A stretch of DNA of 64,000 nt from the IMG/VR virus record IMGVR_UViG_3300046804_003503, positions 1 through 64,000 of that record; one strand, given 5' to 3'. This stretch comes from a virus. Positions 1 to 64,000 of this stretch are shown piece after piece. The notes beneath the pieces were generated by a model, which did not search any database, was not told the origin of the DNA, and was given only the letters and a program-made list of their open reading frames with translations. Numbering within the stretch: position 1 is the stretch's first letter; every line of letters begins with the position of its first letter. The translations under genes were made by a program, and so were the position numbers.

Positions 1-152
1 AAAGCAGCAGATTTAAAATCATCTTCAATATCTTCTGCAACATCGTCAAGTATATTCTCAAGATTTCTTAGTGCAATAGTGAGTTCTTTCTTAGATAGAT
101 CATCACTATCAATACCAAGAGCGTCGGTTATTTGTTGTTTAGTTATTTTCAT
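1..152 (-). CDS. Hypothetical protein, N-terminal part only
   Basis: Start of a gene that runs off the left edge, with 50 codons visible. It opens at the ATG read leftward from 152 and encodes an acidic, leucine-rich, probably helical N-terminus beginning MKITKQQITDALGI. No clear Shine-Dalgarno precedes the ATG. It lies just downstream of the gene-free structured stretch at 155-770 and may be transcribed with it. I do not recognise the family. Confidence 0.55.
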   Translation of the reverse strand, partial: MKITKQQITDALGIDSDDLSKKELTIALRNLENILDDVAEDIEDDFKSAA

Positions 153-154
153 AT

Positions 155-770
155 GTTTTGTTACCAGCGGATCTTTTACGCCCCGATCCTATAATCCACC
201 AATACTCCGATATTTTGAACCCTTGGAGCAAGGTTAAAACTGGTGGAAACCGTCCACGGAAATCCTCCCTGCAAAACGGGCATTGCTAGCACATAAGACC
301 CGTTTTGGTCTGGCTCTTGGGAACGGTTACTGGTTGTATTGTATCACACGGCCATGTAGCATTGCAATGTCTAGGCTGTTCGCCATACATAGTAAAGGAT
401 AATATCCAACGTGTGATTGTATTGTAAGGGCCACAATAGAGCGGAAGACATTCGCCTTCTTAAACAAACTCTATTCACATTTTTTCCGGCTTGTACAACC
501 GATGGTCCTTGTATTGAATCGTGGTGAGGACGCTATCCCCCATAGATAAGCACTACTATACAGCGTTTAAGCCCGCTGTCAACCCCACCCCGCATGACCC
601 GCATGACGGACAGTAGGTTTATCGTAATGGCTTAACCTTATCTAGTCCCTGAGCATAGACCCACGAATGTTTGTATTGTTTGACCGATTAGAACCAGCGT
701 TTCCTAGGACACTGATCCTCAGTTTTACGGTTACTCGGCCCGACATAACCAACAAGCGTTTGCTTGACTC
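155..770 (-). ncRNA. Candidate large structured non-coding RNA
   Basis: Over 600 bases hold no credible open frame on either strand, although genes elsewhere in this arm nearly touch. A strong sigma-70-type promoter (775-802) points into the stretch. Several perfect inverted repeats could form RNA stems: AAAACGGG at 273-280 with 299-306, ATCACACG at 343-350 with 410-417, AATAGAG at 435-441 with 469-475 (enclosing a smaller GAAG/CTTC stem), and GGTTA at 729-733 with 746-750. The word TGTATTG (CAATACA in the RNA sense) occurs five times. Phage genomes are known to carry large ornate RNAs such as ROOL and GOLLD near tRNA genes; membership in one of those is only a guess. A second promoter inside (555-582) means there could be two transcripts. 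Confidence 0.45.
555..582 (-). promoter_or_regulatory. Sigma-70-type promoter inside the RNA region
   Basis: Reading leftward: TTGACA (582-577), 16-bp spacer, TATAGT (560-555). It would start a transcript at about 548 within the candidate RNA region. It lacks the CGATA word. Confidence 0.55.
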
Positions 771-774
771 CTGT

Positions 775-802
775 ATTGTACACTCTATTATCGTCCTGTC
801 AA
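775..802 (-). promoter_or_regulatory. Sigma-70-type promoter with CGATA in the spacer
   Basis: Reading leftward: TTGACA (802-797), 16-bp spacer containing CGATAA, TACAAT (780-775). No coding frame follows for 600 bases, so it appears to drive the candidate RNA. Confidence 0.65.
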
Positions 803-832
803 GCCCATAACCTTAAAAATATTTTTTTAGTT

Positions 833-913
833 CTAAGTCGTTTGCTGGTAAGGGTTTAGAAGCAAGGGGGCGGGCCGCGTTTCTCCTAAGTCGTTATTTT
901 CAAAGGATTTAGG
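833..913 (-). repeat. Tri-palindrome boundary element, copy A
   Basis: Two imperfect inverted repeats of the CCTAAGTCCTTA / TAAGGGTTTACG type (833-859 and 885-913) flank a GC-rich core, GGGCGGGCCGCG at 868-879. This copy has the core in the opposite orientation to the other seven. Its right arm overlaps the last nine codons of the gene at 886-1296. Confidence 0.7.
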
Positions 914-1296
914 ATACCATTCCTACATTCGTTGTAGTATACGCCTTTAGGTGTAAGGTAGAGAGTGTCAAATGCAAAACCGTCAATGTTTCTTCCTGAC
1001 CAAGTATGCCAGTAAGGAAGTTTCCTAGGGTCATACTTTAGGTGCGTACACCAAGAGGGAATCTCTTTATCGAAGTTATGAATGACGCCCTTACACTTGA
1101 TCCATGCACAGACATCCTTATTAGCCCCCATATAAATCTTGTCTGCCACATTACGATTGTTATGCAGCACACAGTTATTGAGGGTGATTATTCCATCATT
1201 AGGATTTACATACCATACGTCCTTAGTTTTAGTATCCTTGAACTGCCAGTGCTTATAATGCTGGCCTTCTTGCAAATGATAGCGTACCTTGATCAT
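886..1296 (-). CDS. Hypothetical phage protein, 136 aa
   Basis: A 136-residue protein of unknown function, rich in Tyr, Trp, Asn and Cys, without an obvious membrane segment. The ATG overlaps the stop of the upstream Api92-like gene by four bases (ATGA), and a GGAGG-type site lies inside the end of that gene, so the two are translationally coupled. It is the last gene of the operon from about 2300; its final codons form part of repeat copy A. Confidence 0.75.
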   Translation of the reverse strand: MIKVRYHLQEGQHYKHWQFKDTKTKDVWYVNPNDGIITLNNCVLHNNRNVADKIYMGANKDVCAWIKCKGVIHNFDKEIPSWCTHLKYDPRKLPYWHTWSGRNIDGFAFDTLYLTPKGVYYNECRNGILNPLKITT

Positions 1297-1766
1297 GCTT
1301 CTTCCTCCATCATCTCAAAGAACTCATCCAAGCCGAAGTCATTCCACACACCTACTGGAATACTATCCTTATCATCGCCATAGTCAATGTAGTTATCATA
1401 GCCGTCATGGTAAATACCACAGAATCCCATTCCCGGCTCAAAATAACTGGCGTGAACATTATATCCCAGTTCTACCAGATGGTTATAGAAGTCAATAGGT
1501 GGCGACCATGCTGTGTTAGGAGCAACACAAACTTCATACTTATCGCCGTTCTGCTTGACAGTAACGGGTTCATCAAAGTTCTTATCAAGTCCAAAGTCCC
1601 ACTTGGTTCCCCAGTTAGAGACATTCCAAGAGTACCAATCTTCTTCTGGCGGCTTGGGAATAAACTGTTCGCACACTGCTCCAGTATTCCATGCGTCAGC
1701 AAACTTCTGAACCATATCCTTATCGGTATGGGAAACGGTCAGAGTGTTCATGCACCAGTTAGGCAT
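1293..1766 (-). CDS. Api92/YubB-like ferredoxin-fold protein
   Basis: 157 residues with the characteristic N-terminus MPNWCMNTLTV, matching the small phage and plasmid family with a ferredoxin-like domain described for Api92 and YubB. Family members begin M-x-N-W-C-x-N and carry aromatic-rich motifs around a Trp-Gly pair, as here (NWGTKWDF near residue 52). The molecular role of the family is unknown. The start overlaps the stop of the zinc-ribbon mini-gene upstream, and its own stop overlaps the next start, so this is a tightly coupled operon. Acidic C-terminus. Confidence 0.85.
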   Translation of the reverse strand: MPNWCMNTLTVSHTDKDMVQKFADAWNTGAVCEQFIPKPPEEDWYSWNVSNWGTKWDFGLDKNFDEPVTVKQNGDKYEVCVAPNTAWSPPIDFYNHLVELGYNVHASYFEPGMGFCGIYHDGYDNYIDYGDDKDSIPVGVWNDFGLDEFFEMMEEEA

Positions 1767-1914
1767 AGATATCCCTTTCTTCTTCTACGTTGTCTGAACC
1801 ACAATCCATACATTGACAGTTATCATACGGGCCACCAACAACATTACCATCTTGGTCAACCCAAGCATCCCATCCAATGTTGTCGCTTTCGCAATCTTGA
1901 CATACCATGCTCAT
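1759..1914 (-). CDS. 51-aa zinc-ribbon protein
   Basis: A mini-gene with two CxxC knuckles (C5-x2-C8 and C35-x2-C38) separated by a Trp- and Asp-rich middle, a typical small zinc ribbon; a metal-binding role is inferred from the cysteine spacing. The ATG overlaps the stop of the gene at 1911-2099 by four bases, with GGAG eight bases upstream. Its stop overlaps the start of the Api92-like gene. Similar small proteins pairing CxxC motifs around a short aspartate-rich segment are common in phage genomes, with no known function. Confidence 0.8.
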   Translation of the reverse strand: MSMVCQDCESDNIGWDAWVDQDGNVVGGPYDNCQCMDCGSDNVEEERDIYA

Positions 1915-2099
1915 ACATCATACTCCTTACGCCACTGCTTGTCAATAGCACCACGGGTACGTTGACGCTTGGGGCGATTATCGAACACCGTATCCCGATG
2001 CTCTTGGTGTCCCTGACGGATTTCCCAAGGCATAACTTTCTTGATTTTGATTACGTTGCGGCGTGGCCGCATATCGTCGTTGTTGTGGAGGGTAATCAT
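1911..2099 (-). CDS. Small basic hypothetical protein, 62 aa
   Basis: A 62-residue, strongly basic protein with an RPKRQRTRG patch near the C-terminus; nucleic-acid binding is possible but unproven. GGA lies about nine bases before the ATG. It is coupled to the downstream zinc-ribbon gene by an ATGA overlap. Its first 41 codons overlap the end of the membrane-anchored frame at 1978-2304 in another register, so one of the two may be shorter than written. A promoter at 2166-2193 would serve it. Confidence 0.6.
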   Translation of the reverse strand: MITLHNNDDMRPRRNVIKIKKVMPWEIRQGHQEHRDTVFDNRPKRQRTRGAIDKQWRKEYDV

Positions 2100-2304
2100 A
2101 CCATATTCCGTTTTCGTGTTGATAGTAAACCTTGTCAGTGTTAGGATCGTAAGCCATTAGACAGTATTGTATAGGATAGTTTGTTTTTGTCAAGACCTCG
2201 TTTTGAGATATTGACGGGATTTTTATATTGCCATTTTGAACGTCCTTGAAGCCCGTATACACCAATCCACAAATCGTGATGATCACGCCAATCCACTGAA
2301 TCAT
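1978..2304 (-). CDS. Membrane-anchored hypothetical protein, 108 aa
   Basis: An N-terminal hydrophobic helix (residues 4-19, WIGVIITICGLVYTGF) suggests a signal anchor, followed by a polar Tyr/Gln/Asn-rich tail. I chose the ATG at 2304 because AAGGAG lies about ten bases upstream; an in-frame ATG at 2325 would put that site inside the coding sequence. The C-terminal third overlaps the gene at 1911-2099 by 122 bases and looks low in complexity. A promoter lies within this gene (2166-2193), and an internal ATG at 2157 sits at its predicted start site. Confidence 0.6.
   Translation of the reverse strand: MIQWIGVIITICGLVYTGFKDVQNGNIKIPSISQNEVLTKTNYPIQYCLMAYDPNTDKVYYQHENGIWYDYPPQQRRYAATPQRNQNQESYALGNPSGTPRASGYGVR
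2166..2193 (-). promoter_or_regulatory. Sigma-70-type promoter inside a gene
   Basis: Reading leftward: TTGACA (2193-2188), 16-bp spacer, TACAAT (2171-2166). Predicted start near 2159, two bases before an in-frame ATG at 2157. It could make a leaderless short product or simply serve the operon 2099-886. Confidence 0.5.
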
Positions 2305-2357
2305 GATGCCTTTCTCCTTTTTCATATAAGGATTATCGACATTCTGTTCTAGAAACT

Positions 2358-2549
2358 TTAGGCTGGCTGACTATCCCCCACAAAATGATCTTGGTTATTT
2401 GGGTGGTACACCACCTTGTATTCTACAGTCCGCTCAACCCACACATTTTGCCCATATTGCTCAGTTGCCCTAAGATACGCATCGAACTGGCTAGCAGACG
2501 ATACATATCCCGCAAACCGGTTATTCTTCCAGACTCTCCAAATATACAT
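2358..2549 (-). CDS. Hypothetical protein, 63 aa
   Basis: A 63-residue protein beginning MYIWRVWKNN, Tyr/Trp/Val-rich, family not recognised. An in-frame ATG exists upstream at 2597, but the promoter at 2570-2597 would start RNA near 2563, and AGGAG lies ten bases before the ATG at 2549; these fix the start at 2549. It stands alone between repeat copy B and the membrane-protein gene. Confidence 0.7.
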   Translation of the reverse strand: MYIWRVWKNNRFAGYVSSASQFDAYLRATEQYGQNVWVERTVEYKVVYHPNNQDHFVGDSQPA

Positions 2550-2569
2550 ACCTTGTCTCCTATGCAAGT

Positions 2570-2597
2570 ATCGTACCATACCTATCGGCACTGTCAA
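2570..2597 (-). promoter_or_regulatory. Sigma-70-type promoter with CGATA in the spacer
   Basis: Reading leftward: TTGACA (2597-2592), 16-bp spacer containing GCCGATA, TACGAT (2575-2570). It serves the gene at 2549 and decides that gene's start. Confidence 0.65.
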
Positions 2598-2613
2598 GAA
2601 AAAACTTTAGGTT

Positions 2614-2694
2614 GTAAGTCTATATTTGATAAGGGTTTACGTCAAATCTCCCCGGCCCCGTTCGCCGTAACTCTAATAGCGACAAGGGTTTACG
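2614..2694 (-). repeat. Tri-palindrome boundary element, copy B
   Basis: Left arm 2614-2641, degenerate GC core 2649-2660, right arm 2666-2694 ending TTTACG. The stop codon of the gene at 2695 abuts the element exactly. Confidence 0.7.
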
Positions 2695-2922
2695 TCACAT
2701 TGTCCAACCGGCTTCTGCCGCGACCAGTTTAGTAGGGATTACAATAGTGTCAGGTTTTGCTGTGGCATAATCTTTCATACCACGCTCGTCAATATAAAAA
2801 TATTCATCTAATATGTCAAACTTATTAGTCTCACCTAGTGCTACTACCGCAGCCTCAAGTGGAGTTTTATCTGTAGAGTAGATAAGTTCTAGCGTGTTAG
2901 ACTTAATGTAATACTTACACAT
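2695..2922 (-). CDS. Hypothetical protein, 75 aa
   Basis: An acidic 75-residue protein, family not recognised. It starts at MCKYYIKSNTLELIYS and overlaps the end of the gene upstream (stop at 2915) by eight bases, with AGGG about a dozen bases before the ATG. Its stop touches repeat copy B, so it closes the operon that begins at 4352. Confidence 0.7.
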   Translation of the reverse strand: MCKYYIKSNTLELIYSTDKTPLEAAVVALGETNKFDILDEYFYIDERGMKDYATAKPDTIVIPTKLVAAEAGWTM

Positions 2923-3427
2923 GGCAGCAACCGCCCTTTCTGCAAGTGATACAGTAGCAACGATCTTCGTTCACTACGCTCTCATCTCCAGTATCGATAC
3001 ACACCATAACGTCTACTCCGTTACGTTTGACGAAGCCTACATTACCGGCATGATTATCTCCAAAACTAAATCCATGTTCTTCCATTTCGTTAGTAAGATT
3101 GCTAATCTCATACTCATAATCATCTTCTATACCTTCACGATCACAACAGTAGCAACCATTACCGGGACAGCAGATTAGTTCCGCGATTTCAGTAATGAAT
3201 CCCCAGTGAGTTAGACTACCATCACTCTTACGCACACGCCCGACTTGACTATAAACATACGGGGCGAGATTATACATAGACAGTTCTACTTGATTAGTAT
3301 GGGCAATCTCTGCACTATCTTTACTATCAAATATTTTAAATCCACGATCCTTATACCCCTTGAGTTTATGGAACGCGGAAGCACAACCCATACCGCTACG
3401 CTTCTTAACGATAGTATACATATTCAA
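2915..3427 (-). CDS. Cys-rich protein with kinase-like catalytic-loop motif
   Basis: 170 residues. Towards the C-terminus the segment DNHAGNVGF followed 13 residues later by ID-T-G resembles the HxxN catalytic loop and DFG-like metal site of kinase-fold proteins, as seen in several small phage proteins. The N-terminal half contains GCASAFHKLKGYKDRGFKIF and lacks a convincing glycine loop. Clusters of Cys (around residues 86-95 and at the extreme C-terminus) may bind metal. Similarity to kinases is a motif-level inference; the protein is much shorter than a real kinase. It overlaps its operon neighbours on both sides by a few bases. Confidence 0.65.
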   Translation of the reverse strand: MNMYTIVKKRSGMGCASAFHKLKGYKDRGFKIFDSKDSAEIAHTNQVELSMYNLAPYVYSQVGRVRKSDGSLTHWGFITEIAELICCPGNGCYCCDREGIEDDYEYEISNLTNEMEEHGFSFGDNHAGNVGFVKRNGVDVMVCIDTGDESVVNEDRCYCITCRKGGCCHV

Positions 3428-3639
3428 CCCCCAAGGCTAATCATAAGGTTTTTATCAATACCTTCTGGCACAGCATATTCACAAATATGAGCAACAGTTT
3501 CTGGAGTTACCAATGTATCATCATTAGTTCCCCAACTAACATCACTCTCTAGCAGTTCATCCAGAACATAATCATAATCCCAATCGGCATAGTCACAAAA
3601 GTCTCTAAGTGTAACGCAAGTATATGTAAAGGTTTCCAT
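3424..3639 (-). CDS. Acidic hypothetical protein, 71 aa
   Basis: A 71-residue acidic protein with aromatic clusters (DYADWDYDYVLDELLES) that may form a helical, DNA-mimic-like surface; this is only an impression from composition. AGGA precedes the ATG, and the end overlaps the next start by four bases. Middle gene of the operon 4352-2695. Confidence 0.7.
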   Translation of the reverse strand: METFTYTCVTLRDFCDYADWDYDYVLDELLESDVSWGTNDDTLVTPETVAHICEYAVPEGIDKNLMISLGG

Positions 3640-3647
3640 ATTTATCC

Positions 3648-4352
3648 TTAGTGAGAGGGAAAAAGAACGTTAGCCAAACCCTTGACGCACAGATTACAGT
3701 CTACACTACCCTTAGTCGGTGTGCAAGTCACAATCCCACGACCACGACGGATTTCTGGGCAAGTGATAAACTTTTCGCCGTCAAGAATCACCAGTTTCGG
3801 GAGACTCTTACGCCACGCTTCCGCCGCAGCCTTACGCTTGGGGCGTTTCTTTGCAATCTTCTCGTCGCTATCGCACCATGCGAACAGTTTGAAACCGGCG
3901 AGTGATGCCGTAGCCTTATCATTAGCGTTATGCACACTAGCATATACATTCATATACTTTTCCATAGCCACAAGGCGACTATCGTAGATATGCGTATAAA
4001 ACCACATATCGGGAAGTGTAGTACCATCGGCAAGAATACTCTCGCAAGCCCACACTACATTATCAACGTAGTCGGTGTCAAGTTTACCGTCGAGGAACCA
4101 ATCACCACGCTCATGCCAGCGAATAGACTTACCTTGACGAATAGCGTCGAGAATCATAGAGCGAATGCGGCCACGCTCAGTGATTACATTCTGCATACCA
4201 GCAGGACGCACGTTAGGATACATCTTCTCGGTTTGCTCTGCATAGCAACCGTTACCCAAAAATGCACACGTTGACGGGCAAGTATCACCAACTGGCCTAG
4301 AAACGACCAAGCAACCCTTGCCTAACTTATCATTACCGTTTGCGACTTTCAT
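3648..4352 (-). CDS. Gp88-type cysteine-rich phage protein, 234 aa
   Basis: A cysteine-patterned protein resembling the Gp88-type family of phages, whose function is unknown. N-terminal CPSTCAFLGNGCYAE gives Cys25, Cys29 and Cys36; the C-terminus adds a second group (TCPEIRRGRG, TCTPT, DCNLC). Together these could hold a metal ion or an Fe-S cluster, which I infer only from spacing. The middle has an RWHERGDWF motif typical of the family. I start at the ATG at 4352 because GGGAG lies six bases upstream and the promoter at 4376-4403 would begin RNA near 4369, excluding the in-frame GTG at 4373. First gene of its operon. Confidence 0.8.
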   Translation of the reverse strand: MKVANGNDKLGKGCLVVSRPVGDTCPSTCAFLGNGCYAEQTEKMYPNVRPAGMQNVITERGRIRSMILDAIRQGKSIRWHERGDWFLDGKLDTDYVDNVVWACESILADGTTLPDMWFYTHIYDSRLVAMEKYMNVYASVHNANDKATASLAGFKLFAWCDSDEKIAKKRPKRKAAAEAWRKSLPKLVILDGEKFITCPEIRRGRGIVTCTPTKGSVDCNLCVKGLANVLFPSH

Positions 4353-4375
4353 AACTTTCTCCCTTGTGTTCACCG

Positions 4376-4403
4376 ATTCTACACTCTATATCGGCACTGT
4401 CAA
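4376..4403 (-). promoter_or_regulatory. Sigma-70-type promoter with CGATA in the spacer
   Basis: Reading leftward: TTGACA (4403-4398), 16-bp spacer containing GCCGATA, TAGAAT (4381-4376). Drives the operon 4352-2695. Confidence 0.7.
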
Positions 4404-4433
4404 GGGGAAATATTTAGAAAATCTTTGGCATGG

Positions 4434-4485
4434 AAAACGCGGCCCGCCCCGTTGTTCCTAAATACTTGCTAGATAAGGACTTACG
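4434..4485 (-). repeat. Tri-palindrome boundary element, copy C (left arm missing)
   Basis: GC core CGCGGCCCGCCCC at 4438-4450 and right arm 4457-4485 (CCTAAATACTT / AAGGACTTACG). In place of the left arm stands a TTTGGCA half-site (4424-4430). It separates the tRNA cluster from the promoter at 4376. Confidence 0.7.
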
Positions 4486-4490
4486 ACGAG

Positions 4491-4563
4491 TGACCCTACG
4501 GGGATTCGAACCCCGATAAACGGAACGAAAATCCGTTGTCCTAAACCGTTAGACGATAGGGCC
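4491..4563 (-). tRNA. tRNA-Glu (anticodon TTC)
   Basis: Full cloverleaf of 73 nt: acceptor GGCCCTA pairs with TAGGGTC (one G-U), anticodon loop TTTTCGT, T-arm GGTTCGAATCC. CCA is not encoded. Last of four tandem tRNAs. Confidence 0.95.
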
Positions 4564-4566
4564 AAA

Positions 4567-4638
4567 CTGGCAAAATAGGATTCGAACCTATAACCTAGCG
4601 GTTAACAGCCGCTTGCACTACCGTTGTGCTATTTGCCA
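4567..4638 (-). tRNA. tRNA-Asn (anticodon GTT)
   Basis: 72-nt cloverleaf: acceptor TGGCAAA / TTTGCCA, anticodon stem AGCGG / CCGCT with loop CTGTTAA, T-arm GGTTCGAATCC. CCA not encoded. Confidence 0.95.
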
Positions 4639-4641
4639 ATA

Positions 4642-4712
4642 TTACGGGACTAGGATTCGAACCTAGACAGAAAGGACCAAAATCTTTCGTGCTACCGTTA
4701 CACCATCCCGTA
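4642..4712 (-). tRNA. tRNA-Gln (anticodon TTG)
   Basis: 71-nt cloverleaf: acceptor TACGGGA / TCCCGTA, anticodon loop TTTTGGT closed by an A-C mismatch below a GAAAG / CTTTC stem, T-arm GGTTCGAATCC. CCA not encoded. Confidence 0.92.
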
Positions 4713-4784
4713 AGCCGACAACAGGACTTGAACCTGTAACCTACTGATTACAAATCAGTGGCTCTACCATTGAGCTATATCGGC
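4713..4784 (-). tRNA. tRNA-Thr (anticodon TGT)
   Basis: 72-nt cloverleaf: acceptor GCCGATA / TGTCGGC (with one G-U), anticodon stem ACTGA / TCAGT with loop TTTGTAA, T-arm GGTTCAAGTCC. CCA not encoded. First of the tandem tRNAs, directly after a small gene. Confidence 0.95.
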
Positions 4785-4796
4785 AACCACCGCAAC

Positions 4797-4943
4797 TCAA
4801 ACGTCAGCCTCCGAAGCATAAATATTGTACCACTCATTGCTATCGTCATATACGATAATATCTCGCTCATCATCGCCAATGAGTTCTTCGTATTCTTCTT
4901 GATCGTATGGGCCGCACCACTTCATGACGTTTTCGTTATACAT
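4797..4943 (-). CDS. Acidic mini-protein, 48 aa
   Basis: A short gene starting at MYNENVMKWCGPYDQEEY, with a strongly acidic, aromatic composition and no recognised family. CCGGA lies just upstream of the ATG, and the promoter at 4976-5004 starts RNA about 25 bases before it. The stop is only 13 bases before the 5' end of tRNA-Thr, so this gene and the four tRNAs are likely co-transcribed and separated by tRNA processing. Confidence 0.7.
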   Translation of the reverse strand: MYNENVMKWCGPYDQEEYEELIGDDERDIIVYDDSNEWYNIYASEADV

Positions 4944-4975
4944 GGTATTCCGGGAGGTTAGAGGATGGTTTATCT

Positions 4976-5004
4976 ATTATACTTTATACACGCTACTTTG
5001 TCAA
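4976..5004 (-). promoter_or_regulatory. Sigma-70-type promoter for the mini-gene and tRNA cluster
   Basis: Reading leftward: TTGACA (5004-4999), 17-bp spacer, TATAAT (4981-4976), both perfect consensus. It overlaps the last codons and stop of the nuclease gene at 4993. No CGATA word. Confidence 0.75.
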
Positions 5005-5406
5005 GACTTTTTCCAAAAGATAATCGGCGGCATCATGCACATTTTTGCTTTGATTATTCTTAGACGGTATTTTTCTTAATGCAAAAGAGCTAGTATATTC
5101 TGATAATATCTTATCTGGAACTAGGTATACCTTTCCATCCTCTAAATCTACAATACCAAAAAAATCAAATATACCCTGTTCATATATATAATGATAGTTT
5201 GGCCCACTTTTCTTAACTGATAATGTCAGAGTATTATTTTTTGGTGTTATTGCTTTTGATTGTATCCTTATTAGTTTTCCATCTTTTTCTGCGATGATGT
5301 CTATCTTTGATATATCCCCTTCCTCAGTAAAAACTGAGTATCCTAATCTAGATAGTTCTAATGCTATTGCAAACTGACCTATATTCCCTTTTCTCTTACT
5401 GTGCAT
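4993..5406 (-). CDS. PD-(D/E)XK nuclease-like protein, 137 aa
   Basis: Small nuclease of the PD-(D/E)XK fold. The visible pattern is KGNIGQFAIALELSRLGYSVF, then a Gly-Asp-Ile-Ser-Lys-Ile-Asp acidic position and an IRIQSK motif, matching the E...D...(E/Q)xK core of the PDDEXK_5-type family that includes archaeal Holliday-junction resolvases and intron-encoded enzymes. Here Gln takes the place of the usual Glu, as in many of these families. The start at 5406 is chosen for AAGGAG seven bases upstream. It lies between the tRNA-Lys gene and the tRNA cluster. DNA substrate unknown; it could be a resolvase, a free-standing mobile endonuclease or a degradation enzyme. Confidence 0.75.
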   Translation of the reverse strand: MHSKRKGNIGQFAIALELSRLGYSVFTEEGDISKIDIIAEKDGKLIRIQSKAITPKNNTLTLSVKKSGPNYHYIYEQGIFDFFGIVDLEDGKVYLVPDKILSEYTSSFALRKIPSKNNQSKNVHDAADYLLEKVLTK

Positions 5407-5462
5407 AATATTCTCCTTAAGTAGCGGATTCATTGTCCGTTACTATATTATACACAAAATAA

Positions 5463-5535
5463 TGGGTCATGTAGGACTCGAACCTACGGCCAAAGAGTTA
5501 AAAGCTCCTTGCTCTACCAACTGAGCTAATGACCC
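5463..5535 (-). tRNA. tRNA-Lys (anticodon TTT)
   Basis: 73-nt cloverleaf: acceptor GGGTCAT / ATGACCC, anticodon loop CTTTTAA on an AGGAG / CTCTT stem, T-arm GGTTCGAGTCC. CCA not encoded. It has its own promoter at 5592-5619. Confidence 0.95.
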
Positions 5536-5591
5536 AAAATACGGGTGTCTGCCATACTCGACTGTCTTTTATCTATGGCTTCTTTGATATC

Positions 5592-5619
5592 ATTCTACCA
5601 TAGACCCGTATGTTGTCAA
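5592..5619 (-). promoter_or_regulatory. Sigma-70-type promoter for tRNA-Lys
   Basis: Reading leftward: TTGACA (5619-5614), 16-bp spacer, TAGAAT (5597-5592). The stop codon of the upstream gene (5618-5616) lies inside the -35 hexamer. Confidence 0.65.
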
Positions 5620-5849
5620 CTGTCTAAATCTTCGTCATTATCCTCAATATGGGAGGTAAGATCGTCCACAATATTCTCAATATATTCTACATATTCTTCG
5701 TCAGAGTGATTCTCTAGCCACTGATCCATGAGTTCATATGCCATAATGTCCTGCAAATACATAGTGATATCTTCGGGCCACTCATGAAATGGCTTCTTGA
5801 TAACGCTCTTGATTTCTTTACTCGTATACGTCCCAAATATATTACTCAT
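5616..5849 (-). CDS. Acidic hypothetical protein, 77 aa
   Basis: A 77-residue acidic, probably helical protein ending in a run of Asp and Glu, family not recognised. The ATG overlaps the end of the upstream gene by eight bases with AGGA as ribosome site, and the stop codon forms part of the -35 box of the tRNA-Lys promoter. Confidence 0.7.
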   Translation of the reverse strand: MSNIFGTYTSKEIKSVIKKPFHEWPEDITMYLQDIMAYELMDQWLENHSDEEYVEYIENIVDDLTSHIEDNDEDLDS

Positions 5850-6039
5850 TTTTCAATCCTGTAGAAATATCCTCTGGCGCCCATGCGGCAGTTGAGTACG
5901 CAAGCACACCATCCCTTGTAATCTGTGCTATGTATATGTCAATATCTCCATCTCCATCACCTAGGGCAATACTCAGGGCATTATCTTCTTCAATAAGAAC
6001 AGCAGTTTTGCCATTAGAAAGTTTAACAAAGTGTTTCAT
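5842..6039 (-). CDS. Hypothetical protein, 65 aa
   Basis: A 65-residue beta-rich protein (MKHFVKLSNGKTAVLIEEDN) of unknown function. AGGAG precedes the ATG at 6039, and the promoter at 6065-6093 excludes an in-frame ATG at 6066. Translationally coupled to the acidic gene that follows. Confidence 0.7.
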   Translation of the reverse strand: MKHFVKLSNGKTAVLIEEDNALSIALGDGDGDIDIYIAQITRDGVLAYSTAAWAPEDISTGLKNE

Positions 6040-6064
6040 ATTTTCTCCTAACGTATGTATCGAC

Positions 6065-6093
6065 ATTCTACCTTAAAAAGTTTAGTTTGTCAA
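6065..6093 (-). promoter_or_regulatory. Sigma-70-type promoter with CGATA after the -10 box
   Basis: Reading leftward: TTGACA (6093-6088), 17-bp spacer, TAGAAT (6070-6065), followed directly by GTCGATA. Confidence 0.7.
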
Positions 6094-6105
6094 GTGTACC
6101 GTTTC

Positions 6106-6270
6106 TCACCTACTTAGTGTACCGTTTCGCTGACGCTGACTATCTGCACAACATCGATCTTCATTCTTAGGGAGAGACAAACCACCCTGTTCTACGTAGT
6201 TTACCCATTCCTCCCAAACTACCAAATCTGCCGTTTCATCACAATGTACGCATTCATCCCATATTGACAT
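6106..6270 (-). CDS. CxxC mini-protein, 54 aa
   Basis: A 54-residue protein starting MSIWDECVHCDET, with a CxxC pair at residues 7-10 and two adjacent Cys at 43-44 that could complete a metal site. AGAGGA precedes the ATG at 6270, and the gene follows the stop of its neighbour (6272) by one base. In-frame ATGs further upstream lie inside that neighbour and are not used. Confidence 0.65.
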   Translation of the reverse strand: MSIWDECVHCDETADLVVWEEWVNYVEQGGLSLPKNEDRCCADSQRQRNGTLSR

Positions 6271-6271
6271 A

Positions 6272-6559
6272 TTAATCCTCTTTCCACTGAATCGTAGGAG
6301 TTGACGGTCCATAGTAGCGATACAGATATTCAAAATCCATATTACCATATCGCTCATAATGCACAATCAAATCACTCACCCTGCACTGATACAATAGTGT
6401 GGGACTCATCTTGTTCCACTTATAAGTACGATAGCCGTCCTTTGTGATACAAGTAATCCAATCCTTACCAAACTTCAGAATAGTTGCCCAGACATTCTTA
6501 CCATGATAGGTAAAGTTTAGGGTATTACCAAGCCAATACGGCGAATAGGGATTGCTCAT
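6272..6559 (-). CDS. Hypothetical protein, 95 aa
   Basis: A 95-residue Tyr/Trp-rich protein beginning MSNPYSPYWLGNTLNFTYHG, with a beta-like N-terminal half (WATILKFGKDWITCITKDGY) and a helical end. No family recognised. First gene after the promoter at 6595-6623. Confidence 0.75.
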   Translation of the reverse strand: MSNPYSPYWLGNTLNFTYHGKNVWATILKFGKDWITCITKDGYRTYKWNKMSPTLLYQCRVSDLIVHYERYGNMDFEYLYRYYGPSTPTIQWKED

Positions 6560-6594
6560 CTTTTCACTCTCTTTCTTCTACTTCTAATATCGAC

Positions 6595-6623
6595 ATTCTA
6601 CCACTGGAACTTTAGCCTGTCAA
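6595..6623 (-). promoter_or_regulatory. Sigma-70-type promoter with CGATA after the -10 box
   Basis: Reading leftward: TTGACA (6623-6618), 17-bp spacer, TAGAAT (6600-6595), then GTCGATA immediately downstream. Confidence 0.7.
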
Positions 6624-6651
6624 GCAGAAAATAAAAGATTTTTTGATTTGT

Positions 6652-6733
6652 CGTAAAGTGTTGTGGCGTAAGGGTTTACGTTGAACGCGGCCCGCCCGCC
6701 TAGCCCTAAACCCTTGTCCCGTAAGGACTTAGG
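6652..6733 (-). repeat. Tri-palindrome boundary element, copy D
   Basis: Left arm 6652-6680, core GCGGCCCGCCC at 6687-6697, right arm 6705-6733 (CCTAAACCCTT / AAGGACTTAGG). It lies between the stop at 6769 and the promoter at 6595-6623. Confidence 0.75.
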
Positions 6734-6768
6734 ATTAGGGTCTAGGTTGTCGGGTTAGTTAGTGTACA

Positions 6769-7173
6769 TCAGAACAGATATGCTACACCCATGTTATAAA
6801 GCAAGTTACCAACCGCTGTACGCTTGCACATATCACTACGCTCTGCATAAAACTGGCGATAGTCACCGTTGCTCATCTTACATGTAACAAGCGTAGGTGA
6901 ACGATGGAAGTTCTTATCATATTGACGGTAATCGCTCGTCCAGTTCAAACGCGAGATTTCAGCCTGCGTCAGATTACGAATATCAACAACCTTTGCAAGA
7001 TAACGCTCATAATCACCACTCAATGGTTGGAAGTATCGAAAGTTATATACAGAACCAATAACAGCATTAGCAAGGCTATCATGCACACCCCTATAGACGT
7101 TATAGAGAAAGAAAACAGCAACCGCCGCAGCGGCACAAGCAACAATCACACCAACCGTAAACGCATCATTCAT
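6769..7173 (-). CDS. Single-pass membrane protein, 134 aa
   Basis: An N-terminal hydrophobic helix (about residues 5-26, VGVIVACAAAAVAVFF) is followed by a soluble domain of about 105 residues rich in Tyr, Arg and Asn, so the topology is probably N-anchored. No family recognised. AAGGAG precedes the ATG. The promoter at 7211-7239 serves it alone, and repeat copy D follows it. Confidence 0.75.
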   Translation of the reverse strand: MNDAFTVGVIVACAAAAVAVFFLYNVYRGVHDSLANAVIGSVYNFRYFQPLSGDYERYLAKVVDIRNLTQAEISRLNWTSDYRQYDKNFHRSPTLVTCKMSNGDYRQFYAERSDMCKRTAVGNLLYNMGVAYLF

Positions 7174-7210
7174 ACCTAATCAACTCCTTAGTGGGTAAAC
7201 CTTTTCAACC

Positions 7211-7239
7211 ATTGTACACTAGTTATCGGCCAGTGTCAA
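7211..7239 (-). promoter_or_regulatory. Sigma-70-type promoter with CGATA in the spacer
   Basis: Reading leftward: TTGACA (7239-7234), 17-bp spacer containing GCCGATAA, TACAAT (7216-7211). The stop codon of the upstream gene (7238-7236) is inside the -35 hexamer. Confidence 0.7.
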
Positions 7240-7565
7240 GCCTCAACTTCAACATTTTCCAGAAGATTACTAGCGATTTCTCGCCAGTTAGTTTCACTCA
7301 GTGCCGCACCAAGCAAATCAGCCCAAAGGCTAGAAGTCAACTTCATATTCTCAAGGATTTCATCCTTAGCCTCTTCATGATCTTCTTTCAACTTATCTGC
7401 CAGAATATAAATAGCATCATCCATTTTAGAAAAATGCTTTTGCTCTTCCGCACGATGCTTGTAAATATACTCTGCGATACCAACCCAGTGATCGCGTGAG
7501 CCTTGCTCATTGTCAATCCACAGATTTACAACCCACGTTTCGTAGTTAGTATATCCGTTATACAT
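7236..7565 (-). CDS. NYETW-family protein, 109 aa
   Basis: The N-terminus NGYTNYETWVVNLWIDNEQG identifies a widespread small family found in phages, plasmids and bacteria, followed by an all-helical, acidic body. Its function is unknown. The start overlaps the stop of the Asp-rich gene (TGATG), with GGAG inside that gene, so it depends on upstream translation. The stop codon is embedded in the next promoter. Confidence 0.8.
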   Translation of the reverse strand: MYNGYTNYETWVVNLWIDNEQGSRDHWVGIAEYIYKHRAEEQKHFSKMDDAIYILADKLKEDHEEAKDEILENMKLTSSLWADLLGAALSETNWREIASNLLENVEVEA

Positions 7566-7810
7566 CAGAAATCATCTCCATAGTAATCGTGGAAAGCGTC
7601 GATATCATCACCATAGGAACCGTAATCCTCATCGGTTCCCCAACCGGCGGAAGTCATCGCGGAGTCATGATCGCCGTCCATGCTATCATCATAGTAATCG
7701 TCACGGTGGCTTTCATAGTCATCGTTGAAATCACAGAAATCATCATAGTTATCGTTCATATCATCCTCATAAGAGTTAGCGGGATCGAAACAGGGGTCAG
7801 GGTGACTCAT
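7565..7810 (-). CDS. Extremely Asp-rich protein, 81 aa
   Basis: About a third of the 81 residues are Asp or Glu, mostly Asp, in repeats such as DDYYDDSMDGDHDS interleaved with Tyr, Gly and Ser, and there is almost no Lys. Such a protein would be disordered and highly negative. A DNA-mimic or metal-buffering role is conceivable but not shown. AGAGGAG lies upstream; the ATG overlaps the stop of the preceding gene by four bases. Confidence 0.7.
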   Translation of the reverse strand: MSHPDPCFDPANSYEDDMNDNYDDFCDFNDDYESHRDDYYDDSMDGDHDSAMTSAGWGTDEDYGSYGDDIDAFHDYYGDDF

Positions 7811-7986
7811 ACAGTATACTCCTCTGGAATGAAATCGTCAACAGCACCAACAATATCCGCCCAATCCCAAAAGTTGACTTCCACGCTGGGATCGTCAATC
7901 GGCTCGACCATCGGCTCGACCGACTCATTCGCGGCCAGTTCAGCGAGGATGGCGTTGATCGCGTCGGTATCTTCAAAGATGCTCAT
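7807..7986 (-). CDS. Acidic hypothetical protein, 59 aa
   Basis: A short acidic gene beginning MSIFEDTDAINAILAELAAN, with two VEP repeats in the middle and a WDWADIVGAVDDF helix near the end. GGGAG precedes the ATG at 7986. First gene of the operon 7986-7236, all three members being acidic and overlapping. Confidence 0.7.
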   Translation of the reverse strand: MSIFEDTDAINAILAELAANESVEPMVEPIDDPSVEVNFWDWADIVGAVDDFIPEEYTV

Positions 7987-8012
7987 TTCATTTCTCCCTT
8001 GGTGATGCTCTG

Positions 8013-8040
8013 ATTCTACACCTATTATCGGCTACGTCAA
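8013..8040 (-). promoter_or_regulatory. Sigma-70-type promoter with CGATA in the spacer
   Basis: Reading leftward: TTGACG (8040-8035), 16-bp spacer containing GCCGATAA, TAGAAT (8018-8013). Drives the acidic operon. Confidence 0.65.
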
Positions 8041-8091
8041 GCCCCAACCTACAAATATTTTTTCTTAAAAAGATGACAGGATTCTGGCTAC

Positions 8092-8133
8092 TTTTGGCAC
8101 ATGACTTGCTATGTAGCAAATACCATGCCAAAA
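8092..8133. repeat. GCAAAT...TGCCAAA dyad
   Basis: Imperfect palindrome: TTTTGGCA and TTGCTA (8092-8111) mirrored by TAGCAA and TGCCAAAA (8114-8133). It occupies the place of the left arm of repeat copy E, just upstream of the promoter at 8013-8040. Confidence 0.65.
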
Positions 8134-8135
8134 AA

Positions 8136-8187
8136 CGGCGGCGGCCCGCCCCGTTCGTCGTAAACCCTTGTCAGATATAGAGTTACG
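8136..8187 (-). repeat. Tri-palindrome boundary element, copy E (left arm replaced)
   Basis: GC core GCGGCCCGCCCCGTTCG at 8141-8157 and right arm 8159-8187 ending GTTACG. The stop codon of the mini-gene at 8188 abuts it, as in copy B. Confidence 0.7.
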
Positions 8188-8271
8188 TCAACTGTTCACA
8201 ATCCAAGCTGCCACGCATCCCACCGCAAACGACACCGCTAGTGTAATCTTGTCCAGTGTACACATATTCAT
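8188..8271 (-). CDS. Tiny membrane protein, 27 aa
   Basis: A 27-residue frame, MNMCTLDKITLAVSFAVGCV and seven more residues, forming one hydrophobic helix. The ATG overlaps the stop of the preceding tiny membrane gene by four bases, and AAGGAAG lies just upstream. The arrangement argues that it is real; the function is unknown. Confidence 0.5.
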   Translation of the reverse strand: MNMCTLDKITLAVSFAVGCVAAWIVNS

Positions 8272-8375
8272 TTCTTCCTTATTGGAAAAACAAGATCAGA
8301 AACAAACCAAACGCAAACAATACCAAAAACAAGTCCCACACCAAAACTGTTCCAATCTATAAACATATCTGCCAT
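8268..8375 (-). CDS. Tiny membrane protein, 35 aa
   Basis: A 35-residue frame with a single long hydrophobic segment (residues 11-31, FGVGLVFGIVCVWFVSDLVF) and a basic tail, RKK. AAGGAG lies about six bases before the ATG. Followed by an overlapping second membrane mini-gene. A pair of one-helix proteins invites a comparison with lysis or superinfection-exclusion peptides, but nothing specific supports that. Confidence 0.55.
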   Translation of the reverse strand: MADMFIDWNSFGVGLVFGIVCVWFVSDLVFPIRKK

Positions 8376-8390
8376 CCTTGGCTCCTTACT

Positions 8391-8690
8391 TTATGAAACT
8401 AAAATGTTATCTTCGAACGGAGTACCATCACTCAAAAACCAATCAAAGTTTTTTTGGTAAACTCGCACGGGAGAATACTGGTTAATACGCTTTTTCGTGG
8501 TGTGCGTATGATAACCGCCACTATTCAACTTTACAAGCCCGTTAGGATAAAACCGCACAACGGTAGTACCATGCAGGCGGATAGAAACGCTCTTATCATA
8601 TTCGATTTCAGCGTAGGTATTATTTCCAACCTTGCGGGTATTCTTGTTAGTCTTACCACGAACCATAGCAACGGCTTCAAGATAGTTCAT
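8391..8690 (-). CDS. Conserved phage protein of unknown function, 99 aa
   Basis: Belongs to a common small phage family recognised by NTYAEIEYDKSVSIRLHGT, then a central NGLVKLNSGGYHT and TTKKRIN, with an aromatic QKNFDWFLSDG end. The fold and role are unknown. It is served by the promoter at 8725-8752 and probably co-transcribed with the two tiny membrane genes that follow. Confidence 0.8.
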   Translation of the reverse strand: MNYLEAVAMVRGKTNKNTRKVGNNTYAEIEYDKSVSIRLHGTTVVRFYPNGLVKLNSGGYHTHTTKKRINQYSPVRVYQKNFDWFLSDGTPFEDNILVS

Positions 8691-8724
8691 TTTTCTTTTT
8701 CCTTTGGTTACTACTTATATCGGT

Positions 8725-8752
8725 ATTCTACAGCCTAGACTTTAAAAGTCAA
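8725..8752 (-). promoter_or_regulatory. Sigma-70-type promoter with CGATA after the -10 box
   Basis: Reading leftward: TTGACT (8752-8747), 16-bp spacer, TAGAAT (8730-8725), followed by ACCGATA. Confidence 0.6.
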
Positions 8753-8866
8753 CAACAAAATACAATATTCTCGCTGACTATCTCGCAAGGTTTATGATCC
8801 GGCCACTTTGGCCGAGACTCCCCATCTTCTCCAAACCCCCTAGATTGCCTATCTTACCAAAACCCC

Positions 8867-9196
8867 CTATTCGTCGTAGAACGCGGAGACTTCCTGCCCT
8901 GCGGCTGCGAACATTTCATACATAGCCCGCAAAGCCTCTACCCTCTCACGGCTTCCCGGTTTGCCCACCTTGTCAATCATGAGATCGCTACCCCCCATTA
9001 GGCGGGGATCGACGTTTTCCTTGCTCTTACCCCTCTTTCGGAGTAATGCTTTCCGATTGAACTTGAGAACCTTTTCGGAGCGAATCGGGCCATACTCCCC
9101 ACTGGCGAGGGATGGCTGGTGAGGGATGGCGATTCCCAAAAAACAGGATCGTGCTTGACGCTTTGCATCTTCGATGATTTTGAACTTGGTAGCCAT
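8867..9196 (-). CDS. Basic hypothetical protein, 109 aa
   Basis: A 109-residue protein with a strongly basic middle (NRKALLRKRGKSKENVDPRL) and a helical C-terminus; RNA or DNA binding is possible. AAGGAAAAAGAAA precedes the ATG. Base composition here is richer in G and C than in the genes to the right. Family not recognised. Confidence 0.7.
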   Translation of the reverse strand: MATKFKIIEDAKRQARSCFLGIAIPHQPSLASGEYGPIRSEKVLKFNRKALLRKRGKSKENVDPRLMGGSDLMIDKVGKPGSRERVEALRAMYEMFAAAGQEVSAFYDE

Positions 9197-9221
9197 TTTC
9201 TTTTTCCTTGGGTGAGTGTGG

Positions 9222-9249
9222 ATTCTATCAAACTTTTCCGCCGCCGCAA
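9222..9249 (-). promoter_or_regulatory. Possible promoter, AAAAGTTT-spacer class
   Basis: Reading leftward: TTGCGG (9249-9244), 16-bp spacer with GGAAAAGTTT, TAGAAT (9227-9222). The same spacer word occurs at 9410-9438 and 10280-10308, and none of these three carries CGATA. The -35 is weak. Confidence 0.4.
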
Positions 9250-9256
9250 CCCCCCT

Positions 9257-9388
9257 TTAGCGGGAGTTCATGAATCGCTCCGCTTCGTGCGAAGTCTTGA
9301 ACGATCCCAACAGCACACGCTTTCCGTTTCCGCACTCGCGGTATACCTTAAACTTGTTTCCGACTACGATGATCGTCATGGTTTCCAT
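9257..9388 (-). CDS. 43-aa protein, paralogue of the gene at 11144
   Basis: METMTIIVVGNKFKVYRECG leads into NGKRVLLGSFKTSHEAERFMNSR. The gene at 11144-11275 encodes the same length with the same framework (METLT, NGKR, LLGSFKTS-EAERFMN), so the two are duplicates. A short beta strand pair plus a helix is likely; role unknown. The start at 9388 is chosen because AAAGGAA lies six bases upstream. Confidence 0.75.
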   Translation of the reverse strand: METMTIIVVGNKFKVYRECGNGKRVLLGSFKTSHEAERFMNSR

Positions 9389-9409
9389 TTTCATTTCCTT
9401 TGTTTTTAG

Positions 9410-9438
9410 AGTCTATCAAACTTTTCCCGCCGCCGCAA
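9410..9438 (-). promoter_or_regulatory. Possible promoter, AAAAGTTT-spacer class
   Basis: Reading leftward: TTGCGG (9438-9433), 17-bp spacer with GGAAAAGTTT, TAGACT (9415-9410). It would serve the 43-aa gene at 9388. Confidence 0.4.
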
Positions 9439-9444
9439 CCCCCC

Positions 9445-9579
9445 TTATTCGGGGATCGGCCAGATTTGAATATCGGCCTCACAGTGTTCACCACACTGGG
9501 GACAAACGCCATGCTCGGCGTGAATCGGGGTCATTTCAGCCCCACAGCAATCGGACACGATCAGGATATCATTCATCAT
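9445..9579 (-). CDS. Cys-rich zinc-ribbon mini-protein, 44 aa
   Basis: A 44-residue frame with Cys11-Cys12 and a CPQCGEHC cluster (Cys26, Cys29, Cys33), fitting a small zinc ribbon. GAGAG lies just before the ATG. The stop lies a few bases beyond the -35 of the promoter at 9410-9438. Confidence 0.65.
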   Translation of the reverse strand: MMNDILIVSDCCGAEMTPIHAEHGVCPQCGEHCEADIQIWPIPE

Positions 9580-10065
9580 CTTTCACTCTCACTTTCTTAT
9601 GCCATATATAAGAGCAATCGGTGTGCCAATCATAGATTATTTTTTTTTGCGTATTTCGCGGGAAAAACGCTATGACATTTTTTGTGCCTAGATTTTGAGC
9701 GTAGCATTTTGCAACACCCTGTAGCATTTTGCGTTAGTGATTTCCGCCGTGAAACTGAGGTAATGTAGCAATATGCAACGGGTTGCCTATCTTACCATGC
9801 CCATATTCTAGGCGTTGAGATTTTTTATTCCGTGGCACGATATTTGCTGTGGCCCTAAACACCACTTCGATACGATCATATGATTAGATGTAAGTCTATA
9901 TGCCATAAGGGTTTACGGCAAACGCGGCCCGCCCCGTTCGCCCTAAGTCCTTATCCTGCAAGCATTTACGTTAACTCTCTACGCAAAGCCCATACCAATC
10001 CGCCGCAGAGCAAACGGTGTGCCAATCACCGCTGCCTGCAAACGGTATGCCAAAGAATATTTTTC
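9580..10065. other. 486-bp intergenic regulatory stretch
   Basis: No credible gene. It holds GCAATCGGTGTGCCAA (9613-9628), two copies of GTAGCATTTTGC (from about 9703 and 9722), the 15-mer TTGCCTATCTTACCA (9783-9797, also at 8845-8859), an inverted half-site GGCACGATATTTGC (9834-9847), repeat copy F, and two more GCAAACGGT(G/A)TGCCAA motifs at 10010-10025 and 10038-10054. No strong promoter was found; TTGGCA and TATATA words near 9600-9625 are a weak candidate for the gene at 9579. Confidence 0.6.
9889..9970 (-). repeat. Tri-palindrome boundary element, copy F
   Basis: Left arm 9889-9917, core AACGCGGCCCGCCCCGTT at 9921-9938 (an AACG...CGTT stem), right arm 9942-9970. It is preceded by ATCATATGAT (9877-9886), which also occurs in copy H and, altered, in copy G. 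Confidence 0.75.
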
Positions 10066-10248
10066 TCAGGCAAACTCCTCTTCCCCGTAGTAATCCCAAT
10101 CGGCATCCTCTTCCTCTTCCATCCATTCTCCATCGTCAAGGCCGGGGATGTAGTCGGCCTCACCTTCCTCGCTGTTCAGTTCTTCCCAGCCCAGCATGAT
10201 TTCCTCTTCGTTGATTTCCGACATATCGTAGACAAAATCGTTGGTCAT
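10066..10248 (-). CDS. Highly acidic protein, 60 aa
   Basis: About 45 percent of residues are Asp or Glu, with EEEIMLGWEELNSEEGEAD and an EEEEDADWDYYGEEE tail. GGGGAAAATC precedes the ATG at 10248; an in-frame ATG at 10308 lies in the promoter (10280-10308) and is excluded. Function unknown; another member of the acidic small-protein set in this arm. Confidence 0.7.
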   Translation of the reverse strand: MTNDFVYDMSEINEEEIMLGWEELNSEEGEADYIPGLDDGEWMEEEEDADWDYYGEEEFA

Positions 10249-10279
10249 GATTTTCCCCTTGAAGTGAAGTGATGGATGG

Positions 10280-10308
10280 ATTCTACCGAAACTTTTCCGC
10301 CCCGTCAA
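10280..10308 (-). promoter_or_regulatory. Promoter, AAAAGTTT-spacer class
   Basis: Reading leftward: TTGACG (10308-10303), 17-bp spacer with GCGGAAAAGTTT, TAGAAT (10285-10280). It decides the start of the acidic gene at 10248. Confidence 0.55.
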
Positions 10309-10315
10309 TCCCCTC

Positions 10316-10540
10316 TCATCGGGGGATCGTGATATGACCGCTGGTACGGTCGAAAGTCAGTGTCAGAACCTGACCCGGATACTTGTTGTCGATATACCGC
10401 TGTGCGGTACTCTTTCGATTGTCCGTAGCCGAAACACACTGAACAATCGTACCGTTCTCATCCGTAACCCGCCAAATCTTCTTGGCGACGATTCGCGGAA
10501 GGCTGTTGATGAAGTCGTTAACGTGAGTAACCTTTTCCAT
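10316..10540 (-). CDS. Hypothetical protein, 74 aa
   Basis: A 74-residue protein with predicted strand-helix-strand order: IWRVTDENGTIVQCVSAT, then a helix with TAQRYIDNKYPG, then VLTLTFDRTSGHITI. It begins MEKVTHVNDFINSLPR. A purine-only leader (GAAAGAAAGAGAAAGAAA) precedes the ATG and may act as ribosome site and unstructured leader. Family not recognised. Confidence 0.75.
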   Translation of the reverse strand: MEKVTHVNDFINSLPRIVAKKIWRVTDENGTIVQCVSATDNRKSTAQRYIDNKYPGQVLTLTFDRTSGHITIPR

Positions 10541-10568
10541 TTTCTTTCTCTTTCTTTCTTATGCTCTT

Positions 10569-10596
10569 ATTATACCATACTTATCGGCCAAGTCAA
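10569..10596 (-). promoter_or_regulatory. Sigma-70-type promoter with CGATA in the spacer
   Basis: Reading leftward: TTGACT (10596-10591), 16-bp spacer containing GCCGATAA, TATAAT (10574-10569). Serves the gene at 10540. Confidence 0.7.
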
Positions 10597-10718
10597 TAGG
10601 CAATCTGAAATATTTTTGAAAATAATCTTGTGCCAAAACAAGAAATATTCTCTAGAGCAAATCCCGTGCCAAATATTTTATTTTTTTAAACAGAAGATCT
10701 TGTCGATCATCATATTAG

Positions 10719-10803
10719 TCCTAAGTCCTTACGCCATAAGGGTTTACGACGAACGCGGCCCGCCCGATTTGCCCTAAGTCCTTACTGTATAAGGATTTAC
10801 GTC
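10719..10803 (-). repeat. Tri-palindrome boundary element, copy G
   Basis: Best-preserved copy. Left arm CCTAAGTCCTTA / TAAGGGTTTACG, core GAACGCGGCCCGCCC at 10751-10765, right arm CCTAAGTCCTTA / TAAGGATTTACG ending at 10801. Confidence 0.8.
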
Positions 10804-10813
10804 AAGTATCTAG

Positions 10814-10851
10814 GCAAATACCATGCCGCGATTTTTTGGCACAGTATTTGC
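10814..10851. repeat. GCAAAT...TGCCAAA dyad
   Basis: GCAAATACCATGCC (10814-10827) and GGCACAGTATTTGC (10838-10851) pair at 12 of 14 positions around a 10-base AT-rich centre. Confidence 0.7.
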
Positions 10852-10903
10852 TACTGCTCCCCTCCTGCTAGGGGTGTGCCTTATCCGCGTGGATGGTGTG
10901 ATA

Positions 10904-11092
10904 CTACTTGGCGTGAATGAACACCCGTTCACTTACTGTACGGTTGGTCACTGTCACGATCCAGTTCTTTCCACTACCATCCTCTCGCATGATAGAGTTG
11001 ATAATACCTACATGAGCGTTACCCTTCGGGTCGATAACGCTACCATACTTACCAGTACGCATAGCAGATAGAATCTTGTCAAGGCTATTCAT
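10904..11092 (-). CDS. Hypothetical protein, 62 aa
   Basis: A 62-residue, mildly basic, beta-rich protein beginning MNSLDKILSAMRTGKYGSVI; the rest has a small-barrel look (HVGIINSIM, WIVTVTNRTVSERVFI). GTGAAAAGAAA precedes the ATG. Family not recognised. A weak promoter is proposed at 11119-11147. Confidence 0.7.
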   Translation of the reverse strand: MNSLDKILSAMRTGKYGSVIDPKGNAHVGIINSIMREDGSGKNWIVTVTNRTVSERVFIHAK

Positions 11093-11118
11093 TTTCTTTT
11101 CACTTAGTGTTAGTTATA

Positions 11119-11147
11119 TTTTTACTAGATATTTATCGACCTATCAA
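11119..11147 (-). promoter_or_regulatory. Weak promoter with CGATA in the spacer
   Basis: Reading leftward: TTGATA (11147-11142), 17-bp spacer containing GTCGATAA, TAAAAA (11124-11119). The stop codon of the 43-aa gene (11146-11144) is inside the -35 hexamer. Confidence 0.4.
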
Positions 11148-11275
11148 GTGGCATTCATGAATCTTTCCGCCTCTGCGGAAGTCTTAAATGATCCAAGCAA
11201 CATACGCTTTCCGTTAGCCATTTCCCAATAAACCTTATACTTACCCTTCACGACGATCAGCGTTAGCGTTTCCAT
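11144..11275 (-). CDS. 43-aa protein, paralogue of the gene at 9257
   Basis: METLTLIVVKGKYKVYWEMA followed by NGKRMLLGSFKTSAEAERFMNAT. It aligns end to end without gaps with the gene at 9257-9388, so a small gene duplication has occurred within 2 kb. The codons have diverged to be more AT-rich, which suggests an old duplication or separate acquisition. Served by the promoter at 11300-11327. Confidence 0.75.
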   Translation of the reverse strand: METLTLIVVKGKYKVYWEMANGKRMLLGSFKTSAEAERFMNAT

Positions 11276-11299
11276 TTCTTTTTCCCTTGTGTTGATTCT

Positions 11300-11327
11300 A
11301 TTATACTTATCGGCTTTTGGTTGTCAA
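11300..11327 (-). promoter_or_regulatory. Sigma-70-type promoter with GCCGATAA next to the -10
   Basis: Reading leftward: TTGACA (11327-11322), 16-bp spacer ending GCCGATAAG, TATAAT (11305-11300). Both boxes are perfect. The CGATA word lies closer to the -10 here than in the other spacer-class promoters. Confidence 0.75.
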
Positions 11328-11364
11328 GGGCTTAAATCTTAATCTTTCGTAAGGTTGCCCCGTA

Positions 11365-11589
11365 TCATCCGCAAACGTTGTCGATTGCGAAATCTTCCAC
11401 AACATATCCCATTTCATCAATCCTAATATATCCACCATCTTCACCAACTTCGATTTCATACTCGTTATCCCGAGCATAATCGAAAAGATCCATTCCGAAC
11501 GCTGCGACATTCACCAGCGTATCGGGGCCATTGTTGTCAAGGTAAGAAACCAACTCACTCATCGTATTGAACACAACCAAGTTTCTCAT
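11365..11589 (-). CDS. Acidic hypothetical protein, 74 aa
   Basis: A 74-residue acidic protein starting MRNLVVFNTMSELVSYLDNN, with a mixed alpha/beta look (YEIEVGEDGGYIRIDEMGYV). It is the first minus-strand gene after the strand switch. A purine-only leader (GAGAGAAAGAAAGAGAGAAA) precedes the ATG, and the promoter at 11631-11658 is strong. Family not recognised. Confidence 0.75.
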   Translation of the reverse strand: MRNLVVFNTMSELVSYLDNNGPDTLVNVAAFGMDLFDYARDNEYEIEVGEDGGYIRIDEMGYVVEDFAIDNVCG

Positions 11590-11630
11590 TTTCTTTCTCT
11601 CTTTCTTTCTCTCTTACTTCTTATATCGAC

Positions 11631-11658
11631 ATTATACCATGCTTTCTTGAATCGTCAA
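11631..11658 (-). promoter_or_regulatory. Sigma-70-type promoter with CGATA after the -10 box
   Basis: Reading leftward: TTGACG (11658-11653), 16-bp spacer, TATAAT (11636-11631), then GTCGATA. Serves the gene at 11589. Confidence 0.7.
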
Positions 11659-11691
11659 GGGAAATCTTTCTTACAATATCGAAAGATTATA

Positions 11692-11745
11692 TATAGCAAA
11701 TATCATGCCAAGAAAAATATTTTGTTTGGTACAGAATATGCTATA
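11692..11745. repeat. GCAAAT...TGCCAA dyad
   Basis: TATAGCAAATATCATGCCAA (11692-11711) faces TTGGTACAGAATATGCTATA (11726-11745) around an AT-rich centre; most positions pair. A single further copy of the motif follows at 11748. Confidence 0.65.
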
Positions 11746-11806
11746 TAGCAAATGCCATGCCAAAACTCTTAAACAGTAGATCGTGTCGATCATATGATTA
11801 TCGTCG

Positions 11807-11852
11807 TAAGTCTATATGTAGTAAGGGTTTACGGCGAACGCGGCCCACCCCT
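11807..11852 (-). repeat. Tri-palindrome boundary element, copy H (right arm absent)
   Basis: Left arm 11807-11833 and core CGAACGCGGCCCACCCC from 11835, then the sequence departs from the repeat. It marks the right limit of the element family, at the strand switch. Confidence 0.65.
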
Positions 11853-12034
11853 ATCTACTAATGTTAAAATGGGTATACTGGGGGGTTTTACTTTATATCG
11901 CTCATCGTGTCAAACTGCTAGAAAGTGCCGGGGTAGTTCTTACACAATTCCCATTATATTTATTAATGTATTACCCAATCCCTCCCCATCGCCCCTTTAT
12001 GAATCATGTGATTCTGCTAAAATATCGTTATGCG

Positions 12035-12044
12035 GTGTATAATG
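12035..12044 (+). promoter_or_regulatory. Candidate late promoter GTGTATAATG
   Basis: GTGTATAATG lies 28 bp before the first rightward gene. No -35 box is visible. One of seven similar motifs in front of right-arm genes. Confidence 0.5.
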
Positions 12045-12062
12045 ATATATAGGAGATACTTT

Positions 12063-12236
12063 ATGAAAACTAAACAAACAATTGAAACACAATTGGAATG
12101 TCGCGCCGTTGCATCTTTGTGCGATCAAATAGAATCTGATTTGCTCAAAGAAGACAAATCTTTAGCCTCGTTATTAAGCGACAAGGATACCGCACATAGC
12201 GAGGATAATAATGACAAAACCAAATCTAGCGATTGA
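12063..12236 (+). CDS. Hypothetical protein, 57 aa
   Basis: A 57-residue polar protein beginning MKTKQTIETQLECRAVASLC, with an acidic Lys/Asp/Ser-rich tail; probably helical then disordered. AGGAG lies about ten bases before the ATG at 12063. Its end overlaps the following gene by 26 bases. It is the first gene of the rightward transcription unit. Family not recognised. Confidence 0.65.
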   Translation: MKTKQTIETQLECRAVASLCDQIESDLLKEDKSLASLLSDKDTAHSEDNNDKTKSSD

Positions 12237-12993
12237 AACATTTTCATTTAGTGAAAATAATGCTGATATTTTGCTTATTGGTATTGATAACATAGACAAG
12301 GCCAACATATACTTCTCTGAAGCTCATTACTATAAGTATATTACTGATAATAACTCTGTAAAGAATGTTATGGGGATCGGCCCCGAAAATAAGTTCTTTT
12401 ACAAAATTGCTGCTTATAAAGACAACAATCTTGTTTCTTATGAATATGGCGTTGGATACGCATATGATCTTGATGGCAGCACTTACTTCAAGCGTGAAAC
12501 ACCCATGCTATATGGTAAAAACGAAAATCACCAACGAGTGTTACAAAATAGTCAGTCACGGTTTTACTCTCCACCCGGAGCGATCAATATAATTACATCT
12601 GAAATTCCACCAAATAATACTGCTTTATATTTTGAAAAAAATTCTATTCTAGCATCTAAAGATGCATTTTTACCACATCCAATCAAAATTCTTGATAATT
12701 CTTTTTTAGCTCGCGTTTCTGAAGATGATTTATCTAGCTTATCATTTGATAGCAAAGACTTTAGCGATATTGTTGTAACTGCCCTAACGAAGTATACTAA
12801 ACAGCTTGCGCTAAAGTGTAGCAAACTAAACGCCAACAAGTTGGCGGTAAAGCAGTTACAGTTAGAGTCTAGTGATGGCGCTGGTGCTAAAGCTGGTACT
12901 TTTGTATATGATAATGAAACTGATACTGTAAAGTTTTATAATGGAAATAGATGGAGAACCCTAAAGTGGGCAGACGAAGAAAACCCGGAATGA
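12211..12993 (+). CDS. Putative virion protein with fibre-type C-terminus, 260 aa
   Basis: 260 residues, mixed composition. The C-terminal segment AGTFVYDNETDTVKFYNG with NRWRTLKW is the pattern seen at the tip or foot of many phage fibre proteins (a short beta unit with DTVKFYNG and a closing aromatic). The N-terminal two thirds are not recognised. GCGAGGATAATA precedes the ATG. Coupled by ATGA to the sigma-like gene downstream. A virion role is inferred from the C-terminus only. Confidence 0.6.
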   Translation: MTKPNLAIETFSFSENNADILLIGIDNIDKANIYFSEAHYYKYITDNNSVKNVMGIGPENKFFYKIAAYKDNNLVSYEYGVGYAYDLDGSTYFKRETPMLYGKNENHQRVLQNSQSRFYSPPGAINIITSEIPPNNTALYFEKNSILASKDAFLPHPIKILDNSFLARVSEDDLSSLSFDSKDFSDIVVTALTKYTKQLALKCSKLNANKLAVKQLQLESSDGAGAKAGTFVYDNETDTVKFYNGNRWRTLKWADEENPE

Positions 12994-13478
12994 AAATTCC
13001 AAAAAATATGTCAGAAGAAGAGGTGATTGATCAGATTAACATTGTCGTTAATAGGATGTCGGCAAGATATACCTTCCATGGTTATGACGTTAACGATATA
13101 AAACAAGAGGCATTTATTATTTGCATGGACGCTATGGAACGATATGATCAAAACCGCCCACTTGAAAATTTTCTAGCAGTTCACTTATCTAACAGGCTCA
13201 AGAACTTCGTTCGCGATAACTTCTACGTTAAAGGTGAAGAAGAAAAAAAGCGAATTCTTAAACCAAGTAGTTTATCTAATGAAGACTTAATTCTTACAGA
13301 AGAGCCGGTATATGATAATAGTCTTGATGCTAAAAGTATACAATCTATTGTTGATCACAAATTACCATCAGAATACCGCGCCGACTATCTAAAAATCATC
13401 AACGATGTTTATGTTCCTAAAAAGAGAAGAGAAGAAATCATTGCAACAATTAAGGAGTTGTTAGATGAAGAAGGGTAG
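12990..13478 (+). CDS. Sigma-factor-like protein (region 2), 162 aa
   Basis: A compact protein whose first half reads like sigma-70 region 2: DIKQEAFIICMDAMERYDQN (residues 36-55), the -10-recognition and core-binding helix pattern, then LENFLAVHLSNRLKNFVRDN with the aromatic-basic face that melts DNA. The tail holds a possible short second helix set (KKRREEIIATIKELL) instead of a full region 4. Phage late sigma factors such as T4 gp55 are likewise short and lack -35 recognition. An in-frame ATG at 12951 exists, but the ATGA overlap at 12990 is the more usual start. It may direct polymerase to the GTGTATA motifs; that link is inferred. Confidence 0.7.
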   Translation: MKIPKNMSEEEVIDQINIVVNRMSARYTFHGYDVNDIKQEAFIICMDAMERYDQNRPLENFLAVHLSNRLKNFVRDNFYVKGEEEKKRILKPSSLSNEDLILTEEPVYDNSLDAKSIQSIVDHKLPSEYRADYLKIINDVYVPKKRREEIIATIKELLDEEG

Positions 13479-14250
13479 AATCTCCAAAGAAGAGGAACGT
13501 ATAATCGGTCGCCTTATCGATCATGTTACCGTAGAAGATATAGCCAAGCAGCTTGACCGCGACGTTGAGAGCATAGATAGCTTCGTTAAACGCAAATTTA
13601 AGTTTGGATTATCTAATGAAGAAGCCGCCGCGTTCTCTCTAGAAGATCGCCCCTACTGGATTGAACTAGAGAATCAATTTACTCCATCAGAGTTAGAACT
13701 TTTTAAGTATCACTGGTCGCGCATAATTTCACAGTTCAAAGATGATGTATTTCCCACAGAAGAACTACAGGTCGTGGATGTTATAAAGCTAGAAATACTT
13801 ATGAACCGCTGCTTAAAAAGTAATAAGGATAACCTTAACGAGATGACCACTCTTGAAAAGTTACTTTCAGACGAGCGCGCCGTCGATAAGGACCAACGCG
13901 ACCACGATTACGTTCTTAATCTTGAGCGCCAACTTGCGTCATTGCGGGCATCCCAAGAAGCTCTTAACAGGGATTACCGTGAGCTTCAAACAAAGAAGGC
14001 AGCTATTCTACGCGAAATGAAAGGAACCCGCGAACAGCGTATTAAGCGACTAGAAGATAGCAAGCAAAGCTTTACGGCATGGGTAGCTAACTTAATGCAA
14101 GATCCAGAAACGCTGAAGCGTTATGGTATTGAAATGGAGAAAATGAGACTAGCTATGCTAAAAGAAAAGGAACGCTTGAGCGCGTTCCATAAGTATGAGG
14201 ATGGACAAATTGATCAACCTTTCCTTACCCCAGACACTGTGATAGAATGA
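13465..14250 (+). CDS. Terminase-small-subunit-like HTH protein, 261 aa
   Basis: The N-terminal 55 residues form a helix-turn-helix candidate (EERIIGRLIDHVTVEDIAKQ then LDRDVESIDSFVKRKF), followed by a globular middle and a long coiled coil (about residues 140-200: LERQLASLRASQEALNRDYR). DNA-recognition HTH plus an oligomerising helical body is the layout of phage small terminase subunits, and the gene lies a few genes upstream of terL. No direct family match is claimed. AAGGAG lies about a dozen bases upstream, and its start overlaps the sigma-like gene by 14 bases. Confidence 0.55.
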   Translation: MKKGRISKEEERIIGRLIDHVTVEDIAKQLDRDVESIDSFVKRKFKFGLSNEEAAAFSLEDRPYWIELENQFTPSELELFKYHWSRIISQFKDDVFPTEELQVVDVIKLEILMNRCLKSNKDNLNEMTTLEKLLSDERAVDKDQRDHDYVLNLERQLASLRASQEALNRDYRELQTKKAAILREMKGTREQRIKRLEDSKQSFTAWVANLMQDPETLKRYGIEMEKMRLAMLKEKERLSAFHKYEDGQIDQPFLTPDTVIE

Positions 14251-14984
14251 AACCTATATCATGTAAATGTATAACTTACGGTCGCGTAGATACACTTGAA
14301 GAGTCTCTTTATTCTTTTTTAATACAAGAATATAAAGGCAATTCTGAGCTAATAATAGTTAATGATTATCCATTGCAAACTTTACATTTTGATCATCCTA
14401 GAGTAAAAATTTATAATATGGATTATACTTTTGATACTATAGGATCAAAGGAAAATTTTGCGGTATCTAAATGTTCATATGATATAATAGCAGTTTGGGA
14501 TGATGATGATATAGCTATGCCAAATCATCTTGATAATATCAATAAATTTTTTGTAGATGATTCTGATTTACTACATTGGCAACGCGGTGTGTTATTTAAC
14601 AATGGAGAAATTTCTTCAATTTCAAGCCTAGGAAACTCTGGTATAGTATTTAGTAAAAAAATATGGTCTAAACTTGGTGGCTATCCATTAGAAAATGCTG
14701 GTCACGATATGACATTCGTAATTAAGATTAAACATTCTTCTAATAATATTGTACTTGCTTCCCCGCAAAATAACGAAGTTAGTTGGTTCTATTATTGGGC
14801 AAATAGAAGTTATCATATGAGCGGAATGGGAACTGACACTCCAGATCGTCCAAATATAATACAAAGACATTCAGAACATATAGATAATTTACGCAAAGAT
14901 GGTAAAATACCAACCGGACACATATATTTACAGCCTAAGTGGAACAAAAATTACAAAAAATTGTTATTAAATTATGTTAATTGA
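14247..14984 (+). CDS. Family 2-type glycosyltransferase, 245 aa
   Basis: A GT-A fold enzyme: N-terminal CITYGRVDTLEESLYSFLIQ is the usual nucleotide-sugar strand-helix, and IIAVWDDDDIAMPNHLDNIN (from about residue 80) holds the DxD metal site. Around residue 150 GYPLENAGHDMTF resembles the acceptor-side ED/HD motif of family 2. Substrate unknown. First of four carbohydrate genes sitting inside the packaging module. It is very AT-rich, and its ATG overlaps the stop of the preceding gene, so it is built into the operon. Confidence 0.8.
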   Translation: MKPISCKCITYGRVDTLEESLYSFLIQEYKGNSELIIVNDYPLQTLHFDHPRVKIYNMDYTFDTIGSKENFAVSKCSYDIIAVWDDDDIAMPNHLDNINKFFVDDSDLLHWQRGVLFNNGEISSISSLGNSGIVFSKKIWSKLGGYPLENAGHDMTFVIKIKHSSNNIVLASPQNNEVSWFYYWANRSYHMSGMGTDTPDRPNIIQRHSEHIDNLRKDGKIPTGHIYLQPKWNKNYKKLLLNYVN

Positions 14985-15540
14985 CTTCATAATACCCACA
15001 TACAATAGAAATATACAATTAAATTGTATGTTACAGTCATTATTATGCCAAACAATTTCAGATTGGAGTGCTAATATAATAATTGATAATCCAGATGACT
15101 CATCAATCGTTGATTTAGTAAAATCATTTTCTGATCCAAGAATTAGATATTATAAGTTGGATCAAAGATATAACGATTTTGGTCACACGCCTAGAAATAT
15201 TGGTAAACAAATTAGTAACTCAAAATATATAATCATGACAGGCGATGACAATTATTATGTTCCTACGACGGTCTATGAACTATCTCTTTTATCTGAACAA
15301 AACGCCGGAATGATATATTGGGACATGATTCACTCTCATTATGATTATAAATATTTTCAATGTTCACCTTTCCTTAATAGGATAGACATGGGATCATTTG
15401 CAACCCGCTCCGATCTTGCACATCAAATTAATCTTGGAAGTGAATATGCCGCTGACGGATTGTTTGTAGAAAAATTTAAAACCTTATTTCCATATGAACA
15501 AATTTTATATATTCCTAAAGTATTATTTGTACATAACTAA
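14974..15540 (+). CDS. Second family 2-type glycosyltransferase, 188 aa
   Basis: Opens MLIDFIIPTYNRNIQLNCML, the classic family 2 start, with a metal-site equivalent at YIIMTGDDNYYVP (residues about 85-97) and an FGHTPRNIG segment between. At 188 residues it is a minimal GT-A domain. Overlaps the previous glycosyltransferase by 11 bases. Probably acts in series with it; donor and acceptor unknown. Confidence 0.8.
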   Translation: MLIDFIIPTYNRNIQLNCMLQSLLCQTISDWSANIIIDNPDDSSIVDLVKSFSDPRIRYYKLDQRYNDFGHTPRNIGKQISNSKYIIMTGDDNYYVPTTVYELSLLSEQNAGMIYWDMIHSHYDYKYFQCSPFLNRIDMGSFATRSDLAHQINLGSEYAADGLFVEKFKTLFPYEQILYIPKVLFVHN

Positions 15541-15552
15541 TTTATTTAAATC

Positions 15553-16080
15553 ATGAAACTATCAGAACAATACAAATTAAAAAATTACAATACAGATAAA
15601 AATACAGATCACTCCTATATAGATTACTTGTATAATGATATAACTGATCAAAATTATACAGATATTCTTGAGATCGGAGCTTTCAATGGTGGAAGTGCTT
15701 TACTCTGGCAAGACTACTTTATTAATGCTAATATAGATATTTTAGATATTAATGAATGTCAAGCAATAAAAAATCAACCTAGAATCAATCATATAGTTGG
15801 CAATGCATATTCTGACGAGTTAATAAAAAATCTTAGAACATATGATCTCATAATAGATGACGGCCCCCACACTCTAGAGAGTATGATCTATTTTATAGAC
15901 AACTATACTAAATTACTAAAAATAAATGGTACATGCGTTATAGAAGATATTCAGACTATAAATTGGTTTAATATTCTAATAGCTAGGATACCAAATAATT
16001 GTTTTTTTCAAATAGTTGATTTAAGAAATATTAAAAATAGATATGATGATTTAGTTTTGATCATTAGGAGAATAAAATGA
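15553..16080 (+). CDS. SAM-dependent methyltransferase, 175 aa
   Basis: Class I methyltransferase of the type that modifies sugars or small hydroxylated acceptors (Methyltransf_24/CmcI-like). Motif I is ILEIGAFNGGSALLWQDYF (residues 38-56), an acidic ribose-binding position follows in IDILDINE, and LIIDDGPHTLESMIYFI (about 98-114) is the family's catalytic loop. Set between glycosyltransferases and a GDP-mannose dehydratase, so an O-methylated sugar is a reasonable product; this is inference. Confidence 0.75.
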   Translation: MKLSEQYKLKNYNTDKNTDHSYIDYLYNDITDQNYTDILEIGAFNGGSALLWQDYFINANIDILDINECQAIKNQPRINHIVGNAYSDELIKNLRTYDLIIDDGPHTLESMIYFIDNYTKLLKINGTCVIEDIQTINWFNILIARIPNNCFFQIVDLRNIKNRYDDLVLIIRRIK

Positions 16081-17165
16081 AAGCAATAATATTTGGAATA
16101 ACTGGACAGGACGGAAGCCATCTTGCTGATTTACTTTTAGATAAAGACTACGAAGTAATCGGAGTTAGCAGAAGGTCTAGCGTTGACAATACAAAAAGAA
16201 TAAAACATATATTAACTCATCCTAAATTCAAACTGGAAGAGGGCGACATAACAGATGCTAGTAGCGTAAATAATATTTTTAGAAATAACGAGGATGTAGA
16301 TGAAATCTATAATCTAGCGGCCCAATCGCATGTGGGAACATCTTTCACTCAGCCGTCCCTGACTTGGGATATAACTGGCAAAGGCTGTCTTAATTTGTTG
16401 CAATCTATAGTTGACTTAGAGCTTCTTGGTGCTAAATTTTATCAAGCATCTTCCAGTGAGATGTTTGGTAAATCTTATGATATTGATGACAACGGCATAA
16501 AATATCAAGACGAAAATACTAGATTCTTACCACAATCTCCATACGCTGTTGCTAAAGTAGCATCTCATTATGCTGTACGCTTGTATCGCGAAGCTTATGG
16601 TATACATGGAAGTTGCGGAATATTATTTAATCATGAAGGTCCAAGGAGAGGCGACCACTTTGTTACCAAAAAGGTAGTAAATTGGGTTGTTAATTTTCAT
16701 AACTGGTTAGAACAAAATAATTTTAATATTTCTCATTTATGTTACTCTGAATCCGAAATCTTTGGACTATATGATAAAAAATTCCCCAAATTAATGCTTG
16801 GTAATTTAGACGCATGTAGGGATTGGGGATATGCTGGAGATTACGTTGAAGCCATGTGGCTAATGCTACAACAGGGAGAACCAGATGATTATGTCATATG
16901 TACAGAAAATACATATTCAATTAAGGATCTTTTGGATGTGTCTTTTGGATATTTTGGTACAGATTGGGTTAATTTTGTAGGAATAGATCAAAAATTTTAT
17001 AGACCAGCAGAAGTAGACTACCTAAGAGGAAGGTCAACAAAAGCAAAACAAAAATTGGGATGGAATCCAAAATATGACTTAAATAGTCTTATTAAATTAA
17101 TGATAGATGAGAAAATCAATGAAAACTTACAGAATAATGTTGGATATATCCAATGTGTTCACTAA
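16077..17165 (+). CDS. gmd: GDP-mannose 4,6-dehydratase
   Basis: Extended short-chain dehydratase converting GDP-mannose to GDP-4-keto-6-deoxymannose, the precursor of fucose, rhamnose and related sugars. Visible: NAD-binding GITGQDG (residues 7-13), the catalytic set S126, E128, Tyr156 and Lys160 (SSSEMFG and SPYAVAKVASHYAV), and the family motif LFNHEGPRRG. Length (362) matches bacterial Gmd. Encoded with two glycosyltransferases and a methyltransferase, it probably makes a donor for a deoxysugar used by them. ATGA overlap with the gene before. Confidence 0.92.
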   Translation: MKAIIFGITGQDGSHLADLLLDKDYEVIGVSRRSSVDNTKRIKHILTHPKFKLEEGDITDASSVNNIFRNNEDVDEIYNLAAQSHVGTSFTQPSLTWDITGKGCLNLLQSIVDLELLGAKFYQASSSEMFGKSYDIDDNGIKYQDENTRFLPQSPYAVAKVASHYAVRLYREAYGIHGSCGILFNHEGPRRGDHFVTKKVVNWVVNFHNWLEQNNFNISHLCYSESEIFGLYDKKFPKLMLGNLDACRDWGYAGDYVEAMWLMLQQGEPDDYVICTENTYSIKDLLDVSFGYFGTDWVNFVGIDQKFYRPAEVDYLRGRSTKAKQKLGWNPKYDLNSLIKLMIDEKINENLQNNVGYIQCVH

Positions 17166-17367
17166 AATAAGACATCTAATTCTTAGATCGTATAATAGCC
17201 CCTTTCCAACAGTTTTTATTAATGCAAAAGATCCAGATGAAGCATGTTTTGAAGTACTAAACGATTTAATCAATATTATTATGAAGCAAAATACATCTAT
17301 AGAAATGAGAATTATTTGTAGAGAAATACGTCGCAAGTCTAGAATAGATAAGATATATTTATTATGA
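17137..17367 (+). CDS. Hypothetical basic protein, 76 aa
   Basis: A small basic protein, MLDISNVFTKIRHLILRSYN then a PFPTVFINAKDPDEACFEV stretch and a basic C-terminus. The start is uncertain: in-frame ATGs at 17107 and 17119 also lie inside gmd and none has a good ribosome site; 17137 gives the least overlap. Coupled to the HNH gene by an ATGA-type overlap. Function unknown. Confidence 0.55.
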   Translation: MLDISNVFTKIRHLILRSYNSPFPTVFINAKDPDEACFEVLNDLINIIMKQNTSIEMRIICREIRRKSRIDKIYLL

Positions 17368-17618
17368 AAAGAAATTATGATGATCCAGCATATAAAGAAT
17401 TTAGAAAATGTGTTCTTAAACGTGACAAGTATAAATGCATGATGTGTAAAAACAAAACACAATTACAAGTACATCACATAAAAAAGTGGTCTAGAGCTAG
17501 CGCCTTAAGATATGAAGTATCTAATGGAATAACATTATGTAAAAAATGCCATGATCGCATAAAAGGTTATGAACATCAATATGAACATTTTTTCAGAGTA
17601 TTAATAGATGAGCTATAA
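17364..17618 (+). CDS. HNH endonuclease, 84 aa
   Basis: A minimal HNH nuclease: zinc knuckle CMMC (Cys25, Cys28), QVHHIKKW with the catalytic His pair (37-38), Asn54 in SNGITLC, and a second knuckle CKKCH (59-63). No extra DNA-binding domain. HNH proteins near terminase genes often help packaging or cleavage in phages of this type; free-standing homing is the alternative. It sits directly before the ERCC4 nuclease, two genes upstream of the protease and terL. Confidence 0.88.
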   Translation: MKRNYDDPAYKEFRKCVLKRDKYKCMMCKNKTQLQVHHIKKWSRASALRYEVSNGITLCKKCHDRIKGYEHQYEHFFRVLIDEL

Positions 17619-18108
17619 AGTTGCCCCGCCATTTACTGTCATAAAAGACACAAGAGAACAAGATGGCTATTTTTTTAGCGCATTTAATACTTGCGCTGGA
17701 ATGATAGAAGAAAAATTAGACACCGGGGATTATTCTATACAAGGTATGGAAGATAAAATATGTATAGAACGTAAAGGATGCGTAGAAGAATTAGCAGTTA
17801 ATCTTGGTCAAAAAAAACATGCTTTTCTTGCAGAAATAGAACGAATGGAATCGTTTCCGCATAAGTTTATAGTACTAGAATTTTCTTTAGAAGATTTGAT
17901 TAAATTTCCAGATGAAACTCGTATACCAGTAAAAAACAAATCTGCTCTAAAAATAACTGGAAAATACATGCTTAAATGTTTATTTGAATTTCAATTGTAT
18001 AATAATATTCAAATTCTCTTCTGTGGCAATAAATATAATGCATTTTTAGCTGTTAGTAGCATCCTAAAACGAGTGAACGAAATGTACACTATAGGGAGGA
18101 AAAAATGA
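17608..18108 (+). CDS. ERCC4-type nuclease, 166 aa
   Basis: Contains the ERCC4/XPF-type nuclease signature: VIKDTREQDG near the N-terminus, KLDTGDYSI (residues 36-44) and the metal-binding IERK (about 53-56), in the order D...GD...ERK. Only the nuclease domain is present, with no helix-hairpin-helix. Such proteins act on branched DNA; in phages they may resolve replication or packaging intermediates. It overlaps the HNH gene by 11 bases and the protease gene by four. Confidence 0.85.
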   Translation: MSYKVAPPFTVIKDTREQDGYFFSAFNTCAGMIEEKLDTGDYSIQGMEDKICIERKGCVEELAVNLGQKKHAFLAEIERMESFPHKFIVLEFSLEDLIKFPDETRIPVKNKSALKITGKYMLKCLFEFQLYNNIQILFCGNKYNAFLAVSSILKRVNEMYTIGRKK

Positions 18109-18749
18109 TGGCTGAACCAGAGTTACTGAAAGATTTTCATGATTATGGGGCTAATATAGCCACAAGAGAAATATTCTTACACAATCACTATCACGCAGAA
18201 GATAATCAAAATCCCGGCGTAGAATATCGTATGTCTAATACCTTTATCAAAAATTTAAGAGCTTTGGATATGCGCAGCAATGCAAATATAACTATTCATT
18301 GCCACAGCATTGGCGGTGAGTGGTCTGACGGTATGGCAATTTACGATGCTATCCAAATGTGTAGATCATATGTCACTATCATTATATACGGCCAAGCTGA
18401 ATCTATGAGCAGTATTTTTATGCAAGCCGCAGATTATCGTTATATGACTCCAAATGCGCATTTTATGAGTCACTATGGGTCTTCAGATATAAATACTGAT
18501 TATCTCAGTGCCATGAATCAAGCCGATTACGAGCGCAAAACTGCTGATGCCATGTTTAACATATATGCTAATAGATGTGTAGAAGGAAAATTCTTCTATG
18601 AAAAATTTGGAAAAAAACCAAGTGTTAAACAAGTTCGTCAATATTTAATTCGCAAATTAAAATCTGGCGATTGGTATCTTAATGCTGAAGAAGCTGTATA
18701 TTACGGTTTTGCAGACTCCATACTTCGCAATTGGCATTTCACTGAATGA
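18105..18749 (+). CDS. ClpP-like (S14) serine protease, 214 aa
   Basis: A ClpP-fold protease: NITIHCHSIGGEWSDGMAIY resembles the ClpP N-terminal crossover, catalytic Ser100 lies in YGQAESMSSIF, and His123 in NAHFMSHYGS; an Asp in GDWYLNAEEAVYYGF (about 189) can complete the triad. Phage S14 enzymes usually mature the prohead. Here a second, assemblin-type candidate is encoded at 31766, so the division of labour is unclear. AGGGAGG precedes the ATG, which overlaps the ERCC4 stop. TerL follows at once. Confidence 0.82.
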   Translation: MMAEPELLKDFHDYGANIATREIFLHNHYHAEDNQNPGVEYRMSNTFIKNLRALDMRSNANITIHCHSIGGEWSDGMAIYDAIQMCRSYVTIIIYGQAESMSSIFMQAADYRYMTPNAHFMSHYGSSDINTDYLSAMNQADYERKTADAMFNIYANRCVEGKFFYEKFGKKPSVKQVRQYLIRKLKSGDWYLNAEEAVYYGFADSILRNWHFTE

Positions 18750-20734
18750 GTAAAGATAAATTAAAAATCATTGATGAGGCTTGGCTTGGATTAGATGTTA
18801 TTGAAACTGACATCTTCAATCCAATGTCTATACTTAATCCTTCTGAAGATGACTTTCATCTAAAGTTGTCTTGGCTTATGAGTAGACCAGAATACTTATC
18901 ATTTTTGTGCCATCAAATTCTTAATATACAACTTTTACCATCACAATCACTTATTATAAATGAATTGTGGGTTAGAAAATTTCCAATGCTTGTTGGCAGT
19001 CGAGGTTTGGGCAAATCTTTTCAATTAGCACTATATTCTATCATACGTGGAATGCTTTTGCCCAAGCGCAAAATTGTTATAGTTGGTGCAGCATTTAGAC
19101 AATCAAAAGTCTTGTTTGAATACATGGAAACTATTTGGCGCAATGCCCCAATGCTTAGAGATATGTGTGATAGCAATAGCGGTCCAACCAGAGATGTTGA
19201 TCGCTGTACCATGAGAATTAACGAGAGCGTTATAACTTGCTTACCACTGGGTGACGGCCAAAAGATTAGAGGCCAACGCGCAAATGATATCATTGCTGAC
19301 GAATTTGCATCCATACCAAGAGATATTTTTGAAAACGTAGTAGCGGGCTTTGCCGCCGTAAGTGCTGATCCAGTTCAAAATGTAAAAAGAATGTCTGCTA
19401 AGAAAAAAGCAGCAGAACTTGGTATTGAATTAGAAACAGAAGAAGACAATTCCGAAGTAAAAGACAATCAAATTATTCTATCTGGTACAGCATATTATGA
19501 TTTTAATCACTTTGCAACATATTGGAAAAAATGGAAAGCAATTATCAAAAGTCGTGGTAATATTGCTAAATTAACAGACGTATTTGGTGGAGAAAAACCA
19601 CCAGAAACATTCGATTGGCGTCAATATTCTATCATTCGTATGCCATATGAATTGCTACCGCAGGGTTTTATGGATGCTGATCAAGTAGCAAGATCAAAGG
19701 CCACTGTACATGCTGGTATTTATCAAATGGAATACGGAGCTTGTTTTACTAGAGATAGTCAGGGGTTCTTTAAAAGATCTTTGATAGAATCTTGTGTAGT
19801 TGGCAATAATGATAATCCAGTAAAAGACTTACATGGAAATATTATCAAATTTGAGGCAACACTAATTGGCGATAAAAATAAAAAATATGTTTTTGGTGTT
19901 GACCCCGCATCCGAAGTAGACAATTTTAGCATAGTGGTATTAGAAATTAATCCAGACCATAGAAGAATAGTTCATTGTTGGACAACAACTAGACAAGAAC
20001 ATAAAGAAAAAGTCAAAAAGGGCTATGCAAATGAAAGTGACTTTTATGCATACTGTGCTAGAAAAATTAGAGATTTGATGAAACTATTTCCATGCTATCA
20101 TATAGCACTTGATGCTCAAGGTGGCGGTATTGCAATTATGGAATCTCTCCACGATCAAGATAAAATAAAGGATGGTGAATTACCCATATGGCCGACTATA
20201 GATGATGACAAGCCAAAAGATACTGACGGAGAAAGAGGACTACACATACTAGAAATGTGTCAATTTGCAAAATATGAATGGCTTTCTGAAGCTAACCATG
20301 GCATGAGAAAAGATTTCGAAGATAAAGTTTTGTTATTTCCATTTTTTGATTCTATAACACTTGGATTATCTAATTCAGAAGATGGTCTTAAAAATAGAAT
20401 GTATGATACTCTTGAAGAGTGCGTAATGGATATAGAAGAGCTAAAAGATGAGCTATCTATGATACAAATGACACAAACTACTAATGGTAGAGATAGGTGG
20501 GATACTCCAGAAGTTATAGTTGGAACTGGTAAAAAAAGCAAGATGAGAAAAGACCGATACTCTGCTTTATTAATGGCTAATATGGCCGGAAGAATAATGC
20601 AACGCACACCAACTCCAGAAGAATATCAATTTTATGGTGGTTTTGCAACAGGTGGTCACACTCCAGAAAAATTGGATGACAAGCTTTATACTGGTCCAAG
20701 TTGGTTCTCTGATTATATGAAAGATGTGTATTAA
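18746..20734 (+). CDS. terL: Terminase large subunit
   Basis: The packaging motor: ATPase and nuclease in one chain of 662 residues. Walker A GSRGLGKS (84-91) after an adenine-binding stretch, Walker B DIIADE (181-186) with the catalytic Glu, and a C-terminal RNase H-like nuclease with acidic residues in FGVDPASEVDN (about 383-393) and ALDAQGGG (about 451-458). Somewhat longer than the usual 450-600 because of a charged insert near residues 210-240. It sits between protease and portal; the stop lies within a candidate late promoter for the portal. Confidence 0.95.
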   Translation: MSKDKLKIIDEAWLGLDVIETDIFNPMSILNPSEDDFHLKLSWLMSRPEYLSFLCHQILNIQLLPSQSLIINELWVRKFPMLVGSRGLGKSFQLALYSIIRGMLLPKRKIVIVGAAFRQSKVLFEYMETIWRNAPMLRDMCDSNSGPTRDVDRCTMRINESVITCLPLGDGQKIRGQRANDIIADEFASIPRDIFENVVAGFAAVSADPVQNVKRMSAKKKAAELGIELETEEDNSEVKDNQIILSGTAYYDFNHFATYWKKWKAIIKSRGNIAKLTDVFGGEKPPETFDWRQYSIIRMPYELLPQGFMDADQVARSKATVHAGIYQMEYGACFTRDSQGFFKRSLIESCVVGNNDNPVKDLHGNIIKFEATLIGDKNKKYVFGVDPASEVDNFSIVVLEINPDHRRIVHCWTTTRQEHKEKVKKGYANESDFYAYCARKIRDLMKLFPCYHIALDAQGGGIAIMESLHDQDKIKDGELPIWPTIDDDKPKDTDGERGLHILEMCQFAKYEWLSEANHGMRKDFEDKVLLFPFFDSITLGLSNSEDGLKNRMYDTLEECVMDIEELKDELSMIQMTQTTNGRDRWDTPEVIVGTGKKSKMRKDRYSALLMANMAGRIMQRTPTPEEYQFYGGFATGGHTPEKLDDKLYTGPSWFSDYMKDVY

Positions 20735-20741
20735 ATAATAG
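20726..20741 (+). promoter_or_regulatory. Candidate late promoter GTGTATTAAATA
   Basis: GTGTATTAAATAATAG overlaps the terL stop and lies 48 bp before the portal ATG. No -35 box. Confidence 0.45.
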
Positions 20742-20773
20742 CAATCCGATTACATTCCAATTAAAGGAAAAAC

Positions 20774-22864
20774 ATGAGCGACGAAATGATAACTTGGTCG
20801 GATGACGATTTTTCTAGCAAATCTAATGCTATGGAAAAATTATCTGACAATATTGATGCTTATTCTGGATTGAATAAATCTACAGCTTCTAGTGCGTATA
20901 GAACATTTATTGATATTGAGCCAAATAGGTCTGTTAGGCCCGGTTTTAATAAAATAGATTATTACGCATTTAGACAAACAGAATCTGTACCTAATCAGCA
21001 ACGTCGCATAATCAAAATGTGCATGGATGCATATGACAAAGTTGGTATAATTCGTAATATTATTGATTTGATGGGCGACTTTGGAAGCCAAGGCATTAAC
21101 ATTGTTCACCCAAATAAAAGTGTTGAAAAGTTTTATCAGCAATGGTTTAAGAGCGTCAATGGCAAGGAAAGATCAGAACGTTTTCTAAATAATCTATATA
21201 AAACCGGCAATGTAATTATGTATCGCAGTTATGCTAATGTTACTCCAGACTTAGAAAAATACATGAAGTCTCTTGCTAAAGATATTAAAGTTGAGATACC
21301 AAACGTAAAACAAAAAATGATTCCTTGGAGATACAACTTTTTTAGCCCACTTACAGTAGAGATGAAAGAGGGCAAGTTAGCATTATTCATGGGCATATCA
21401 AATTATACATTAAGTGCTGGAACGTTCCTTGATTCATTTGCCGGTGGTACAATACCAAATGATGTTTTAGACAGTTTACCCGTCGATGTAAAAAAAGCAC
21501 TAATTAATAAGGAAAAAAGAATTCCACTAGACTCTGAAAGACTATGCGTATTTCACTATAAAAAAGATGATTGGCAAGTCTGGGCTAATCCCATGATATA
21601 TGCTATTCTTGATGACATAATCATGCTAGAAAAAATGAGACTAGCAGATATGTCTGCTTTAGACGGTGCCATTTCTAATATTAGACTTTGGACTTTAGGC
21701 AACCTTGAACACAAGATTTTACCAAACAAAACAGCAATCAATAAATTACGAGATATACTTGCCAGTAATGTTGGCGGCGGCACGATGGAATTAGTTTGGG
21801 GGCCAGAACTATCCTTTAAAGAATCTAGTAGCGAAGTATACAAATTCCTTGGTTCTGAAAAATATACTTCTGTACTTAACAGTATTTATGCTGGATTAGG
21901 TGTTCCGCCAACATTAACTGGTATGGCTACAAATGGCGGTGGCTTTACTAACAACTTTATTTCTCTGAAGACTCTACTAGAAAGATTACAGTATGGTAGA
22001 GATCAACTAATTAAGTTTTGGGAAAAAGAAATAGAGTTAGTCAGACAGGCTATGGGATTTAGATACAAAGCATATATTCAGTTTGATCAGATGACACTAT
22101 CCGATGAAGCAGCAGAAAAAGCTCTTCTAATTCAACTTGCAGATAGAGATATCATAAGTCAAGAAACTATACTTGAAAGATTCAAAGAAATCCCACAGAT
22201 TGAAAAGATTAGGCTTCAAAGAGAGTTTGAGGATAGGCAAGCTAATGATACTCCAGATAAAGCCGGTCCATTCCATAATGCAAATCATAAAATGGATCTT
22301 GAGAAAATTGCTCTTCAGAGCGGTAAGGTTATTCCACAAGATGTTGGTTTAAAGACTAGCGTTCCTAAAGATATGCTATTACCACAACCAAAGGCTCCCA
22401 CTGGAACGGGGTTACCAAACGCTCCCAAGCCCAGCAATCCTAATGGTAGACCGCCAGCAACAAAAGATACCGGACCAAGAAAGCAAAGAACAGAACAACC
22501 TAGAACTAAACCCGGAGTTGCTGAATTTGTTTACTGGGCAGAATCTACTTGGAAAGAAATATCAGATGTCTTGACTGACGCATACTTAAACTCAAAATCC
22601 AAAAAGAACTTACGTCAGCTAACTAAATCGGAAGTGCTAGAGCTAGAAAAGTTGAAGATAGACGTTCTTACTAATGTAGAATTGATGTCAGATGTAAATG
22701 CTAATAGTGTAAGAGATATACTGATTTCTAAAAAGACAACTCCAAAGGCATTTTCTTCAGTGTTAGAATCTAATGATGTTAATCTAGAGTCAATGAACAT
22801 AGACAAGTATCGCATGAAAGTAATCAGCCTATACATACAAACCACACTAGAGGAAATAGAATAA
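20774..22864 (+). CDS. Portal protein, 696 aa
   Basis: The dodecameric head-vertex channel. The order (directly after terL), length and the segment SIYAGLGVPPTLTGMATNGG with ISLKTLLERLQYGRDQLIKF (about residues 373-415) are typical of portal crown and stem. A proline-rich linker near 535-575 leads to a helical C-terminal domain that may be a capsid-facing barrel or a minor head domain. AAAGGAAAAAC precedes the ATG. High confidence from context and pattern. Confidence 0.88.
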   Translation: MSDEMITWSDDDFSSKSNAMEKLSDNIDAYSGLNKSTASSAYRTFIDIEPNRSVRPGFNKIDYYAFRQTESVPNQQRRIIKMCMDAYDKVGIIRNIIDLMGDFGSQGINIVHPNKSVEKFYQQWFKSVNGKERSERFLNNLYKTGNVIMYRSYANVTPDLEKYMKSLAKDIKVEIPNVKQKMIPWRYNFFSPLTVEMKEGKLALFMGISNYTLSAGTFLDSFAGGTIPNDVLDSLPVDVKKALINKEKRIPLDSERLCVFHYKKDDWQVWANPMIYAILDDIIMLEKMRLADMSALDGAISNIRLWTLGNLEHKILPNKTAINKLRDILASNVGGGTMELVWGPELSFKESSSEVYKFLGSEKYTSVLNSIYAGLGVPPTLTGMATNGGGFTNNFISLKTLLERLQYGRDQLIKFWEKEIELVRQAMGFRYKAYIQFDQMTLSDEAAEKALLIQLADRDIISQETILERFKEIPQIEKIRLQREFEDRQANDTPDKAGPFHNANHKMDLEKIALQSGKVIPQDVGLKTSVPKDMLLPQPKAPTGTGLPNAPKPSNPNGRPPATKDTGPRKQRTEQPRTKPGVAEFVYWAESTWKEISDVLTDAYLNSKSKKNLRQLTKSEVLELEKLKIDVLTNVELMSDVNANSVRDILISKKTTPKAFSSVLESNDVNLESMNIDKYRMKVISLYIQTTLEEIE

Positions 22865-22865
22865 C

Positions 22866-23261
22866 ATGGGCGCAGCAGAATACAATTTTTCTATACAGCA
22901 AGGCTCTTCTTTTGCTATATCTTTCACATATAAAGATAGTACAAATACTGTAGTAGATATTTCTAATTGGTGTGCTAGAATTATAATGACAACCAGTGAC
23001 AACCAAACAATAACATATAGCTCTGGTACTACAAATTCTGATTATAAAATGACTATAGATGGACCAAATGGTAAAATTACCTTGCTCCTTCCAGCAATTA
23101 CTACAAACAATTTCACATTTAAAACAGCCAAGTATGATCTTGAGCTTGAGTCAGACGATATACTTTATTCTGGTGGTGGAAATTATACTAATAGAATTCT
23201 GTATGGCGTAATAACAATAGTTAAGCGCAGCAGTCATAGTTCTACTATTTTGGAGTGCTAA
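22866..23261 (+). CDS. Small beta-sandwich virion protein, 131 aa
   Basis: A beta-rich protein with the layout of N-terminal attachment modules in baseplate or fibre proteins (BppU-like): F-x-I-x-Q-G-S-S-F at the start, VVDISNWCARI, a central GKITLLLP and YDLELESDD, then a final strand. It starts two bases after the portal stop and heads a block of fibre genes. Assignment is by pattern, so moderate confidence. Confidence 0.6.
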   Translation: MGAAEYNFSIQQGSSFAISFTYKDSTNTVVDISNWCARIIMTTSDNQTITYSSGTTNSDYKMTIDGPNGKITLLLPAITTNNFTFKTAKYDLELESDDILYSGGGNYTNRILYGVITIVKRSSHSSTILEC

Positions 23262-23546
23262 ATGAGCGACTACATCATAGAGATAAGTGGCAACCAACCA
23301 TATTATGTTGAGGTTGACAATGGAGATGTTCAAAGCCCCGTTAACCTTACCGTAACCAGAGATAATGATGTTAGTGTCGAAGTATCTACGTCGAATACTT
23401 TTATTAGTCTTGAGCTTCCAAGTGGATACCCCATAGAAGCTACATCTGGAGATCTTCCATACACTAGGGTTAGTGACCTAGCTACATATATACAATCATT
23501 TATTCCACAGCAATCTGCAATAGCAATAGATGGAGGTTCTCCATAA
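23262..23546 (+). CDS. Small virion-associated protein, 94 aa
   Basis: 94 residues, beta-rich and acidic, beginning MSDYIIEISGNQPYYVEVDN. The ATG follows the stop of the previous gene directly and its stop overlaps the next start, so it is a member of the fibre operon. It may be a fibre connector; no family recognised. Confidence 0.6.
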   Translation: MSDYIIEISGNQPYYVEVDNGDVQSPVNLTVTRDNDVSVEVSTSNTFISLELPSGYPIEATSGDLPYTRVSDLATYIQSFIPQQSAIAIDGGSP

Positions 23547-24247
23547 TGCCTCGCCAAAATCTAATACAAATCAGACGAGGGACTAAATCTCAGTGGATAT
23601 CTACCAATCCAGTTTTAGAAAGTGGCGAACTTGGACTTGAAACTGATACTGGTAGATTAAAATTTGGAGATGGATCAAGCTCTTGGGATGAACTAGACTA
23701 TGTTGGAACTAAAGAAAATCTAATTAGAGTGCAAAATAATAGTGGATCTGCTATACAAAAGGGTCAAGCTGTTTATATTAATGGATTCAATTCATCTTTC
23801 AACGTTCCTACTGTTAGCCCATATATCGCCAATGGAACTATATCAGAACAACTATTCGCAGGGTTGATATCTGATTATGTGTCTAATGGAGACTCTGGAT
23901 TTATTTTAAATTTTGGATCTATTTCTAACCTAAATACAACTGGTACAATTTCTAATATATCTGATGGTAGTGAATCTTGGTCTACTGGTGACATTTTATA
24001 TGTAAATCCTACAGATTATGGAAAATTGACTAAAGTTAAACCACCTAAAAATATAATTCTAGTGGGTATAATAACATACTCCGACGCAACAGATGGCACA
24101 ATTTTAGTAAGATCCTTTATTAATCCAAAACTCAGTCAGTTGAATGAAATATACTTTAATGGTATTTCTAATTCTGACCTAATAAAATATGACTCTAACA
24201 ATTCCCGTTGGATCAATCAAAATGAATTAGACGGTGGAATTGTATAA
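23546..24247 (+). CDS. Tail-fibre protein with hyaluronidase-type N-terminus, 233 aa
   Basis: The N-terminus IQIRRGTKSQWISTNPVL followed by SGELGLETDTGRLKFGDGSS is the short trimerising module found at the start of many phage fibres (major tropism determinant/hyaluronidase N-terminal type). The remainder is a beta-rich domain with repeats of the IQKGQAVYINGF kind, frequent in phage fibres. Probably trimeric and host-facing. It ends just before a candidate late promoter. Confidence 0.75.
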   Translation: MPRQNLIQIRRGTKSQWISTNPVLESGELGLETDTGRLKFGDGSSSWDELDYVGTKENLIRVQNNSGSAIQKGQAVYINGFNSSFNVPTVSPYIANGTISEQLFAGLISDYVSNGDSGFILNFGSISNLNTTGTISNISDGSESWSTGDILYVNPTDYGKLTKVKPPKNIILVGIITYSDATDGTILVRSFINPKLSQLNEIYFNGISNSDLIKYDSNNSRWINQNELDGGIV

Positions 24248-24260
24248 GTGTATAAAATAC
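24248..24260 (+). promoter_or_regulatory. Candidate late promoter GTGTATAAAATAC
   Basis: Lies one base after the fibre stop and 43 bp before the next ATG. No -35 box. Confidence 0.5.
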
Positions 24261-24290
24261 TGAATATTCACACACCACAAAGGGGACACC

Positions 24291-26393
24291 ATGGCTAATA
24301 CAATCAAAATTAAGAGAAGACCAGCTAGCGGCTCTGCCGGAAAACCATCATCTTTATACAATGGCGAATTAGCCTTCAATGAAAATGATAATATTCTTTA
24401 TTATGGCTATGGTAGTGGAGTTGGTGGCGTAGCATCTAGCATTGAGCAGATTGGTGGTAGTGGATATTTTGCCCATCGTGGCGGTATCAATGCGAGTGGA
24501 TTATGGCCGATTAGCGTAACTGGTAATGCTGCGACTGTTACAAATGGTGTTTATACAACTGGCAATCAAAACATTGGTGGGATAAAAAGATTTACTTCAC
24601 AGGTTGAAATAAGTGGAAGCTTATCTCCATTTTTGTTATTTAAAAGCGCAAGTGCTGCCAACAATGGCAATATTGTATTTGATGGAATAAATTATGAAAA
24701 TACCACACAATCATCTTATATATCATCTAGTACAGGAAACATGGAAATTGCTCATGGTACAAAAATACAATTAAATTCTGAACTTGAAGTTAAAGCCCCT
24801 AACACATCTAACAGTGGTGTAGAATATTTTGCTGTTTTTGAAAGTAACCCAAATAGCTCTTTGACAACTTTAAAATCCGTAAGTAAAAGTCAAATACTTG
24901 ATGACATTGGTGCCGCAACTAGCGGATTAGATATTACTGCTGGAAGCGGCCTTGTTGGCGGTGGCACATTGTCACAGAATAGACGTTTTGATATTGGTCA
25001 AGGTGATGGAATCACGGTAAATGCTGACAGCATTGCTGTTAATAGTACGGTAGTTAGAACTACTGGTGCTCAAAGTATAGATGGACAAAAAACAATGTCT
25101 GATGTCATATTCAACGGATCTATACAATTTGTCAATCTATCTGGAATAACAGGTAATGCTAATTTTATTCCTGTATTTAAAGAAGTCCAAAGTCCAGACA
25201 CAGAACAATCTCCTCTTGTATTTATATCAAATAGTGATTTTAAAATAGATCTTGGACTAAATAATGTTACCAACGATGCTCAAATTAAAAAGATAGCATC
25301 TTCTACCAGTGGAAATATCCCATTCTGGAATGGCACAACTGGCGATCTTTTAGCTAATGGTTATGGCGTAGAAACAGTATTAACTGGTAATTCTTCCAAC
25401 CTACCAAGAGCAGATGCTGTAAAGACATATGTAGATAATATGATAGTCAGTGGTATTGCTACTAATGATGCAATGATATTCAAAGGTGCTATTGATTGTT
25501 CAACAAATCCAAACTATCCAGCCGCTGATCGTGGGTGGACATACAAGATTAGCGTTGCTGGCAAAATTGGTGGAGTGTCTGGAGTAGCAGTAGAAGTTAA
25601 TGATACCGTTATTTGTACAACCGATGGCACATCTACTGGAACTTATGCCGCAGTTGGTAGCAATTGGATAATCTTACAAACTAATATAGCTGATGCTAGT
25701 ATACTTGTTACAGGCCCAACATCTGTTAATAGTGATAATATTGCTATATTTGATGGATCTACTGGTAAAATAATTAAAGATGGTTTTATTGCAGCTACAG
25801 ATATTGCTAGACTAAGTACAACTCAAACATTTACTGGAGAAAAAACTTTTGGTTCTGTTGCATATTTTGGTGGTAGTGGAATAAGCAATGGAGGTATATT
25901 TTGTCGAACTGTCACGGGTTATGAGGTTGTTGGTATTGAACCTAATAATGGTATTACGGTTCGCAATGAAAATATTAATGGACCATCATTTAATGTAGCA
26001 CAAAATAATGGAACTGTATTATTTGCAATCAGTGGAGCATATGTAGGTACTGGTATTTGGAATGCTACAACCATAGCTGTAAATAAGGGAGGCACTGGTC
26101 AAACTAGTTACACTGATGGTCAACTATTAATTGGCAATACTACTGGTAACACTTTAACTAAGGCTACACTCACCGAAGGCACTGGTATCGACATTACAAA
26201 TGGCGCTGGTAGCATAACAATTGCTCACGAAGATACATCTACACTAACTGGAGCGCAGGGTAGTAATGGCATCGCCAGTATCACTGTAGATGGGTTAGGA
26301 CACGTTACAGCTGTTACTACAGCAACATACTTAACAGCAGGAACTGTTTGTGCTGCAATTGTTGATTGCGCATTAGACGGTGGATCATTTTAA
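24291..26393 (+). CDS. Tail-fibre protein, 700 aa
   Basis: Begins with a second version of the fibre N-terminal module (TIKIKRRPASGSAGKPSSLY then NGELAFNENDNILYYGYG). A long Gly/Ser/Thr/Asn-rich beta shaft follows, with repeated words such as SGLDITAGSGLVGGGTL, GDGITV and ATTIAVNKGGTGQTSYTDGQ, standard in phage fibre stalks. No chaperone or endosialidase tail is evident. AAAGGGGACACC precedes the ATG. Confidence 0.82.
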   Translation: MANTIKIKRRPASGSAGKPSSLYNGELAFNENDNILYYGYGSGVGGVASSIEQIGGSGYFAHRGGINASGLWPISVTGNAATVTNGVYTTGNQNIGGIKRFTSQVEISGSLSPFLLFKSASAANNGNIVFDGINYENTTQSSYISSSTGNMEIAHGTKIQLNSELEVKAPNTSNSGVEYFAVFESNPNSSLTTLKSVSKSQILDDIGAATSGLDITAGSGLVGGGTLSQNRRFDIGQGDGITVNADSIAVNSTVVRTTGAQSIDGQKTMSDVIFNGSIQFVNLSGITGNANFIPVFKEVQSPDTEQSPLVFISNSDFKIDLGLNNVTNDAQIKKIASSTSGNIPFWNGTTGDLLANGYGVETVLTGNSSNLPRADAVKTYVDNMIVSGIATNDAMIFKGAIDCSTNPNYPAADRGWTYKISVAGKIGGVSGVAVEVNDTVICTTDGTSTGTYAAVGSNWIILQTNIADASILVTGPTSVNSDNIAIFDGSTGKIIKDGFIAATDIARLSTTQTFTGEKTFGSVAYFGGSGISNGGIFCRTVTGYEVVGIEPNNGITVRNENINGPSFNVAQNNGTVLFAISGAYVGTGIWNATTIAVNKGGTGQTSYTDGQLLIGNTTGNTLTKATLTEGTGIDITNGAGSITIAHEDTSTLTGAQGSNGIASITVDGLGHVTAVTTATYLTAGTVCAAIVDCALDGGSF

Positions 26394-26415
26394 CTTAACG
26401 TTATAAAGGACTGAA

Positions 26416-28185
26416 ATGGCTAATACTATACAGCACAAAAGGAGTAGCACATCTGGTGTTGCTCCCGCTGCTAGCGGTTTATCACAGGGTGAACTTGCAA
26501 TAAATATTGCTGATGGTAAATTATATACTAAGAATAATGTTAACTCTGTTATCAATCTTGGTGTTACTAGTATAAGTGGAACATATATAACCCCATCTAG
26601 CGGTAATTTCTTTAATTATCTTGCTGTTAATGGTGTTCCAGTTAGTGTTAGTGGTCATTCGCATGAAAGTGTTTCGCGGTCAGAATCTTTGATTACTACC
26701 GTTTTCAATGAAACTGGCTCATCAATAGCTAAAATGACAGCCGTTTATATTAATGGTGGTCACGGAGATAGACCAACTATACAAAAGGCTATTGCTACCG
26801 GTGATCCCACTAGTGCTGGAACTTATGGATTAACTTATGAAACTATTGGAATAAATCAAGAGGGCCGCGTTATAGTTTTTGGAGCATTGAGCGGCGTCAA
26901 TACTGATCAGTTCAATCCTTCTGCTCCTCAAGGCGATGTTAACGGTACGGTTGTGTATCTTAGTCCAACCGTATCTGGTGGATTAACAACAACAAAACCA
27001 TATGCTCCTAACCACATCGTTGCATTGGGTGTTATTACCAGAACCCATCAAAACGCTGGAGTTATTGAGGTTAGAGTTCAGAATGGATTTGAGTTAGATG
27101 AACTTCATAACGTTGCTGTAAGTGGAGTATCTGACGGTCAATTTTTGTATTATAATGGATCGTCAGGATTATGGGAGCCGAATACTAATATTCATAGTAG
27201 TGGAAATAATATTGGAATTGGAACCGCATCACCAGAATCAAAATTAAATATAGAAGGTACTGCAACATCAAATTCTTTACTCAAAGTTGGCAGTTTAGAA
27301 TTCCAACCTTATGCTTTAAATAATGCATGGATAGCCGAAAATGCATACTTGAATGGTTCTGCCTTCGTAAGAAGACAGGCCGGTGCCGCTGGATTATTTT
27401 ATTTTCAGGGAACCGAGGGTCAATTTAGATTTGATGTTAGCGATGATGCAGGAACAGAAATTACCACAAATCCTGTATGGAAAATAATGAGCAACGGTAG
27501 TATGGGTGTTGGTTCTGGAATGACTAGCGTAGGAGGATCCTTAACTGATGCTAAATTTGTCGTAACTAGTGATGGTAATGTTGGTATAGGAACCGTTTCT
27601 CCGATTGTGGAACTTGATGTTCAGGGTACTAATGGTACTATAAATTCTAATCGTATATTGACTAATTATTTACAAACTCTAAGCGACTATGACACATCAA
27701 CTAATAGTGATCTAACAATTGGAGATGCTACAAAATTAAGTCATATAAATTGGAATATTGATCAATCAGGCAATAGTTATTTTGCTGGCAACGTGGGCGT
27801 AGGAACATCTACTCCATCAACAAAACTAGATGTTAATGGTAATGTTAATATAGATGGCAATCTTACTTTTGATAGTTATACTGAGAGTGTAGTAGCAATT
27901 GGAAATAGTAGCACTAGTCAAACTCTTAGTTTAACAAGTGGCACTGTTCAAACATGTACACTAACCGGCAATTGTACCTTCACAATGCCCACAGCAACCG
28001 CCGGAAAGAGCTTCACTATGTTTCTGAATACGGGTAGCGGTAATTATACTGCGAGTTTTAGTGGTGTAAGGTGGAGTGATAGTACAGCTCCAACTATAAC
28101 TAGTACAGCTAGTAAAGTTGATATATTGAGCTTTATTAGCGATGGTTCTTATTGGTATGGATCTTTTTCACAAAATTATGGTTAA
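26416..28185 (+). CDS. Tail-fibre protein, 589 aa
   Basis: A third fibre with the same N-terminal module (TIQHKRSSTSGVAPAASG, QGELAINIADGKLYTKN). The middle carries the phage fibre domain around NETGSSIAKMTAVYINGGHG, and repeats of GIGTASPESKLNIEG type occur twice (near 275 and 470). The C-terminal domain ends WSDSTAPTITSTASKVDILS and SYWYGSFSQ, a common receptor-side beta domain. Paralogous to the 24291 gene only in its N-terminus, as expected of fibres sharing an attachment site. Confidence 0.82.
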   Translation: MANTIQHKRSSTSGVAPAASGLSQGELAINIADGKLYTKNNVNSVINLGVTSISGTYITPSSGNFFNYLAVNGVPVSVSGHSHESVSRSESLITTVFNETGSSIAKMTAVYINGGHGDRPTIQKAIATGDPTSAGTYGLTYETIGINQEGRVIVFGALSGVNTDQFNPSAPQGDVNGTVVYLSPTVSGGLTTTKPYAPNHIVALGVITRTHQNAGVIEVRVQNGFELDELHNVAVSGVSDGQFLYYNGSSGLWEPNTNIHSSGNNIGIGTASPESKLNIEGTATSNSLLKVGSLEFQPYALNNAWIAENAYLNGSAFVRRQAGAAGLFYFQGTEGQFRFDVSDDAGTEITTNPVWKIMSNGSMGVGSGMTSVGGSLTDAKFVVTSDGNVGIGTVSPIVELDVQGTNGTINSNRILTNYLQTLSDYDTSTNSDLTIGDATKLSHINWNIDQSGNSYFAGNVGVGTSTPSTKLDVNGNVNIDGNLTFDSYTESVVAIGNSSTSQTLSLTSGTVQTCTLTGNCTFTMPTATAGKSFTMFLNTGSGNYTASFSGVRWSDSTAPTITSTASKVDILSFISDGSYWYGSFSQNYG

Positions 28186-28190
28186 TAGCT

Positions 28191-28373
28191 ATGTTTAATA
28201 AAAGAATAAATTTATTAAAGGGACCAAATAGACTATTAACTAAAACACAATTACAAACTATGGATTATGTATATAAGGCACAGCCATATGTTGAAGTTGT
28301 AACAAAAAATCAAGAAACTAAAAATATGGATGTTGTATACCAAGCGCAACCATATATAGGAGTTAAAGGATGA
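28191..28373 (+). CDS. 60-aa protein with duplicated AQPY motif
   Basis: A short gene whose C-terminal two thirds repeat a unit: MDYVYKAQPYVEV and MDVVYQAQPYIGV, 24 residues apart. No strong ribosome site precedes the ATG at 28191; upstream in-frame ATGs lie inside the previous fibre. It may be a fibre accessory or linker. Overlaps the next gene by four bases. Confidence 0.6.
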   Translation: MFNKRINLLKGPNRLLTKTQLQTMDYVYKAQPYVEVVTKNQETKNMDVVYQAQPYIGVKG

Positions 28374-31300
28374 CAACTTTTTATTTAGATTATGAAAGTG
28401 GGAACGATAATTATGGAGGTACTAGTTTTAATTTATTAGCCTCTGGCAGCGATGGAGCTATAACGTCCTCAACCTTTAGTTCCGCAACAGCCAATTTCCC
28501 CAACGACAATACTATTGCTCCATTAAAAAATATTTGTTGGTATAGTAATTTTTGGTTTGGGTATGGTAGCTATAATGGATGTCGATTACTAAGTTTAGAT
28601 TATTATGTTGATGATAATATAACTGGACCAACAGGATTAAGTTCTTATATTTATTATCTACAAGAATATCCATCACTCACAACCCATTCAGTCAGAACTA
28701 ATTATAATTTTACCATAGCAAATAGTACGCAATATACTTGTTCTGTTTATATAAAAAGCAATGGTAGAAATAAAATTATTTTTCAATGGACGAATGATAC
28801 TGCAAAATCAGCACGATTTAATCTATCTAATGGAACAGTTGAGGCAACAGGAGCCAGCGCATCAGCCGCAATAAGTGATGCTGGAAATGGATGGTATAGA
28901 TTAAGTATGACTATTACTTCATCAGCATCGGCAAGCGGTGATTTATTTGCATTTTATATGGAACAAGATAGCTATAGTGGCTTAGATGCTGCTAACGTTA
29001 ATTATGATGGTGATCCAACAAAGGGAATATATTTTACTGCTGTTCAAATTGAAGCAGCAAGTTCTGTTTCCAGTTATGAGACTCCTCCTGGACAAATACT
29101 AAGCATATTTAATGGAACTATATATGCTTATTATCATATAATAGCTAGAATTAATAGTACTAGTTTAACTATAGCAGCATTGAGCGGTGGAACAGCATTG
29201 GCTAACACAAGTGCTAGACAATATTATATTGGTGGTCGCATACAAACATTCACAAGTGGTTTAACTGCTGCTAGATTAGTTGGTGGAGATATTATTAGGA
29301 CTAAAGCTAGTCCAGACCCAACTAGTATTGGCAACGCCACATGGAGTGGAACAGGATCTTTTCCAACAATTTCTATAGCATCGTCAACTAATGCTACCCC
29401 CATAGCGATAACCACATCGTCGGCTCATGGATATTCGACAGGAGATACTGTATTTATATGCGATCATACCACGAATACCAATGCTAACGGAACATGGGAA
29501 ATTACTGTTACTGGTTCTACAACTTTTACATTAACCGGCTCTACTGGAAATGGTGTCGGAGGAGCAGCAGGAACATCAAGAAAAGCAACAAATTGTGTAG
29601 TTAGGCTAGCATCGGCTCTGACTGAAAATATTGCTAGTCATGGAAATATTGGAGAAGGGCGTACAGCATGGACAGCAACAACCAACAATACTGCTACAAC
29701 ATCAGCTACTACTAAACAGGGAAATGTATCCGATAGTATATCAATTGGTGCTGCTTTTACTACAGGATTAGTAGCTTATAAATCATTTTCTGCCAAAGAT
29801 TTAAGTGGATATCAACAATTAAGCTTTTACATACATCAAACAGCAGGATCAGTAGCAACCAGCGGTCAACTACAATTAAAATTATGTAGTGATACAGCTG
29901 GAGCAACCGCTGTAAATACTTTTAATATTCCAGCTCTAGGAACATTAAACTGTTGGCATCCATTTACTATAGACCTAGGATCTAATCTTGGTAATAGTAT
30001 ACAAAGCGTGGCTTTATATGCCACAAGTGACCTTGGCGCTCAAACAATACTTTTAAGTAATATAATTGCCTGTAAATCTAGTTCAAGTGCCGATTCATTA
30101 AGTTTAACATCTCTCGTTGGTAAAAATACTACGAATGAAAGTTGGTATCCGATACAAAGTATAGTTGGAACCAGAGTTATTATAGACGGAAGACTAGCCA
30201 CAGTACCCATTTTATCTACTCAAGGAAACTTTCCAAAAGGATATTATGGAACTACTGAAACCATAACAACATATAAAAGAGAAACTATTAAAACCCCACC
30301 GCAGAGTGCTGCTGGTAATGGTGTTCATATAATTAATGACTCGGCTAGTCATTTTACTCCAAATATAAGTGTTGAAGGCGGTTATGACAGAACAAATATG
30401 AGTACTCAAAGTGGAATAACTTTTTACGATGGTGTTAATGGATTAGGTTATGGTATTTCACAATCTAGTAGATCTGGATGGAGTTTTAAAAAATTAGGAT
30501 TTACTAGATATGACAGATTATATGTTCAAAATTCTTGGTTTTGTTATTTTAAAGATTTTTATCTTACAGCAACAACTAATCATTTTAATTTACCAACAGC
30601 AAGTATGTTTTGTAAATTTGAAAATGTATTTTGTAATAATAATTATATAGGATTAGCTGGAGATTTTGGTTTTAATATGCATAAATTTACTAATTGTTAT
30701 TTTCTTAATAATAATTTAAGAGGTTTAGACTTAAGTACATATAATAATAATATCTGGAATAGTTGTTATTTTAATAATAATGGTGGATATGGTATGCTTG
30801 CTAGCGCTGGAGGATCTAATAATACTTGGAATAGTTGTCAATTTATAAATAATCAATTAGAAGCGTATAGAACACAAGGTTTATCATTTAATGATACTTT
30901 TAATAATTGTACAACTTCAGGAAATATTAGTAATGCTTTTTATAGCTTTGGTGGAACTATATATTTAAATAATTGTTTGATTAATGAAAGTACAGAATTT
31001 GGATTTTATGGTCAAGCAGATGGAAGGATATATTGCTCTAATCATGATAATACAAGTAATAATTGGTATATATATACTGATGGTGGATTAATACGTCCAC
31101 AAACTAGTGTTAGACGCACTAACAGTGGATATGCTTGGAGTATGGCTCCTAACACAGATTATAGAAGAGATAATTACCCATTAGGATTTCCGATAAGTAA
31201 AGTTGCTGTTAGTGCTAATAGTCTTGTTACTTTTAAAGCATGGATGAGGCGTACAAACTCTGGTTTAGTTATGAGATTAAGATTGAAGGGTGGACAAATA

Positions 31301-31474
31301 GCTGGAGTATCTAGCGACGTAATTAGTTATATGACGGCCGCTTCTGATACATGGGAGCAAGTATCACTAAGTTTTACTCCAACAGAGGATGGTGTTGTTG
31401 AAATATTAGCAGAATGTTGGGGCGGCACTACATATACAGGCTATATTGATGATCTTACTATAATACAAGCATAA
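28370..31474 (+). CDS. Large tail spike or fibre with beta-helix domain, 1034 aa
   Basis: Several modules: beta-rich N-terminal domains containing a carbohydrate-binding-like segment (residues about 120-240), a central beta-sandwich with ATPIAITTSSAHGYSTGDTV, and from about 640 to 890 a right-handed parallel beta-helix recognisable by Asn- and Cys-rich rungs (FTNCYFLNNNLRGLDLS, NSCYFNNNGGYGML, NSCQFINNQLEAY). A C-terminal discoidin-like or carbohydrate-binding domain closes it. Beta-helix spikes often bind or cut polysaccharide; no catalytic pair can be named. Confidence 0.8.
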   Translation: MTTFYLDYESGNDNYGGTSFNLLASGSDGAITSSTFSSATANFPNDNTIAPLKNICWYSNFWFGYGSYNGCRLLSLDYYVDDNITGPTGLSSYIYYLQEYPSLTTHSVRTNYNFTIANSTQYTCSVYIKSNGRNKIIFQWTNDTAKSARFNLSNGTVEATGASASAAISDAGNGWYRLSMTITSSASASGDLFAFYMEQDSYSGLDAANVNYDGDPTKGIYFTAVQIEAASSVSSYETPPGQILSIFNGTIYAYYHIIARINSTSLTIAALSGGTALANTSARQYYIGGRIQTFTSGLTAARLVGGDIIRTKASPDPTSIGNATWSGTGSFPTISIASSTNATPIAITTSSAHGYSTGDTVFICDHTTNTNANGTWEITVTGSTTFTLTGSTGNGVGGAAGTSRKATNCVVRLASALTENIASHGNIGEGRTAWTATTNNTATTSATTKQGNVSDSISIGAAFTTGLVAYKSFSAKDLSGYQQLSFYIHQTAGSVATSGQLQLKLCSDTAGATAVNTFNIPALGTLNCWHPFTIDLGSNLGNSIQSVALYATSDLGAQTILLSNIIACKSSSSADSLSLTSLVGKNTTNESWYPIQSIVGTRVIIDGRLATVPILSTQGNFPKGYYGTTETITTYKRETIKTPPQSAAGNGVHIINDSASHFTPNISVEGGYDRTNMSTQSGITFYDGVNGLGYGISQSSRSGWSFKKLGFTRYDRLYVQNSWFCYFKDFYLTATTNHFNLPTASMFCKFENVFCNNNYIGLAGDFGFNMHKFTNCYFLNNNLRGLDLSTYNNNIWNSCYFNNNGGYGMLASAGGSNNTWNSCQFINNQLEAYRTQGLSFNDTFNNCTTSGNISNAFYSFGGTIYLNNCLINESTEFGFYGQADGRIYCSNHDNTSNNWYIYTDGGLIRPQTSVRRTNSGYAWSMAPNTDYRRDNYPLGFPISKVAVSANSLVTFKAWMRRTNSGLVMRLRLKGGQIAGVSSDVISYMTAASDTWEQVSLSFTPTEDGVVEILAECWGGTTYTGYIDDLTIIQA

Positions 31475-31482
31475 GGTGAAAT

Positions 31483-31659
31483 ATGAATTACAAAATTACT
31501 GAAGTTTTTCTTGATCCTGCTGACAAATACAGAGTACGAGTAGTGGTTGATGAAAATTCAACTCAATTTTTTAAATTTGATCACTATCCAACTCAAGAAG
31601 AAGTCAATATTGTAGTTGAAAATTATTTACAATCATTAAATGCAGAAAATATTGTCTAA
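31483..31659 (+). CDS. Hypothetical protein, 58 aa
   Basis: MNYKITEVFLDPADKYRVRV opens a 58-residue acidic protein that looks like strand-strand-helix (FFKFDHYPTQEEVNIVVENY). AAGGTG lies just before the ATG, nine bases after the spike stop. Function unknown; it ends the fibre block. Confidence 0.65.
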   Translation: MNYKITEVFLDPADKYRVRVVVDENSTQFFKFDHYPTQEEVNIVVENYLQSLNAENIV

Positions 31660-31729
31660 TTTTGAATATAATTTCACATATACAAAAATATCCATAAAGT
31701 TAAGTATTTAACGTTATTATAAAGTTTTT

Positions 31730-31741
31730 GTGTATATTATC
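31730..31741 (+). promoter_or_regulatory. Candidate late promoter GTGTATATTATC
   Basis: Lies 36 bp before the protease/scaffold ATG in an otherwise empty 106-bp gap that also contains AACGTTAT (31709-31716). No -35 box. Confidence 0.5.
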
Positions 31742-31765
31742 TGTGAGAGACACCATGAGGAAAAT

Positions 31766-33175
31766 ATGAAAATATATGCACAAGAAATAGCTGACGGCCT
31801 AGAAGAACGTATCAATAGCGATACTACTGTTGCTTATTGTTCTCCAGCTGTTTTGAGTAATGAAACTAATCAAATTAAAAAGTTACTTGATAAAGTAAAA
31901 GCATCAAGTAATCCAAATCAAATAGATTTATACTATATCAAATCTATATTAGTTTCTACTGGGTGGAATAAAAACGATGATGTTTTTGATCCTGCTCAAA
32001 CTTGGGCGGCTCGCAGTACCCCAGAAGATAAACAATTCAACTTAATGCATAATGAAAACGATATAATAGGACATATTACTGGATGTTATGTTATTGATCA
32101 CGATGGAAATAAAATCGGCGCATCTGAAAATGATGCTACACCATCTGAATTCGATATAGTAACAGAAGCTGTAATTTATAATAGCTGGACAAATCCAGAA
32201 AACAGAGAGAGGATGAGAAAGATTATATCAGAGATAGAAGAGGGCAAATGGTTCGTTTCTATGGAATGTCTATTTGCCGGATTTGATTATGCTGTAAAGG
32301 ATACCGGTGGTTTAACCAAAGTAGTAGCCCGAAGCGAAGAGTCAGCATTTTTAACCAAACACTTAAGAGCGTATGGTGGTACAGGAGAATACGAAGGCTA
32401 TCAAATTGGTAGATTATTAAGAGATATTTCATTTTCTGGTAAAGGTTTAGTATCTAGACCAGCAAATCCAAGAAGTATCATTCTTGATTCTAGCAAAGCT
32501 TTCTCTGTTAAAGAAGAACAAACTATTTCCAATGTTTTAGAAGGAGAAGTTAATATGTCAGATACTAACGAAGAGAAGCAGCTAGAAGTTGCCACAGTGG
32601 CAGAGCAAGCTGCAACTGTTGTTGAAGAAGTAAAAGTCGATACTCAGGTTTCTGATTTAGAAGCTACTTTAGCTGCTAAAGAAACTGAACTTCAAGCTTA
32701 TGCTTCAAAAGTAGCAACATTAGAAGAAACCCTTGCTAATTTACAAAAAGAATTAGCTGGTATGAATAAAGAAATGGAAGATATGAAGAAGAAAGAGAAA
32801 ATGAAGGCTCGCAAAGAAAAACTAGGCTATGCTGGTTTTGAGGGCGACGAAATCGAAGAAGCTCTTTCTCTTTATGATGCTTTAGCTGATGATGCTTTTG
32901 ATGCTGTTGTAAATATGCATGAAAAGCAGTTAGCCAAAGTTAAGAAGATGGGCGATCAGCCAAAGAAGAAGTTCCAAGAAAAAATTCAAGAAGATGAGCC
33001 AATGGAAGAAGATAATCCCAAGGCATCTGTAGCCGAAGAGACTACAGAACAAATCTTCGAAGAAGTAAAAACAACAGAAGCCACTCTAGTAGCTGCTTCT
33101 GATGAAGTCGATGAAGTCGAGGCCACAAGAGCTAGTGTGGCAGAGTGGCTAACAAATAACGTTTTACGTAAGTGA
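31766..33175 (+). CDS. Prohead protease fused to scaffold, 469 aa
   Basis: The first ~255 residues look like the assemblin-type protease of tailed phages: His95 in NLMHNENDIIGHI, Ser at about 164 in KWFVSMECLFAG, and the closing segment ISFSGKGLVSRPANPRSII. The rest is a scaffold: a Glu/Lys-rich coiled coil (about 290-365) and a long acidic tail. Fused protease-scaffold genes directly before decoration and capsid genes are common. GAGGAAAAT precedes the ATG at 31766. An internal ribosome site begins a scaffold-only product at 32555. Confidence 0.78.
   Translation: MKIYAQEIADGLEERINSDTTVAYCSPAVLSNETNQIKKLLDKVKASSNPNQIDLYYIKSILVSTGWNKNDDVFDPAQTWAARSTPEDKQFNLMHNENDIIGHITGCYVIDHDGNKIGASENDATPSEFDIVTEAVIYNSWTNPENRERMRKIISEIEEGKWFVSMECLFAGFDYAVKDTGGLTKVVARSEESAFLTKHLRAYGGTGEYEGYQIGRLLRDISFSGKGLVSRPANPRSIILDSSKAFSVKEEQTISNVLEGEVNMSDTNEEKQLEVATVAEQAATVVEEVKVDTQVSDLEATLAAKETELQAYASKVATLEETLANLQKELAGMNKEMEDMKKKEKMKARKEKLGYAGFEGDEIEEALSLYDALADDAFDAVVNMHEKQLAKVKKMGDQPKKKFQEKIQEDEPMEEDNPKASVAEETTEQIFEEVKTTEATLVAASDEVDEVEATRASVAEWLTNNVLRK
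32555..33175 (+). CDS. Nested scaffold protein from an internal start, 206 aa
   Basis: An in-frame ATG at 32555 (MSDTNEEKQLEVATVAEQ) is preceded by AAGGAG at the correct distance and lies exactly where the protease domain ends. This is the arrangement of lambda C/Nu3, where a scaffold is made from the 3' end of the protease gene. The product is acidic and coiled-coil, and would be removed from the prohead by proteolysis. Inferred from sequence; not shown to be expressed. Confidence 0.6.
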   Translation: MSDTNEEKQLEVATVAEQAATVVEEVKVDTQVSDLEATLAAKETELQAYASKVATLEETLANLQKELAGMNKEMEDMKKKEKMKARKEKLGYAGFEGDEIEEALSLYDALADDAFDAVVNMHEKQLAKVKKMGDQPKKKFQEKIQEDEPMEEDNPKASVAEETTEQIFEEVKTTEATLVAASDEVDEVEATRASVAEWLTNNVLRK

Positions 33176-33192
33176 TATAAAGGAGAAAAACT

Positions 33193-33660
33193 ATGGCCCT
33201 AAAAGCAGATAGATATGAGTTTCAAACTGATATCAGTTTCTTCTACAATGCCGGAACTGCTACTCGCGGTGGCGTCGTTGTACATGATACAGCCGGTTCT
33301 GGCGCAGCTATGGATCAAGGTGTAAATCTTGTTAAGTATGCTGCCGCTACATCGGCAACTGTTCCAGTTGGTATTTTACTAAACGATGTAGTAAACAAGG
33401 ATCTAACCCGTACCCACCTTAATCAGTATAAGGATGAAGTACAGAAGGGTGGCAAGGTTACAGTACTCCGCAAGGGTTACGTTGTAACAAACAATATCAC
33501 TGGTTCACCATCTGCCGGTTCACTCGCTTATGCTTGCCATGTAAATGCTGGCAATCTTCGTGGCGATAGCCCCGGTAGTTCTGGCGTACTAGCCGTTGGT
33601 CGTTTCCTTACCAGTAAGGATGCCGATGGTTATGCCAAAGTAGAAGTAAACCTCCCCTGA
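33193..33660 (+). CDS. Capsid decoration protein, 155 aa
   Basis: A Gly/Ala/Val-rich, beta-rich protein between scaffold and major capsid gene, the position and size of head decoration (lambda D-like) proteins. GVVVHDTAGSGAAMDQGVNL and VPVGILLNDVVNKD are typical of this class. AAAGGAG precedes the ATG. Codons are richer in C- and G-ending forms than in the fibres, which suits a highly expressed protein. Confidence 0.7.
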   Translation: MALKADRYEFQTDISFFYNAGTATRGGVVVHDTAGSGAAMDQGVNLVKYAAATSATVPVGILLNDVVNKDLTRTHLNQYKDEVQKGGKVTVLRKGYVVTNNITGSPSAGSLAYACHVNAGNLRGDSPGSSGVLAVGRFLTSKDADGYAKVEVNLP

Positions 33661-33687
33661 TCATAATATAACAAAGGAGAATTAAAC

Positions 33688-34695
33688 ATGCCAATAACTG
33701 AAAGACCTAGCGATGACTTTATCGCTCTCCTACGCAAGTCAGGGGATGCCGATATCAATGTAGCAATGGCCGCTCAACGCGAGTTTGCCAAAGCTTTGGA
33801 ACTCCCTCTTCGTAAGGGCGTTTTAGGTGGTAATATCCTCGGTAATATCTTTGAAACCATCAACGTGGAAGCCGGTTCAACAACTGAATTTCCTCTTGAT
33901 CTTATCTCTCCCGGCCTAGAAGGTGAGCATGTTGCTTACACCAATCCCGGCCATGGTAGGATTCCAGAGCGTTCAGTCGAAGGCGACTACGTAATGATTC
34001 CAACCTACACAATCGCTTCATCGGTTGACTATCTACTTCGTTTTGCCCGCGAAGCCAGATGGGATATCGTTGGTCGCGCTATGCAGGTGATGGAAGCTGG
34101 CTTTACCAAGAAGATGAACGACGATGGCTGGCACACAATTCTAGCCGCTGGCGTTGATCGTAACATCCTAGTTTATGACGCTGATGCAACAGCTGGTCTA
34201 TTCTCAAAGAGACTAGTATCACTAATGCAAACAGTGATGCGTCGTAACTCGGGCGGTAACTCTGCATCAGTTGGTCGTGGTCGCTTAACAGATATCTATC
34301 TATCGCCCGAAGCTTTAGAAGATATTCGTAATTGGGGTCTAGATCAAGTTGACGATGTTACTCGTCGCGAAATCTACAATGCCGCTCCAGACGGTTCGGT
34401 AATCACAAGAGTATTTGGTGTTAATCTTCATGACCTAGATGAACTAGGCGAAGGTCAACAGTACCAAAACTTTGTAACTAGCGACCTTGGCGGCGCTGTT
34501 CAGACAAGCGACGTTGAACTCGTTGTTGGCCTTGATCAGTCAATGAACGATAGCTTCGTAATGCCCGTTAAGCAACAGCTACAGGTCTTCGAAGATCCAA
34601 CTCTACATCGTCAGCAGCGCGCTGGCTATTACGGTTGGGCTGAACTTGGCTTTGGTGTTCTAGACAATCGTAGAATCATTCTTGGTTCTTTCTGA
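33688..34695 (+). CDS. Major capsid protein, 335 aa
   Basis: Context (protease/scaffold, decoration, this gene, terminator) and strongly biased codons identify the shell protein. The N-terminal 40 residues are helical and charged. The segment AREARWDIVGRAMQVMEAGF with the W-H-T-I-L-A-A-G following matches the long spine helix region of HK97-fold capsids, and DIYLSPEALEDIRNWGLDQV is also typical of this class. AAAGGAG precedes the ATG. A rho-independent terminator follows 28 bases after the stop. Confidence 0.85.
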   Translation: MPITERPSDDFIALLRKSGDADINVAMAAQREFAKALELPLRKGVLGGNILGNIFETINVEAGSTTEFPLDLISPGLEGEHVAYTNPGHGRIPERSVEGDYVMIPTYTIASSVDYLLRFAREARWDIVGRAMQVMEAGFTKKMNDDGWHTILAAGVDRNILVYDADATAGLFSKRLVSLMQTVMRRNSGGNSASVGRGRLTDIYLSPEALEDIRNWGLDQVDDVTRREIYNAAPDGSVITRVFGVNLHDLDELGEGQQYQNFVTSDLGGAVQTSDVELVVGLDQSMNDSFVMPVKQQLQVFEDPTLHRQQRAGYYGWAELGFGVLDNRRIILGSF

Positions 34696-34722
34696 TATAG
34701 TCTATAAATATCAATCACAATT

Positions 34723-34756
34723 AAGCCATCCTCAAGAGATTGGGGGTGGCTTTTTT
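34723..34756 (+). terminator. Rho-independent terminator after the capsid gene
   Basis: AAGCCATCC and GGGTGGCTT form a stem with a short AAGAG-containing loop, followed by TTTTTT (34751-34756). The GTGTATAATAGA motif begins at the next base, so termination and restart are back to back. Confidence 0.85.
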
Positions 34757-34768
34757 GTGTATAATAGA
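34757..34768 (+). promoter_or_regulatory. Candidate late promoter GTGTATAATAGA
   Basis: Immediately follows the terminator and lies 51 bp before the next ATG; AACGTTAT follows at 34774. This position is the strongest evidence that the motif is a promoter. Confidence 0.6.
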
Positions 34769-34807
34769 GTAGATAACGTTATTTAAGGATAAGAATAGGA
34801 GAAATAT

Positions 34808-35509
34808 ATGGCCGCACTATCGGATTATCTTGAGTCTGGTCTTCTAAGTCACCTCTTTAGAAATACTGCTTTTCCCAGACCAGCCACAATAGCAATTGCT
34901 TTAACTAGCGGTGTGCCTAGAGATTCTGACACTGGTGAAACTATTTTGGAATTGCCATCTGGAGTTTATAGTGGATACGATTGGGTTCCAACAAATTATA
35001 AGCGTATTTCTCTTGGGCCTCCAGCTTCTAACGGAGATGCTACTTGGAATCTTGTTGGTTTAGATAACGCAACAGCATATAGCGTTTCTGGAAGAAGGCA
35101 CGACAATACTCCATCATATTTTTATCCACTCTATCTTAGTTCAACGGTAGCCAATACCGTTAGTAAAGCTGCCGGTGGAGCAGAAACGAGTACAGAATAT
35201 CAATTTGCAGAATTTCCTTCTGTTAAATTTTATGCTCCAAATGCAATTAATTCATTCAACTCGGGTGTATTAGTTAAGTCTATGTATCAAGATTATGAAG
35301 GTAATGGATTTATTCGAAATAAAAATCAACTTGTATTTGATACAGCATTGACTGAATGGGGCTGGGTTTCTGGCATTGCAATAGTTGACCATGGCACTGT
35401 TGGTTCTGGCAAATTATTGATGTATGCACCGTTAGCAAATCCACGATATGTATTTTTAGGAGATAATATAAGATTTGATAGTAATTCGTTAGAAATCAGT
35501 CTAAAATAA
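34808..35509 (+). CDS. Conserved phage tail-fibre-like protein, 233 aa
   Basis: The start ALSDYLESGLLSHLFRNTAF with PRPATIAIALTSG is the hallmark of a widespread phage virion family, often annotated as a fibre-like or head-tail protein. The body is beta-rich, and WGWVSGIAIVDHGTVGSGKL near residue 200 matches the family's conserved end. Exact position in the virion is unknown. AGGAGAAAT precedes the ATG. First gene after the capsid terminator. Confidence 0.75.
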   Translation: MAALSDYLESGLLSHLFRNTAFPRPATIAIALTSGVPRDSDTGETILELPSGVYSGYDWVPTNYKRISLGPPASNGDATWNLVGLDNATAYSVSGRRHDNTPSYFYPLYLSSTVANTVSKAAGGAETSTEYQFAEFPSVKFYAPNAINSFNSGVLVKSMYQDYEGNGFIRNKNQLVFDTALTEWGWVSGIAIVDHGTVGSGKLLMYAPLANPRYVFLGDNIRFDSNSLEISLK

Positions 35510-35521
35510 CTGGAACTTAAA

Positions 35522-38500
35522 ATGATATTAAGCAAGTCCCAGCTTCTTAATAATATCAACGCAGAAATTTCTGATCAGTCATATGGTCAAATAAGTCCGT
35601 ATGATATTAGACATAATCTTATAGATATTGTAGATTCTATACATAATCTTACTCTTTCAAATGACTTAAAAAGTCTAAACTTTGCCACATTTCCTACCGG
35701 TAATACTGTAGTTGGTCAATCCGCTTTAGAAAATTTCAAAACTACGGTTGGATCTACTAGTTCCGACAATACTGCTATAGGAAATTATGCTCTAAGATCA
35801 AGCTATCAAAGCTCAAAAAATACCGCCGTTGGATCTCAATCCTTATCCTGTAATGTGTATGGAGAAGGAAATATTGGAGTAGGTTACAATGCATTAGGCG
35901 GCAATACAGTTGGTCATCTCAATATTGGTATTGGAAATTTTGCTTTAAATAACAATAAGTCTGGCCAAGGCAATATAGCTATAGGTCATGGCGCTGGATA
36001 CTATACATCAAAAAATACCAGCCATCAATTGTTTATTGGTTATCATCCAGTAGATGAGCAACATATATGTGATAATCCACATGGCGACGGGTGGATGCCA
36101 CTGATTTATGGCGATCTATCTAGCATAAAACTTGGAATTGGCACAAGAATTTTAAATAATTATGGAATATTACATGTTGGTGGAAATATTTTGCCCTCTG
36201 GCGGCGATATTAGCACTTTAGGACACAGTTTATATCCATGGAAAAATTTATATCTTTCAAAATCTATTGAGTTTAGCAATCTATCATCCATTTTTTCCAG
36301 TGGTACTTCATTGCTTATTTCAAATAATAGCATTTATCCAAGTACTACTGAAAAATACAATTTTGGTTCACCTGTATACTCTTGGTGTTCTGGATATTTT
36401 AAAGATTTAGTTGTAACTGGCAGAGCCACAATCAATGAATTAATAACTCTACAAAGCTCAGTTTATACCAATAAAATACTTTATCTTGCAACAAATAATG
36501 GTGGAATGCCAATATTAAGTGACGATCAATTAAATGATGGCGGTATACTCTTAAAGTCAACAACTACTTATCAATCTAGCCCAGATGTTTTTAGTTTAAA
36601 AGAATATAAAATTTCTTTTCAACCACAATCAGAAGGTGTGCCATGTTTTGCTGGAGATTTCAATGCCACATGGTATAGCAATATAAATTTTAAAGTGCCA
36701 AGTGATAGATATATTCAAACAAATAATATTATATCCTATGATATATCATCTTTGAATAATGGAGATTGTTTTGGTTTATTCTTCAAAACTGGACGTTCAT
36801 ATATTTCTCGTAAAAAAATATTAAATATTAATCCAAGTTTATCAGAGGGCCACATAGCTGGCATAGGAAATGTAAATTTTATTTCTAATTCTGGTGAAGC
36901 TAATGATTATAGCCTATCTATTTCTTCATTAGAGTCAGGTGTTAATGTTAGTCAAAGATTTTTAACTGGAACAAAATCTAGAATAAAAGATATTACTAAT
37001 AATAACAAAGATAAACTCTGTGGTTTTGAAATCAAATATATTGATAATTTTAACAATACCCGGCTGAATGATAGATTAGTTTTTGGTTCATATAACAATA
37101 CATCTAATTTTGTAAACGGTTTGATTTTGATGAAAGACTCAACCGATGGTGCTGTTCTTTCTGTTACAAATATACCAGAATATACAGAATATGTTTTGCC
37201 AAATACCATCTTCAATGTGAGATCTAAAAATGATTGTGTTGCTAGATTCACCGCCGAAAGCAACGGTTACTATAAAGCTTCTATCGAATTATTGGGTGGC
37301 AATAATTGTTTATCTAGCGGGCTAGAAATTGCTTATTTAAATAATAGTGGTATTGCTGATTTTAATATATACAAAAATGAACTCAAGACCAACGCTATCA
37401 GAATAACTGATAGTGGAACAATGGGAATATTCTCAAGCGGTATAACTAATGAAGTCATTACTATTGGTCACTCTGGAATGCGCAATATTCCAGCTATATC
37501 ACTGAAAGATAGTCAATACATTACTGATATAAATGTTATACCATCAAGTGGTTATGGTAAGATATACAATATTAAAAATGATCAATTCCATGCCAAGCAA
37601 CACAATAATCTTGTTTTCATGGACAGTTCTGGAAATTCTTTCAATTTAGTTGTAAATAAGAATGATAGCATAGATGGCAGAGCAGTATTTACAAACTCAA
37701 GTGGAAATACATTTGCTGGATATGAGTCTCCATCTGGAAGATTCAATATCAATGACGCAGTAATAGACAATACATCTTATGGATATAGATCGTTATATCG
37801 ATTCAGATCTGGCTCTGGAAATATATCAATTGGCACAAATGCTTTAGATACATTGGTTAGTGGTAACAATAATTTAATAATTGGTAAATACGCCGGTAGC
37901 GGACTAGTGAATTCATACAATAATATTGTTATTGGTAATCTATCTTTTAACAGACAGTCAGAATTAATCAATACTAGTGGAAATATCATTATAGGAAATA
38001 ATGGGGTTGGCAATTCTGTAAGTGGATCTTATAATTTTGCTCTTGGATATACTGAAAACATTGTTTTGTTAGAAGGTAAGCTTGGACCCACTAACAATGA
38101 TAAGCGACTCATATTACCAAGTGGTGGAAAACTATATATAAATAATAATGATAATACAGAAGGCTTATGCATTAAGTCTAATGTTATTGAAATTATAGAT
38201 AGTGGCGGCAGTGATTATCCAGAAAATACCTTAACTTTCACTTTTATTGGTAATAAATCAAGCAATTTATTAACATTAGATCATAATGCTGCGTCTTCGG
38301 TATATGCTGGCGATTGGAGATATCCAACCATCATAACCAATAGTAATGTGAAGTATAATGACTATTTTTGGTTCCCAACTAGCGGACAACTTTCCGATTT
38401 ACCTCCGCAACCATACGCGAGATTAAATGGAAATCTTCAAATCAAAGGCAATATACAGTTCGCTGATGGAACATATATTGGAAGCACTAAGCCAATACAG

Positions 38501-38818
38501 ACAAATACATTATTAGCTAATAGTGGTATAGATTTGGGAAATAGCGGTATAAAAATAGCAAAAAACATAGAAACTCTGTTTATTGAAGGTTTTATGCCCA
38601 CTGGGTTGCCAGCGCCATCAATTGGTCAAAAAACAAGCGGTATTATGATACCCAAAGATTATCTATGGGCCGATTCTGGGGTTATATTCATAACTAATCG
38701 CGATACAAGCTTAGTTGTTCAAACTGGTGCATACGTTATAGCTGCTCAAGTCAATAGTGAGTATAAACCAATATGGATTAGTTCAGAGGATACATCTTGC
38801 TCTTGTTGTAATTCATAA
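35522..38818 (+). CDS. Giant fibre with YadA-head-like repeats, 1098 aa
   Basis: The first ~55 residues form a helical attachment module also seen at the start of the 43564 gene. Repeats of the NTAIGNYAL / NIGVGYNAL / NIAIGHGAG kind (residues about 80-165 and again about 760-830) form the left-handed beta-roll known from YadA-type adhesin heads and phage fibres. The rest is beta-rich stalk. Probably a trimeric receptor-binding fibre. It starts 12 bases after the previous gene. Confidence 0.78.
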   Translation: MILSKSQLLNNINAEISDQSYGQISPYDIRHNLIDIVDSIHNLTLSNDLKSLNFATFPTGNTVVGQSALENFKTTVGSTSSDNTAIGNYALRSSYQSSKNTAVGSQSLSCNVYGEGNIGVGYNALGGNTVGHLNIGIGNFALNNNKSGQGNIAIGHGAGYYTSKNTSHQLFIGYHPVDEQHICDNPHGDGWMPLIYGDLSSIKLGIGTRILNNYGILHVGGNILPSGGDISTLGHSLYPWKNLYLSKSIEFSNLSSIFSSGTSLLISNNSIYPSTTEKYNFGSPVYSWCSGYFKDLVVTGRATINELITLQSSVYTNKILYLATNNGGMPILSDDQLNDGGILLKSTTTYQSSPDVFSLKEYKISFQPQSEGVPCFAGDFNATWYSNINFKVPSDRYIQTNNIISYDISSLNNGDCFGLFFKTGRSYISRKKILNINPSLSEGHIAGIGNVNFISNSGEANDYSLSISSLESGVNVSQRFLTGTKSRIKDITNNNKDKLCGFEIKYIDNFNNTRLNDRLVFGSYNNTSNFVNGLILMKDSTDGAVLSVTNIPEYTEYVLPNTIFNVRSKNDCVARFTAESNGYYKASIELLGGNNCLSSGLEIAYLNNSGIADFNIYKNELKTNAIRITDSGTMGIFSSGITNEVITIGHSGMRNIPAISLKDSQYITDINVIPSSGYGKIYNIKNDQFHAKQHNNLVFMDSSGNSFNLVVNKNDSIDGRAVFTNSSGNTFAGYESPSGRFNINDAVIDNTSYGYRSLYRFRSGSGNISIGTNALDTLVSGNNNLIIGKYAGSGLVNSYNNIVIGNLSFNRQSELINTSGNIIIGNNGVGNSVSGSYNFALGYTENIVLLEGKLGPTNNDKRLILPSGGKLYINNNDNTEGLCIKSNVIEIIDSGGSDYPENTLTFTFIGNKSSNLLTLDHNAASSVYAGDWRYPTIITNSNVKYNDYFWFPTSGQLSDLPPQPYARLNGNLQIKGNIQFADGTYIGSTKPIQTNTLLANSGIDLGNSGIKIAKNIETLFIEGFMPTGLPAPSIGQKTSGIMIPKDYLWADSGVIFITNRDTSLVVQTGAYVIAAQVNSEYKPIWISSEDTSCSCCNS

Positions 38819-38835
38819 TATAGATTGGATAAATT

Positions 38836-40965
38836 ATGGGGCGCGCACCTGACCAATGCTTTAAATATCCATTGCCGTATGTGAGATATGCTGAACCCAT
38901 AACTACAACACTTCCCCCAGTAAAGATAGATACAGATTTTTTTGCACTTTCTGAAACGCAAACAGATTGTTATGCAAGTAATCTTCAAATAAAAAAAACA
39001 ACTTTTAAATTTGATATTTTAGACTCAACAGACATAAAAGTAGCCGACATTGTAGTAAATTCTACATGTGATTATTTTAATTTTTCATTGTCTGGTCCAG
39101 ATAGATCTTTCTTTAAAATAAACAATAGTGAATTGTTTTTTAATTTTTTAAATGCTGGCGCAACTAGTAGATACTATACAGTAACTATAAATACGCTAGA
39201 TTTACAAAAAAGAGTACTGGATTCAGATACATTTGTAATATACGTTGAGGTATTAGCATGTACTACTACTTCGACCTCAACTAGCACTTCCACCTCGACC
39301 AGTACTTCGACTTCAACCAGTACTTCGACTTCGACTAGTACTTCGACCTCGACTAGTACTTCGACCTCGACTAGTACTTCGACCTCGACTAGTACTTCGA
39401 CCTCGACTAGTACTTCTACTACTGCACCGCCCATTACTTCGACCTCGACTAGCACTTCGACCTCGACTAGCACTTCGACCTCGACTAGCACTTCGACCTC
39501 GACTAGCACTTCGACCTCGACTAGTACTTCTACTACTGCACCGCCCATTACTTCGACCTCGACTAGCACTTCGACCTCGACTAGCACTTCGACCTCGACT
39601 AGCACTTCGACTTCGACAACATGTTCACCTATTTTATCTAATACATCTTGGAAAATTTCAGATTGTAATTGCTCGGATAGTATAGAAGTAGCTGATAATG
39701 ATGATTGTTATGCCCCCACTGGAGATATGTTAAATAGAATTAGTAAAACTTATTCAGTAGATATTCCTTTTACTCCATATTATTACGATAAACCTGTTCT
39801 TCCTTCTGATCCTCCTAGCTATCATATCCCACTTGTTCCACCGGAGGCGTCTGGATTATTATGTGCAAATCCACGAACCACATTTAGAGTATCTAATAGA
39901 ATAAAATTAGTTATTCCTACAGATCCTATTTTTAGTGGCACATATATATTTGATAGGTTAGGAGGACCAAATGATTGGTTGTTTAATTCATCTTTAAGCG
40001 ATACACATATTAATCCATGCGTGTGGAGCAGTACTAATGATCCACCAACAACGTATTTAATTGCTTTCGATGAATACGATGACAATAATTGTTATCAAGA
40101 AGTATACACAGATGATTCTTTGCAGGATCATGAATATAAATATCCAGCTAAATATTCTATTAGAATTATACAATCTCCATCAACTCAAGATGGTATTGGA
40201 TATAAAGCATCTATTGGATTTACATTACCAATACGTTATAGGTGGGCATATGAAGATTGGATTGTTGTTGACAGACTTTATAATAAAAATACTTATTTAA
40301 AAAATCCCCACGAATTGAGGGGCTGTCCTAACTATAGCATACCAATAGAAAATGGAGGATTTAATAAAGTATGCAGTAGTGGAACATATGAATTTGGCTT
40401 TTCTTACCAAACTAGCGGACAATATCTTGGGGATTGTGATTCCTATATTAGAGGTGTATATCAATTTTCTAATGAGGAATCTTGGTATGAACCAAAAATA
40501 CCAATGGACGCTACCATCGAATTTGTATATGATTGCAGACCGGGATTGAGGTGCGATATAACAAATGGTACAACTATAAATGAAACACCGGCAATAATTA
40601 TGGATCAAGATCGTTGTCTAGGCTCTACAATAAACGTAGAATATAGTTGTCTTAATCCTACTCCTAACAATCCAATGAATTTGTATTGTTTTGTTTTTGA
40701 CGAAGATTCAACAATTTATTACAAAAATATACCTACTAATAGTATATATAGAGTTGATGCAAATATGAAAGAGGCTATCAAAATAGCATCATCATTATCT
40801 TTTTCAGAGATTAAAAATTATATTAATACTAATTTATCAATATATAAACTCAATACTGAATACTTGTGTGTTGATGTATATATTGTAGAAGATCCATATG
40901 TATCTTATCCAATAGAAATAGGTCCACCACCATGCGTAATTGTAATTCCATCAGAAGATTGCTAA
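38836..40965 (+). CDS. Virion protein with Thr-Ser repeat stalk, 709 aa
   Basis: Three parts: an N-terminal beta domain (to about 140), a stalk of some 120 residues consisting almost only of alternating Thr and Ser, twice interrupted by TTAPPI (about 142-262), and a Cys-rich C-terminal domain of about 450 residues (CNCSDSIEVADNDDC at its start). An alternating Thr-Ser rod is mucin-like: extended, disordered and a natural O-glycosylation target. The C-domain is beta-rich, possibly disulphide-bonded or metal-bound. Function probably host contact. See the gene at 40976 for a second user of the repeat. Confidence 0.7.
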   Translation: MGRAPDQCFKYPLPYVRYAEPITTTLPPVKIDTDFFALSETQTDCYASNLQIKKTTFKFDILDSTDIKVADIVVNSTCDYFNFSLSGPDRSFFKINNSELFFNFLNAGATSRYYTVTINTLDLQKRVLDSDTFVIYVEVLACTTTSTSTSTSTSTSTSTSTSTSTSTSTSTSTSTSTSTSTSTSTSTSTSTSTSTTAPPITSTSTSTSTSTSTSTSTSTSTSTSTSTSTSTSTTAPPITSTSTSTSTSTSTSTSTSTSTSTTCSPILSNTSWKISDCNCSDSIEVADNDDCYAPTGDMLNRISKTYSVDIPFTPYYYDKPVLPSDPPSYHIPLVPPEASGLLCANPRTTFRVSNRIKLVIPTDPIFSGTYIFDRLGGPNDWLFNSSLSDTHINPCVWSSTNDPPTTYLIAFDEYDDNNCYQEVYTDDSLQDHEYKYPAKYSIRIIQSPSTQDGIGYKASIGFTLPIRYRWAYEDWIVVDRLYNKNTYLKNPHELRGCPNYSIPIENGGFNKVCSSGTYEFGFSYQTSGQYLGDCDSYIRGVYQFSNEESWYEPKIPMDATIEFVYDCRPGLRCDITNGTTINETPAIIMDQDRCLGSTINVEYSCLNPTPNNPMNLYCFVFDEDSTIYYKNIPTNSIYRVDANMKEAIKIASSLSFSEIKNYINTNLSIYKLNTEYLCVDVYIVEDPYVSYPIEIGPPPCVIVIPSEDC
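39260..39622 (+). repeat. Minisatellite encoding (Thr-Ser)n, locus 1
   Basis: Tandem copies of the 18-mer ACTTCGACCTCGACTAGT (and the variant with AGC), in three blocks separated by two ACTGCACCGCCCATT interruptions 114 bp apart. The DNA is nearly uniform although the codons could vary freely, so recent unequal recombination or slippage is likely. Confidence 0.95.
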
Positions 40966-40975
40966 AGGTATAATT

Positions 40976-42370
40976 ATGAATTGCTCATGCGGATCAATTT
41001 TTATACCATCTGGAACTAAATACCAAGCCAATGGCCTTGGCTTGATGGCTATCCACGGCGACAAAACTACTGACCTAAAATTAGTACATAATATCACTTG
41101 CATTGTTTCCAGCGGTCAAAAATTTGTTACTACGACAAGCAAACAAAGTTTTGATTCTGATATTCTTGGATTCGAATTGTATTGGGGTAGTGGATCAAAT
41201 CATAATCTAAAAAATAATATCCAAATTTCTATTTATGATTATGTTACAGATGAATATCTTGGATCTCAAAATATAAATTCAATAACAAAAGATAAAATAT
41301 CCATAAAAACAGATAATATTGATATATCTACAGAGAAAAAATTTGCCGTATCAATAAAAAGTTTATGCGACTTTTACTCTGATCCATGTTGTCGCGGGGC
41401 AAATACTAGTTTAAATTCATCCTATATTGTCAAAATACCTTGCGTAAAAGATAGACCTACTACAACATCTACAACTATTTCTCCTATAACATCTACAACC
41501 ACAACTACTATACCACCTAATTATGCTTGTTTTGACAGTTGGCAATACGAGGATGGTGGAAATGATTTTATAAGAGTGCTAGGTACGGGCGGAAGAGGGT
41601 GGGGTGATTTTAAACTGGCTTATATTAATAGTAGAAATTTTCCAAATCCACAACGTGGTTTTCTTTATTCTTTAAATCCATTTGTTCCATTGAATCTTCG
41701 TATTGGAGACATAATTCAAATAACTTGTCGAAATTATTCTAATCTGAATGGAACATATAAGATCGTTAATGCTGAACTTAACACTTTTTTGGGCGTAGTT
41801 GTTTATGACTTTATTTGTCCCACAATTATAGTTGATCCAACGACAAGTACATCCACTACTAATCCTCCTTGGGACTACCCTTGCGGCTCTTGTTTATATC
41901 AATGGATTGAATTCCAAAACGTACATTTGCTATTCGATAATAATTGTCTTGATGGATGCGATTGCTTTAATATCCACGTTACAGGTACTGTTAAAGATAT
42001 AATAACTGTTCCTTGTTATTCAATTACAACAACTACCTCCACTAGCACTTCGACCTCAACCAGTACTTCGACCTCGACTAGTACTTCGACCTCGACTAGT
42101 ACTTCGACCTCGACTAGTACTTCGACCTCGACTAGTACTTCGACCTCGACTAGTACTTCGACCTCAACCAGCACAACCCCATATCCGTGCGTAACAGAAT
42201 CGTGTATATATATATGGACAACTAATCAAGGACCAGAAGGCATATTTGGTTTTTACAAAACCTATCAGTCCGATTGCAACGGTGAGTACTGTATATGTCC
42301 CGATCCGCCAATCGAATTTTATGGAGATACTTACAATGTAGGTTGCATTTCAAAATATTTGTATAACTAA
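40976..42370 (+). CDS. Virion protein with Thr-Ser linkers, 464 aa
   Basis: An N-terminal domain of about 160 residues, a short TTTSTTISPITSTTTTTIPP linker, a middle Cys-poor beta domain, a second short linker, a CGSCLYQW domain, and a long alternating Thr-Ser stalk (about residues 350-400) leading to a final Cys-containing domain. The stalk uses the same 18-bp DNA repeat as the preceding gene. It is probably a bead-on-string surface protein. The separation of the two genes is only ten bases. Confidence 0.68.
   Translation: MNCSCGSIFIPSGTKYQANGLGLMAIHGDKTTDLKLVHNITCIVSSGQKFVTTTSKQSFDSDILGFELYWGSGSNHNLKNNIQISIYDYVTDEYLGSQNINSITKDKISIKTDNIDISTEKKFAVSIKSLCDFYSDPCCRGANTSLNSSYIVKIPCVKDRPTTTSTTISPITSTTTTTIPPNYACFDSWQYEDGGNDFIRVLGTGGRGWGDFKLAYINSRNFPNPQRGFLYSLNPFVPLNLRIGDIIQITCRNYSNLNGTYKIVNAELNTFLGVVVYDFICPTIIVDPTTSTSTTNPPWDYPCGSCLYQWIEFQNVHLLFDNNCLDGCDCFNIHVTGTVKDIITVPCYSITTTTSTSTSTSTSTSTSTSTSTSTSTSTSTSTSTSTSTSTSTSTSTSTSTTPYPCVTESCIYIWTTNQGPEGIFGFYKTYQSDCNGEYCICPDPPIEFYGDTYNVGCISKYLYN
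42026..42178 (+). repeat. Minisatellite encoding (Thr-Ser)n, locus 2
   Basis: About eight copies of the same 18-mer unit as at 39260-39622, with matching codon choice, 2.5 kb away in a different gene. Shared units allow recombination between the two genes. Confidence 0.93.
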
Positions 42371-42384
42371 AAAAGGAATAGATT

Positions 42385-42984
42385 ATGAAATTAACAAACA
42401 GTATAAAAATTCAACCCCCTCCATATTCAGATAATTCTGGACAAATCTTTAATCCACCAGAACTCAATCTAAATGAATTACATTTTATTTTTATAGACAA
42501 TCCAAAAGCAAAAATAATTAGCGCACAAATACAAGGATTACCTTTAAACATACCTATTTGGAATGGAAATGAATATGATCTTATTGGAGATTGGACTAAA
42601 TCACAAGCAGAAACTAAAATTTCAGAACTACTTGGCGATGATCCATCAAAATATTTACGATCTTTATATCCAAAAACTTTAGAAGAACATCCCAATCATC
42701 CCGGAACTATTTTATCAAAAATGATTAAATCTTTAGGAATACAAATAACTGATAGTTGTTCATGTAAACGCCACGCTCTAGAAATGAATGACAAAGGGAA
42801 CGATTGGTGTGAGCAAAATATAGATACCATAGTTGGGTGGCTTAGAGATGAAGCGCATCGCAGAAATTTACCTTTTATTGATACTATAGGCAAACTATTG
42901 GTAGGTAGAGCCATAAAAAAATCGCGCAAATTACTAGCTAATGAACCAATTCCAGAAAATGACGAAGAATTAGATACAATATAG
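42385..42984 (+). CDS. Conserved phage protein with CxC and WCEQN motif, 199 aa
   Basis: The C-terminal half matches a recurrent phage module: LGIQITDSCSCKRHALEMND then WCEQNIDTIVGWLRDEA and a helical end (FIDTIGKLLVGRAIKK). The CxC may bind metal. The N-terminal half (WNGNEYDLIGDWTKSQAET) is not recognised. Role unknown; it opens the neck region. Confidence 0.65.
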   Translation: MKLTNSIKIQPPPYSDNSGQIFNPPELNLNELHFIFIDNPKAKIISAQIQGLPLNIPIWNGNEYDLIGDWTKSQAETKISELLGDDPSKYLRSLYPKTLEEHPNHPGTILSKMIKSLGIQITDSCSCKRHALEMNDKGNDWCEQNIDTIVGWLRDEAHRRNLPFIDTIGKLLVGRAIKKSRKLLANEPIPENDEELDTI

Positions 42985-42989
42985 TTTTA

Positions 42990-43002
42990 GTGTATACTAT
43001 AG
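42990..43002 (+). promoter_or_regulatory. Candidate late promoter GTGTATACTATAG
   Basis: Lies six bases after the preceding stop and 46 bp before the ATG of the neck gene at 43036. No -35 box. Confidence 0.45.
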
Positions 43003-43035
43003 TAGAAGAATATATAACTAAATCGGGGAATTTCT

Positions 43036-43551
43036 ATGTCTTGGCGAAGTCAAATACCGCTTGTAGTCAGATATTTGATCAATGATGTTGATCAGTCTAA
43101 TTATAAATATTCTGATGAAAGAATAGAAACATCTATTCTTGTAGGGGCGCAGCTTTTGACCATAGAAACTGATTTTGGTGAAACATATTCTATTGATATA
43201 GCCAATGGAAATTTGTCCCCAGACCCAGTAGATATAAAAGATAATGCCTTCATAAATTTATCTGCTCTCAAGACTGCTTGTTTTATTGTTGGTAGTGAAT
43301 TAAAGACAGAAGCTTCTAATGCTATATCCATCAAAGATGGACCTTCTGCTATAGACTTAAGGGGAGTAGCCTCTACCCTATCAGTTCTATACAAAGATTT
43401 GTCAGATAAATATAAACAAATGTTATTAGATTATCGCGCTGGCGGAAGCGTTGTTGGACACGCCATACTTGGCCCATACAGCCCCGCTAGTGATTACGTT
43501 GTTAGAACTCATGGTGATTATGATTCCAGAGGCGGTTATTTCAGATACTAA
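43036..43551 (+). CDS. Probable head-tail adaptor, 171 aa
   Basis: Mostly helical; begins MSWRSQIPLVVRYLINDVDQ and has the shape of head-tail connector adaptors (helices, a beta hairpin near ETDFGETYSIDIANG, a basic C-terminus). The size and position before other neck genes support this; no sequence family is claimed. It ends with a Gly/Tyr-rich tail, RGGYFRY. Confidence 0.55.
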   Translation: MSWRSQIPLVVRYLINDVDQSNYKYSDERIETSILVGAQLLTIETDFGETYSIDIANGNLSPDPVDIKDNAFINLSALKTACFIVGSELKTEASNAISIKDGPSAIDLRGVASTLSVLYKDLSDKYKQMLLDYRAGGSVVGHAILGPYSPASDYVVRTHGDYDSRGGYFRY

Positions 43552-43563
43552 TGGAGATTTACA

Positions 43564-44535
43564 ATGCCTATTAAAACTAGCGGACAATTAACAACTGACA
43601 TTGGCATCGCTTTGGCAGACAATAATGCTGGAGAAATATCTGCTGCCGACGTTAGAAATAGTATACTAGATACTGTTGCTTCTATAAATCATATTGTTGC
43701 TAATGGAGATTTTACCAATGTCAATCCATTTTTAAAAAATATAACTATAAAAAGAACAATAGGTGACAATGGTACTGGTCAGATCATTGTGGAATCTGGC
43801 ATCAGATTTGCTAATGATAGTAATAGTCTTCAAACCGTTGCATATCCGGGTCCGGGACATATAGAGCATAATGATTTAGATAAATTAGACGAGGGTGATC
43901 CACATACGCAATACATTCCAAAAAATGGAAGCCGAGTCTTTGAACTTGGTAATATAGGATTTAGCAATTGCTGGATTAATTCAAGCGGTAGTTCAAACGC
44001 AGAAACAACCCTTGGAAAAGGATTACAGTTTAGATATCTTTCATCATCAAAAGAAAATATCAATGTTGGCAGTGGTACTCAGTTTACTTTCTTAAAAGAT
44101 AACTCTGTAATGAATTCTTCTAGAGGTGTCGCAAAAGCTTGGATTAGATTCGAAGCTAGTGGAGTTGGTGGAGATGGTAGGCCGGTCGTTAAAGATGCTT
44201 ACAATGTTTCTGGTATTAAAAAACAAGATATTGGTAAGTTCACTATTATTTTTAACTCAGGTGTGTTTAAAGATAATAACTATGTAGCAGTAGGACACAG
44301 TAATGGAAGGAGTTTGGCTGGCAGTATGGAAGATTTTAGTGAAAATACTGTAGCTATGTCATATAGAACTGGCGATGACGCCACTAAGCTAAGATCAATA
44401 AGCTTTGTTGTTATGGGAGAAGATGTTGGAGCATATCTAGATGGTAAAATCAATGATTTAGTTGTGTTTGGCACAGAGCCAGCAGGAAGCGGATATGCAG
44501 ATTTTGTTGTAATTAATCCAACATACAATGCTTAA
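43564..44535 (+). CDS. Fibre-like virion protein, 323 aa
   Basis: The N-terminal ~55 residues (GQLTTDIGIALADNNAGEIS, AADVRNSILDTVASI) mirror those of the 35522 gene, suggesting a shared docking module. A GDPHTQY motif near residue 115, common in phage fibres, follows, and the C-terminal 140 residues form a beta domain ending in GSGYADFVVINPTYNA. It may be a side fibre attached at the neck or baseplate. Confidence 0.65.
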   Translation: MPIKTSGQLTTDIGIALADNNAGEISAADVRNSILDTVASINHIVANGDFTNVNPFLKNITIKRTIGDNGTGQIIVESGIRFANDSNSLQTVAYPGPGHIEHNDLDKLDEGDPHTQYIPKNGSRVFELGNIGFSNCWINSSGSSNAETTLGKGLQFRYLSSSKENINVGSGTQFTFLKDNSVMNSSRGVAKAWIRFEASGVGGDGRPVVKDAYNVSGIKKQDIGKFTIIFNSGVFKDNNYVAVGHSNGRSLAGSMEDFSENTVAMSYRTGDDATKLRSISFVVMGEDVGAYLDGKINDLVVFGTEPAGSGYADFVVINPTYNA

Positions 44536-44543
44536 CATAAAAT

Positions 44544-46394
44544 ATGATTAAACTGCATGACAGAGTAAAAGAATTAAGTTATGTAATCGGCACAGGCAAT
44601 GCAATATTGTCTGGTGCTGTTGGTGGATTTACTACGTTCTCATCTTGTTATTCCAATAATGATTCTTTTTTTTATGTCATAAATGATGGAACTAATTATG
44701 AGCTAGGGTCTGGAGTATATTTGTCAGCAACAAATGCTATACAAAGATTTCCAGTAAAAAGCACAAATAGCAATAATATAGTTAATTTTTCAGAAGGCAC
44801 CAAAGAGATATATGTAAATTATCCAGCTACAAATGCTGTTTTCAATACATCTGGTTTAAGTCCAGTTCCACAAAATAGTGGTATAGCTTTTTGGACTTCA
44901 TCTAACTCTTTGTCTTACAGCAATAAGTTTATAGTGGATTCTGGTCGTGGAAACATAGGAATCAACAAATCCAATCCATATTATGCTATTGACATAGGTG
45001 GATTAAGTGCAAACTCTATTATCAGATCATCTGGCTTTTTTGTTGGAGATTCTGGAATATATTTTCCATCTGGCAATGATGGCACTTCATCGTATTCTGG
45101 TGGAATACAATTCGTTCATTTTGAACCCAATCAATTATCCTTTCCTCTTATATCTATATTACAACTGAGTGGTATTGTAAATCAAAATATATTACTTAAA
45201 AAGCAAAATACCGGAATGGTATTTGCCGGTCCATCCGGTCTGTGCAATCCATCGTGCGATCCAGACTATCCTACTTTTAGATATTTAATAAAAGAAGATT
45301 TGCCAGACTTATCTTCTTTATATTTTACTACTATAAATGGAGAAACTGTTTCTGGAGTCGCTACACAAATTTCTGGAGTGTTAAATAATAAAATAGATAC
45401 CGTATCTGGCGCACTGAATGACCAAATTGCTGTTGTATATAATAATATTTCATCAATAAATCTATCAACCAACGTTTGTTATGGAAGATTATCTATAAGT
45501 CCTACAAACTCAGTTGCTGAAGGGTATTCTGATACAATATATTTTGTTCCACATAATGGAAATATTATATCATTATATAATGGATCTTCATGGCAACAAG
45601 TATCTTTTAATTCGATGGTTGCAAAAACGGTTAGTACACTATATGCCCCCGGATCACCAGTTAATCCAGCAAATATTATATTTGATATATTTGCTTATTT
45701 AGACAATAACGCAATATCTTTTGAATCAGTAGCTTGGTCTAACCAAACCCAAAGAGCCACGCAACTCGGCATAAAAGATGGTGTATATGTAAAATCTGGC
45801 GATAATACTAGAAGATACATTGGATCAGTTATGCCAATAACATATCCGGGTTATCCGCCGACAGGTGGCAATAAATTTCATAATATAAATAATTATAGAT
45901 ATATATATAATCACTATAATAAAACTCAAGTGTTGGCATACTCTACTTTAAGAACATTGTCTAGAACTTGGACCTGTCCTTCCAATGTCTGGAGAGAAAT
46001 ACCGAATACCTATATTGCTTTTTTGAATAGCATGACAATCAATCTTTTATGTGGCATTCAAGAGGATACAATATCTGTTAATGGTTCTGTATACTATATA
46101 TCATCTTTAACTCCAAATAGTAATTATATGTTAACTGTTAATAATAGCAGAATTAATCTTACAGAAATAGATAATCCATACTCTAGTTTTAGTGAGCCGA
46201 CATCATATAGTATTGGTATTTTATCTACTGATAGTAATGACAATATAAACAGTCAAATTCGTGGATCATTATCACATCATGTTCCAATTGGATTAAATAC
46301 ATATTATATGGCAGAAAAAATATTAACTGGTAAAAATTCTCCCAATTTAGTTTTAGATTATTCTAATGGAATTTCTACTTCTTGGAGGTGTTAA
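44544..46394 (+). CDS. Fibre-like virion protein, 616 aa
   Basis: Opens with a widely shared phage virion domain: LHDRVKELSYVIGTGNAILS, then GAVGGFTTFSSCY and a YELGSGVYLSATN to EIYVNYPATNAV end (residues 1-95). Beta-rich stalk and a C-terminal domain with WSNQTQRATQLGIKDGVYVK follow, the type found at fibre tips. It overlaps the next gene by one base. Confidence 0.7.
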   Translation: MIKLHDRVKELSYVIGTGNAILSGAVGGFTTFSSCYSNNDSFFYVINDGTNYELGSGVYLSATNAIQRFPVKSTNSNNIVNFSEGTKEIYVNYPATNAVFNTSGLSPVPQNSGIAFWTSSNSLSYSNKFIVDSGRGNIGINKSNPYYAIDIGGLSANSIIRSSGFFVGDSGIYFPSGNDGTSSYSGGIQFVHFEPNQLSFPLISILQLSGIVNQNILLKKQNTGMVFAGPSGLCNPSCDPDYPTFRYLIKEDLPDLSSLYFTTINGETVSGVATQISGVLNNKIDTVSGALNDQIAVVYNNISSINLSTNVCYGRLSISPTNSVAEGYSDTIYFVPHNGNIISLYNGSSWQQVSFNSMVAKTVSTLYAPGSPVNPANIIFDIFAYLDNNAISFESVAWSNQTQRATQLGIKDGVYVKSGDNTRRYIGSVMPITYPGYPPTGGNKFHNINNYRYIYNHYNKTQVLAYSTLRTLSRTWTCPSNVWREIPNTYIAFLNSMTINLLCGIQEDTISVNGSVYYISSLTPNSNYMLTVNNSRINLTEIDNPYSSFSEPTSYSIGILSTDSNDNINSQIRGSLSHHVPIGLNTYYMAEKILTGKNSPNLVLDYSNGISTSWRC

Positions 46395-46906
46395 TGCTAT
46401 ATACGCTATATAATAAGATTAATTCTATCCTACCAATAGAATCTTTATCTGAATCGGCTGATGGTATTGAGATAAGTTATTATAATAATAATTTTCCAAA
46501 TGAAAGTCAACTAAATGAAATTAATAATTTAGTAAATACATGGCCCTTAACAAAATCTAAATTAGAAAAAATACAACTTCTAGATAATAATTGGAAAATT
46601 AAAATAGATGCTGGTTGGCAAACTCCAGAAGGATATTATTTAGGTATAGATATTTCTGATGTGGCATTACTAAACGGAGCTTTTACATTAGCTAAAGAAG
46701 CTAGTGCTATGGGTATCACAGATCCCGTCAGTATAGTTGACATTGACGGCCAATCTCACTCTATGAATTTACAAGATTTAACGATGCTCATGTTACAATA
46801 CGGTCAGGCCCGATCATCTTTAAGTAATTCTTATGCTTCAATCAAGCAATTAATCAATAACGCAACTTCAGTAGAAGAATTAGAAGCAATTAATATTAAT
46901 CTATAG
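46394..46906 (+). CDS. DUF4376-like fibre-assembly-type protein, 170 aa
   Basis: The C-terminal half resembles the DUF4376-type helical domain that follows many fibre genes: WQTPEGYYLGIDISDVALLN, then VSIVDIDGQSHSMNLQDLTM and a helical end with SVEELEAI. Such proteins are thought to help fibre folding or sit on fibres. The ATG at 46394 has GGAGGTG at the right distance, so the in-frame ATG at 46382 is not used. Confidence 0.65.
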   Translation: MLYTLYNKINSILPIESLSESADGIEISYYNNNFPNESQLNEINNLVNTWPLTKSKLEKIQLLDNNWKIKIDAGWQTPEGYYLGIDISDVALLNGAFTLAKEASAMGITDPVSIVDIDGQSHSMNLQDLTMLMLQYGQARSSLSNSYASIKQLINNATSVEELEAININL

Positions 46907-46914
46907 GTGCAACT

Positions 46915-47397
46915 ATGCCAGTAAATGTGCCAGAGAGCGTATTCGATAAATATTATGACGTTATTGATTCAACATTTGATATTTTTGGAATTATGTGTCA
47001 ATTAGTTTCTGTTGATAAAGTAGAAGAAGTTATTTATAGTCCACATAACAATATTCCAGAAAAAAATTCTATTAATGTTCATCGCCTTCGTGATGGAGAT
47101 TATGAAAGAGGCAATAAAATCATAAAAGAAGTAGAAATCTTAACTGATATTAAACTCAAAGTTTATTGGAATCCAAAAGAGTGGATCAATGTTACGGGCG
47201 CAATACAAGTTCCCGATAATGTAATACAGACCATAGGATTTATGTCCGATCTTCCGAAAATACTAAAAGCAAAAGCATTAATAGTAAATAAAGATTTGTT
47301 GGATATCAAACAAATGAGATTTCAAAGAATGGGCGAACATATTCCAATGGGATTAAGACAAAATAGATATTTTTCATGTTTATGGAGTCGAGTATGA
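46915..47397 (+). CDS. Probable neck or head-completion protein, 160 aa
   Basis: A 160-residue protein of mixed fold with a central beta part (VEILTDIKLKVYWNPKEWIN, VTGAIQVPDNVIQT) and a basic, aromatic C-terminus. The position between adaptor and tail tube, and the size, suit a head-closure protein. Not recognised by sequence; its stop overlaps the next start (ATGA). Confidence 0.55.
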   Translation: MPVNVPESVFDKYYDVIDSTFDIFGIMCQLVSVDKVEEVIYSPHNNIPEKNSINVHRLRDGDYERGNKIIKEVEILTDIKLKVYWNPKEWINVTGAIQVPDNVIQTIGFMSDLPKILKAKALIVNKDLLDIKQMRFQRMGEHIPMGLRQNRYFSCLWSRV

Positions 47398-48041
47398 CCA
47401 TATCTATAAAACTTTTAGACAGTGAAAAACAAATAGAAGGAATGATTTTATCTGCATTATCAGACCAATTCAACAGTGCTATTAGAAATAATGCCTATAA
47501 AATAACAGAAGAAATCAAATCTTTGATACCAAGTTGGATTAATTCTCAGCCAGAAATTAATGCTTTATTATCTAGAGAATTAGTTGGTCAATTTGGCATA
47601 ACCATATCTCCACAATCTATAGTGAATTCGATAATTGATTCTGTTATAAATTCAATATCCATATCTGTCAAGACTTACAATAATAAATTAAAGGGTGGCG
47701 GTTTAGAGATAAGTATTCAACCAGATAATTTTATCAATTTATTGGGATTACCGCAGGGGCATTCAATATATCAAGCTACCAACTTTGCTCCCGGTGGAGA
47801 TTTACATTGGCTAGAATGGATGTTAATACGTGGCGACGAAATAATTGTTGTTGGATATGAATACAACCCTAGAACTGGCATTGGAAGAACTGGTCTTGGT
47901 AATATGATATCCGGCAAGGGATTTAGAGTTCCACCGCAATATTCTGGTACTGAAAAAAACAATTTTATTACTAGAGCCTTATCAGGTTCGACCCAAGAAA
48001 AAGAAATTACTAAAGTATTTAAGAAGGTATTGGATACATAA
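47394..48041 (+). CDS. Probable tail-completion (neck) protein, 215 aa
   Basis: An amphipathic helical N-terminal half (LLDSEKQIEGMILSALSDQF) followed by a beta-rich part, including GGDLHWLEWMLIRGDEIIVV, and a basic GRTGLGNMI segment. That order is seen in HK97-gp10-type and other tail-terminator-region proteins. GGAG precedes the ATG at 47394; the in-frame start at 47376 lies inside the previous gene. Function by position. Confidence 0.55.
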   Translation: MTISIKLLDSEKQIEGMILSALSDQFNSAIRNNAYKITEEIKSLIPSWINSQPEINALLSRELVGQFGITISPQSIVNSIIDSVINSISISVKTYNNKLKGGGLEISIQPDNFINLLGLPQGHSIYQATNFAPGGDLHWLEWMLIRGDEIIVVGYEYNPRTGIGRTGLGNMISGKGFRVPPQYSGTEKNNFITRALSGSTQEKEITKVFKKVLDT

Positions 48042-49015
48042 TGAGTAATTATCTTAATTTAAAAGGATTTAATAGTGTATTCGACAATACTCTAAATAAT
48101 GAACTACAAGATAATATAATTGAATTTTTAGATTGGTCATTACTTGAAAAGGGTAACTATATGAATGTTACCTTGGGTGAACTGTCTAATCAAGGAATAG
48201 ACTCCAGTAAACTAAGAATATCGTCAAATACTTCTTATCCAAGTGGAAAAGCTTGGGAAGGATTTAGACAAAATTGGGTTTGGCAAAGCGGAATATCATA
48301 TAATCCACCACCAATAGTTGGATCTAACAATACCATTCCCGGCATTTCTGGAGTTTATGTAAACGGCACTTTTCATCCGTCTAGTTCGTCTGGTACATAT
48401 GCTCATAAAGTAGACTATTATAATGGAAGAATAATATTCAATAATCCAATTCCCACCGGCAGTTTAGTACAAGCTGAATTTAGTTATAAATATATAAACG
48501 TAGTCTATGCTAACAGTCTACCTTGGCTCGCAGAAGTGCAATATTCTTCTTTGGATCTAGGCCCAGATTTTGCAGTATTAAATAAGGGTAAATATGATAT
48601 ACCAGCAGAAGCTAGAATTCAACTACCAACTATAGCGGTTGAAATAGTACCAAAAAGATCATTACGTGGATATCAACTTGGCGGCGGTCAATGGGTAGAA
48701 ACTGATGTTCTTTTCCATTGTTTGGCCGAGGATGAATATACCAGAAATAAATTAGTAGATATTATCTCACTGCAAAATGATAAAACTATATATATGTTTA
48801 ATAGCAACCAAATAGCTTCTAGTGGATCTTTTCCATTAGATTATATGGGTTTTCCAGTTTCTGGAGCCATGAGATATCCAGATCTAATAAATAATTTTTT
48901 ACGTGGAAGTCTCAGATTAAAAAATTCTAGTGTCCAAAATATGAAATTAATTAACAGCAATTTTTATGCTGGGATTGTGCGGTTAACATTAGAAACAATA
49001 GAACTTTCAGTCTAA
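48041..49015 (+). CDS. Structural protein of the neck/tail region, 324 aa
   Basis: 324 residues, beta-rich, starting MSNYLNLKGFNSVFDNTLNN. A GISGVYVNGTFHPSSSSGTY loop and VDYYNGRIIFNNPIPTGSLV (about residues 110-160) are typical of phage virion beta domains, and WVETDVLFHCLAEDEYTRNK is a conserved-looking core. It lies immediately before the tail tube. It could be a tail terminator or tube-associated protein. Overlaps the previous stop by one base. Confidence 0.55.
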   Translation: MSNYLNLKGFNSVFDNTLNNELQDNIIEFLDWSLLEKGNYMNVTLGELSNQGIDSSKLRISSNTSYPSGKAWEGFRQNWVWQSGISYNPPPIVGSNNTIPGISGVYVNGTFHPSSSSGTYAHKVDYYNGRIIFNNPIPTGSLVQAEFSYKYINVVYANSLPWLAEVQYSSLDLGPDFAVLNKGKYDIPAEARIQLPTIAVEIVPKRSLRGYQLGGGQWVETDVLFHCLAEDEYTRNKLVDIISLQNDKTIYMFNSNQIASSGSFPLDYMGFPVSGAMRYPDLINNFLRGSLRLKNSSVQNMKLINSNFYAGIVRLTLETIELSV

Positions 49016-49019
49016 TTTA

Positions 49020-49032
49020 GTGTATAAGTAAC
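49020..49032 (+). promoter_or_regulatory. Candidate late promoter GTGTATAAGTAAC
   Basis: Begins five bases after the preceding stop and lies 45 bp before the tail-tube ATG. No -35 box. Confidence 0.5.
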
Positions 49033-49064
49033 TAGAGCTTACCATCTTAAAATAGGAGAGAATT

Positions 49065-50216
49065 ATGCCTGTCGCTAACAACAATAGAATCTTCTACGCT
49101 TGTCAAGCCGTTGCCATAAAGCCAATGGGTAGTACCGCTGCGGCAACAGTCGTTCATGGCGTACAAAGCGTTGGAATTAATACGACATTTAATCTAGAAC
49201 AAGTCTTTGAATTAGGTCAAATTCATATTTATGAAAATATTGAAGGTGTTCCAGACGTTGAAGTGACTTTAGAAAAAGTCCTTGATGGTTATCCTTTAAT
49301 GTTACATCTTGCTAGTAGTACCGTGCAATCAGATAGTGCCCTTACTACACCATCAGCAAAAACAGCATTAGTTGCAAGAGCAAAACAAAGATGCGATGTA
49401 ATTTTAGGTATTTTTCCAGATACTGTTGAACATATCGGAAATACTAATGACCCCGCACAGTCAGTTTATATGAGTGGAATGTATATAAGTAGTATTGGAT
49501 ATACTATTCCAGTAGATGGTAACTGCACAGAATCTTTAACTTTAGTTGGTAATCACAAGGCTTGGAATGTAGCAGGTAATCTATTTACAGGTGCTGTAGC
49601 AAAAACATTAGGTACTGTTGCTTCAAATGTCTATACAGATACTCCAAAAAATTTACAAGGAAGTCCAGCAAAAGGCGGCATACAGCGTAGAGAAAATGTT
49701 TCTATGAGTTTATCAGCCTTACCAGCTTCAATCGCCGGTGCTTCTGGGGTTGGAAATGGCTATGACTCAAGCAAAAAGATTCCAAAAGTACATATTCAAA
49801 ATATAAATATTAGTTGTGATTTAAATAGAGAAAGTGTGCAAGAACTAGGCCGTAAAGCTCCTTATACAAGATATGCCAACTTCCCAGTAGAAGTTACATG
49901 CGAATTTGAAGTAATAGCTGTTAGTGGTGATATGATTAATGCTACCGAAGCAGGACCATATGCAGTAGGCAATATAAATTACGGTAACAATACAGCAGAA
50001 GAATTTATCAAAATTGTTTTACACGATGGAACAACTATTGACTTAGGTACAAAAAATAGATTATCTTCAGTAAATTATACTGGTGGTGATGCTGGCGGTG
50101 GCAATGCCACTATAACATACAGTTATAGTACATTCAATAATCTTTCAGTATATCATCCAGAAGATCCCGCAACTGGCGCAAGACTATCTGGTTCCCCTAC
50201 ATACAATGCGCCATAA
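49065..50216 (+). CDS. Tail tube protein, 383 aa
   Basis: A beta-rich tube protein: VQSVGINTTFNLEQVFELGQ with IHIYENIEGVPDVEVTLEKV (residues about 29-72) is the N-terminal pattern of this tube family, and SIGYTIPVDGNCTESLTLVG (about 145) recurs in it. Location before two chaperone-like genes and the tape measure agrees. GGAGAG precedes the ATG. Its own late promoter lies upstream and a strong terminator downstream, as expected for an abundant protein. No sheath gene is seen nearby. Confidence 0.8.
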   Translation: MPVANNNRIFYACQAVAIKPMGSTAAATVVHGVQSVGINTTFNLEQVFELGQIHIYENIEGVPDVEVTLEKVLDGYPLMLHLASSTVQSDSALTTPSAKTALVARAKQRCDVILGIFPDTVEHIGNTNDPAQSVYMSGMYISSIGYTIPVDGNCTESLTLVGNHKAWNVAGNLFTGAVAKTLGTVASNVYTDTPKNLQGSPAKGGIQRRENVSMSLSALPASIAGASGVGNGYDSSKKIPKVHIQNINISCDLNRESVQELGRKAPYTRYANFPVEVTCEFEVIAVSGDMINATEAGPYAVGNINYGNNTAEEFIKIVLHDGTTIDLGTKNRLSSVNYTGGDAGGGNATITYSYSTFNNLSVYHPEDPATGARLSGSPTYNAP

Positions 50217-50257
50217 TTAAATAAATAATTTTAGGAATCTTAAGGATACAAAATGAG

Positions 50258-50307
50258 ACTCCCGCTTGTGAGAAAGCTATATGAAGCATCATGAGCGGGA
50301 GTTTTTT
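50258..50307 (+). terminator. Rho-independent terminator or attenuator
   Basis: Perfect 9-bp stem ACTCCCGCT (50258-50266) with AGCGGGAGT (50294-50302) followed by six T (50302-50307). Its 3' arm and T-run encode the first codons of the gene at 50281, so termination and entry into that gene are mutually exclusive. Confidence 0.8.
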
Positions 50308-51327
50308 GTTTCTATGATAAGATCTGGAAAAGTTTTCATAACATATAAGGACTTAGAATTAGAAATATGCCCACTTACACTTGACCAATCTTTTAAATCT
50401 TGCAAAGTTTATCAAGAATCATATGAAAAGGCTTTATCGGAAGAAATGATGACAGAAGATGATGTTAATCAATGGATGATAGAAAATGAACTTTGGACAA
50501 TACATGACGATAAAAAGGAAGAAGGTCTTAAGAAAGATATTGAAAAATTAAAAGAAGAAATATATAATGCTAGAAAAAATACCTCAATGGTCAATAATAT
50601 AAGAAAATATTTACGCGCGGGGGAATCTCAGCTTTCTTCTCATCTAAATAAAAAATATATGTATCATCAAAATACTTGTGAAGGTATAGCATCCACAGAA
50701 AGATTGATCTGGATTATCAAGAATACTACATACAAAAATAATAAACTATATGATTTTGAGGATGTATCCCTACAGTATGTTGTAGATGAGTGGCAGTCAC
50801 ATTTTTTGTCAGAAAAACAATATAGAGATCTAGCACGAAATGATCCTTGGAAATCATTGTGGATTGTTAGAGAAAGTTCAAAAGTTCCACTATTTTGCAA
50901 CCCTCCAAATACAGAACTAACATATAATCAAAAAAACTTATTAATTTGGTCACAAATGTATGATAATATACAAGAGTCTATAGACTGCCCCAGTAAAGAA
51001 GTAATAGAAGATGATGATATGCTCGACGGATGGTTCATTGTGCAGAACAAAAAGAGAGAAAGAGAAAGATCAGAAAAAGATTTTGAGCAAGACACAGTAA
51101 GCGAAAAAATCAAAAATGCATCTGAAGTCTATATCATATCAAATGGTGAAAATGATAAAATTAATAAAATCAATAATATGAATGATCCATTTTCTCGATC
51201 CATTAAAAGACAAAGAGAAAAAGTTATTGAACAAAACGGCCTCGTAGAAGAACAACATTTACCAGATCAGCGTCAAAAAATTCAAATGATGGCTACTAAT
51301 CAAATGAGAGGAAAAATAGGAGGATAA
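50281..51327 (+). CDS. Tail-assembly chaperone-like protein, 348 aa
   Basis: Between tail tube and tape measure, the position of tail-assembly chaperones. The N-terminus HEREFFVSMIRSGKVFITY resembles those of other phage chaperones. The middle is helical (EEGLKKDIEKLKEEIYNARK) and the C-terminus charged. It shares layout with the gene at 51674. The start is uncertain: ATG 50281 (GAGAAAG upstream) lies within the terminator, and a later ATG at 50314 is possible. A 13-codon frame beginning at 50254 overlaps the start. Confidence 0.65.
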   Translation: MKHHEREFFVSMIRSGKVFITYKDLELEICPLTLDQSFKSCKVYQESYEKALSEEMMTEDDVNQWMIENELWTIHDDKKEEGLKKDIEKLKEEIYNARKNTSMVNNIRKYLRAGESQLSSHLNKKYMYHQNTCEGIASTERLIWIIKNTTYKNNKLYDFEDVSLQYVVDEWQSHFLSEKQYRDLARNDPWKSLWIVRESSKVPLFCNPPNTELTYNQKNLLIWSQMYDNIQESIDCPSKEVIEDDDMLDGWFIVQNKKRERERSEKDFEQDTVSEKIKNASEVYIISNGENDKINKINNMNDPFSRSIKRQREKVIEQNGLVEEQHLPDQRQKIQMMATNQMRGKIGG

Positions 51328-51328
51328 T

Positions 51329-51661
51329 ATGGAACCTGACTATAAAAAAATTAGAGATTCTAAGTATAAGGCAGAGTCAAAAGAAAGACTATCTAAGATA
51401 TTGAAGAAAAAAATTCAAACTACTATGATAGGTGCGTTAAGTACAATAGAAGAAAATTTTAGTTTTTTATGGACCAATGAATCTGGTGGCCCATTGACCA
51501 AAGATCAAGAAGTTATGAAAGACTTATATAACAAAATACGTTCAGAAATTTTAGACCGTGGAAATAACCAAGCTAGAAATATTGACGCCGAACTAGCTCA
51601 ATATGAAGTAGAGTGGTTAAGATATCAAATCAAAATGCCAGTAATAAACCCTAACAAATAA
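51329..51661 (+). CDS. Hypothetical tail-assembly-region protein, 110 aa
   Basis: A helical, charged 110-residue protein between two chaperone-like genes. It begins MEPDYKKIRDSKYKAESKER and contains FSFLWTNESGGPLTKDQEVM. AGGAGG directly precedes the ATG. No family recognised; no slippery heptamer obvious at its ends, so a programmed frameshift is not supported. Confidence 0.6.
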   Translation: MEPDYKKIRDSKYKAESKERLSKILKKKIQTTMIGALSTIEENFSFLWTNESGGPLTKDQEVMKDLYNKIRSEILDRGNNQARNIDAELAQYEVEWLRYQIKMPVINPNK

Positions 51662-51673
51662 TTGGAGGAAGTT

Positions 51674-52567
51674 ATGTCTCAGGAAAAGGAAAAAATTGTA
51701 GAAATCAAGAAAACACAAAATGGCAAAGAAGAAATTGTTAAGATTCTCGTAAGGCGACCAAGTAGCTCATTAATTTCTCAGGCGCAGCGCGTTGGAGCAA
51801 AAGCTTGGACCGATTGTGTTCGTGATGGAATTATGACTAAAAAAGAGCTTGAGAAGTTTATGAAGCAGCAGGGTATTTGGGATGAGGGCAAAGATGAAGA
51901 ACAAAAGAAAGTAGTGCAGGAAATTGCCGACCTAGAAAAAAGACTATACGTTAGTGGTTCTAGCGGCAAAAAGCTCAAGGCTTCAGAAGGTAAAAAAATT
52001 GCTATTGATATGAGAATCAAACGAAATGAACTTAGAGATTTAATTGCTGAAAAAATGAGCTTAGAACAGAATACGGCAGAAGCCATATCTGATAATGTTC
52101 GATTTGACTATCTAGTAGCCAATTGTGTCTTTTATGAAAATGGTCAGAAAGTGTATAATAGCATGGATGACTATAAAGAGAGATCTGACGATGAAATAGC
52201 ATTTACTGCCGCGTCTACCCTAGCGGGGATGATGTATTCTGTAGATAAAGACTTTGAATCTAAACTACCAGAAAATAAATTCCTTAAAATGTTTAATTTC
52301 GTTAATGACGATCTTAGCCTAGTGAATGATAAGGGCGAAACAGTAGACACTGAAGGCAGAAGAATAGACAAGAGTGGATATTGGTTAAATGATCAAGGTC
52401 AAAGAATAGACAAAGATGGGAATATTCTTGACGAAAATGGCAACTATATACCAGAAGTAACTTATCTAGATGATAATGATAAAGAAATAAAGCCAAAGAG
52501 CGAAGACGTAGCGTTAGATGAAAAACCCCTAAAGAAAAAGAAGTCAACATCAACAGATAGTGAATAG
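51674..52567 (+). CDS. Tail-assembly chaperone-like protein, 297 aa
   Basis: A short beta N-terminus (VEIKKTQNGKEEIVKILVRR) is followed by a helical body (AQRVGAKAWTDCVRDGIMTK to about residue 200) and a repetitive acidic tail in which RRIDKSGYWLNDQGQRIDKD and a DENGNYIPEV unit echo each other. The order of elements parallels the gene at 50281 (charged helix, aromatic GIW/ELW, long coiled coil, then a second helical part). GGAGGAAG precedes the ATG at 51674. Confidence 0.62.
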   Translation: MSQEKEKIVEIKKTQNGKEEIVKILVRRPSSSLISQAQRVGAKAWTDCVRDGIMTKKELEKFMKQQGIWDEGKDEEQKKVVQEIADLEKRLYVSGSSGKKLKASEGKKIAIDMRIKRNELRDLIAEKMSLEQNTAEAISDNVRFDYLVANCVFYENGQKVYNSMDDYKERSDDEIAFTAASTLAGMMYSVDKDFESKLPENKFLKMFNFVNDDLSLVNDKGETVDTEGRRIDKSGYWLNDQGQRIDKDGNILDENGNYIPEVTYLDDNDKEIKPKSEDVALDEKPLKKKKSTSTDSE

Positions 52568-52599
52568 ACAGCGTTGTGTGGCATCAGTAAAGGAGAATT

Positions 52600-55500
52600 A
52601 TGTCAAGATTCGTACTGACCGCACAATTACAGTTACAAGCCCCAAATAACGTTCGTCAAATTGTACAACAAATTCAATCCCAATTAAATGGGGTTAATAT
52701 AAATGTACAAGTGCAAAACTCTGCACAGGCTCAACGTCAAATACAGCAAGTAACTCAAGCAACTAATCAAGCAACTACAGCCGCCGAAAGAATGGGTAAA
52801 GCATTCGCCCTTTCTGTTAGGCGGTTTGCTGCTTTTTCTATTGCTACTAGGGCTGTTAGTTTATTTACTAGTACTCTTGGAAGTGCTGTTCAAGATGCTA
52901 TTGATTTTGAAAGACAGTTAATTAAAGTTGCTCAAGTAACTGGTAAAAGTATTGGTCAACTCCGTGGATTAACGAAACAAATTACTAATCTTTCTACTGG
53001 ATTTGGTGTTGCTTCATCTGATTTGTTAGAAGTATCTACAGTATTAGCACAGGCTGGTTTAAGTGCAGAAGATACTGCCGTAGCATTAAAAACATTAGCA
53101 AAAGCCGCATTGGCTCCCAACTTTGATAGTATTTCTGAAACGGCAGAGGGTGCTATTGCTATTCTTGCTCAGTTTCAAGAAGGTGTTGGTTCTTTAGAAA
53201 AGCAGCTTGGTTCTATCAATGCTGTTGCTGGCGCATTTGCTGTAGAAGCCAGTGATTTGATTGATGTTATTCGTAGAACGGGCGGTGTGTTTAAAGCATC
53301 TGGCGGTAGTCTAAACGAATTGCTTGCATTATTTACTAGTGTTAGAGCAACAACGCGAGAAAGTGCGGAGAGTATTGGTACTGGCTTACGTACTATTTTT
53401 ACACGTATTCAGCGTCCCAAAACAATTGAGTTCTTAAAACAATTCGGTGTAGAGTTAGTAGATTTAGATGGTAAGTTCGTTGGCCCTTACGAAGCTGTCA
53501 AAAGACTCAGTGAAGCATTGTCTGGACTAGGTGAAGGAGATATTACTTTTATCAGAATCGCTGAAGAACTTGGCGGATTCCGACAAATTGGTAAGGTTCT
53601 TCCACTATTACAACAATTTTCTACCGCTCAATCTGCACTAAATGTGGCTATGAAAGCTGGAGACTCTTTGACACAAGATGCTGCATCAGCACAAGCGGCA
53701 CTTGCTATTAGAGTGATGAAAGTTAAAGAAGAATTCCTTGCGTTAATTCGTAGTGTCACAGAAACTTCTACTTTCCAAATAATGGCTAATACTGCATTAT
53801 CATTAGCATCAGCATTAATAAAAATTGGAGATGCTATCAAGCCATTGTTGCCAATGCTTGCTGCTCTATCAGCTATAAGGTTGGCAAAAGGTATGGCTGG
53901 TTTTTTTGGCGGAATGATGAGTGGTGCCACTTCTGGTAGACAGTACAACAAAGGTGGAAAAGTACTCGGATTTGCTAGTGGCGGATTAGTACCCGGTACT
54001 GGAAATAGGGACACTGTTCCAGCAATGCTAAGTCCCGGCGAGTTTGTTATACGCAAGAGTAGCGTGAATAAAATGGGTGCTGGTACGTTGGCAGCGATGA
54101 ATGAGAATCGTTATGCTTTTGGCGGAAAGGCCAGAACGTTCGGAATAGCAGCACTTGATGGAGATATACTATCAAAATCTGACAAACTTCCTATTTCATC
54201 TATAAGAGAAAAATTAGGAATTAATTTAGATAAATCTAACAATAAAAATGTTGAAAATACAATTAGAGGAGTATTAGGCTTAAAAGGATCTGATTTATCT
54301 GTTACAGCAAAATCAGATACTATTGCCCTAAGTGATCCCGGCATCAAAAATGCTATATACAATAATATTAAAAATCAAATGTATGGATTAATAACAAGTT
54401 CAGCTGCGGCATTGAGCAATGATACCGGAATTTCGATGAGAAAAAGACCAATTAATCCTAATAAAGTTCTTGCCAAAGTTGGAACAGATTCAACTATTGG
54501 CAGTGTATTTGAGGGAGCATTAGGATTATTAGGTGCCCCATTTTCTGCTGGTAAATCTACCGCCGCTATTGACTTTCCTAGAGGTCTTGGAAGATTCAGT
54601 GCCCCATTTAAAACTTTAGATAATATGCCAGTAGATGCAAAGAAAACATCTGATTCTAAAAAAATTAGCGAGATGTTATATAAAAAAATACCGAATTTCT
54701 TTGCTGCAATAGTCAAAAAATCTCCACAATATACCACACTTCAAAGTCAAATTTCTCAAGGCAGATTAGATAAGTTAAAAGGCAGAGAGTTTGATTTGAC
54801 TGAATACCGAAGAATTACTGGTAATTCCAAGGCGACTACAGCAGATCTACAAGGAGTTGCTAATCTATCTCGTAAGTCTGGCAACCGTCAACTATTTACT
54901 TTGAGAAATCTTGGTGGTCTTATCCAACGGTTTGCTACAGGCGGTGGAGTTGGAACAGATACTGTTCCGGCCCTATTAACTCCCGGCGAATTCGTTGTTA
55001 ATCGTTCATCTGCCCAAAGAATCGGCTACGGTAATCTCAACCGTATGAATAAGGTTGGTAAATATGCCAAGGGTGGAGTTGTTCAACATTTTGCTGCTGG
55101 AGGTGCTGCTACTGCTGCTTCTTCTTCTACAGCTGGAATAGATAGCCTAGACAAATCTGCTAAAAATGCTTCTAGATCTATGGGAGATGTAGTAAATAGC
55201 AATAAAATGTTTGCCGCTTCTATGGCTACTAGTCTTATTCAAGGATTTTTGCCAGCTGTTGATGAAAATTCATCTGCTACTCTTAAAGCTACACATAGCT
55301 TTTTAGGACTAATTACTACTATAACTTCTGTTGGCTTTGCCTTAGAGGCTTTTGGAATTGCTTTAAGTGCTAATCAAATTTTACAATTATTTGGAAGTGG
55401 CGCTGGCGGTCTAGGAAATATTTTATCTAATGTTTTTAAAGGCTTGAAAATGGGTATTGCTGGTCAAGCTGGACCAATGCCTTTGGGTGGTGGAATTGGC

Positions 55501-58500
55501 TCTAAAATTGGATCAATATTAGGTACAAAAATTCAAATTCCCGGCTTAGATAAGTTGTCTAAAACTTTTGAAAGAGTTGGCAAAAGTGCTATGAGTGGAT
55601 TTTCTCAGGGGATGAAAGGTATGCCGGGGGCACAGGCTTATTTCGCTAAAAATGCTTCACCATTTATGCAAAATTTATCTGTCGGAGCAACTACAATTGG
55701 AGCAAGGGCTGGACAAGCAATCGGATCTATAAAAAATGGTCCTATTGGTAGATCGGTTAGTAGTTTAAAGGCTGGCATAGGCGTAGGTATGAATCAAGGT
55801 ATTGGAGCGACACAGATTACTAGAAATACAGCTGGGGCATTGGGTATTTCTGGTAAAATAGGCCAAGGTATAGGATCGATACCCGGTTTAAATTCTCTTA
55901 CCTCTGGCATTAGTTCCGTAGGTCAATCTATTACAAAACTTGGAACAAATCTAAAAGCTTCTTTAGGTCCATCGCTTGCTGTCAGTATAGGCTTTAAAGC
56001 TATAAGTGGCATGATAGATTCTTATCTAGATTATCAAGGTAAATTAAATAAAGCTATCTCTGAAGGCAGTGTATCAGAAGCTAGAAAAAATTCAGTAGAA
56101 TCTGCTGGAGCAGATGCTGTAAATGCTTTTTCAACTGGCTTGATAGGTCTTAGTTCATTATTTGGACCTCCCGGAGTTGCCATAGCTGGTCTTACAGCTG
56201 GTGTAATTAAGCTTGGAAGTGAATTGCCAGTAGTTGGACCCATGATCAAAAGTGCGGCTGTAAACATAATGAGAGGATTTGGAGGAAATACATTATCTAG
56301 CATAGAATCATTAGCTGCAAGTCAAGCGGGAGCAGTTAAAACACAAAAATCATTAGAGCAAGCACAACTTTCTGCTACTCAAGCGATGAAAGATTTTGAA
56401 GATGGTACTATTACAGCTGTAGAAGCACTAAATCGCATAAGATCATCTGGACAAGAAGCTACAATCCAAGAACAAAGAGCTTTCAAATTTGCTCAACAAA
56501 ATTTAGAAAACAGGAATACTGGCGGTGTACTCGGTTATGGTAGAGATGTTAGTTCTAATTTAACACTTGGATTTGTAGACAGCGTAGAAAAAAGGAATAC
56601 TGAATTAGGAAAGCAAAGTGCAGAACAAATTAATCAAGCCGCAAAGATGAGATCTCAACAATTTCAAATGGAAACTGGAGCTAGAGTTGCAACTATTAGA
56701 TCTGGATTTGCAGCTGGTAAATCAAAACAAGATATAAAAAATCAAGCACTTGGAATTGGTACTGATTATGATAAAATAGCAAGAATGAAAAAATTATCAG
56801 ACGAAGCCTCTAGACTCGGAGAAGCTAAAGATTTTGTTGGCGCAGAAGCTGCCCATGAGGCATTTAGACAATTAGCTGCTGAAGTCAGACAAATAGATCA
56901 AGAAATAGCTAATTTAGAAAAAGAAGTAAGTAGATCCAAAGCAGCTTTTGAAGCCATGAATCTTGGTTTAAGATCTGCATCAGCCACTTCTTCTGCTTTG
57001 TCTGCTGATATGGATAGATTTAGTTCCGGCTTAGAAGTTGGCGGATCTACATTTATTAGCGACGTAGAATATTTACAACAAGCTCTGAGCAGTGCCGCTC
57101 AAGCCATGGATCCAGCAGATATTCAGAGTGCAATGAAAAATGTATCTGCAAATTTAGCAGAATTTGGAGTATCAGAAGAATACATCAAAAAATTTGAAGG
57201 AAATATTTTAGCTTTCACTCAAGCTCAAGCAGATTACAATAAAGCTTTTGAAATTGTAAAAAATACTATCAAAGGAAAAGATTTCAAAGGCATGGATGCT
57301 GACGATATGAAGAAAAAATTTGCTGAAGAATTGACTAAAGGTTTGGGAAAAGGGGTAAGCGAAGATGCCAAAAAAAATCTAAAAGATGTAATTATGGATT
57401 TAGAATTAGATAAATCAGATATAAATAAGATATTAATGGGTGATATCAGCGTATTTGGCGACAAGTTGACAGAATCGCAAAGGAAGATGCTTGAGCCTAT
57501 TGAGAAAATTTCTCAAGAAAGAGCAAAAGCTGAACAGGTATTGATAGACTTTACAAAGAAAAGAATTGAATCAGAAAGAAATTTTGTACAAGCTCAACAA
57601 GAGGCACTAGATTTAGCATTAGAAGGAAGAGAAATTCAAGGCAAGTATGGCGGTCCAGCCGTAAGTTATCAAGAAAAACGTGCTAATATATTGGGTAAAT
57701 CTAATGTAGAAGGTCAAAGACTAGGATTGACCAATATGCGAACTGGAGATATGGGAGAGCTTAGAGCTAGAAATGCTGAAATTAGAGGTGCATTTGCTAA
57801 TATTGAATCAACTAGAACTCAGAGAGGTGGAGTGGGTAACAAAGAAGGTGTAGTTGCCGATGAAGCACAAAAAGATTTACAAAAAGCATATAAAACACAG
57901 GTTGACACTATTAGAGGTTTAATCAAATTAGAAGAAGAACAACTTAAAATTACTCAAGAAAAAAATAAACTTGAAAAAGAATCTATGGAATCTTTGGTCA
58001 AGGGAGATATAGAAGAGTTTTTCAAAAAGCAGTCTGCCGTTGGAGCCACAGCTGCTATTGCTACTGGTGATGAACGATTAATGAGATTATATGGAGCAGA
58101 AGCTTTAGGTACAGCAGCATTAGACATTCAACGACAACAAGAGGCTGGAGTTCAAACATTATACGGTCAACAGCTTGGTGGGGCTGGCGGTTTAGCGGAA
58201 GCAGCTGCCGGTGCTGCATTATCTGCAAGAGGAGTTACCGATATGAGAGCAGCCCAAGTTATGGCTGGCACTACGGCGGAAGAAGAAGCAAGTAAATCTA
58301 GACTTCGTGAACTTGGCGGTATGCTTGGAGAAACCGGACAGCTTGGTGTAGATATGGCAGAAATGCAAGTAAATACATCTGTCGTTAATCTTACGGCAGC
58401 ACAAGTAAAGTTTGATGAAACTATGGCAAGAGGAAATGAAGCAGCTAGAAAAGCTCAAGAATCAGAAAGTATGCCAGCCGTAGCAAAAGCAAGAGGCGGT

Positions 58501-59004
58501 TTGATCTATGCAAATCGTGGTATTTTTGTACCCCGTGGCACTGATACTGTTCCAGCCATGTTAACCCCCGGTGAATTTGTAGTCAATAGAGGTGCTGTTC
58601 AGCGTGGAAATAATTTACAGATTTTACAAGCCATGAATGGTGGTGCAAATACATCAAGTTCTCAGAATGGCGTGGCTACTATGGCTAGGGGTGGCAGGGT
58701 GCAGTATTTTACTGACGGTGGACAACCACAGGCTGGGGGTGGCGGCACTTTTGACAATTTATCAAAATTTGCATCAGCATTGACCAATTTCAACTCAGAG
58801 TTGGGATCAAATATAGATAAACTATCTAAAACAAATATAAGCATCAAACTAGATAGCACAGCCGTTAATGTTAATCTAAATGATGGTGGATTGATTAGAG
58901 CAGTAACGGGTCAAGTAAAAGATGAAATATTTAGACTAATAGAAAATAGCTTTAGAGTCGAGGATGGAAGATTGAAGAAGTCTGGTAATATACTATCAAC
59001 ATGA
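52600..59004 (+). CDS. Tape measure protein, 2134 aa
   Basis: The longest gene, setting tail length. The N-terminal 60 residues are Gln-rich and helical; residues about 80-440 match the TP901/PhageMin_Tail core (DFERQLIKVAQVTGKSIGQL, SDLLEVSTVLAQAGLSAEDT, TGLRTIFTRIQRP). Hydrophobic segments follow (about 890-950 and 1130-1230). A long Gln/Glu/Lys coiled coil (about 1340-1850) ends in a glycine-rich region. A short motif of the type DTVPAMLSPGEFV, common in tape measures, occurs three times (near residues 470, 786 and 1981). At about 0.15 nm per residue the tail would be near 320 nm. Confidence 0.92.
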   Translation: MSRFVLTAQLQLQAPNNVRQIVQQIQSQLNGVNINVQVQNSAQAQRQIQQVTQATNQATTAAERMGKAFALSVRRFAAFSIATRAVSLFTSTLGSAVQDAIDFERQLIKVAQVTGKSIGQLRGLTKQITNLSTGFGVASSDLLEVSTVLAQAGLSAEDTAVALKTLAKAALAPNFDSISETAEGAIAILAQFQEGVGSLEKQLGSINAVAGAFAVEASDLIDVIRRTGGVFKASGGSLNELLALFTSVRATTRESAESIGTGLRTIFTRIQRPKTIEFLKQFGVELVDLDGKFVGPYEAVKRLSEALSGLGEGDITFIRIAEELGGFRQIGKVLPLLQQFSTAQSALNVAMKAGDSLTQDAASAQAALAIRVMKVKEEFLALIRSVTETSTFQIMANTALSLASALIKIGDAIKPLLPMLAALSAIRLAKGMAGFFGGMMSGATSGRQYNKGGKVLGFASGGLVPGTGNRDTVPAMLSPGEFVIRKSSVNKMGAGTLAAMNENRYAFGGKARTFGIAALDGDILSKSDKLPISSIREKLGINLDKSNNKNVENTIRGVLGLKGSDLSVTAKSDTIALSDPGIKNAIYNNIKNQMYGLITSSAAALSNDTGISMRKRPINPNKVLAKVGTDSTIGSVFEGALGLLGAPFSAGKSTAAIDFPRGLGRFSAPFKTLDNMPVDAKKTSDSKKISEMLYKKIPNFFAAIVKKSPQYTTLQSQISQGRLDKLKGREFDLTEYRRITGNSKATTADLQGVANLSRKSGNRQLFTLRNLGGLIQRFATGGGVGTDTVPALLTPGEFVVNRSSAQRIGYGNLNRMNKVGKYAKGGVVQHFAAGGAATAASSSTAGIDSLDKSAKNASRSMGDVVNSNKMFAASMATSLIQGFLPAVDENSSATLKATHSFLGLITTITSVGFALEAFGIALSANQILQLFGSGAGGLGNILSNVFKGLKMGIAGQAGPMPLGGGIGSKIGSILGTKIQIPGLDKLSKTFERVGKSAMSGFSQGMKGMPGAQAYFAKNASPFMQNLSVGATTIGARAGQAIGSIKNGPIGRSVSSLKAGIGVGMNQGIGATQITRNTAGALGISGKIGQGIGSIPGLNSLTSGISSVGQSITKLGTNLKASLGPSLAVSIGFKAISGMIDSYLDYQGKLNKAISEGSVSEARKNSVESAGADAVNAFSTGLIGLSSLFGPPGVAIAGLTAGVIKLGSELPVVGPMIKSAAVNIMRGFGGNTLSSIESLAASQAGAVKTQKSLEQAQLSATQAMKDFEDGTITAVEALNRIRSSGQEATIQEQRAFKFAQQNLENRNTGGVLGYGRDVSSNLTLGFVDSVEKRNTELGKQSAEQINQAAKMRSQQFQMETGARVATIRSGFAAGKSKQDIKNQALGIGTDYDKIARMKKLSDEASRLGEAKDFVGAEAAHEAFRQLAAEVRQIDQEIANLEKEVSRSKAAFEAMNLGLRSASATSSALSADMDRFSSGLEVGGSTFISDVEYLQQALSSAAQAMDPADIQSAMKNVSANLAEFGVSEEYIKKFEGNILAFTQAQADYNKAFEIVKNTIKGKDFKGMDADDMKKKFAEELTKGLGKGVSEDAKKNLKDVIMDLELDKSDINKILMGDISVFGDKLTESQRKMLEPIEKISQERAKAEQVLIDFTKKRIESERNFVQAQQEALDLALEGREIQGKYGGPAVSYQEKRANILGKSNVEGQRLGLTNMRTGDMGELRARNAEIRGAFANIESTRTQRGGVGNKEGVVADEAQKDLQKAYKTQVDTIRGLIKLEEEQLKITQEKNKLEKESMESLVKGDIEEFFKKQSAVGATAAIATGDERLMRLYGAEALGTAALDIQRQQEAGVQTLYGQQLGGAGGLAEAAAGAALSARGVTDMRAAQVMAGTTAEEEASKSRLRELGGMLGETGQLGVDMAEMQVNTSVVNLTAAQVKFDETMARGNEAARKAQESESMPAVAKARGGLIYANRGIFVPRGTDTVPAMLTPGEFVVNRGAVQRGNNLQILQAMNGGANTSSSQNGVATMARGGRVQYFTDGGQPQAGGGGTFDNLSKFASALTNFNSELGSNIDKLSKTNISIKLDSTAVNVNLNDGGLIRAVTGQVKDEIFRLIENSFRVEDGRLKKSGNILST

Positions 59005-59020
59005 TAATTTAGGATTATAT

Positions 59021-62000
59021 ATGAATTGTTCTGTATGCATAGTAAATGCTAAAACACAATTGAATTCAGATAGTAAGCTATCTGCTAAAATTTCTTCAAT
59101 TAGTTTTGGAATTAAGCAAAGATTATCATCTAGCTCTAAAATCAGATTGCTTGCTGGAGTTTATAGAAATTCTATTGCTAGTGCGCGAGGTTCATCTAAC
59201 ATGCGCGCATATGAGAATATGAATTTTGCTCCACGCGAAGATATGTCAGAATCTGCTATTGGCAACATTCGCGCACGAACCACAGCTAATCTTGCTGTTA
59301 AACAACGAGTTTCATCGATTGGTGCCATAAGAAATACTAAAACTGACAAATTTTCCGGCTCTAAGCTAAACTTTCAACCATCATCTAAGTTATATCCAAT
59401 AAGTGATATATCATTTAAGAATAAATTTACGAATAATGATATAAATCTTAGGGCCATTGATAATGGTACTTTTTCACTTGTAAATCAAACAAATCCAGCA
59501 TATACTCGCTTAGACGATGGTGTTTTCATTGGAAATTATACAAACAATAATCAAGCTGGTTCTTTGCTAACAGATGATGATAAAACACTAATTGTTTCAC
59601 AGAATATATTTAATTCTGGCGATGTAGAATACAAATTACGTGTAACATATCCACTTGCACATCCTGAGTTTAGTTATTTTGCGTTACGCGCATATGCCCC
59701 GTTTGACAACTATTCTTTAAGACGGCCTCAAAAGTATAAAATATATGATATTAAATTAGAAGATCCTAGTGGAAATTTAGTCATACAGTATAATGATTTT
59801 AATATACATGGTGATAACAATTTTACTACGTATATCTCTACTCCTAAAATTAATAATGCAAACTTGCTTTCTAGTGATCCAAAATATCCATATATGGATT
59901 CTGGAAATCCGCTTAATTTAGAAAACGAACCATATACTTTAACACTTAATTTTGCTTATGATTGCTCACAATTTCCATTCAATGATAGATTCAATTTTAG
60001 TTACGAACAAAATTGCATTATAAATAATTCTCTTTCTGATATTGATAACCCTAATCCATTTCACGCATTGCTTATTTCTGCTATTGAAATAGGAAATAGC
60101 GGTGGTCTTGGAATAAGAAAAAACAATGTACTCAACTTTTTTACTCAAGTAAGAGACAAATCAGAGAGAATAAAAAAAACTATACTACCCACCCAATTGC
60201 TAACTACAAGTTTTGACAATGGTATATACCCACAGGCTAGTAGTATTTGGCGAACACCAGATTATGAATATAGTAATCAATCACTTACAGATTCTAATAT
60301 TTTATTACAAAAAATACAAGATATTGATTATGAAAATGGAGATTTCATTAGCTTAAGTGGTTCTATACCATATATTGATAGTGGTAGGTTAATTTTGAAA
60401 TTTGATGGTAGTAGAAGACCCGAGGAGCGATTTCAAGGTGGATCTTTTAGATTTGGTGGCAATAAATCATTTAACGACGCTAAACTACAAGGTTATTTTT
60501 ATGAAGATTATTATGAAGTAGATAGTGTAGAGTTACGTATTATTGCCAAAAAATTATCTGGCCAATCAGATTACAATATTGATGTAGTTGGATATAGTGA
60601 TGATAAATTGTTATACGTTACAAGCCCAATTGGGGGATTCTTACAAAATAGTGGTTCATTAGTATTTAACCAAAATAATGTTCCAAATGTCTCTGGTTTA
60701 TTAAATAACAATTATGGTTTATCAAATAGTAGCATATCTGATTTTTCAGATTATTTTAATTATGATGTTTCTCCCCTTGGTGATCATTATGTTGTCAGCA
60801 ATTTAGTAACTGTAGATAGTACAGAGTTCAAAGAATATATTGTACCACTAGAGATTTATCAAAATCCACGAAAATTAGGATACACAAAATATTCATTAAG
60901 TCCATACTTTGAACACCTATATTTAGATATTTGTCCAATACCAAGTGGAGCATCAATATCTTATGTTAGCTTAAATGTATATTACAAGCCAGCCAATGCG
61001 TTGATGATGCATACTATTGGAAGCCCGTCTAATAAAAATGCTATTCAAAAATCTATTATTTTGTTTCCAGAAGGTCAAGGAACAATTACAAGCGACAAGC
61101 AAGTAAGTGGTATACCAATAGGTTTTTCAAGTCCAGATTACTTGTCATCTAATCTAGCTAGGAGATGGAGAGGAAATACTGGAGATATTTTTAGTGGTGG
61201 TGACTTTTCTCGTTATGAATTTGATTTTTCATTTAATCATAAACAGTCTGATACTCCATTTTTAACATCATATGTAGATTTTACTAATATAGATGATGCT
61301 GACATATATGATCATAAAAATAATTTAATTGGACAATCTGCAACATCTTTAAATATACTTTCTAATTTTGGTTGGAGGTATTCATCAGATCAATTGATAG
61401 ATGGCATTACTACTGATTACAAATCTACCTCTTGGTCAAGTAATATATTCGATGCCTTTGATAGATCTGCTAGAATATCATCTGCAAATTCATTAGAATT
61501 TTATGCATTAAATAATAACTCATTTGACGATGGCGGCAATGCAAACAATATCTTAGGATTTGCACTATTTATTAGATTTAGTCCAGATAAAGTCTCTACA
61601 AATGATTTGAATAACTGCGTTATATTATCTTATGAAAATAATAACAAATATTCTTTAGCGTTAATCTGCGAAAACGGTATATTAAAACTGAAAATAAGAA
61701 AATCAGATGATACTATTGTAACAATAACAGATACCATACCAATATCAAATTATCAATTTCCCATACCTATTTTAATTACATATAATGATGATGGACTATC
61801 ATATAAATACAAACTCTATACTGATAATAGTTCAAATTTATCTTTTGAATATTTACGAGCAGAATCAGAATCAATAGAAACATATATTTTATCTAATAAT
61901 CCAACTTTACGTATAGGTTTTTCTCAAAACTTTACAACCTATCCGGCCCTTCCAATGTTTTTGCACGAAATTGGATGCTCCAATGCTTTTTGTAATATCT

Positions 62001-63613
62001 TACAATCAAATCCAGATAGATTCATTAATCAAATTACAGCTAAAGACTTTTTTGATTCTTACAAAGTGCTTGGTGAAAACATTGACGATGATATTTCAAA
62101 ATGGAAACTTGGTGCATTCAAAATATGTCAATTTTCTCCATCATTTGATCGTTATACTAAGAGAGAAGGTAAAGACTACATTACTTTTAGTTTAAATCAC
62201 CATGGATCTGGTTACTCTCAATATACTGATAAACTATTGCCATCAAACATATATTTATCTGGAGTTTCATACCATACTCAAATTGAAAATGACTTTTTAA
62301 GACTAGATCTATCTAATATAGATGATTTAGATATAAATAGATTCCATGCTATAGCTCCAAGAATTTCTAAAAATTTACCAAAAGGATACAATTTCAAAGA
62401 AAAAGCTTTATTTGTTGACACGGTAATAGAACATGAAACAAATAATGACTTTATATGGCCAGATAACAATGTTGGCGCAAAATTAATAATCAGTTTGTAT
62501 ACGCCAACAAAAGATAACCCATATATGAAAAGCAAGTCTCTTGGACTTGTCAATAGATCAATTCATTATCTAGAGCCATCTGGTTGCATAAGGAAGATTA
62601 CTAGTAGATTAACTTTTGATGATATTCTTGATAAATCTGAACCATGGGCTATTTTTACTGAAGAAATATATAGCAAAGAATTCAAAGAAACATATTTTGT
62701 AGATGACATTAATCAAATGTTTTTACAATATGATGTTGTATATCCATCTGGCGCACCATATAAATCTAAGATTAAAATACATAATACTAATATTAGATCT
62801 GATAATGCTATCTTTTTAGGTGAATACTCCAGCACCGTCACTCCATTATCTCTACATGTGAGTGGAGCATATTATCAATTTGGAATAATGAATTTGTTTG
62901 CTCCAGAAGATGGCACGGTAATTGAAGCTAGTCCAAATTATATAAATCTGGTCACTAAGGGTCATTTACCCATACCACTAAATGATAGGCTAAATATTTT
63001 TCTTGATAGCAGTGGATTTTATGTACCACCGAAAACACTAAATTTATTTACTATTGGCAATGGCGTTGTTGATAGTAGTGAACAAATATTCGCTGGACTA
63101 TTTGGATCATCTCCACTCAAGGGTATGTCGCTATATGTTAGTGGAGAGTTCATGACTGAAAGCACCTTACCACTATATACCAGCGGCATGGCATTTAGTG
63201 CAAGCAATTCCTTGAATTTCGTCGCATTAAGTCCAACTGGATCTGTGATTATAGATGATAATATATCTCTTAGAATTAAAGGTATTAATAAATCTATAAA
63301 TGCATACCCATTTTCAACTATGCCATTATATGTGTATAATAATGATGTAATAGTAAATAATGCCAGCGGATCAATTGGGCTACACCTTTCTGGATTCATT
63401 CCAGATTTATTTAATGCGTCTGGTAATTTACCGCTGGTTACACTCAATTATCCAATATCAGATTCATTAGCTTCTACCAGCGCAACTATTAAGTGGGATA
63501 GCGATAATATTGGTCAAGGTATTACATCTGTGGATAATGTTTATGCATATGTTGATTCTGATGATAACATAAGAGGAACGGATTTGATCTGCTACGGAGG
63601 TTGTAAACAATGA
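59021..63613 (+). CDS. Large distal tail protein, 1530 aa
   Basis: A multi-domain beta-rich protein after the tape measure, the site of distal-tail and tail-tip proteins. Residues 1-130 are basic and Ser-rich. A concanavalin-like fold is suggested around 800-970 (FALFIRFSPDKVSTNDLNN, CVILSYENNNKYSLALIC). The C-terminal 250 residues repeat a strand motif of the type L-x-L-Y-V-S-G about every 25-35 residues. Sits 17 bases after the tape measure; its end overlaps the next gene by four bases. Confidence 0.72.
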   Translation: MNCSVCIVNAKTQLNSDSKLSAKISSISFGIKQRLSSSSKIRLLAGVYRNSIASARGSSNMRAYENMNFAPREDMSESAIGNIRARTTANLAVKQRVSSIGAIRNTKTDKFSGSKLNFQPSSKLYPISDISFKNKFTNNDINLRAIDNGTFSLVNQTNPAYTRLDDGVFIGNYTNNNQAGSLLTDDDKTLIVSQNIFNSGDVEYKLRVTYPLAHPEFSYFALRAYAPFDNYSLRRPQKYKIYDIKLEDPSGNLVIQYNDFNIHGDNNFTTYISTPKINNANLLSSDPKYPYMDSGNPLNLENEPYTLTLNFAYDCSQFPFNDRFNFSYEQNCIINNSLSDIDNPNPFHALLISAIEIGNSGGLGIRKNNVLNFFTQVRDKSERIKKTILPTQLLTTSFDNGIYPQASSIWRTPDYEYSNQSLTDSNILLQKIQDIDYENGDFISLSGSIPYIDSGRLILKFDGSRRPEERFQGGSFRFGGNKSFNDAKLQGYFYEDYYEVDSVELRIIAKKLSGQSDYNIDVVGYSDDKLLYVTSPIGGFLQNSGSLVFNQNNVPNVSGLLNNNYGLSNSSISDFSDYFNYDVSPLGDHYVVSNLVTVDSTEFKEYIVPLEIYQNPRKLGYTKYSLSPYFEHLYLDICPIPSGASISYVSLNVYYKPANALMMHTIGSPSNKNAIQKSIILFPEGQGTITSDKQVSGIPIGFSSPDYLSSNLARRWRGNTGDIFSGGDFSRYEFDFSFNHKQSDTPFLTSYVDFTNIDDADIYDHKNNLIGQSATSLNILSNFGWRYSSDQLIDGITTDYKSTSWSSNIFDAFDRSARISSANSLEFYALNNNSFDDGGNANNILGFALFIRFSPDKVSTNDLNNCVILSYENNNKYSLALICENGILKLKIRKSDDTIVTITDTIPISNYQFPIPILITYNDDGLSYKYKLYTDNSSNLSFEYLRAESESIETYILSNNPTLRIGFSQNFTTYPALPMFLHEIGCSNAFCNILQSNPDRFINQITAKDFFDSYKVLGENIDDDISKWKLGAFKICQFSPSFDRYTKREGKDYITFSLNHHGSGYSQYTDKLLPSNIYLSGVSYHTQIENDFLRLDLSNIDDLDINRFHAIAPRISKNLPKGYNFKEKALFVDTVIEHETNNDFIWPDNNVGAKLIISLYTPTKDNPYMKSKSLGLVNRSIHYLEPSGCIRKITSRLTFDDILDKSEPWAIFTEEIYSKEFKETYFVDDINQMFLQYDVVYPSGAPYKSKIKIHNTNIRSDNAIFLGEYSSTVTPLSLHVSGAYYQFGIMNLFAPEDGTVIEASPNYINLVTKGHLPIPLNDRLNIFLDSSGFYVPPKTLNLFTIGNGVVDSSEQIFAGLFGSSPLKGMSLYVSGEFMTESTLPLYTSGMAFSASNSLNFVALSPTGSVIIDDNISLRIKGINKSINAYPFSTMPLYVYNNDVIVNNASGSIGLHLSGFIPDLFNASGNLPLVTLNYPISDSLASTSATIKWDSDNIGQGITSVDNVYAYVDSDDNIRGTDLICYGGCKQ

Positions 63614-64000
63614 GTCGCTGCACAGAGGCCATAGTTGATATTCATGGTGTTAAATGGTATTATCCAGAAATTTGTGTTGACGGTGGAGTATTTCGTCCTA
63701 AGAACACATATACTAATCTTTCTTTTGCTAGTGGTTTTAAGCATACTGAAAACGGCACCACTATCTACGAACCATTTTCGTACAGCGGACACTTTTATGG
63801 AATAAGAAAATACAGCGGATTGGCTCCAAATCTTCCTTACGTTGTTAATATAACCGGTAAATCTGGTTCAGAAGCTGCAATAAAAATACCAACAGAAATC
63901 ATAGAAGTAGAATATAATAAAAACCCAGATGATAAAATAAGTTCTGATTACTCAGGATTTAGAATAGACAGTAACACTATTCAAGGTGGAGAATTTGCAA
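63610..64000 (+). CDS. Distal tail protein, N-terminal part only
   Basis: The start of a further tail gene cut by the right edge; 130 codons visible. It begins MSRCTEAIVDIHGVKWYYPE, beta-rich, with an EPFSYSGHFYGIRKYSG motif. The ATG overlaps the stop of the previous gene (ATGA), so the tail operon continues past the window. Confidence 0.65.
   Translation, partial: MSRCTEAIVDIHGVKWYYPEICVDGGVFRPKNTYTNLSFASGFKHTENGTTIYEPFSYSGHFYGIRKYSGLAPNLPYVVNITGKSGSEAAIKIPTEIIEVEYNKNPDDKISSDYSGFRIDSNTIQGGEFA

Follow-up and report, generated by a model that had tools for sequence, protein, structure and literature searches.

A conserved, modular RNA array with a probably tRNA-like module in uncultured phages

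The closest described counterparts of the RNA array reported here are GOLLD and ROOL. GOLLD is phage-borne, several hundred nucleotides long, and found near tRNA islands, sometimes with tRNAs inside it; its 3′ part is invariant, its 5′ part is variable, and its self-complementary loops switch between palindromes (PMC12286853). ROOL, a large structured phage RNA of about 600 nucleotides that also lies near tRNAs, is an RNA-only multimer, and a cryo-EM study of GOLLD, ROOL, and OLE reports palindrome-switching self-complementary loops as the mark of contacts between copies of one RNA (PMC12286853). Two other systems bear partial resemblance to our locus. Phage tRNA arrays likewise consist of tandem small structured RNAs behind one promoter, and true tRNAs occur within some of our chains, but the modules of our array lack an anticodon arm and do not score as tRNAs. 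With tmRNA, one module (A) shares tRNA-like ends, a long P2 stem, and a pseudoknot. GOLLD and ROOL both form RNA-only assemblies, that of GOLLD being a homo-oligomeric cage. The array shares their genomic setting and their signature of self-complementary loops, and we know of no other large phage RNA with its modular plan.

The window analyzed here is the first 64 kb (64,000 nucleotides) of a 161,058-base IMG/VR virus record. The phage is tailed, with terminase and T4-type tail-fiber families detected. Its terminase is 25 to 28% identical to that of the nearest cultured phage, so the phage is distant from cultured phages, among which DNA searches gave no match to the left end of the record. 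The stretch from 155 to 770 had been described in an initial annotation as free of genes and rich in inverted repeats, and both descriptions hold. Its open reading frames are short and overlapping, with no convincing gene among them. No reading frame is conserved among relatives, module lengths fall in all three phases, and at most 9 of 49 copies of module A and 21 of 63 copies of module B are open in any one frame. On the minus strand, the stretch reads as a promoter followed by modules Z, A, X, Y, and B (Table 1). The last module has its 3′ end at 162, and the start codon of a small gene follows at 152.

Table 1. Positions of the array, its predicted parts, and neighboring features in the window.
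Feature	Position	Strand	Basis
Dispersed element, core GGGCGGGCCGCG between imperfect palindromes TAAGTCCTTA...TAAGGACTTA	845..912	+	Upstream of promoter, outside RNA
Predicted promoter TTGACA-N16-TACAAT, sigma-70 type	775..802	-	Motif; 0 expected in shuffles
Module Z: three hairpins, last with palindromic loop CCUAGG	681..770	-	Homologues; fold z -1.92
Linker AACAATACAA	671..680	-	CAATACAA at 678
Module A: pseudoknotted, tRNA-like	520..665	-	R1 model and covariation
Module A stems: P1 665-661/524-520; D-like arm 660-658/647-645; P2 644-637/550-543		-	R1
Module A pseudoknot 635-629 with 573-567; H2 579-574/565-560; T-like arm 540-536/530-526		-	R1
Linker ATTCAATACAA	509..519	-	CAATACAA at 516
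Module X: closing stem GGaCCA/TGGcCC; one long and one short hairpin, the latter with palindromic loop UUGUACAA	428..508	-	Fold z -2.32
Linker TTACAATACA	418..427	-	CAATACAA at 424
Module Y: closing stem ATCACACG/CGTGTGAT; palindrome CATTGCAATG inside	343..417	-	Homologues L040, L041, L113, L155
Linker ACAATAC	336..342	-	CAATACAA at 341
Module B, always last	162..335	-	R2 model, covariation, and palindromic loops
Module B stems: P1 AACCAG/CUGGU; P2 UAACCGU/GGACGGUU; P5 GGAUC/GAUCC with loop GGGGCGUAAAA		-	R2
Module B variable stems: P3 (palindromic loop UGCUAGCA) and P4		-	R2
tRNA island, same arm: Glu, Asn, Gln, Thr, Lys	4490..5536	-	tRNA search

In 47 of 48 relatives, module A is preceded by a −35/−10 pair at a distance of at most 450 nucleotides, as against 14.7% of random windows, and in three chains module A begins 7 bases beyond the end of the −10 box. 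The consensus promoter pointed out in the initial annotation is a real motif, while the promoter-driven transcription claimed alongside it is read from that motif: the minus strand from 770 to 162 would form one transcription unit starting near 768. A second candidate promoter, at 582 to 555, was rejected. The segment amounts to the two strands (5′ and 3′) of a conserved hairpin, and relatives replace its sequence without losing the pairing; as a covarying hairpin, it is not a conserved promoter.

Folding energy does not set the stretch apart. The minus strand folds with a z-score of −1.08 (4 of 20 shuffles as good) and the plus strand with −1.16, so that the energy is no better than that of shuffled sequence; individual modules range from −1.3 to −2.3, and most single modules of the window fold about as well as shuffles. 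By energy alone the stretch is not special, and its structure is shown by covariation. Our home-made covariance models, whose E-values are rough, score the window's module A at 138 bits (model R1; E 1.6e-33) and its module B at 161.5 bits (model R2; E 3.7e-43). In alignments that are fitted to these models, and so lean towards structure, 94.6% of the cells of A and 97.3% of those of B are paired, with both partners changed in 24 of 39 pairs of A and 14 of 28 of B. The covariation score of A is 0.272 against 0.122 in shuffles, and that of B 0.330 against 0.134; none of 500 shuffles reaches either value. Slid partners score at most 0.071 for A, and the slid controls for B collapse. An initial MAFFT alignment of B agrees in direction with the shuffle and slide controls. 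The pseudoknot of A has double changes in 4 of 7 pairs: its strands are TTAAGCC and GGCTTAA in the window, and ATAACC/GGTTAT, ATAGCC/GGCTAT, or ATAGTC/GACTAT elsewhere.

The strand is also indicated by the alignments. G-U cells outnumber A-C cells 120 to 12 in A and 237 to 10 in B, and since G-U pairs are at least 10 times as common as A-C mismatches, RNA of the minus strand is the selected product. Comparison of relatives shows that dozens of uncultured phages keep the predicted folds of A and B, and we regard the existence of a conserved structured RNA array as close to certain. The interpretation in the initial annotation is partly supported: it was right about a structured minus-strand RNA of about 600 nucleotides near tRNAs. 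Of the outcomes that it named as refuting, a folding energy no better than that of shuffled sequence did occur, yet conservation of structure among relatives is strong.

Module A combines an acceptor-like stem of 5 bp with a D-like stem of 3 bp, a P2 of 8 bp, and a T-like arm. Some subclasses have a canonical or nearly canonical T-loop (UGCGAAU in locus L025 and UUGGAUU in L023); the loop is diverged in the class found in the window and noncanonical in most copies. Both the CCA-like end and the initial base pairs are variable, and we thus call the module tRNA-like rather than a tRNA. Unlike tmRNA, it has no tag reading frame, a short acceptor stem, and a mostly noncanonical T-like loop, and neither ARAGORN nor Rfam calls it as a tRNA or tmRNA; no module of the array reaches the 29-bit cut-off of RF00005 in Rfam scans. 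Outside the arrays, weak R1 matches include three tRNA-Gln genes of these phages, at borderline E-values of 0.05 to 0.9, two of which may derive from related contigs. This evidence, with the covariation of the stems, gives moderate support to a model in which A would adopt a tRNA-like body with a pseudoknotted domain in place of the anticodon arm. That the mimicry carries functional meaning is a tentative proposition, a little short of an even chance.

Other tRNA-like RNAs occur in these phages. The record of L025 (G001) has at 198416-198484 (minus strand; L183) a mini tRNA-like RNA of about 60 nucleotides that matches R1 weakly; it has a canonical T arm, a tiny D arm, and GGGACTAGA in common with A, but no ARAGORN call, and it may link module A to tRNAs. 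Genes of another type (L019 at 5449-5554, L022, and others) have normal D and T arms but likewise no ARAGORN call, and a structured insert of about 45 to 55 nucleotides replaces the anticodon arm. In L034 (6471-6606) and L090 (14026-14172), array modules have a 7-bp acceptor-like stem and a T-like arm around several hairpins, with fold z-scores of −2.3 and −2.5.

Module B, the constant end of the chain, bears palindromic loops. The P3 tip UGCUAGCA sits on several unrelated stems, and in other B families the tip is UCAUGA, UUCAUGAA, UGAUCA, UGCGCA, UUCCGGAA, or GGUACC. A palindrome of at least 6 nucleotides falls within the central 14 bases in 9 of 17 P3 arm clusters against 3.3 expected (p 0.0018), a value that depends on the arm clustering and comes from an unplanned test of a pattern noticed while reading. 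Several B copies have no 6-nucleotide palindrome in P3. Palindromic loops recur in Z (CCUAGG, on differing stems), X (UGUACA), and Y (CAUUGCAAUG/CGUUGCAACG), and no clear one was found in the A modules. The loop sequence changes while self-complementarity is kept, a property that is necessary but not sufficient for kissing loops. Self-complementary loops on differing arms suggest self-association, as in GOLLD, ROOL, and OLE, and we give such association of the RNA an even chance.

The modules are set off by a common linker. The 8-base string CAATACAA falls at exactly the four module junctions of the window, and the linker motif occurs at 6.2 per kb in arrays against 0.33 per kb elsewhere, a 19-fold enrichment. 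As read from homologues, the stem of the last hairpin of Z differs in sequence yet is paired in the window, in L102, and in the common form. Homologues of X (L110 and L119) show compensatory changes, and the closing stem of Y is TCATGCG/CGCATGA in L040 and L113.

Through a neighboring protein we reached six phages that share the gene-free stretch, and patterns made from the conserved ends of B gave about 70 loci in IMG/VR, with more from wider patterns. R1 found 60 copies of A in one search and more in further searches; overall, A is present in about 90 loci, and more than 60 contain B. These metagenomic records are often fragmentary, and the samples are presumably mostly freshwater, as the sample numbers and one named contig suggest. 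That contig (L093; RFNS01000242.1, 4.6 kb, Alphaproteobacteria MAG LLD_269, Lake Lanier) came from a search of bacterial genomes; it bears A and B and is probably of phage origin, binned in error. Neither A nor B is present in the two remaining bacterial-genome matches.

Chains differ widely in composition. That of L020 is A-B, that of L026 is A, a 61-nucleotide module, and B, and that of L025 is A-A-P-B; L048, L066, L070, L090, and L124 bear other modules, and in L022 a tRNA-Gly precedes A. Within B single stems are swapped, the same P3 occurring with different P4 stems and vice versa, and lengths range from 92 nucleotides (in L072) to 186 for B and from about 110 to 163 for A. A is single-copy in most phage records. 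Comparison of the loci shows that the predicted modules A and B are exchanged with other modules, either whole or stem by stem. Such swapping of peripheral stems around an unchanged core points to a variable or adapting binding partner. Modules have been deleted, swapped, and minimized in nature, which provides ready-made experiments on which parts are essential.

Every B copy in the set examined has an upstream A match, except that of L051. There, no A is recognized by sequence; by eye, we read in other sequence upstream of B the same layout, with P2 GCATAGG/CCTATGC, pseudoknot AAGGC/GCCTT, and a T-like arm.

The likeness to large ornate RNAs such as ROOL and GOLLD, suggested in the initial annotation, stands for size and tRNA setting but not for architecture, since this is a linear array of autonomous modules. 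Unlike in GOLLD, these modules are joined by a fixed linker and exchanged between phages, and neither sequence nor structure matches: across 17 phage records, the highest score of the GOLLD model (RF02032) is 14.5 bits, far below its cut-off of 150. ROOL (RF03087; cut-off 99.1 bits) gave no match in the 17 phage records, in a search run without a positive control, or in the Rfam scans. The array matches no Rfam family at strict or lax thresholds, in agreement with the earlier failure to place it in a named class, and we found no description of such an RNA in the literature, subscription papers and preprints being outside the search. The arrays form a modular class of phage RNA that is real and apparently undescribed, grouped with the large phage RNAs by setting yet separate from them.

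How might such an array work? We propose that the transcript folds into beads in the order Z-A-X-Y-B, joined by unstructured CAATACAA linkers, with A as a constant tRNA-like bead and B as a constant last bead that is probably the assembly point. B, and probably also Z, X, and Y, would pair with their own copies through the self-complementary hairpin loops to give a multimer. More speculatively, the multimer might show tRNA-like surfaces to host tRNA-binding factors during infection, as a decoy or scaffold; tRNA-cleaving defense nucleases or tRNA-processing enzymes are candidate factors, and an arms race would then account for the swapping of modules and peripheral stems. This explanation as a whole has, in our estimate, somewhat better than an even chance. 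The decoy role by itself is speculative and rather improbable, although the tRNA-like shape, the location in a tRNA-rich arm, and the fast exchange would all agree with it. It is doubtful, too, whether the array represents a categorically new kind of phage RNA in which tRNA-like bodies without anticodons, strung as beads on a fixed linker and self-assembling through palindromic loops, recombine as cassettes between phages in response to host defenses that target tRNA. The array nevertheless connects the large phage RNAs with tRNA mimicry in a testable way.

The main competing explanation is a polycistronic small-RNA operon in which the linkers are processing sites and the modules separate regulatory or tRNA-like RNAs with their own targets and no multimer, comparable to a tRNA array that does not decode. 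The self-closing ends of the modules, their independent exchange, the linker conserved between them, and the true tRNAs within the chains of L022 are all consistent with it. However, B invariably ends the chain and A is seldom missing, which suggests that the chain works as a unit, and no processing motif was identified; we consider the operon unlikely on balance. A cis-regulatory, riboswitch-like leader is very improbable. A start codon does lie within tens of bases after B in the window and in several relatives, but the modules are long and numerous, and in other phages B is followed at once by a new promoter. The riboswitch reading was rejected because different phages have different genes downstream.

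Selection could instead act on pairing in DNA, whether in cassettes folded as single strands, like integron attC sites, or in cruciform sites of recombination or replication. Cassette-like exchange with a constant 8-base junction, and the imperfect palindromic DNA repeats that adjoin the array, are in keeping with this. G-U is nevertheless 10 to 24 times as common as A-C, a pattern to be expected of RNA from this strand and not of DNA; nearly all chains follow a promoter, and the pseudoknot covaries, which leaves a DNA-level element highly improbable. The nearby tRNA island and the unexceptional folding of single sequences might also suggest decayed tRNA genes with chance hairpins and no function. 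This reading is refuted by the covariation of A and B, far above shuffles; with the G-U/A-C asymmetry and the conserved promoter also against it, its probability is negligible.

Two further elements were observed in the array-bearing phages. The dispersed element upstream of the promoter has about 10 copies, confined to 12 kb at the start and 5 kb at the end of the record (others at 4449, 6697, 8151, 9934, 10765, and 11850, minus strand; record positions 155952 and 157934, plus strand, and 160050, minus strand), and similar dispersed elements adjoin arrays in L018, L020, and L022. In L110, a Pistol ribozyme (3945-4007, plus strand; 55.7 bits, cut-off 34.5) lies about 150 bases before a tRNA.

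Follow-up and report, generated by a model that had tools for sequence, protein, structure and literature searches.

The stretch of DNA analyzed here, referred to as the window, comprises 64,000 nucleotides of a phage genome (positions 1 to 64,000 of IMG/VR record IMGVR_UViG_3300046804_003503). The genome (G000) is 160.9 kb long and circular, with an end overlap of 127 bases. Its early arm of ~17 kb is transcribed leftward, continues at 155.9-160.9 kb, and has a GC content of 43-46% versus 35% for the genome. The terminase shares less than 30% identity with those of cultured phages, no photosystem gene was found, and an Rfam search matched tRNAs alone. Between the operons of the arm, in many cases next to a stop codon or the end of a tRNA, lie copies of a rigid element of ~90 bases that occurs about ten times per genome in this phage and many relatives. 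A preliminary description had counted eight; since the record is circular and the arm continues at 155.9-160.9 kb, the genome count is 11, all confined to this single GC-richer arm. Five full and three conserved half copies fall within the window:

775-802, minus strand: sigma-70-type promoter TTGACAGGACGATAATAGAGTGTACAAT
830-914, minus strand: full element (nhmmer, 60.3 bits), inverted, core on the minus strand; dyad centre 44 bp from the -35 box of the leftward promoter 775-802
2570-2597, minus strand: promoter TTGACAGTGCCGATAGGTATGGTACGAT
2611-2697, plus strand: full element with variant GC core (59.9 bits), abutting the stop codon of ORF 2922-2695; dyad centre 30 bp from the -35 box of promoter 2570-2597
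4376-4403, minus strand: promoter TTGACAGTGCCGATATAGAGTGTAGAAT
4430-4488, plus strand: conserved half element, core and one dyad (48.3 bits), ~4 nt from the tRNA-Glu 3' end
6595-6623, minus strand: promoter TTGACAGGCTAAAGTTCCAGTGGTAGAAT, then GTCGATA
6650-6735, plus strand: full element (69.8 bits); dyad centre 43 bp from the -35 box of promoter 6595-6623
8013-8040, minus strand: promoter TTGACGTAGCCGATAATAGGTGTAGAAT
8136-8190, plus strand: conserved half element, core and one dyad (41.8 bits), adjoining a TTGGCAYN5TTGCT dyad at 8094-8131
9887-9973, plus strand: full element (80.2 bits)
10569-10596, minus strand: promoter TTGACTTGGCCGATAAGTATGGTATAAT
10718-10804, plus strand: full element (80.6 bits), dyads 10720-10748 and 10773-10801, core 10754-10764; promoter at 10569-10596
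11631-11658, minus strand: promoter TTGACGATTCAAGAAAGCATGGTATAAT, then GTCGATA
11803-11856, plus strand: conserved half element, one dyad and core (46.0 bits), where the leftward arm meets the rightward genes

All eight sequences of the preliminary description are present where it placed them, but the full plan it gave to every copy does not extend to 4434-4485, 8136-8187 and 11807-11852, which are halves. Nor is the layout uniform, with copy 833-913 inverted and copy 2614-2694 carrying the GC core CTCCCCGGCCCC. A half element consists of one dyad and the core, and such forms are also found in relatives: the one at 4430-4488, which has TTTGGCATGG in place of the promoter-proximal dyad, recurs in G001, G003, L136, L148 and L156, and the one at 11803-11856 in L016, L020, L126, L136 and others. 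Abutment at 2695 and 8188 (stop codon), a promoter leftward of most copies and the absence of a U-tract were all described correctly. A search up to 250 bp from the element at 9887-9973 yielded no TTGACA-type promoter; 258 bp to its left there is a sigma-54-like motif. The TTGGCAYN5TTGCT motif has eight exact occurrences in the arm versus 0.05 expected and none in the other 143 kb, and some of these are arranged as inverted pairs. The sigma-54 enhancer (UAS) that these nearby motifs suggested was kept as a side lead only, because of the inverted pairs and because the search of G000 for a sigma-54 (PF04552) or AAA+ activator (PF00158) gene found neither; the phased promoters are of TTGACA/TANNNT form.

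Each full element is built from two dyads, that is, four half-sites of TNGNCSTAARYCCTTR, with a GC-only tract between them. Within a dyad, two inverted 16-bp half-sites flank a 5-bp spacer, and the dyad centres are separated by 53 bp, or 5.05 helix turns. The sequence GCGGCCCGCCC (at most one mismatch) occurs seven times in the window versus 0.05 expected in shuffles, each time inside a copy. A search of IMG/VR including the relatives, as the preliminary description had proposed, returned 297 matches (216 distinct, 183 near full length), with 9-16 copies per phage arm in the group. The rigidity is pronounced: 55 diverse copies align over 89 columns with zero gaps, and in a 181-copy alignment one column is mostly gap while every other has less than 1%. 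Divergence is strong, with 69 representatives below 72% identity among the 181. Copies at homologous gaps in relatives, whose absence the preliminary description had named as a refutation, were looked for and are present, several occupying identical gaps. They occur in both orientations, yet the order of copies and genes is conserved across relatives. The orientation of the core is free, the promoter lying at its 5' side 55 times and at its 3' side 22 times.

How are the copies placed relative to promoters? The pattern TTGAC-N16-19-TANNNT, searched up to 250 bp from each of the 183 near-full-length copies, was found at 98 + 34 of them versus 13% of random windows. This association is one-sided, with promoters on both sides in only 2 cases. 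In the element-adjacent promoters, the -35 boxes come close to consensus (on average, 5.4 of 6 positions match); the arm also contains ~12 promoter-like sites without an element. The proximal dyad centre mostly lies 29-80 bp upstream of TTGACA, and the distances between the -35 hexamer and the dyad centre closest to it cluster at ~33, 43.5, 54 and 65 bp, in steps of one DNA turn. The phase is significant among 71 non-redundant sites (Rayleigh R = 0.65, p ~1e-13) and among 44 downstream-gene families (R = 0.78, p ~2e-12); spacings of 50-82 bp, held out of the phase fit, keep the same phase (p 0.0005-0.0075), and a set picked regardless of the -35 box, not thinned for orthologues, gives R = 0.58 and p ~1e-17. 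Within gene families, the spacing jumps by approximately whole turns, from about 43-46 to 54 to 65-66 bp. The window copies at 8136, 10718 and 11803 are 96-145 bp from their own promoters, a distance at which phase is hard to judge. Because the element lies a whole number of turns upstream of early promoters, it looks like a protein docking site and not an RNA hairpin. The natural spacing variants amount to a ready-made helical-phasing experiment and provide strong evidence, obtained without laboratory work, for a protein acting on RNA polymerase.

We consider it probable that a dimeric regulator binds the element as double-stranded DNA at sigma-70-type early promoters, a class-I-like activator being the most likely form. 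Each dyad would be occupied by one dimer of this sequence-specific protein, and the two dimers would sit on the same helix face, 53 bp (5 turns) apart, spanning the GC-only tract. Measured to the first T of TTGACA, the promoter-proximal dyad is ~33, 43.5, 54 or 65 bp away; with the start site assumed at its usual distance rather than mapped, this would correspond to roughly -69, -80, -90 or -101, and the bound protein would face RNA polymerase always from the same side. From there, it may stimulate the host-type promoter in a class-I-like way via the alpha subunit, and many early operons would respond to one factor. Such dependence on helical position is familiar from CRP in E. coli, where sites at -61.5, -71.5 and -82.5 activate strongly and those at -66.5 and -76.5 minimally or not at all (PMC6301791); relative to this CRP class I series, the spacings of the element are shifted by ~2.5 bp. 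Several points count against this interpretation. The linked promoters are near-consensus at -35, and such promoters usually need little activation; the shift from the CRP series, the promoter-like sites lacking an element, the three copies 96-145 bp from their promoters and the one at 9887, which has no ordinary promoter nearby, do not favour it either. Likewise, a scan of 20 small or mid-sized phage proteins yielded no recognized DNA-binding regulator domain. Once identified, the protein would tell whether the early regulator of these phages is their own or taken from the host. Either way, the element marks out by sequence a regulon that can be tested in these phages, a large uncultured group without close cultured relatives.

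Alternatively, the protein at this same site could be a repressor or a bridging factor and silence the early promoters later in infection, for instance by looping between copies or by wrapping DNA over the GC tract. We regard this as the less likely use of the site, albeit one to be taken seriously: the linked promoters are already strong, the many sites within one arm suit bridging, dyads five turns apart suit wrapping or looping, and looping likewise requires helical phase. In addition, one -35 box, a weak one, is overlapped by a lone third dyad (155862-155896, conserved in G001 and G003) in a class-II-like position, which fits an activator as well. However, the common arrangement has no dyad over the -35, -10 or start region, where repressor sites usually lie, and the region downstream of the promoters showed no paired operator with the element's sequence. 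A better candidate operator is the promoter-associated CGATA box, which differs in sequence.

An RNA element folded from the palindromes, be it a terminator, insulator or 3'-end stabilizer, is very improbable. The location of the copies between operons would suit it, and single copy sequences can fold into hairpins. But the U-run and the conserved pairing of an intrinsic terminator or structured RNA are both missing, and length is invariant even in the loops. Watson-Crick pairs in the stems are at or below independence; standard pairs make up 74.4%, versus 76.8 +/- 0.6% in shuffled columns, with 500 of 500 shuffles at least as high, and alifold on the aligned copies predicts zero pairs. It is on these two results that the hairpin interpretation fails. 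The four roles offered by the preliminary description are thus partly supported. The stabilizer falls with the lack of compensatory changes among copies, a test which that description had itself proposed, an insulator or plain terminator does not predict helical phase to a downstream -35 box, and a replication site gained no support, whereas binding of a regulator is well supported by the rigid spacing, the conservation without covariation and the phasing with promoters.

Equally improbable is a role in DNA recombination, replication or partition, for a site lying in intergenic gaps by chance. The arm-spacer-arm dyads do resemble recombinase core sites, and similar palindromes occur at tRNA ends in Treponema and a few other bacteria, some adjoining integrases or toxin-antitoxin cassettes. 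However, no cognate tyrosine integrase (PF00589) was found in G000, G001, G002 or G008, four related records, copy and gene order is conserved despite both copy orientations, and phasing to a -35 box would not be expected of recombination; a recombination site in the phage was rejected on the missing integrase and the phasing. Least probable of all are mobile promoter cassettes spread by homologous recombination, like the PeSLs of T4-like phages, for although element and promoter do sit together at operon boundaries of a variable early region, the copies are strongly diverged, tend to keep the same gaps and lack a terminator stem.

Outside the group, blastn with the 90-bp element gave no match at E <= 1 in cultured-phage and plasmid collections, nor did megablast with the 12-kb arm give any there. 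The generalized dyad was rejected as a common motif of Planctomycetota, being present in 1 of 99 genomes, one already known. In termite-gut Treponema, the similar palindromes abut tRNA genes. It is tempting, if rather speculative, to propose that the element shares its binding specificity with tRNA-gene mobile elements of Treponema and represents a new kind of phage nucleoprotein enhancer, in which two dimers locked five turns apart across the GC-only tract would form an arm-wide switch at up to ~16 loci. If true, the Treponema link would suggest that phages and mobile elements have exchanged a single DNA-binding family.

Finally, we would like to compare the element with known regulatory systems. 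It recalls the Fis sites upstream of rRNA promoters, themselves class I activator sites, where several phased sites serve already strong promoters. The late-promoter dyads of P2 Ogr and P4 Delta likewise let a phage activator use an upstream dyad at several promoters, but they are single dyads at a fixed position, at few promoters and of different sequence. The stoperators of cluster A mycobacteriophages resemble the element as interpreted here in that a single regulator-binding sequence is repeated many times across short intergenic gaps of a phage genome; however, they are 13-bp asymmetric monomer sites oriented with transcription (PMC9283540, PMC6550527), whereas the element comprises symmetric dyads in blocks of four half-sites, in both orientations and phased to promoters. 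PeSLs (promoter-early stem-loops), described in PMC4503421, are repeated units located between genes in a variable region, each pairing a palindromic element with an early promoter. The element is also followed by an early promoter but has no conserved RNA stem, covariation or U-run; its spacing is rigid and its positions are conserved in relatives. A close parallel is with class I activator sites (e.g. CRP at lac-type promoters): in most cases, a dyad lies upstream and clear of the -35 box, and the allowed distances are one helical turn apart. The element differs from them in holding four half-sites at a constant 53 bp across a GC-only tract, in recurring 9-16 times per phage arm and in its sequence.

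The source record holds 161,058 bases in IMG/VR, with the window as its opening 64 kb, and identical stretches of 127 bases at both ends show that the assembly is circular, with 160,931 bases. The record is a circular permutation whose ends divide the leftward-transcribed early arm, so that window coordinate 1 lies inside it. All eight copies of the preliminary description were found in the window; those at 4430, 8136 and 11803 are half elements. Seven matches to the GCGGCCCGCCC core, allowing no more than one mismatch, fall in the window versus 0.05 expected. A profile built from the copies located further ones outside the window, bringing the whole-genome total to 11, all confined to the arm between 155.9 kb and 11.9 kb, spanning the junction. 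This arm contains small genes transcribed leftward, and its GC content (43-46%) is higher than that of the remaining genome.

Pattern scans and a profile search that took in related phages, where the preliminary description had suggested looking, recovered 297 copies with 216 distinct sequences. For the terminase, close relatives are found in hundreds of viral contigs, whereas cultured ones are distant (best matches at 25-28% identity: Microcystis phage MaeS; Bacillus phages Slash, Staley, Stahl and Stills). Judged on the better-covered records, the copies occupy the corresponding arm:

G001, related virus, 17-33 kb: element copies
G002, related virus, 7-30 kb: element copies
G008, related virus, 34-46.5 kb: element copies

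In G001 and another relative, G003, full and half copies succeed one another in largely the same order as in our phage, with orthologous genes in between. On contigs G006 and G007 the copies are all partial and sit in the final kilobases, where the contigs stop; no arm-bearing relative without the element was found.

Among 181 aligned near-full copies, gaps predominate in a single column and stay below 1% in all others; a 55-copy non-redundant set aligned with MAFFT gives 89 columns and no gaps. Each dyad consists of two inverted half-sites, TNGNCSTAARYCCTTR, separated by a 5-bp spacer of free sequence, with TAA and TT nearly invariant over 724 half-sites. The dyad centres lie 53 bp apart, or 5.05 turns at 10.5 bp per turn, and the tract between them comprises about ten positions, each at least 90% G or C, whose exact bases differ among copies.

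Read leftward, the end of a gene is followed by the element, then by the promoter, the ribosome site and the next gene. The promoters combine TTGACA and TANNNT with 15-18 bp in between, and most have an additional CGATA box, within the spacer or directly past the -10 box, which is likely a second operator, perhaps for a repressor:

775-802, 2570-2597, 4376-4403, 8013-8040, 10569-10596, and in relatives: early promoters with NCGATA in the -35/-10 spacer or GTCGATAT directly past -10

Within 250 bp of near-full copies, such a promoter lies on the 5' side in 98 of 183 cases, on the 3' side in 34 and on both in only two; 13% of random windows have one. Measured from the closest dyad centre, the first TTGACA base lies at distances that cluster near 33, 43.5, 54 and 65 bp (71 non-redundant sites; Rayleigh R = 0.65, p ~1e-13, best period 11-11.25). 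When promoters serving the same protein are pooled, 44 families remain (R = 0.78, p ~2e-12), and inside a family the spacing jumps by roughly one turn or two, as from 43-46 to 54 to 65. Spacings of 50-82 bp, excluded when the phase was set, follow it (p 0.0005-0.0075, by period chosen), and promoters picked blind to the -35 box, orthologues still included, give R = 0.58.

The best reading is that the element would act as a class-I-like activating site bound by a dimeric regulator. Against this, the promoters beside the elements already come close to consensus, many others in the arm lack an element, and a scan of 20 small or mid-sized proteins recognised no DNA-binding regulator. The main rival is a bridging or wrapping repressor.

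A structured-RNA role, also raised in the preliminary description, fails the covariation check. Palindromes maintained for folding are expected to covary on both stem sides; across the 55 aligned copies, standard pairs make up 74.4% of the stem cells versus 76.8 +/- 0.6% after shuffling, all 500 shuffles equal or exceed the real value, and the consensus fold contains no base pairs. In dyad stems and long-range alternatives alike, Watson-Crick pairs do not exceed the independent-column expectation. A long alternative hairpin had a similar outcome in the covariation test. Loop length is constant across copies, and together with absent stem covariation such constancy is the hallmark of a site bound by protein. 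The element is almost certainly a protein-binding DNA site, and this claim can be held far more firmly than any on whether it activates or represses.

The phage carries further motifs and genes of note:

8094-8110, 8115-8131, 9613-9629, 10009-10025, 10656-10672, 10836-10852, 11695-11711, 11747-11763: TTGGCAYNNNNNTTGCT
L011:251-4100 (genome 144.25-148.1 kb): repeats of CATTAGTTATTCTCCAAAT, which read leftward is ATTTGGAGAATAACTAATG
L008:9344-13203: DNA polymerase III alpha in separate reading frames

The eight exact TTGGCAYNNNNNTTGCT copies in the arm (0.05 expected, none elsewhere) match the sigma-54 promoter consensus. In places a lone copy lies closely upstream of a gene without a TTGACA promoter, in others there is an inverted pair; the choice lies between sigma-54 promoters and a second operator. 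CATTAGTTATTCTCCAAAT/ATTTGGAGAATAACTAATG is a near-identical block of ribosome site and start codon in at least seven places. The polymerase has its PHP and NTPase domains in one frame and, separated from them by an intervening ORF, its finger domain in a different one.

Similar palindromes occur at bacterial tRNA genes:

L173-L194, L235-L272: palindrome CSTAANTCCTTR-N5-YAAGGANTTASG, found downstream of a wide range of tRNA genes at a distance of a few bases

The strict dyad form was found at 22 places in ~85,000 bacterial and archaeal genomes, where by our own estimate well under one is expected by chance, and for 13 of the 22 a tRNA gene ends no more than ~25 bp upstream. Of 120 genomes in the family to which one termite-gut Treponema bin belongs, 54 contain a generalised dyad, at up to six sites per genome, most beginning a few bases past the tRNA 3' end; a reversed-palindrome control matched nowhere in the same 120. 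The bacteria carrying these palindromes are termite-gut Treponema and, sporadically, other phyla; a U-tract is mostly absent, and a CTACCGG..CCGGCG inverted repeat often follows. An integrase gene lies nearby at two loci (L176, L269), and at L270 two palindromes flank a toxin-antitoxin-like pair. The phage half-copy at 4430-4488 lies ~4 nt from a tRNA end. The bacterial palindromes are near perfect while the phage dyads are not, although the search pattern is itself biased to perfect ones. The likeness may reflect shared binding specificity, or else coincidence.

How does the element compare with known regulators? A further dyad, the third and a lone one, lies at 155862-155896 and is conserved in G001 and G003; it overlaps a weak -35 box, the place where class II activators bind. 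CRP in E. coli, our model, activates at -61.5, -71.5 and -82.5, with no activation or next to none after half-turn shifts (PMC6301791). The element's own spacing series is offset from that of CRP by ~2.5 bp, a difference that could be accounted for if another protein is involved.

Follow-up and report, generated by a model that had tools for sequence, protein, structure and literature searches.

The late sigma factors gp33 and gp34 of SPO1 use promoters with two elements. Phage 7-11 gp47 keeps region 4, and its promoters also have two elements (PMC8948821). T4 gp55 is a small region-2 sigma factor, and the T4 late promoter is a single -10-like box, TATAAATA, with no -35 element (PMC7892883). 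The sigma factor gp36 of phiEco32 has no region 4 and uses a single -10-like box, tAATGTAtA, with no -35 element; these boxes precede virion operons, and the genome has an opposed early arm (PMC8948821). Here we describe a GTGTATA box and a candidate sigma factor of a phage from the IMG/VR collection.

The window, i.e., the whole stretch of DNA that was analysed, covers the initial 64 kb of a virus record of 161,058 bases (IMGVR_UViG_3300046804_003503) with a G+C content of 35%. Genes were called with a simple caller written for this analysis. The record has two arms. The leftward arm extends from 81.2 kb to the end of the record and also takes in 1-11.6 kb; it carries replication and nucleotide genes (DNA polymerase III alpha, RecA, SSB and ribonucleotide reductase). 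The rightward arm (12.0-81.2 kb) carries the virion genes, namely Clp-type protease, terminase, head proteins, fibres and tape measure. IMG/VR contains at least 596 relatives of the terminase, which is only about 23-28% identical to cultured phages. The record also has a phage-encoded tmRNA gene (G000:134199-134557, minus strand; L092:10199-10557) that matches Rfam RF00023 with 130 bits and has the tag GETQLALAA.

A first-pass annotation of the window had proposed seven GTGTATA motifs, each shortly before an ATG at the head of a transcription unit, as late promoters. All of the sites are present and six are exact (Table 1). The site at 20726 reads GTGTATTAAATA, in which GTGTATT has one mismatch to the 7-mer, and is therefore a site without being an exact copy. 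The box-to-ATG distances could be reproduced, and there are indeed zero bases between the terminator of the capsid gene and the box at 34757; many relatives have a similar GGTGGCTTTTTT run upstream of the box. The placement of the boxes at operon heads was upheld, whereas the gene labels neck and tail tube received no confirmation from PHROGs. The annotation had also suggested comparing gaps to coding sequence, and the motif turned out to be far denser in gaps. In the right arm (12000-81190), the 1,077 gap bases contain 7 sense copies of GTGTATA and the 68,123 coding bases contain 6 (Fisher p 3.4e-10); no other 7-mer is as strongly enriched in gaps. Every one of the 7 gap copies lies 25-55 bp upstream of a gene start, a zone that makes up 2.2% of the arm's length (p 3e-9, binomial test). 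These copies are the six exact sites mentioned above and an additional site at 80404, outside the window, which precedes the last right-arm gene and was missing from the first-pass annotation. Counting the GTGTATT variant, the right arm has eight sites in total. Over the whole window, bare GTGTATA shows no excess (15 copies vs 10.8 expected, with 13 of 100 shuffles reaching 15), a count that is misleading because placement, and not number, carries the signal. Avoidance of the box inside genes is only slight (25 observed vs 33 expected).

Table 1 Features of the window. Column Distance denotes the box-to-ATG distance in bp. Column Support denotes relatives having the box at the corresponding gene, or other evidence.
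Feature	Position	Strand	Distance	Support
GTGTATA box, heads first right-arm operon (57-aa ORF, 260-aa ORF, sigma, 261-aa ORF)	12035..12041	+	28	34/37 relatives
Variant box GTGTATT in last codons of terminase, upstream of putative portal gene	20726..20732	+	48	codon conservation
GTGTATA box, heads fibre operon	24248..24254	+	43	2/2 relatives reached
GTGTATA box, upstream of gene 31766	31730..31736	+	36	43/54 relatives
GTGTATA box, upstream of gene 34808	34757..34763	+	51	23/24 relatives
GTGTATA box, upstream of gene 43036	42990..42996	+	46	GTGTATA in 5/12 relatives, GTGTATT in 7/12
GTGTATA box, upstream of gene 49065	49020..49026	+	45	GTGTATA in 9/14 relatives
Leftward GTGTATA box without -35, upstream of gene 4993-5406	5449..5455	-		
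Intrinsic terminator AGCCATCC...GGGTGGCT and T run, 3' of capsid gene, abuts next box	34724..34756	+		sequence reading
Small sigma-70 family protein, 175 aa, region 2, no detectable region 4; probable box reader	12951..13478	+		
Conserved 261-aa protein with N-terminal HTH-like stretch, overlaps sigma gene; perhaps small terminase subunit	13465..14250	+		
Early promoter TTGACG-N16-TATAAT, leftward arm (example)	11631..11658	-		
Other early promoters in the window	starts 582, 4403, 5619, 6093, 6623, 8040, 8752, 10308, 10596, 11327	-		
G+C-rich left-arm repeat	about 831-890, 4420-4490, 6640-6730, 9890-9970, 10720-10800, 11800-11850			

The same placement is seen in related phages. Among 80 loci fetched with the terminase, the 35,684 gap bases contain 101 sense copies of GTGTATA and the 789,017 coding bases contain 9; the word is the top-ranked gap 7-mer. 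The antisense word occurs once in gaps and 24 times in genes. In 46 divergent loci, which were fetched with a sigma factor 45% identical to that of the window, GTGTATA is again the top 7-mer (gaps 69 copies, genes 20). The 80-bp stretches preceding genes contain 127 copies vs 0.4 expected from coding sequence. Single-base variants are mostly near background; GTGTATT, GTATATA and TTGTATA reach 4- to 5-fold, and GTGTGTA reaches 14-fold on three copies only. The box counts at corresponding genes of relatives (Table 1, and 3 of 3 orthologues for gene 80445) are not independent events, since many loci share kinship. Of the five relatives without GTGTATA upstream of gene 49065, four carry GTGTATC further upstream. 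Operon-internal genes have the box upstream in almost no case, with zero counts for, e.g., sigma (0/69), Clp-type protease (0/87), terminase (0/100) and the capsid gene (0/38). Chance as the source of this placement is excluded. A logo of 68 deduplicated sites has a T-rich stretch, GTGTATA, A or T, and then T; only its flanks are informative, as the sites were picked by exact GTGTATA. In the loci with the most distant sigma factors (36% identity), operon heads carry GGGTATA, GCGTATA and GTGTATT. This hints that sigma factor and box have drifted together, as seen in two loci of one lineage only.

The variant at 20726 lies inside the terminase gene, where it forms the C-terminal codons Val (GTG) and Tyr (TAT) followed by the stop. 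We looked at codon use in relatives, in a comparison devised after seeing the data and on sequences that share ancestry; the contrast is nonetheless sharp. In terminase genes having no separate GTGTATA after the stop, the Val codon is GTG in 108/108 and the Tyr codon is TAT in 108/108, compared to GTG in approximately 7% of codons at the other conserved Val columns. In the 26 terminase genes that do have a separate post-stop GTGTATA, the Val position is mostly Ile, and Tyr is encoded by TAC in 16 and TAT in 10. This overturns the possibility that the site is a mere coding coincidence; the simplest reading is that selection acts on the DNA word at the terminase end and is relaxed where another copy exists. 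GTGTATT is also used by divergent relatives upstream of gene 43036. The terminase-portal leader (20735-20773) contains several copies of TCCAATTA, which among the 7-mers of relatives ranks second in gap enrichment.

The first-pass annotation had also stated that the boxes have no -35 element, and the measurements agree. The best TTGACA-like match upstream of the boxes averages 3.29/6 vs 2.94/6 upstream of random TATA of the arm, and no position of the logo at -35 distance exceeds about 0.3 bit. A separate promoter class, TTGAC-N16-18-TA[TG][AG]AT, has 25 members on the leftward strand of the left arm and zero on the other strand or arm; these early promoters have TGG before the -10 and tolerate TAGAAT. 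The left-arm gaps hold approximately ten GTGTATA sites, among them the one at 5455 (minus strand) that the first-pass annotation had missed. Most of them have no -35, which suggests that some left-arm genes may also use the late system. The GTGTATA at 4991 (minus strand) was rejected as a box, as it sits between the -35 and the -10 of an early promoter, TTGACA-N17-TATAAT. Taken together, the strand and placement of the boxes, their conservation at the heads of orthologous operons and the lack of a -35 strongly support a class of single-box promoters for virion-gene operons, where we infer late timing from gene content.

Other conserved elements were observed between genes. A 65-bp non-coding element at 11930-11997, consisting of GGGGTGGTTCATACACAATT, approximately 15 bp, TTAATGTATTACCCAATCCTCCCC and ATCGCCCC, is conserved in most aligned relatives, where it shortly precedes the first late promoter. 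It was considered as an RNA and rejected, as its predicted stem has no covariation; for the same reason it looks like a DNA element (an origin, packaging or operator site). In the left arm, a G+C-rich repeat with TAAGGGTTTACG, AACGCGGCCCGCCCC and CTAAGTCCTTA words lies between leftward genes (Table 1).

The gene at 12951-13478 encodes, by its sequence and predicted fold, a sigma-70 family factor. The window copy passes the cut-off of PF04542 (sigma domain 2) with 25.5 vs 24 bits. Sigma70_r2 is matched by 28/28 sigma homologues, while region 4 was found in 0/28. All 28 also match the sigma-factor PHROGs 351 and 1740, the latter at E up to 0.1 with a best value of 7e-7; the window copy matches phrog_1740 weakly (E 3e-4). 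The predicted model (mean pLDDT 75) comprises a three-helix domain, a linker of poor prediction quality and a small helical domain at the C-terminus. Residues 17-91 of the model can be superposed on domain 2 of many sigma factors (approximately 70 residues, 1.7-2.4 A, Z 9-10). In those terminase-related loci that extend far enough, the gene has the same neighbours. Absence of region 4 predicts absence of a -35, as has been argued for phiEco32 gp36, and this protein is probably the reader of the GTGTATA boxes. Relatives of the sigma factor were also seen in contigs binned as a SAR202 bacterium (L172, VFHP01000009.1) and an Acidiferrobacteraceae bacterium (L173, PBOB01000075.1). L172 carries three GTGTATA gap sites and hence may belong to a related phage that was binned into a MAG; the binning of the two contigs is a weak host lead.

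We consider it likely that the phage sigma factor together with the host core enzyme reads GTGTATA at the late promoters, and that early genes use promoters of the host primary sigma. Early leftward genes would be transcribed by host RNA polymerase and its primary sigma from TTGACA-TATAAT promoters. The phage sigma factor, having region 2 and no -35-reading region 4, would join the host core enzyme, and the complex would open the DNA at GTGTATA boxes; the recognition element may be the T-rich stretch followed by GTGTATA[A/T]T, with GTGTATT tolerated. As a result, approximately eight rightward virion-gene operons would be switched on, including the operon of the sigma factor itself. We counted in favour of this explanation that no multi-subunit RNA polymerase encoded by the phage was found. 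A search for single-subunit polymerase with PF00940 gave no match, with controls also silent, and no polymerase domain was detected in the large right-arm proteins, one of which was scanned from its 132nd residue only. We counted against it the weak PHROG and Pfam matches of the window copy (E 1e-5 to 1e-3) and the position of the sigma gene behind its own box, which, if no other promoter serves the gene, does not account for the first molecules.

The boxes could instead be extended -10 promoters of the host primary sigma (GTG + TATAAT) that need no -35, with the phage sigma factor doing other work. Extended -10 promoters without a -35 are known, and the host primary sigma might use the box because of the TATAAT-like -10 inside it, the logo 3' of GTG being TATA[A/T]T. 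However, the early promoters of this phage are built differently (TTGAC, TGG next to the -10, tolerance of TAGAAT), GTG invariably stands one base off the usual TGn position, the near-background level of most single-base variants is stricter than usual for a primary sigma, and the two promoter classes are separated by arm, all of which makes this reading unlikely. We think it quite unlikely that the reader is a second sigma-like protein of the left arm, encoded at G000:117624-118103 (minus strand; the same as L091:13624-14103). This small protein combines a sigma-like stretch with a region-4 HTH, and its conservation extends to at least 31 viral contigs; being encoded in the left arm, it could be made ahead of the late genes. 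Its region 4, however, should read a -35, which the boxes do not have; its region 2 match is weak (4 of 17 members at E up to 0.1), and in no more-divergent locus so far has it been seen to accompany the box. The lack of excess of the bare 7-mer over the whole window and the nearby conserved elements of unassigned role would be consistent with GTGTATA being another operon-head signal (an operator, processing or packaging site) or chance. Such a role is highly improbable, given that the word is strand-specific, is confined to operon heads, can lie directly 3' of a terminator and has unrelated flanks, and given that enrichment and orthologous-head counts rule out chance.

Returning to the phage sigma factor as the probable reader, we lean, with modest confidence, to a more specific picture. 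Phage sigma factors of one lineage, which lack region 4, would read a near-invariant seven-base word in which GTG replaces the -35 element. The word may be so needed that one large clade has it in the last two codons of the terminase, freezing codon choice, and other clades have it just after the stop codon.

These observations make the late-gene map readable from sequence alone for an uncultured aquatic-metagenome phage group, that of the at least 596 terminase relatives. Candidate sigma factor and box come as a matched pair, and a single in vitro reaction could test the pairing. The natural variation, with sigma factors down to 36-44% identity and boxes ending in A, T or C, would open the study of the rules of a minimal sigma factor and a single element, and the terminase-end codons are a clear natural example of protein-coding sequence constrained by a promoter.

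Compared to known systems, the phage shares with 7-11 (gp47) and SPO1 (gp33/gp34) the use of phage sigma factors that would steer the host core enzyme to late genes, and differs from both in having a single box where they have two-element promoters. The first-pass annotation had likened the boxes to T4 late promoters. The likeness holds in kind, i.e., a -10-like box and a region-2 phage sigma factor, and fails in detail, as the box is not TATAAATA and the sigma factor matches the PHROG of gp36 better. TATAAATA has 19 copies vs 13 expected, none of them as an operon-head box. The profile similarity to gp55 is weak (hhalign E 4e-4, probability 37%), the gp55 PHROG phrog_234 is matched by 2 of 28 sigma homologues at E 0.009 or weaker, and the fold matches of the window sigma model include the gp55 structure 7d7c_F. 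T4 late activation depends on a sliding clamp and the co-activator gp33; here a search limited to the beta-clamp family PF02768 gave no match to a host-type clamp. With phiEco32, the phage has in common a sigma factor without region 4, single boxes without -35 at virion operons and an opposed early arm. gp36 belongs to phrog_1740, which all 28 homologues of the window sigma factor match; in a single-sequence hhalign comparison, gp36 and the window sigma factor gave no confident alignment (probability 0.6%). Both boxes contain TGTATA, and tAATGTAtA is closer to GTGTATA than the T4 box is. The two differ in that the phiEco32 box begins with AAT and the box here with GTG, and that gp36, a protein of 214 aa, is encoded in the middle-gene arm, whereas the sigma gene here lies in the late arm; the phiEco32 box AATGTATA has 5 copies, below chance and at no operon head. 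The system nearest in logic is thus that of phiEco32, and the window sigma factor, the probable reader of the box, appears closer to gp36 than to T4 gp55. Single-box late promoters directed by a phage sigma factor are known already; what is new is this variant, in a large uncultured phage group.
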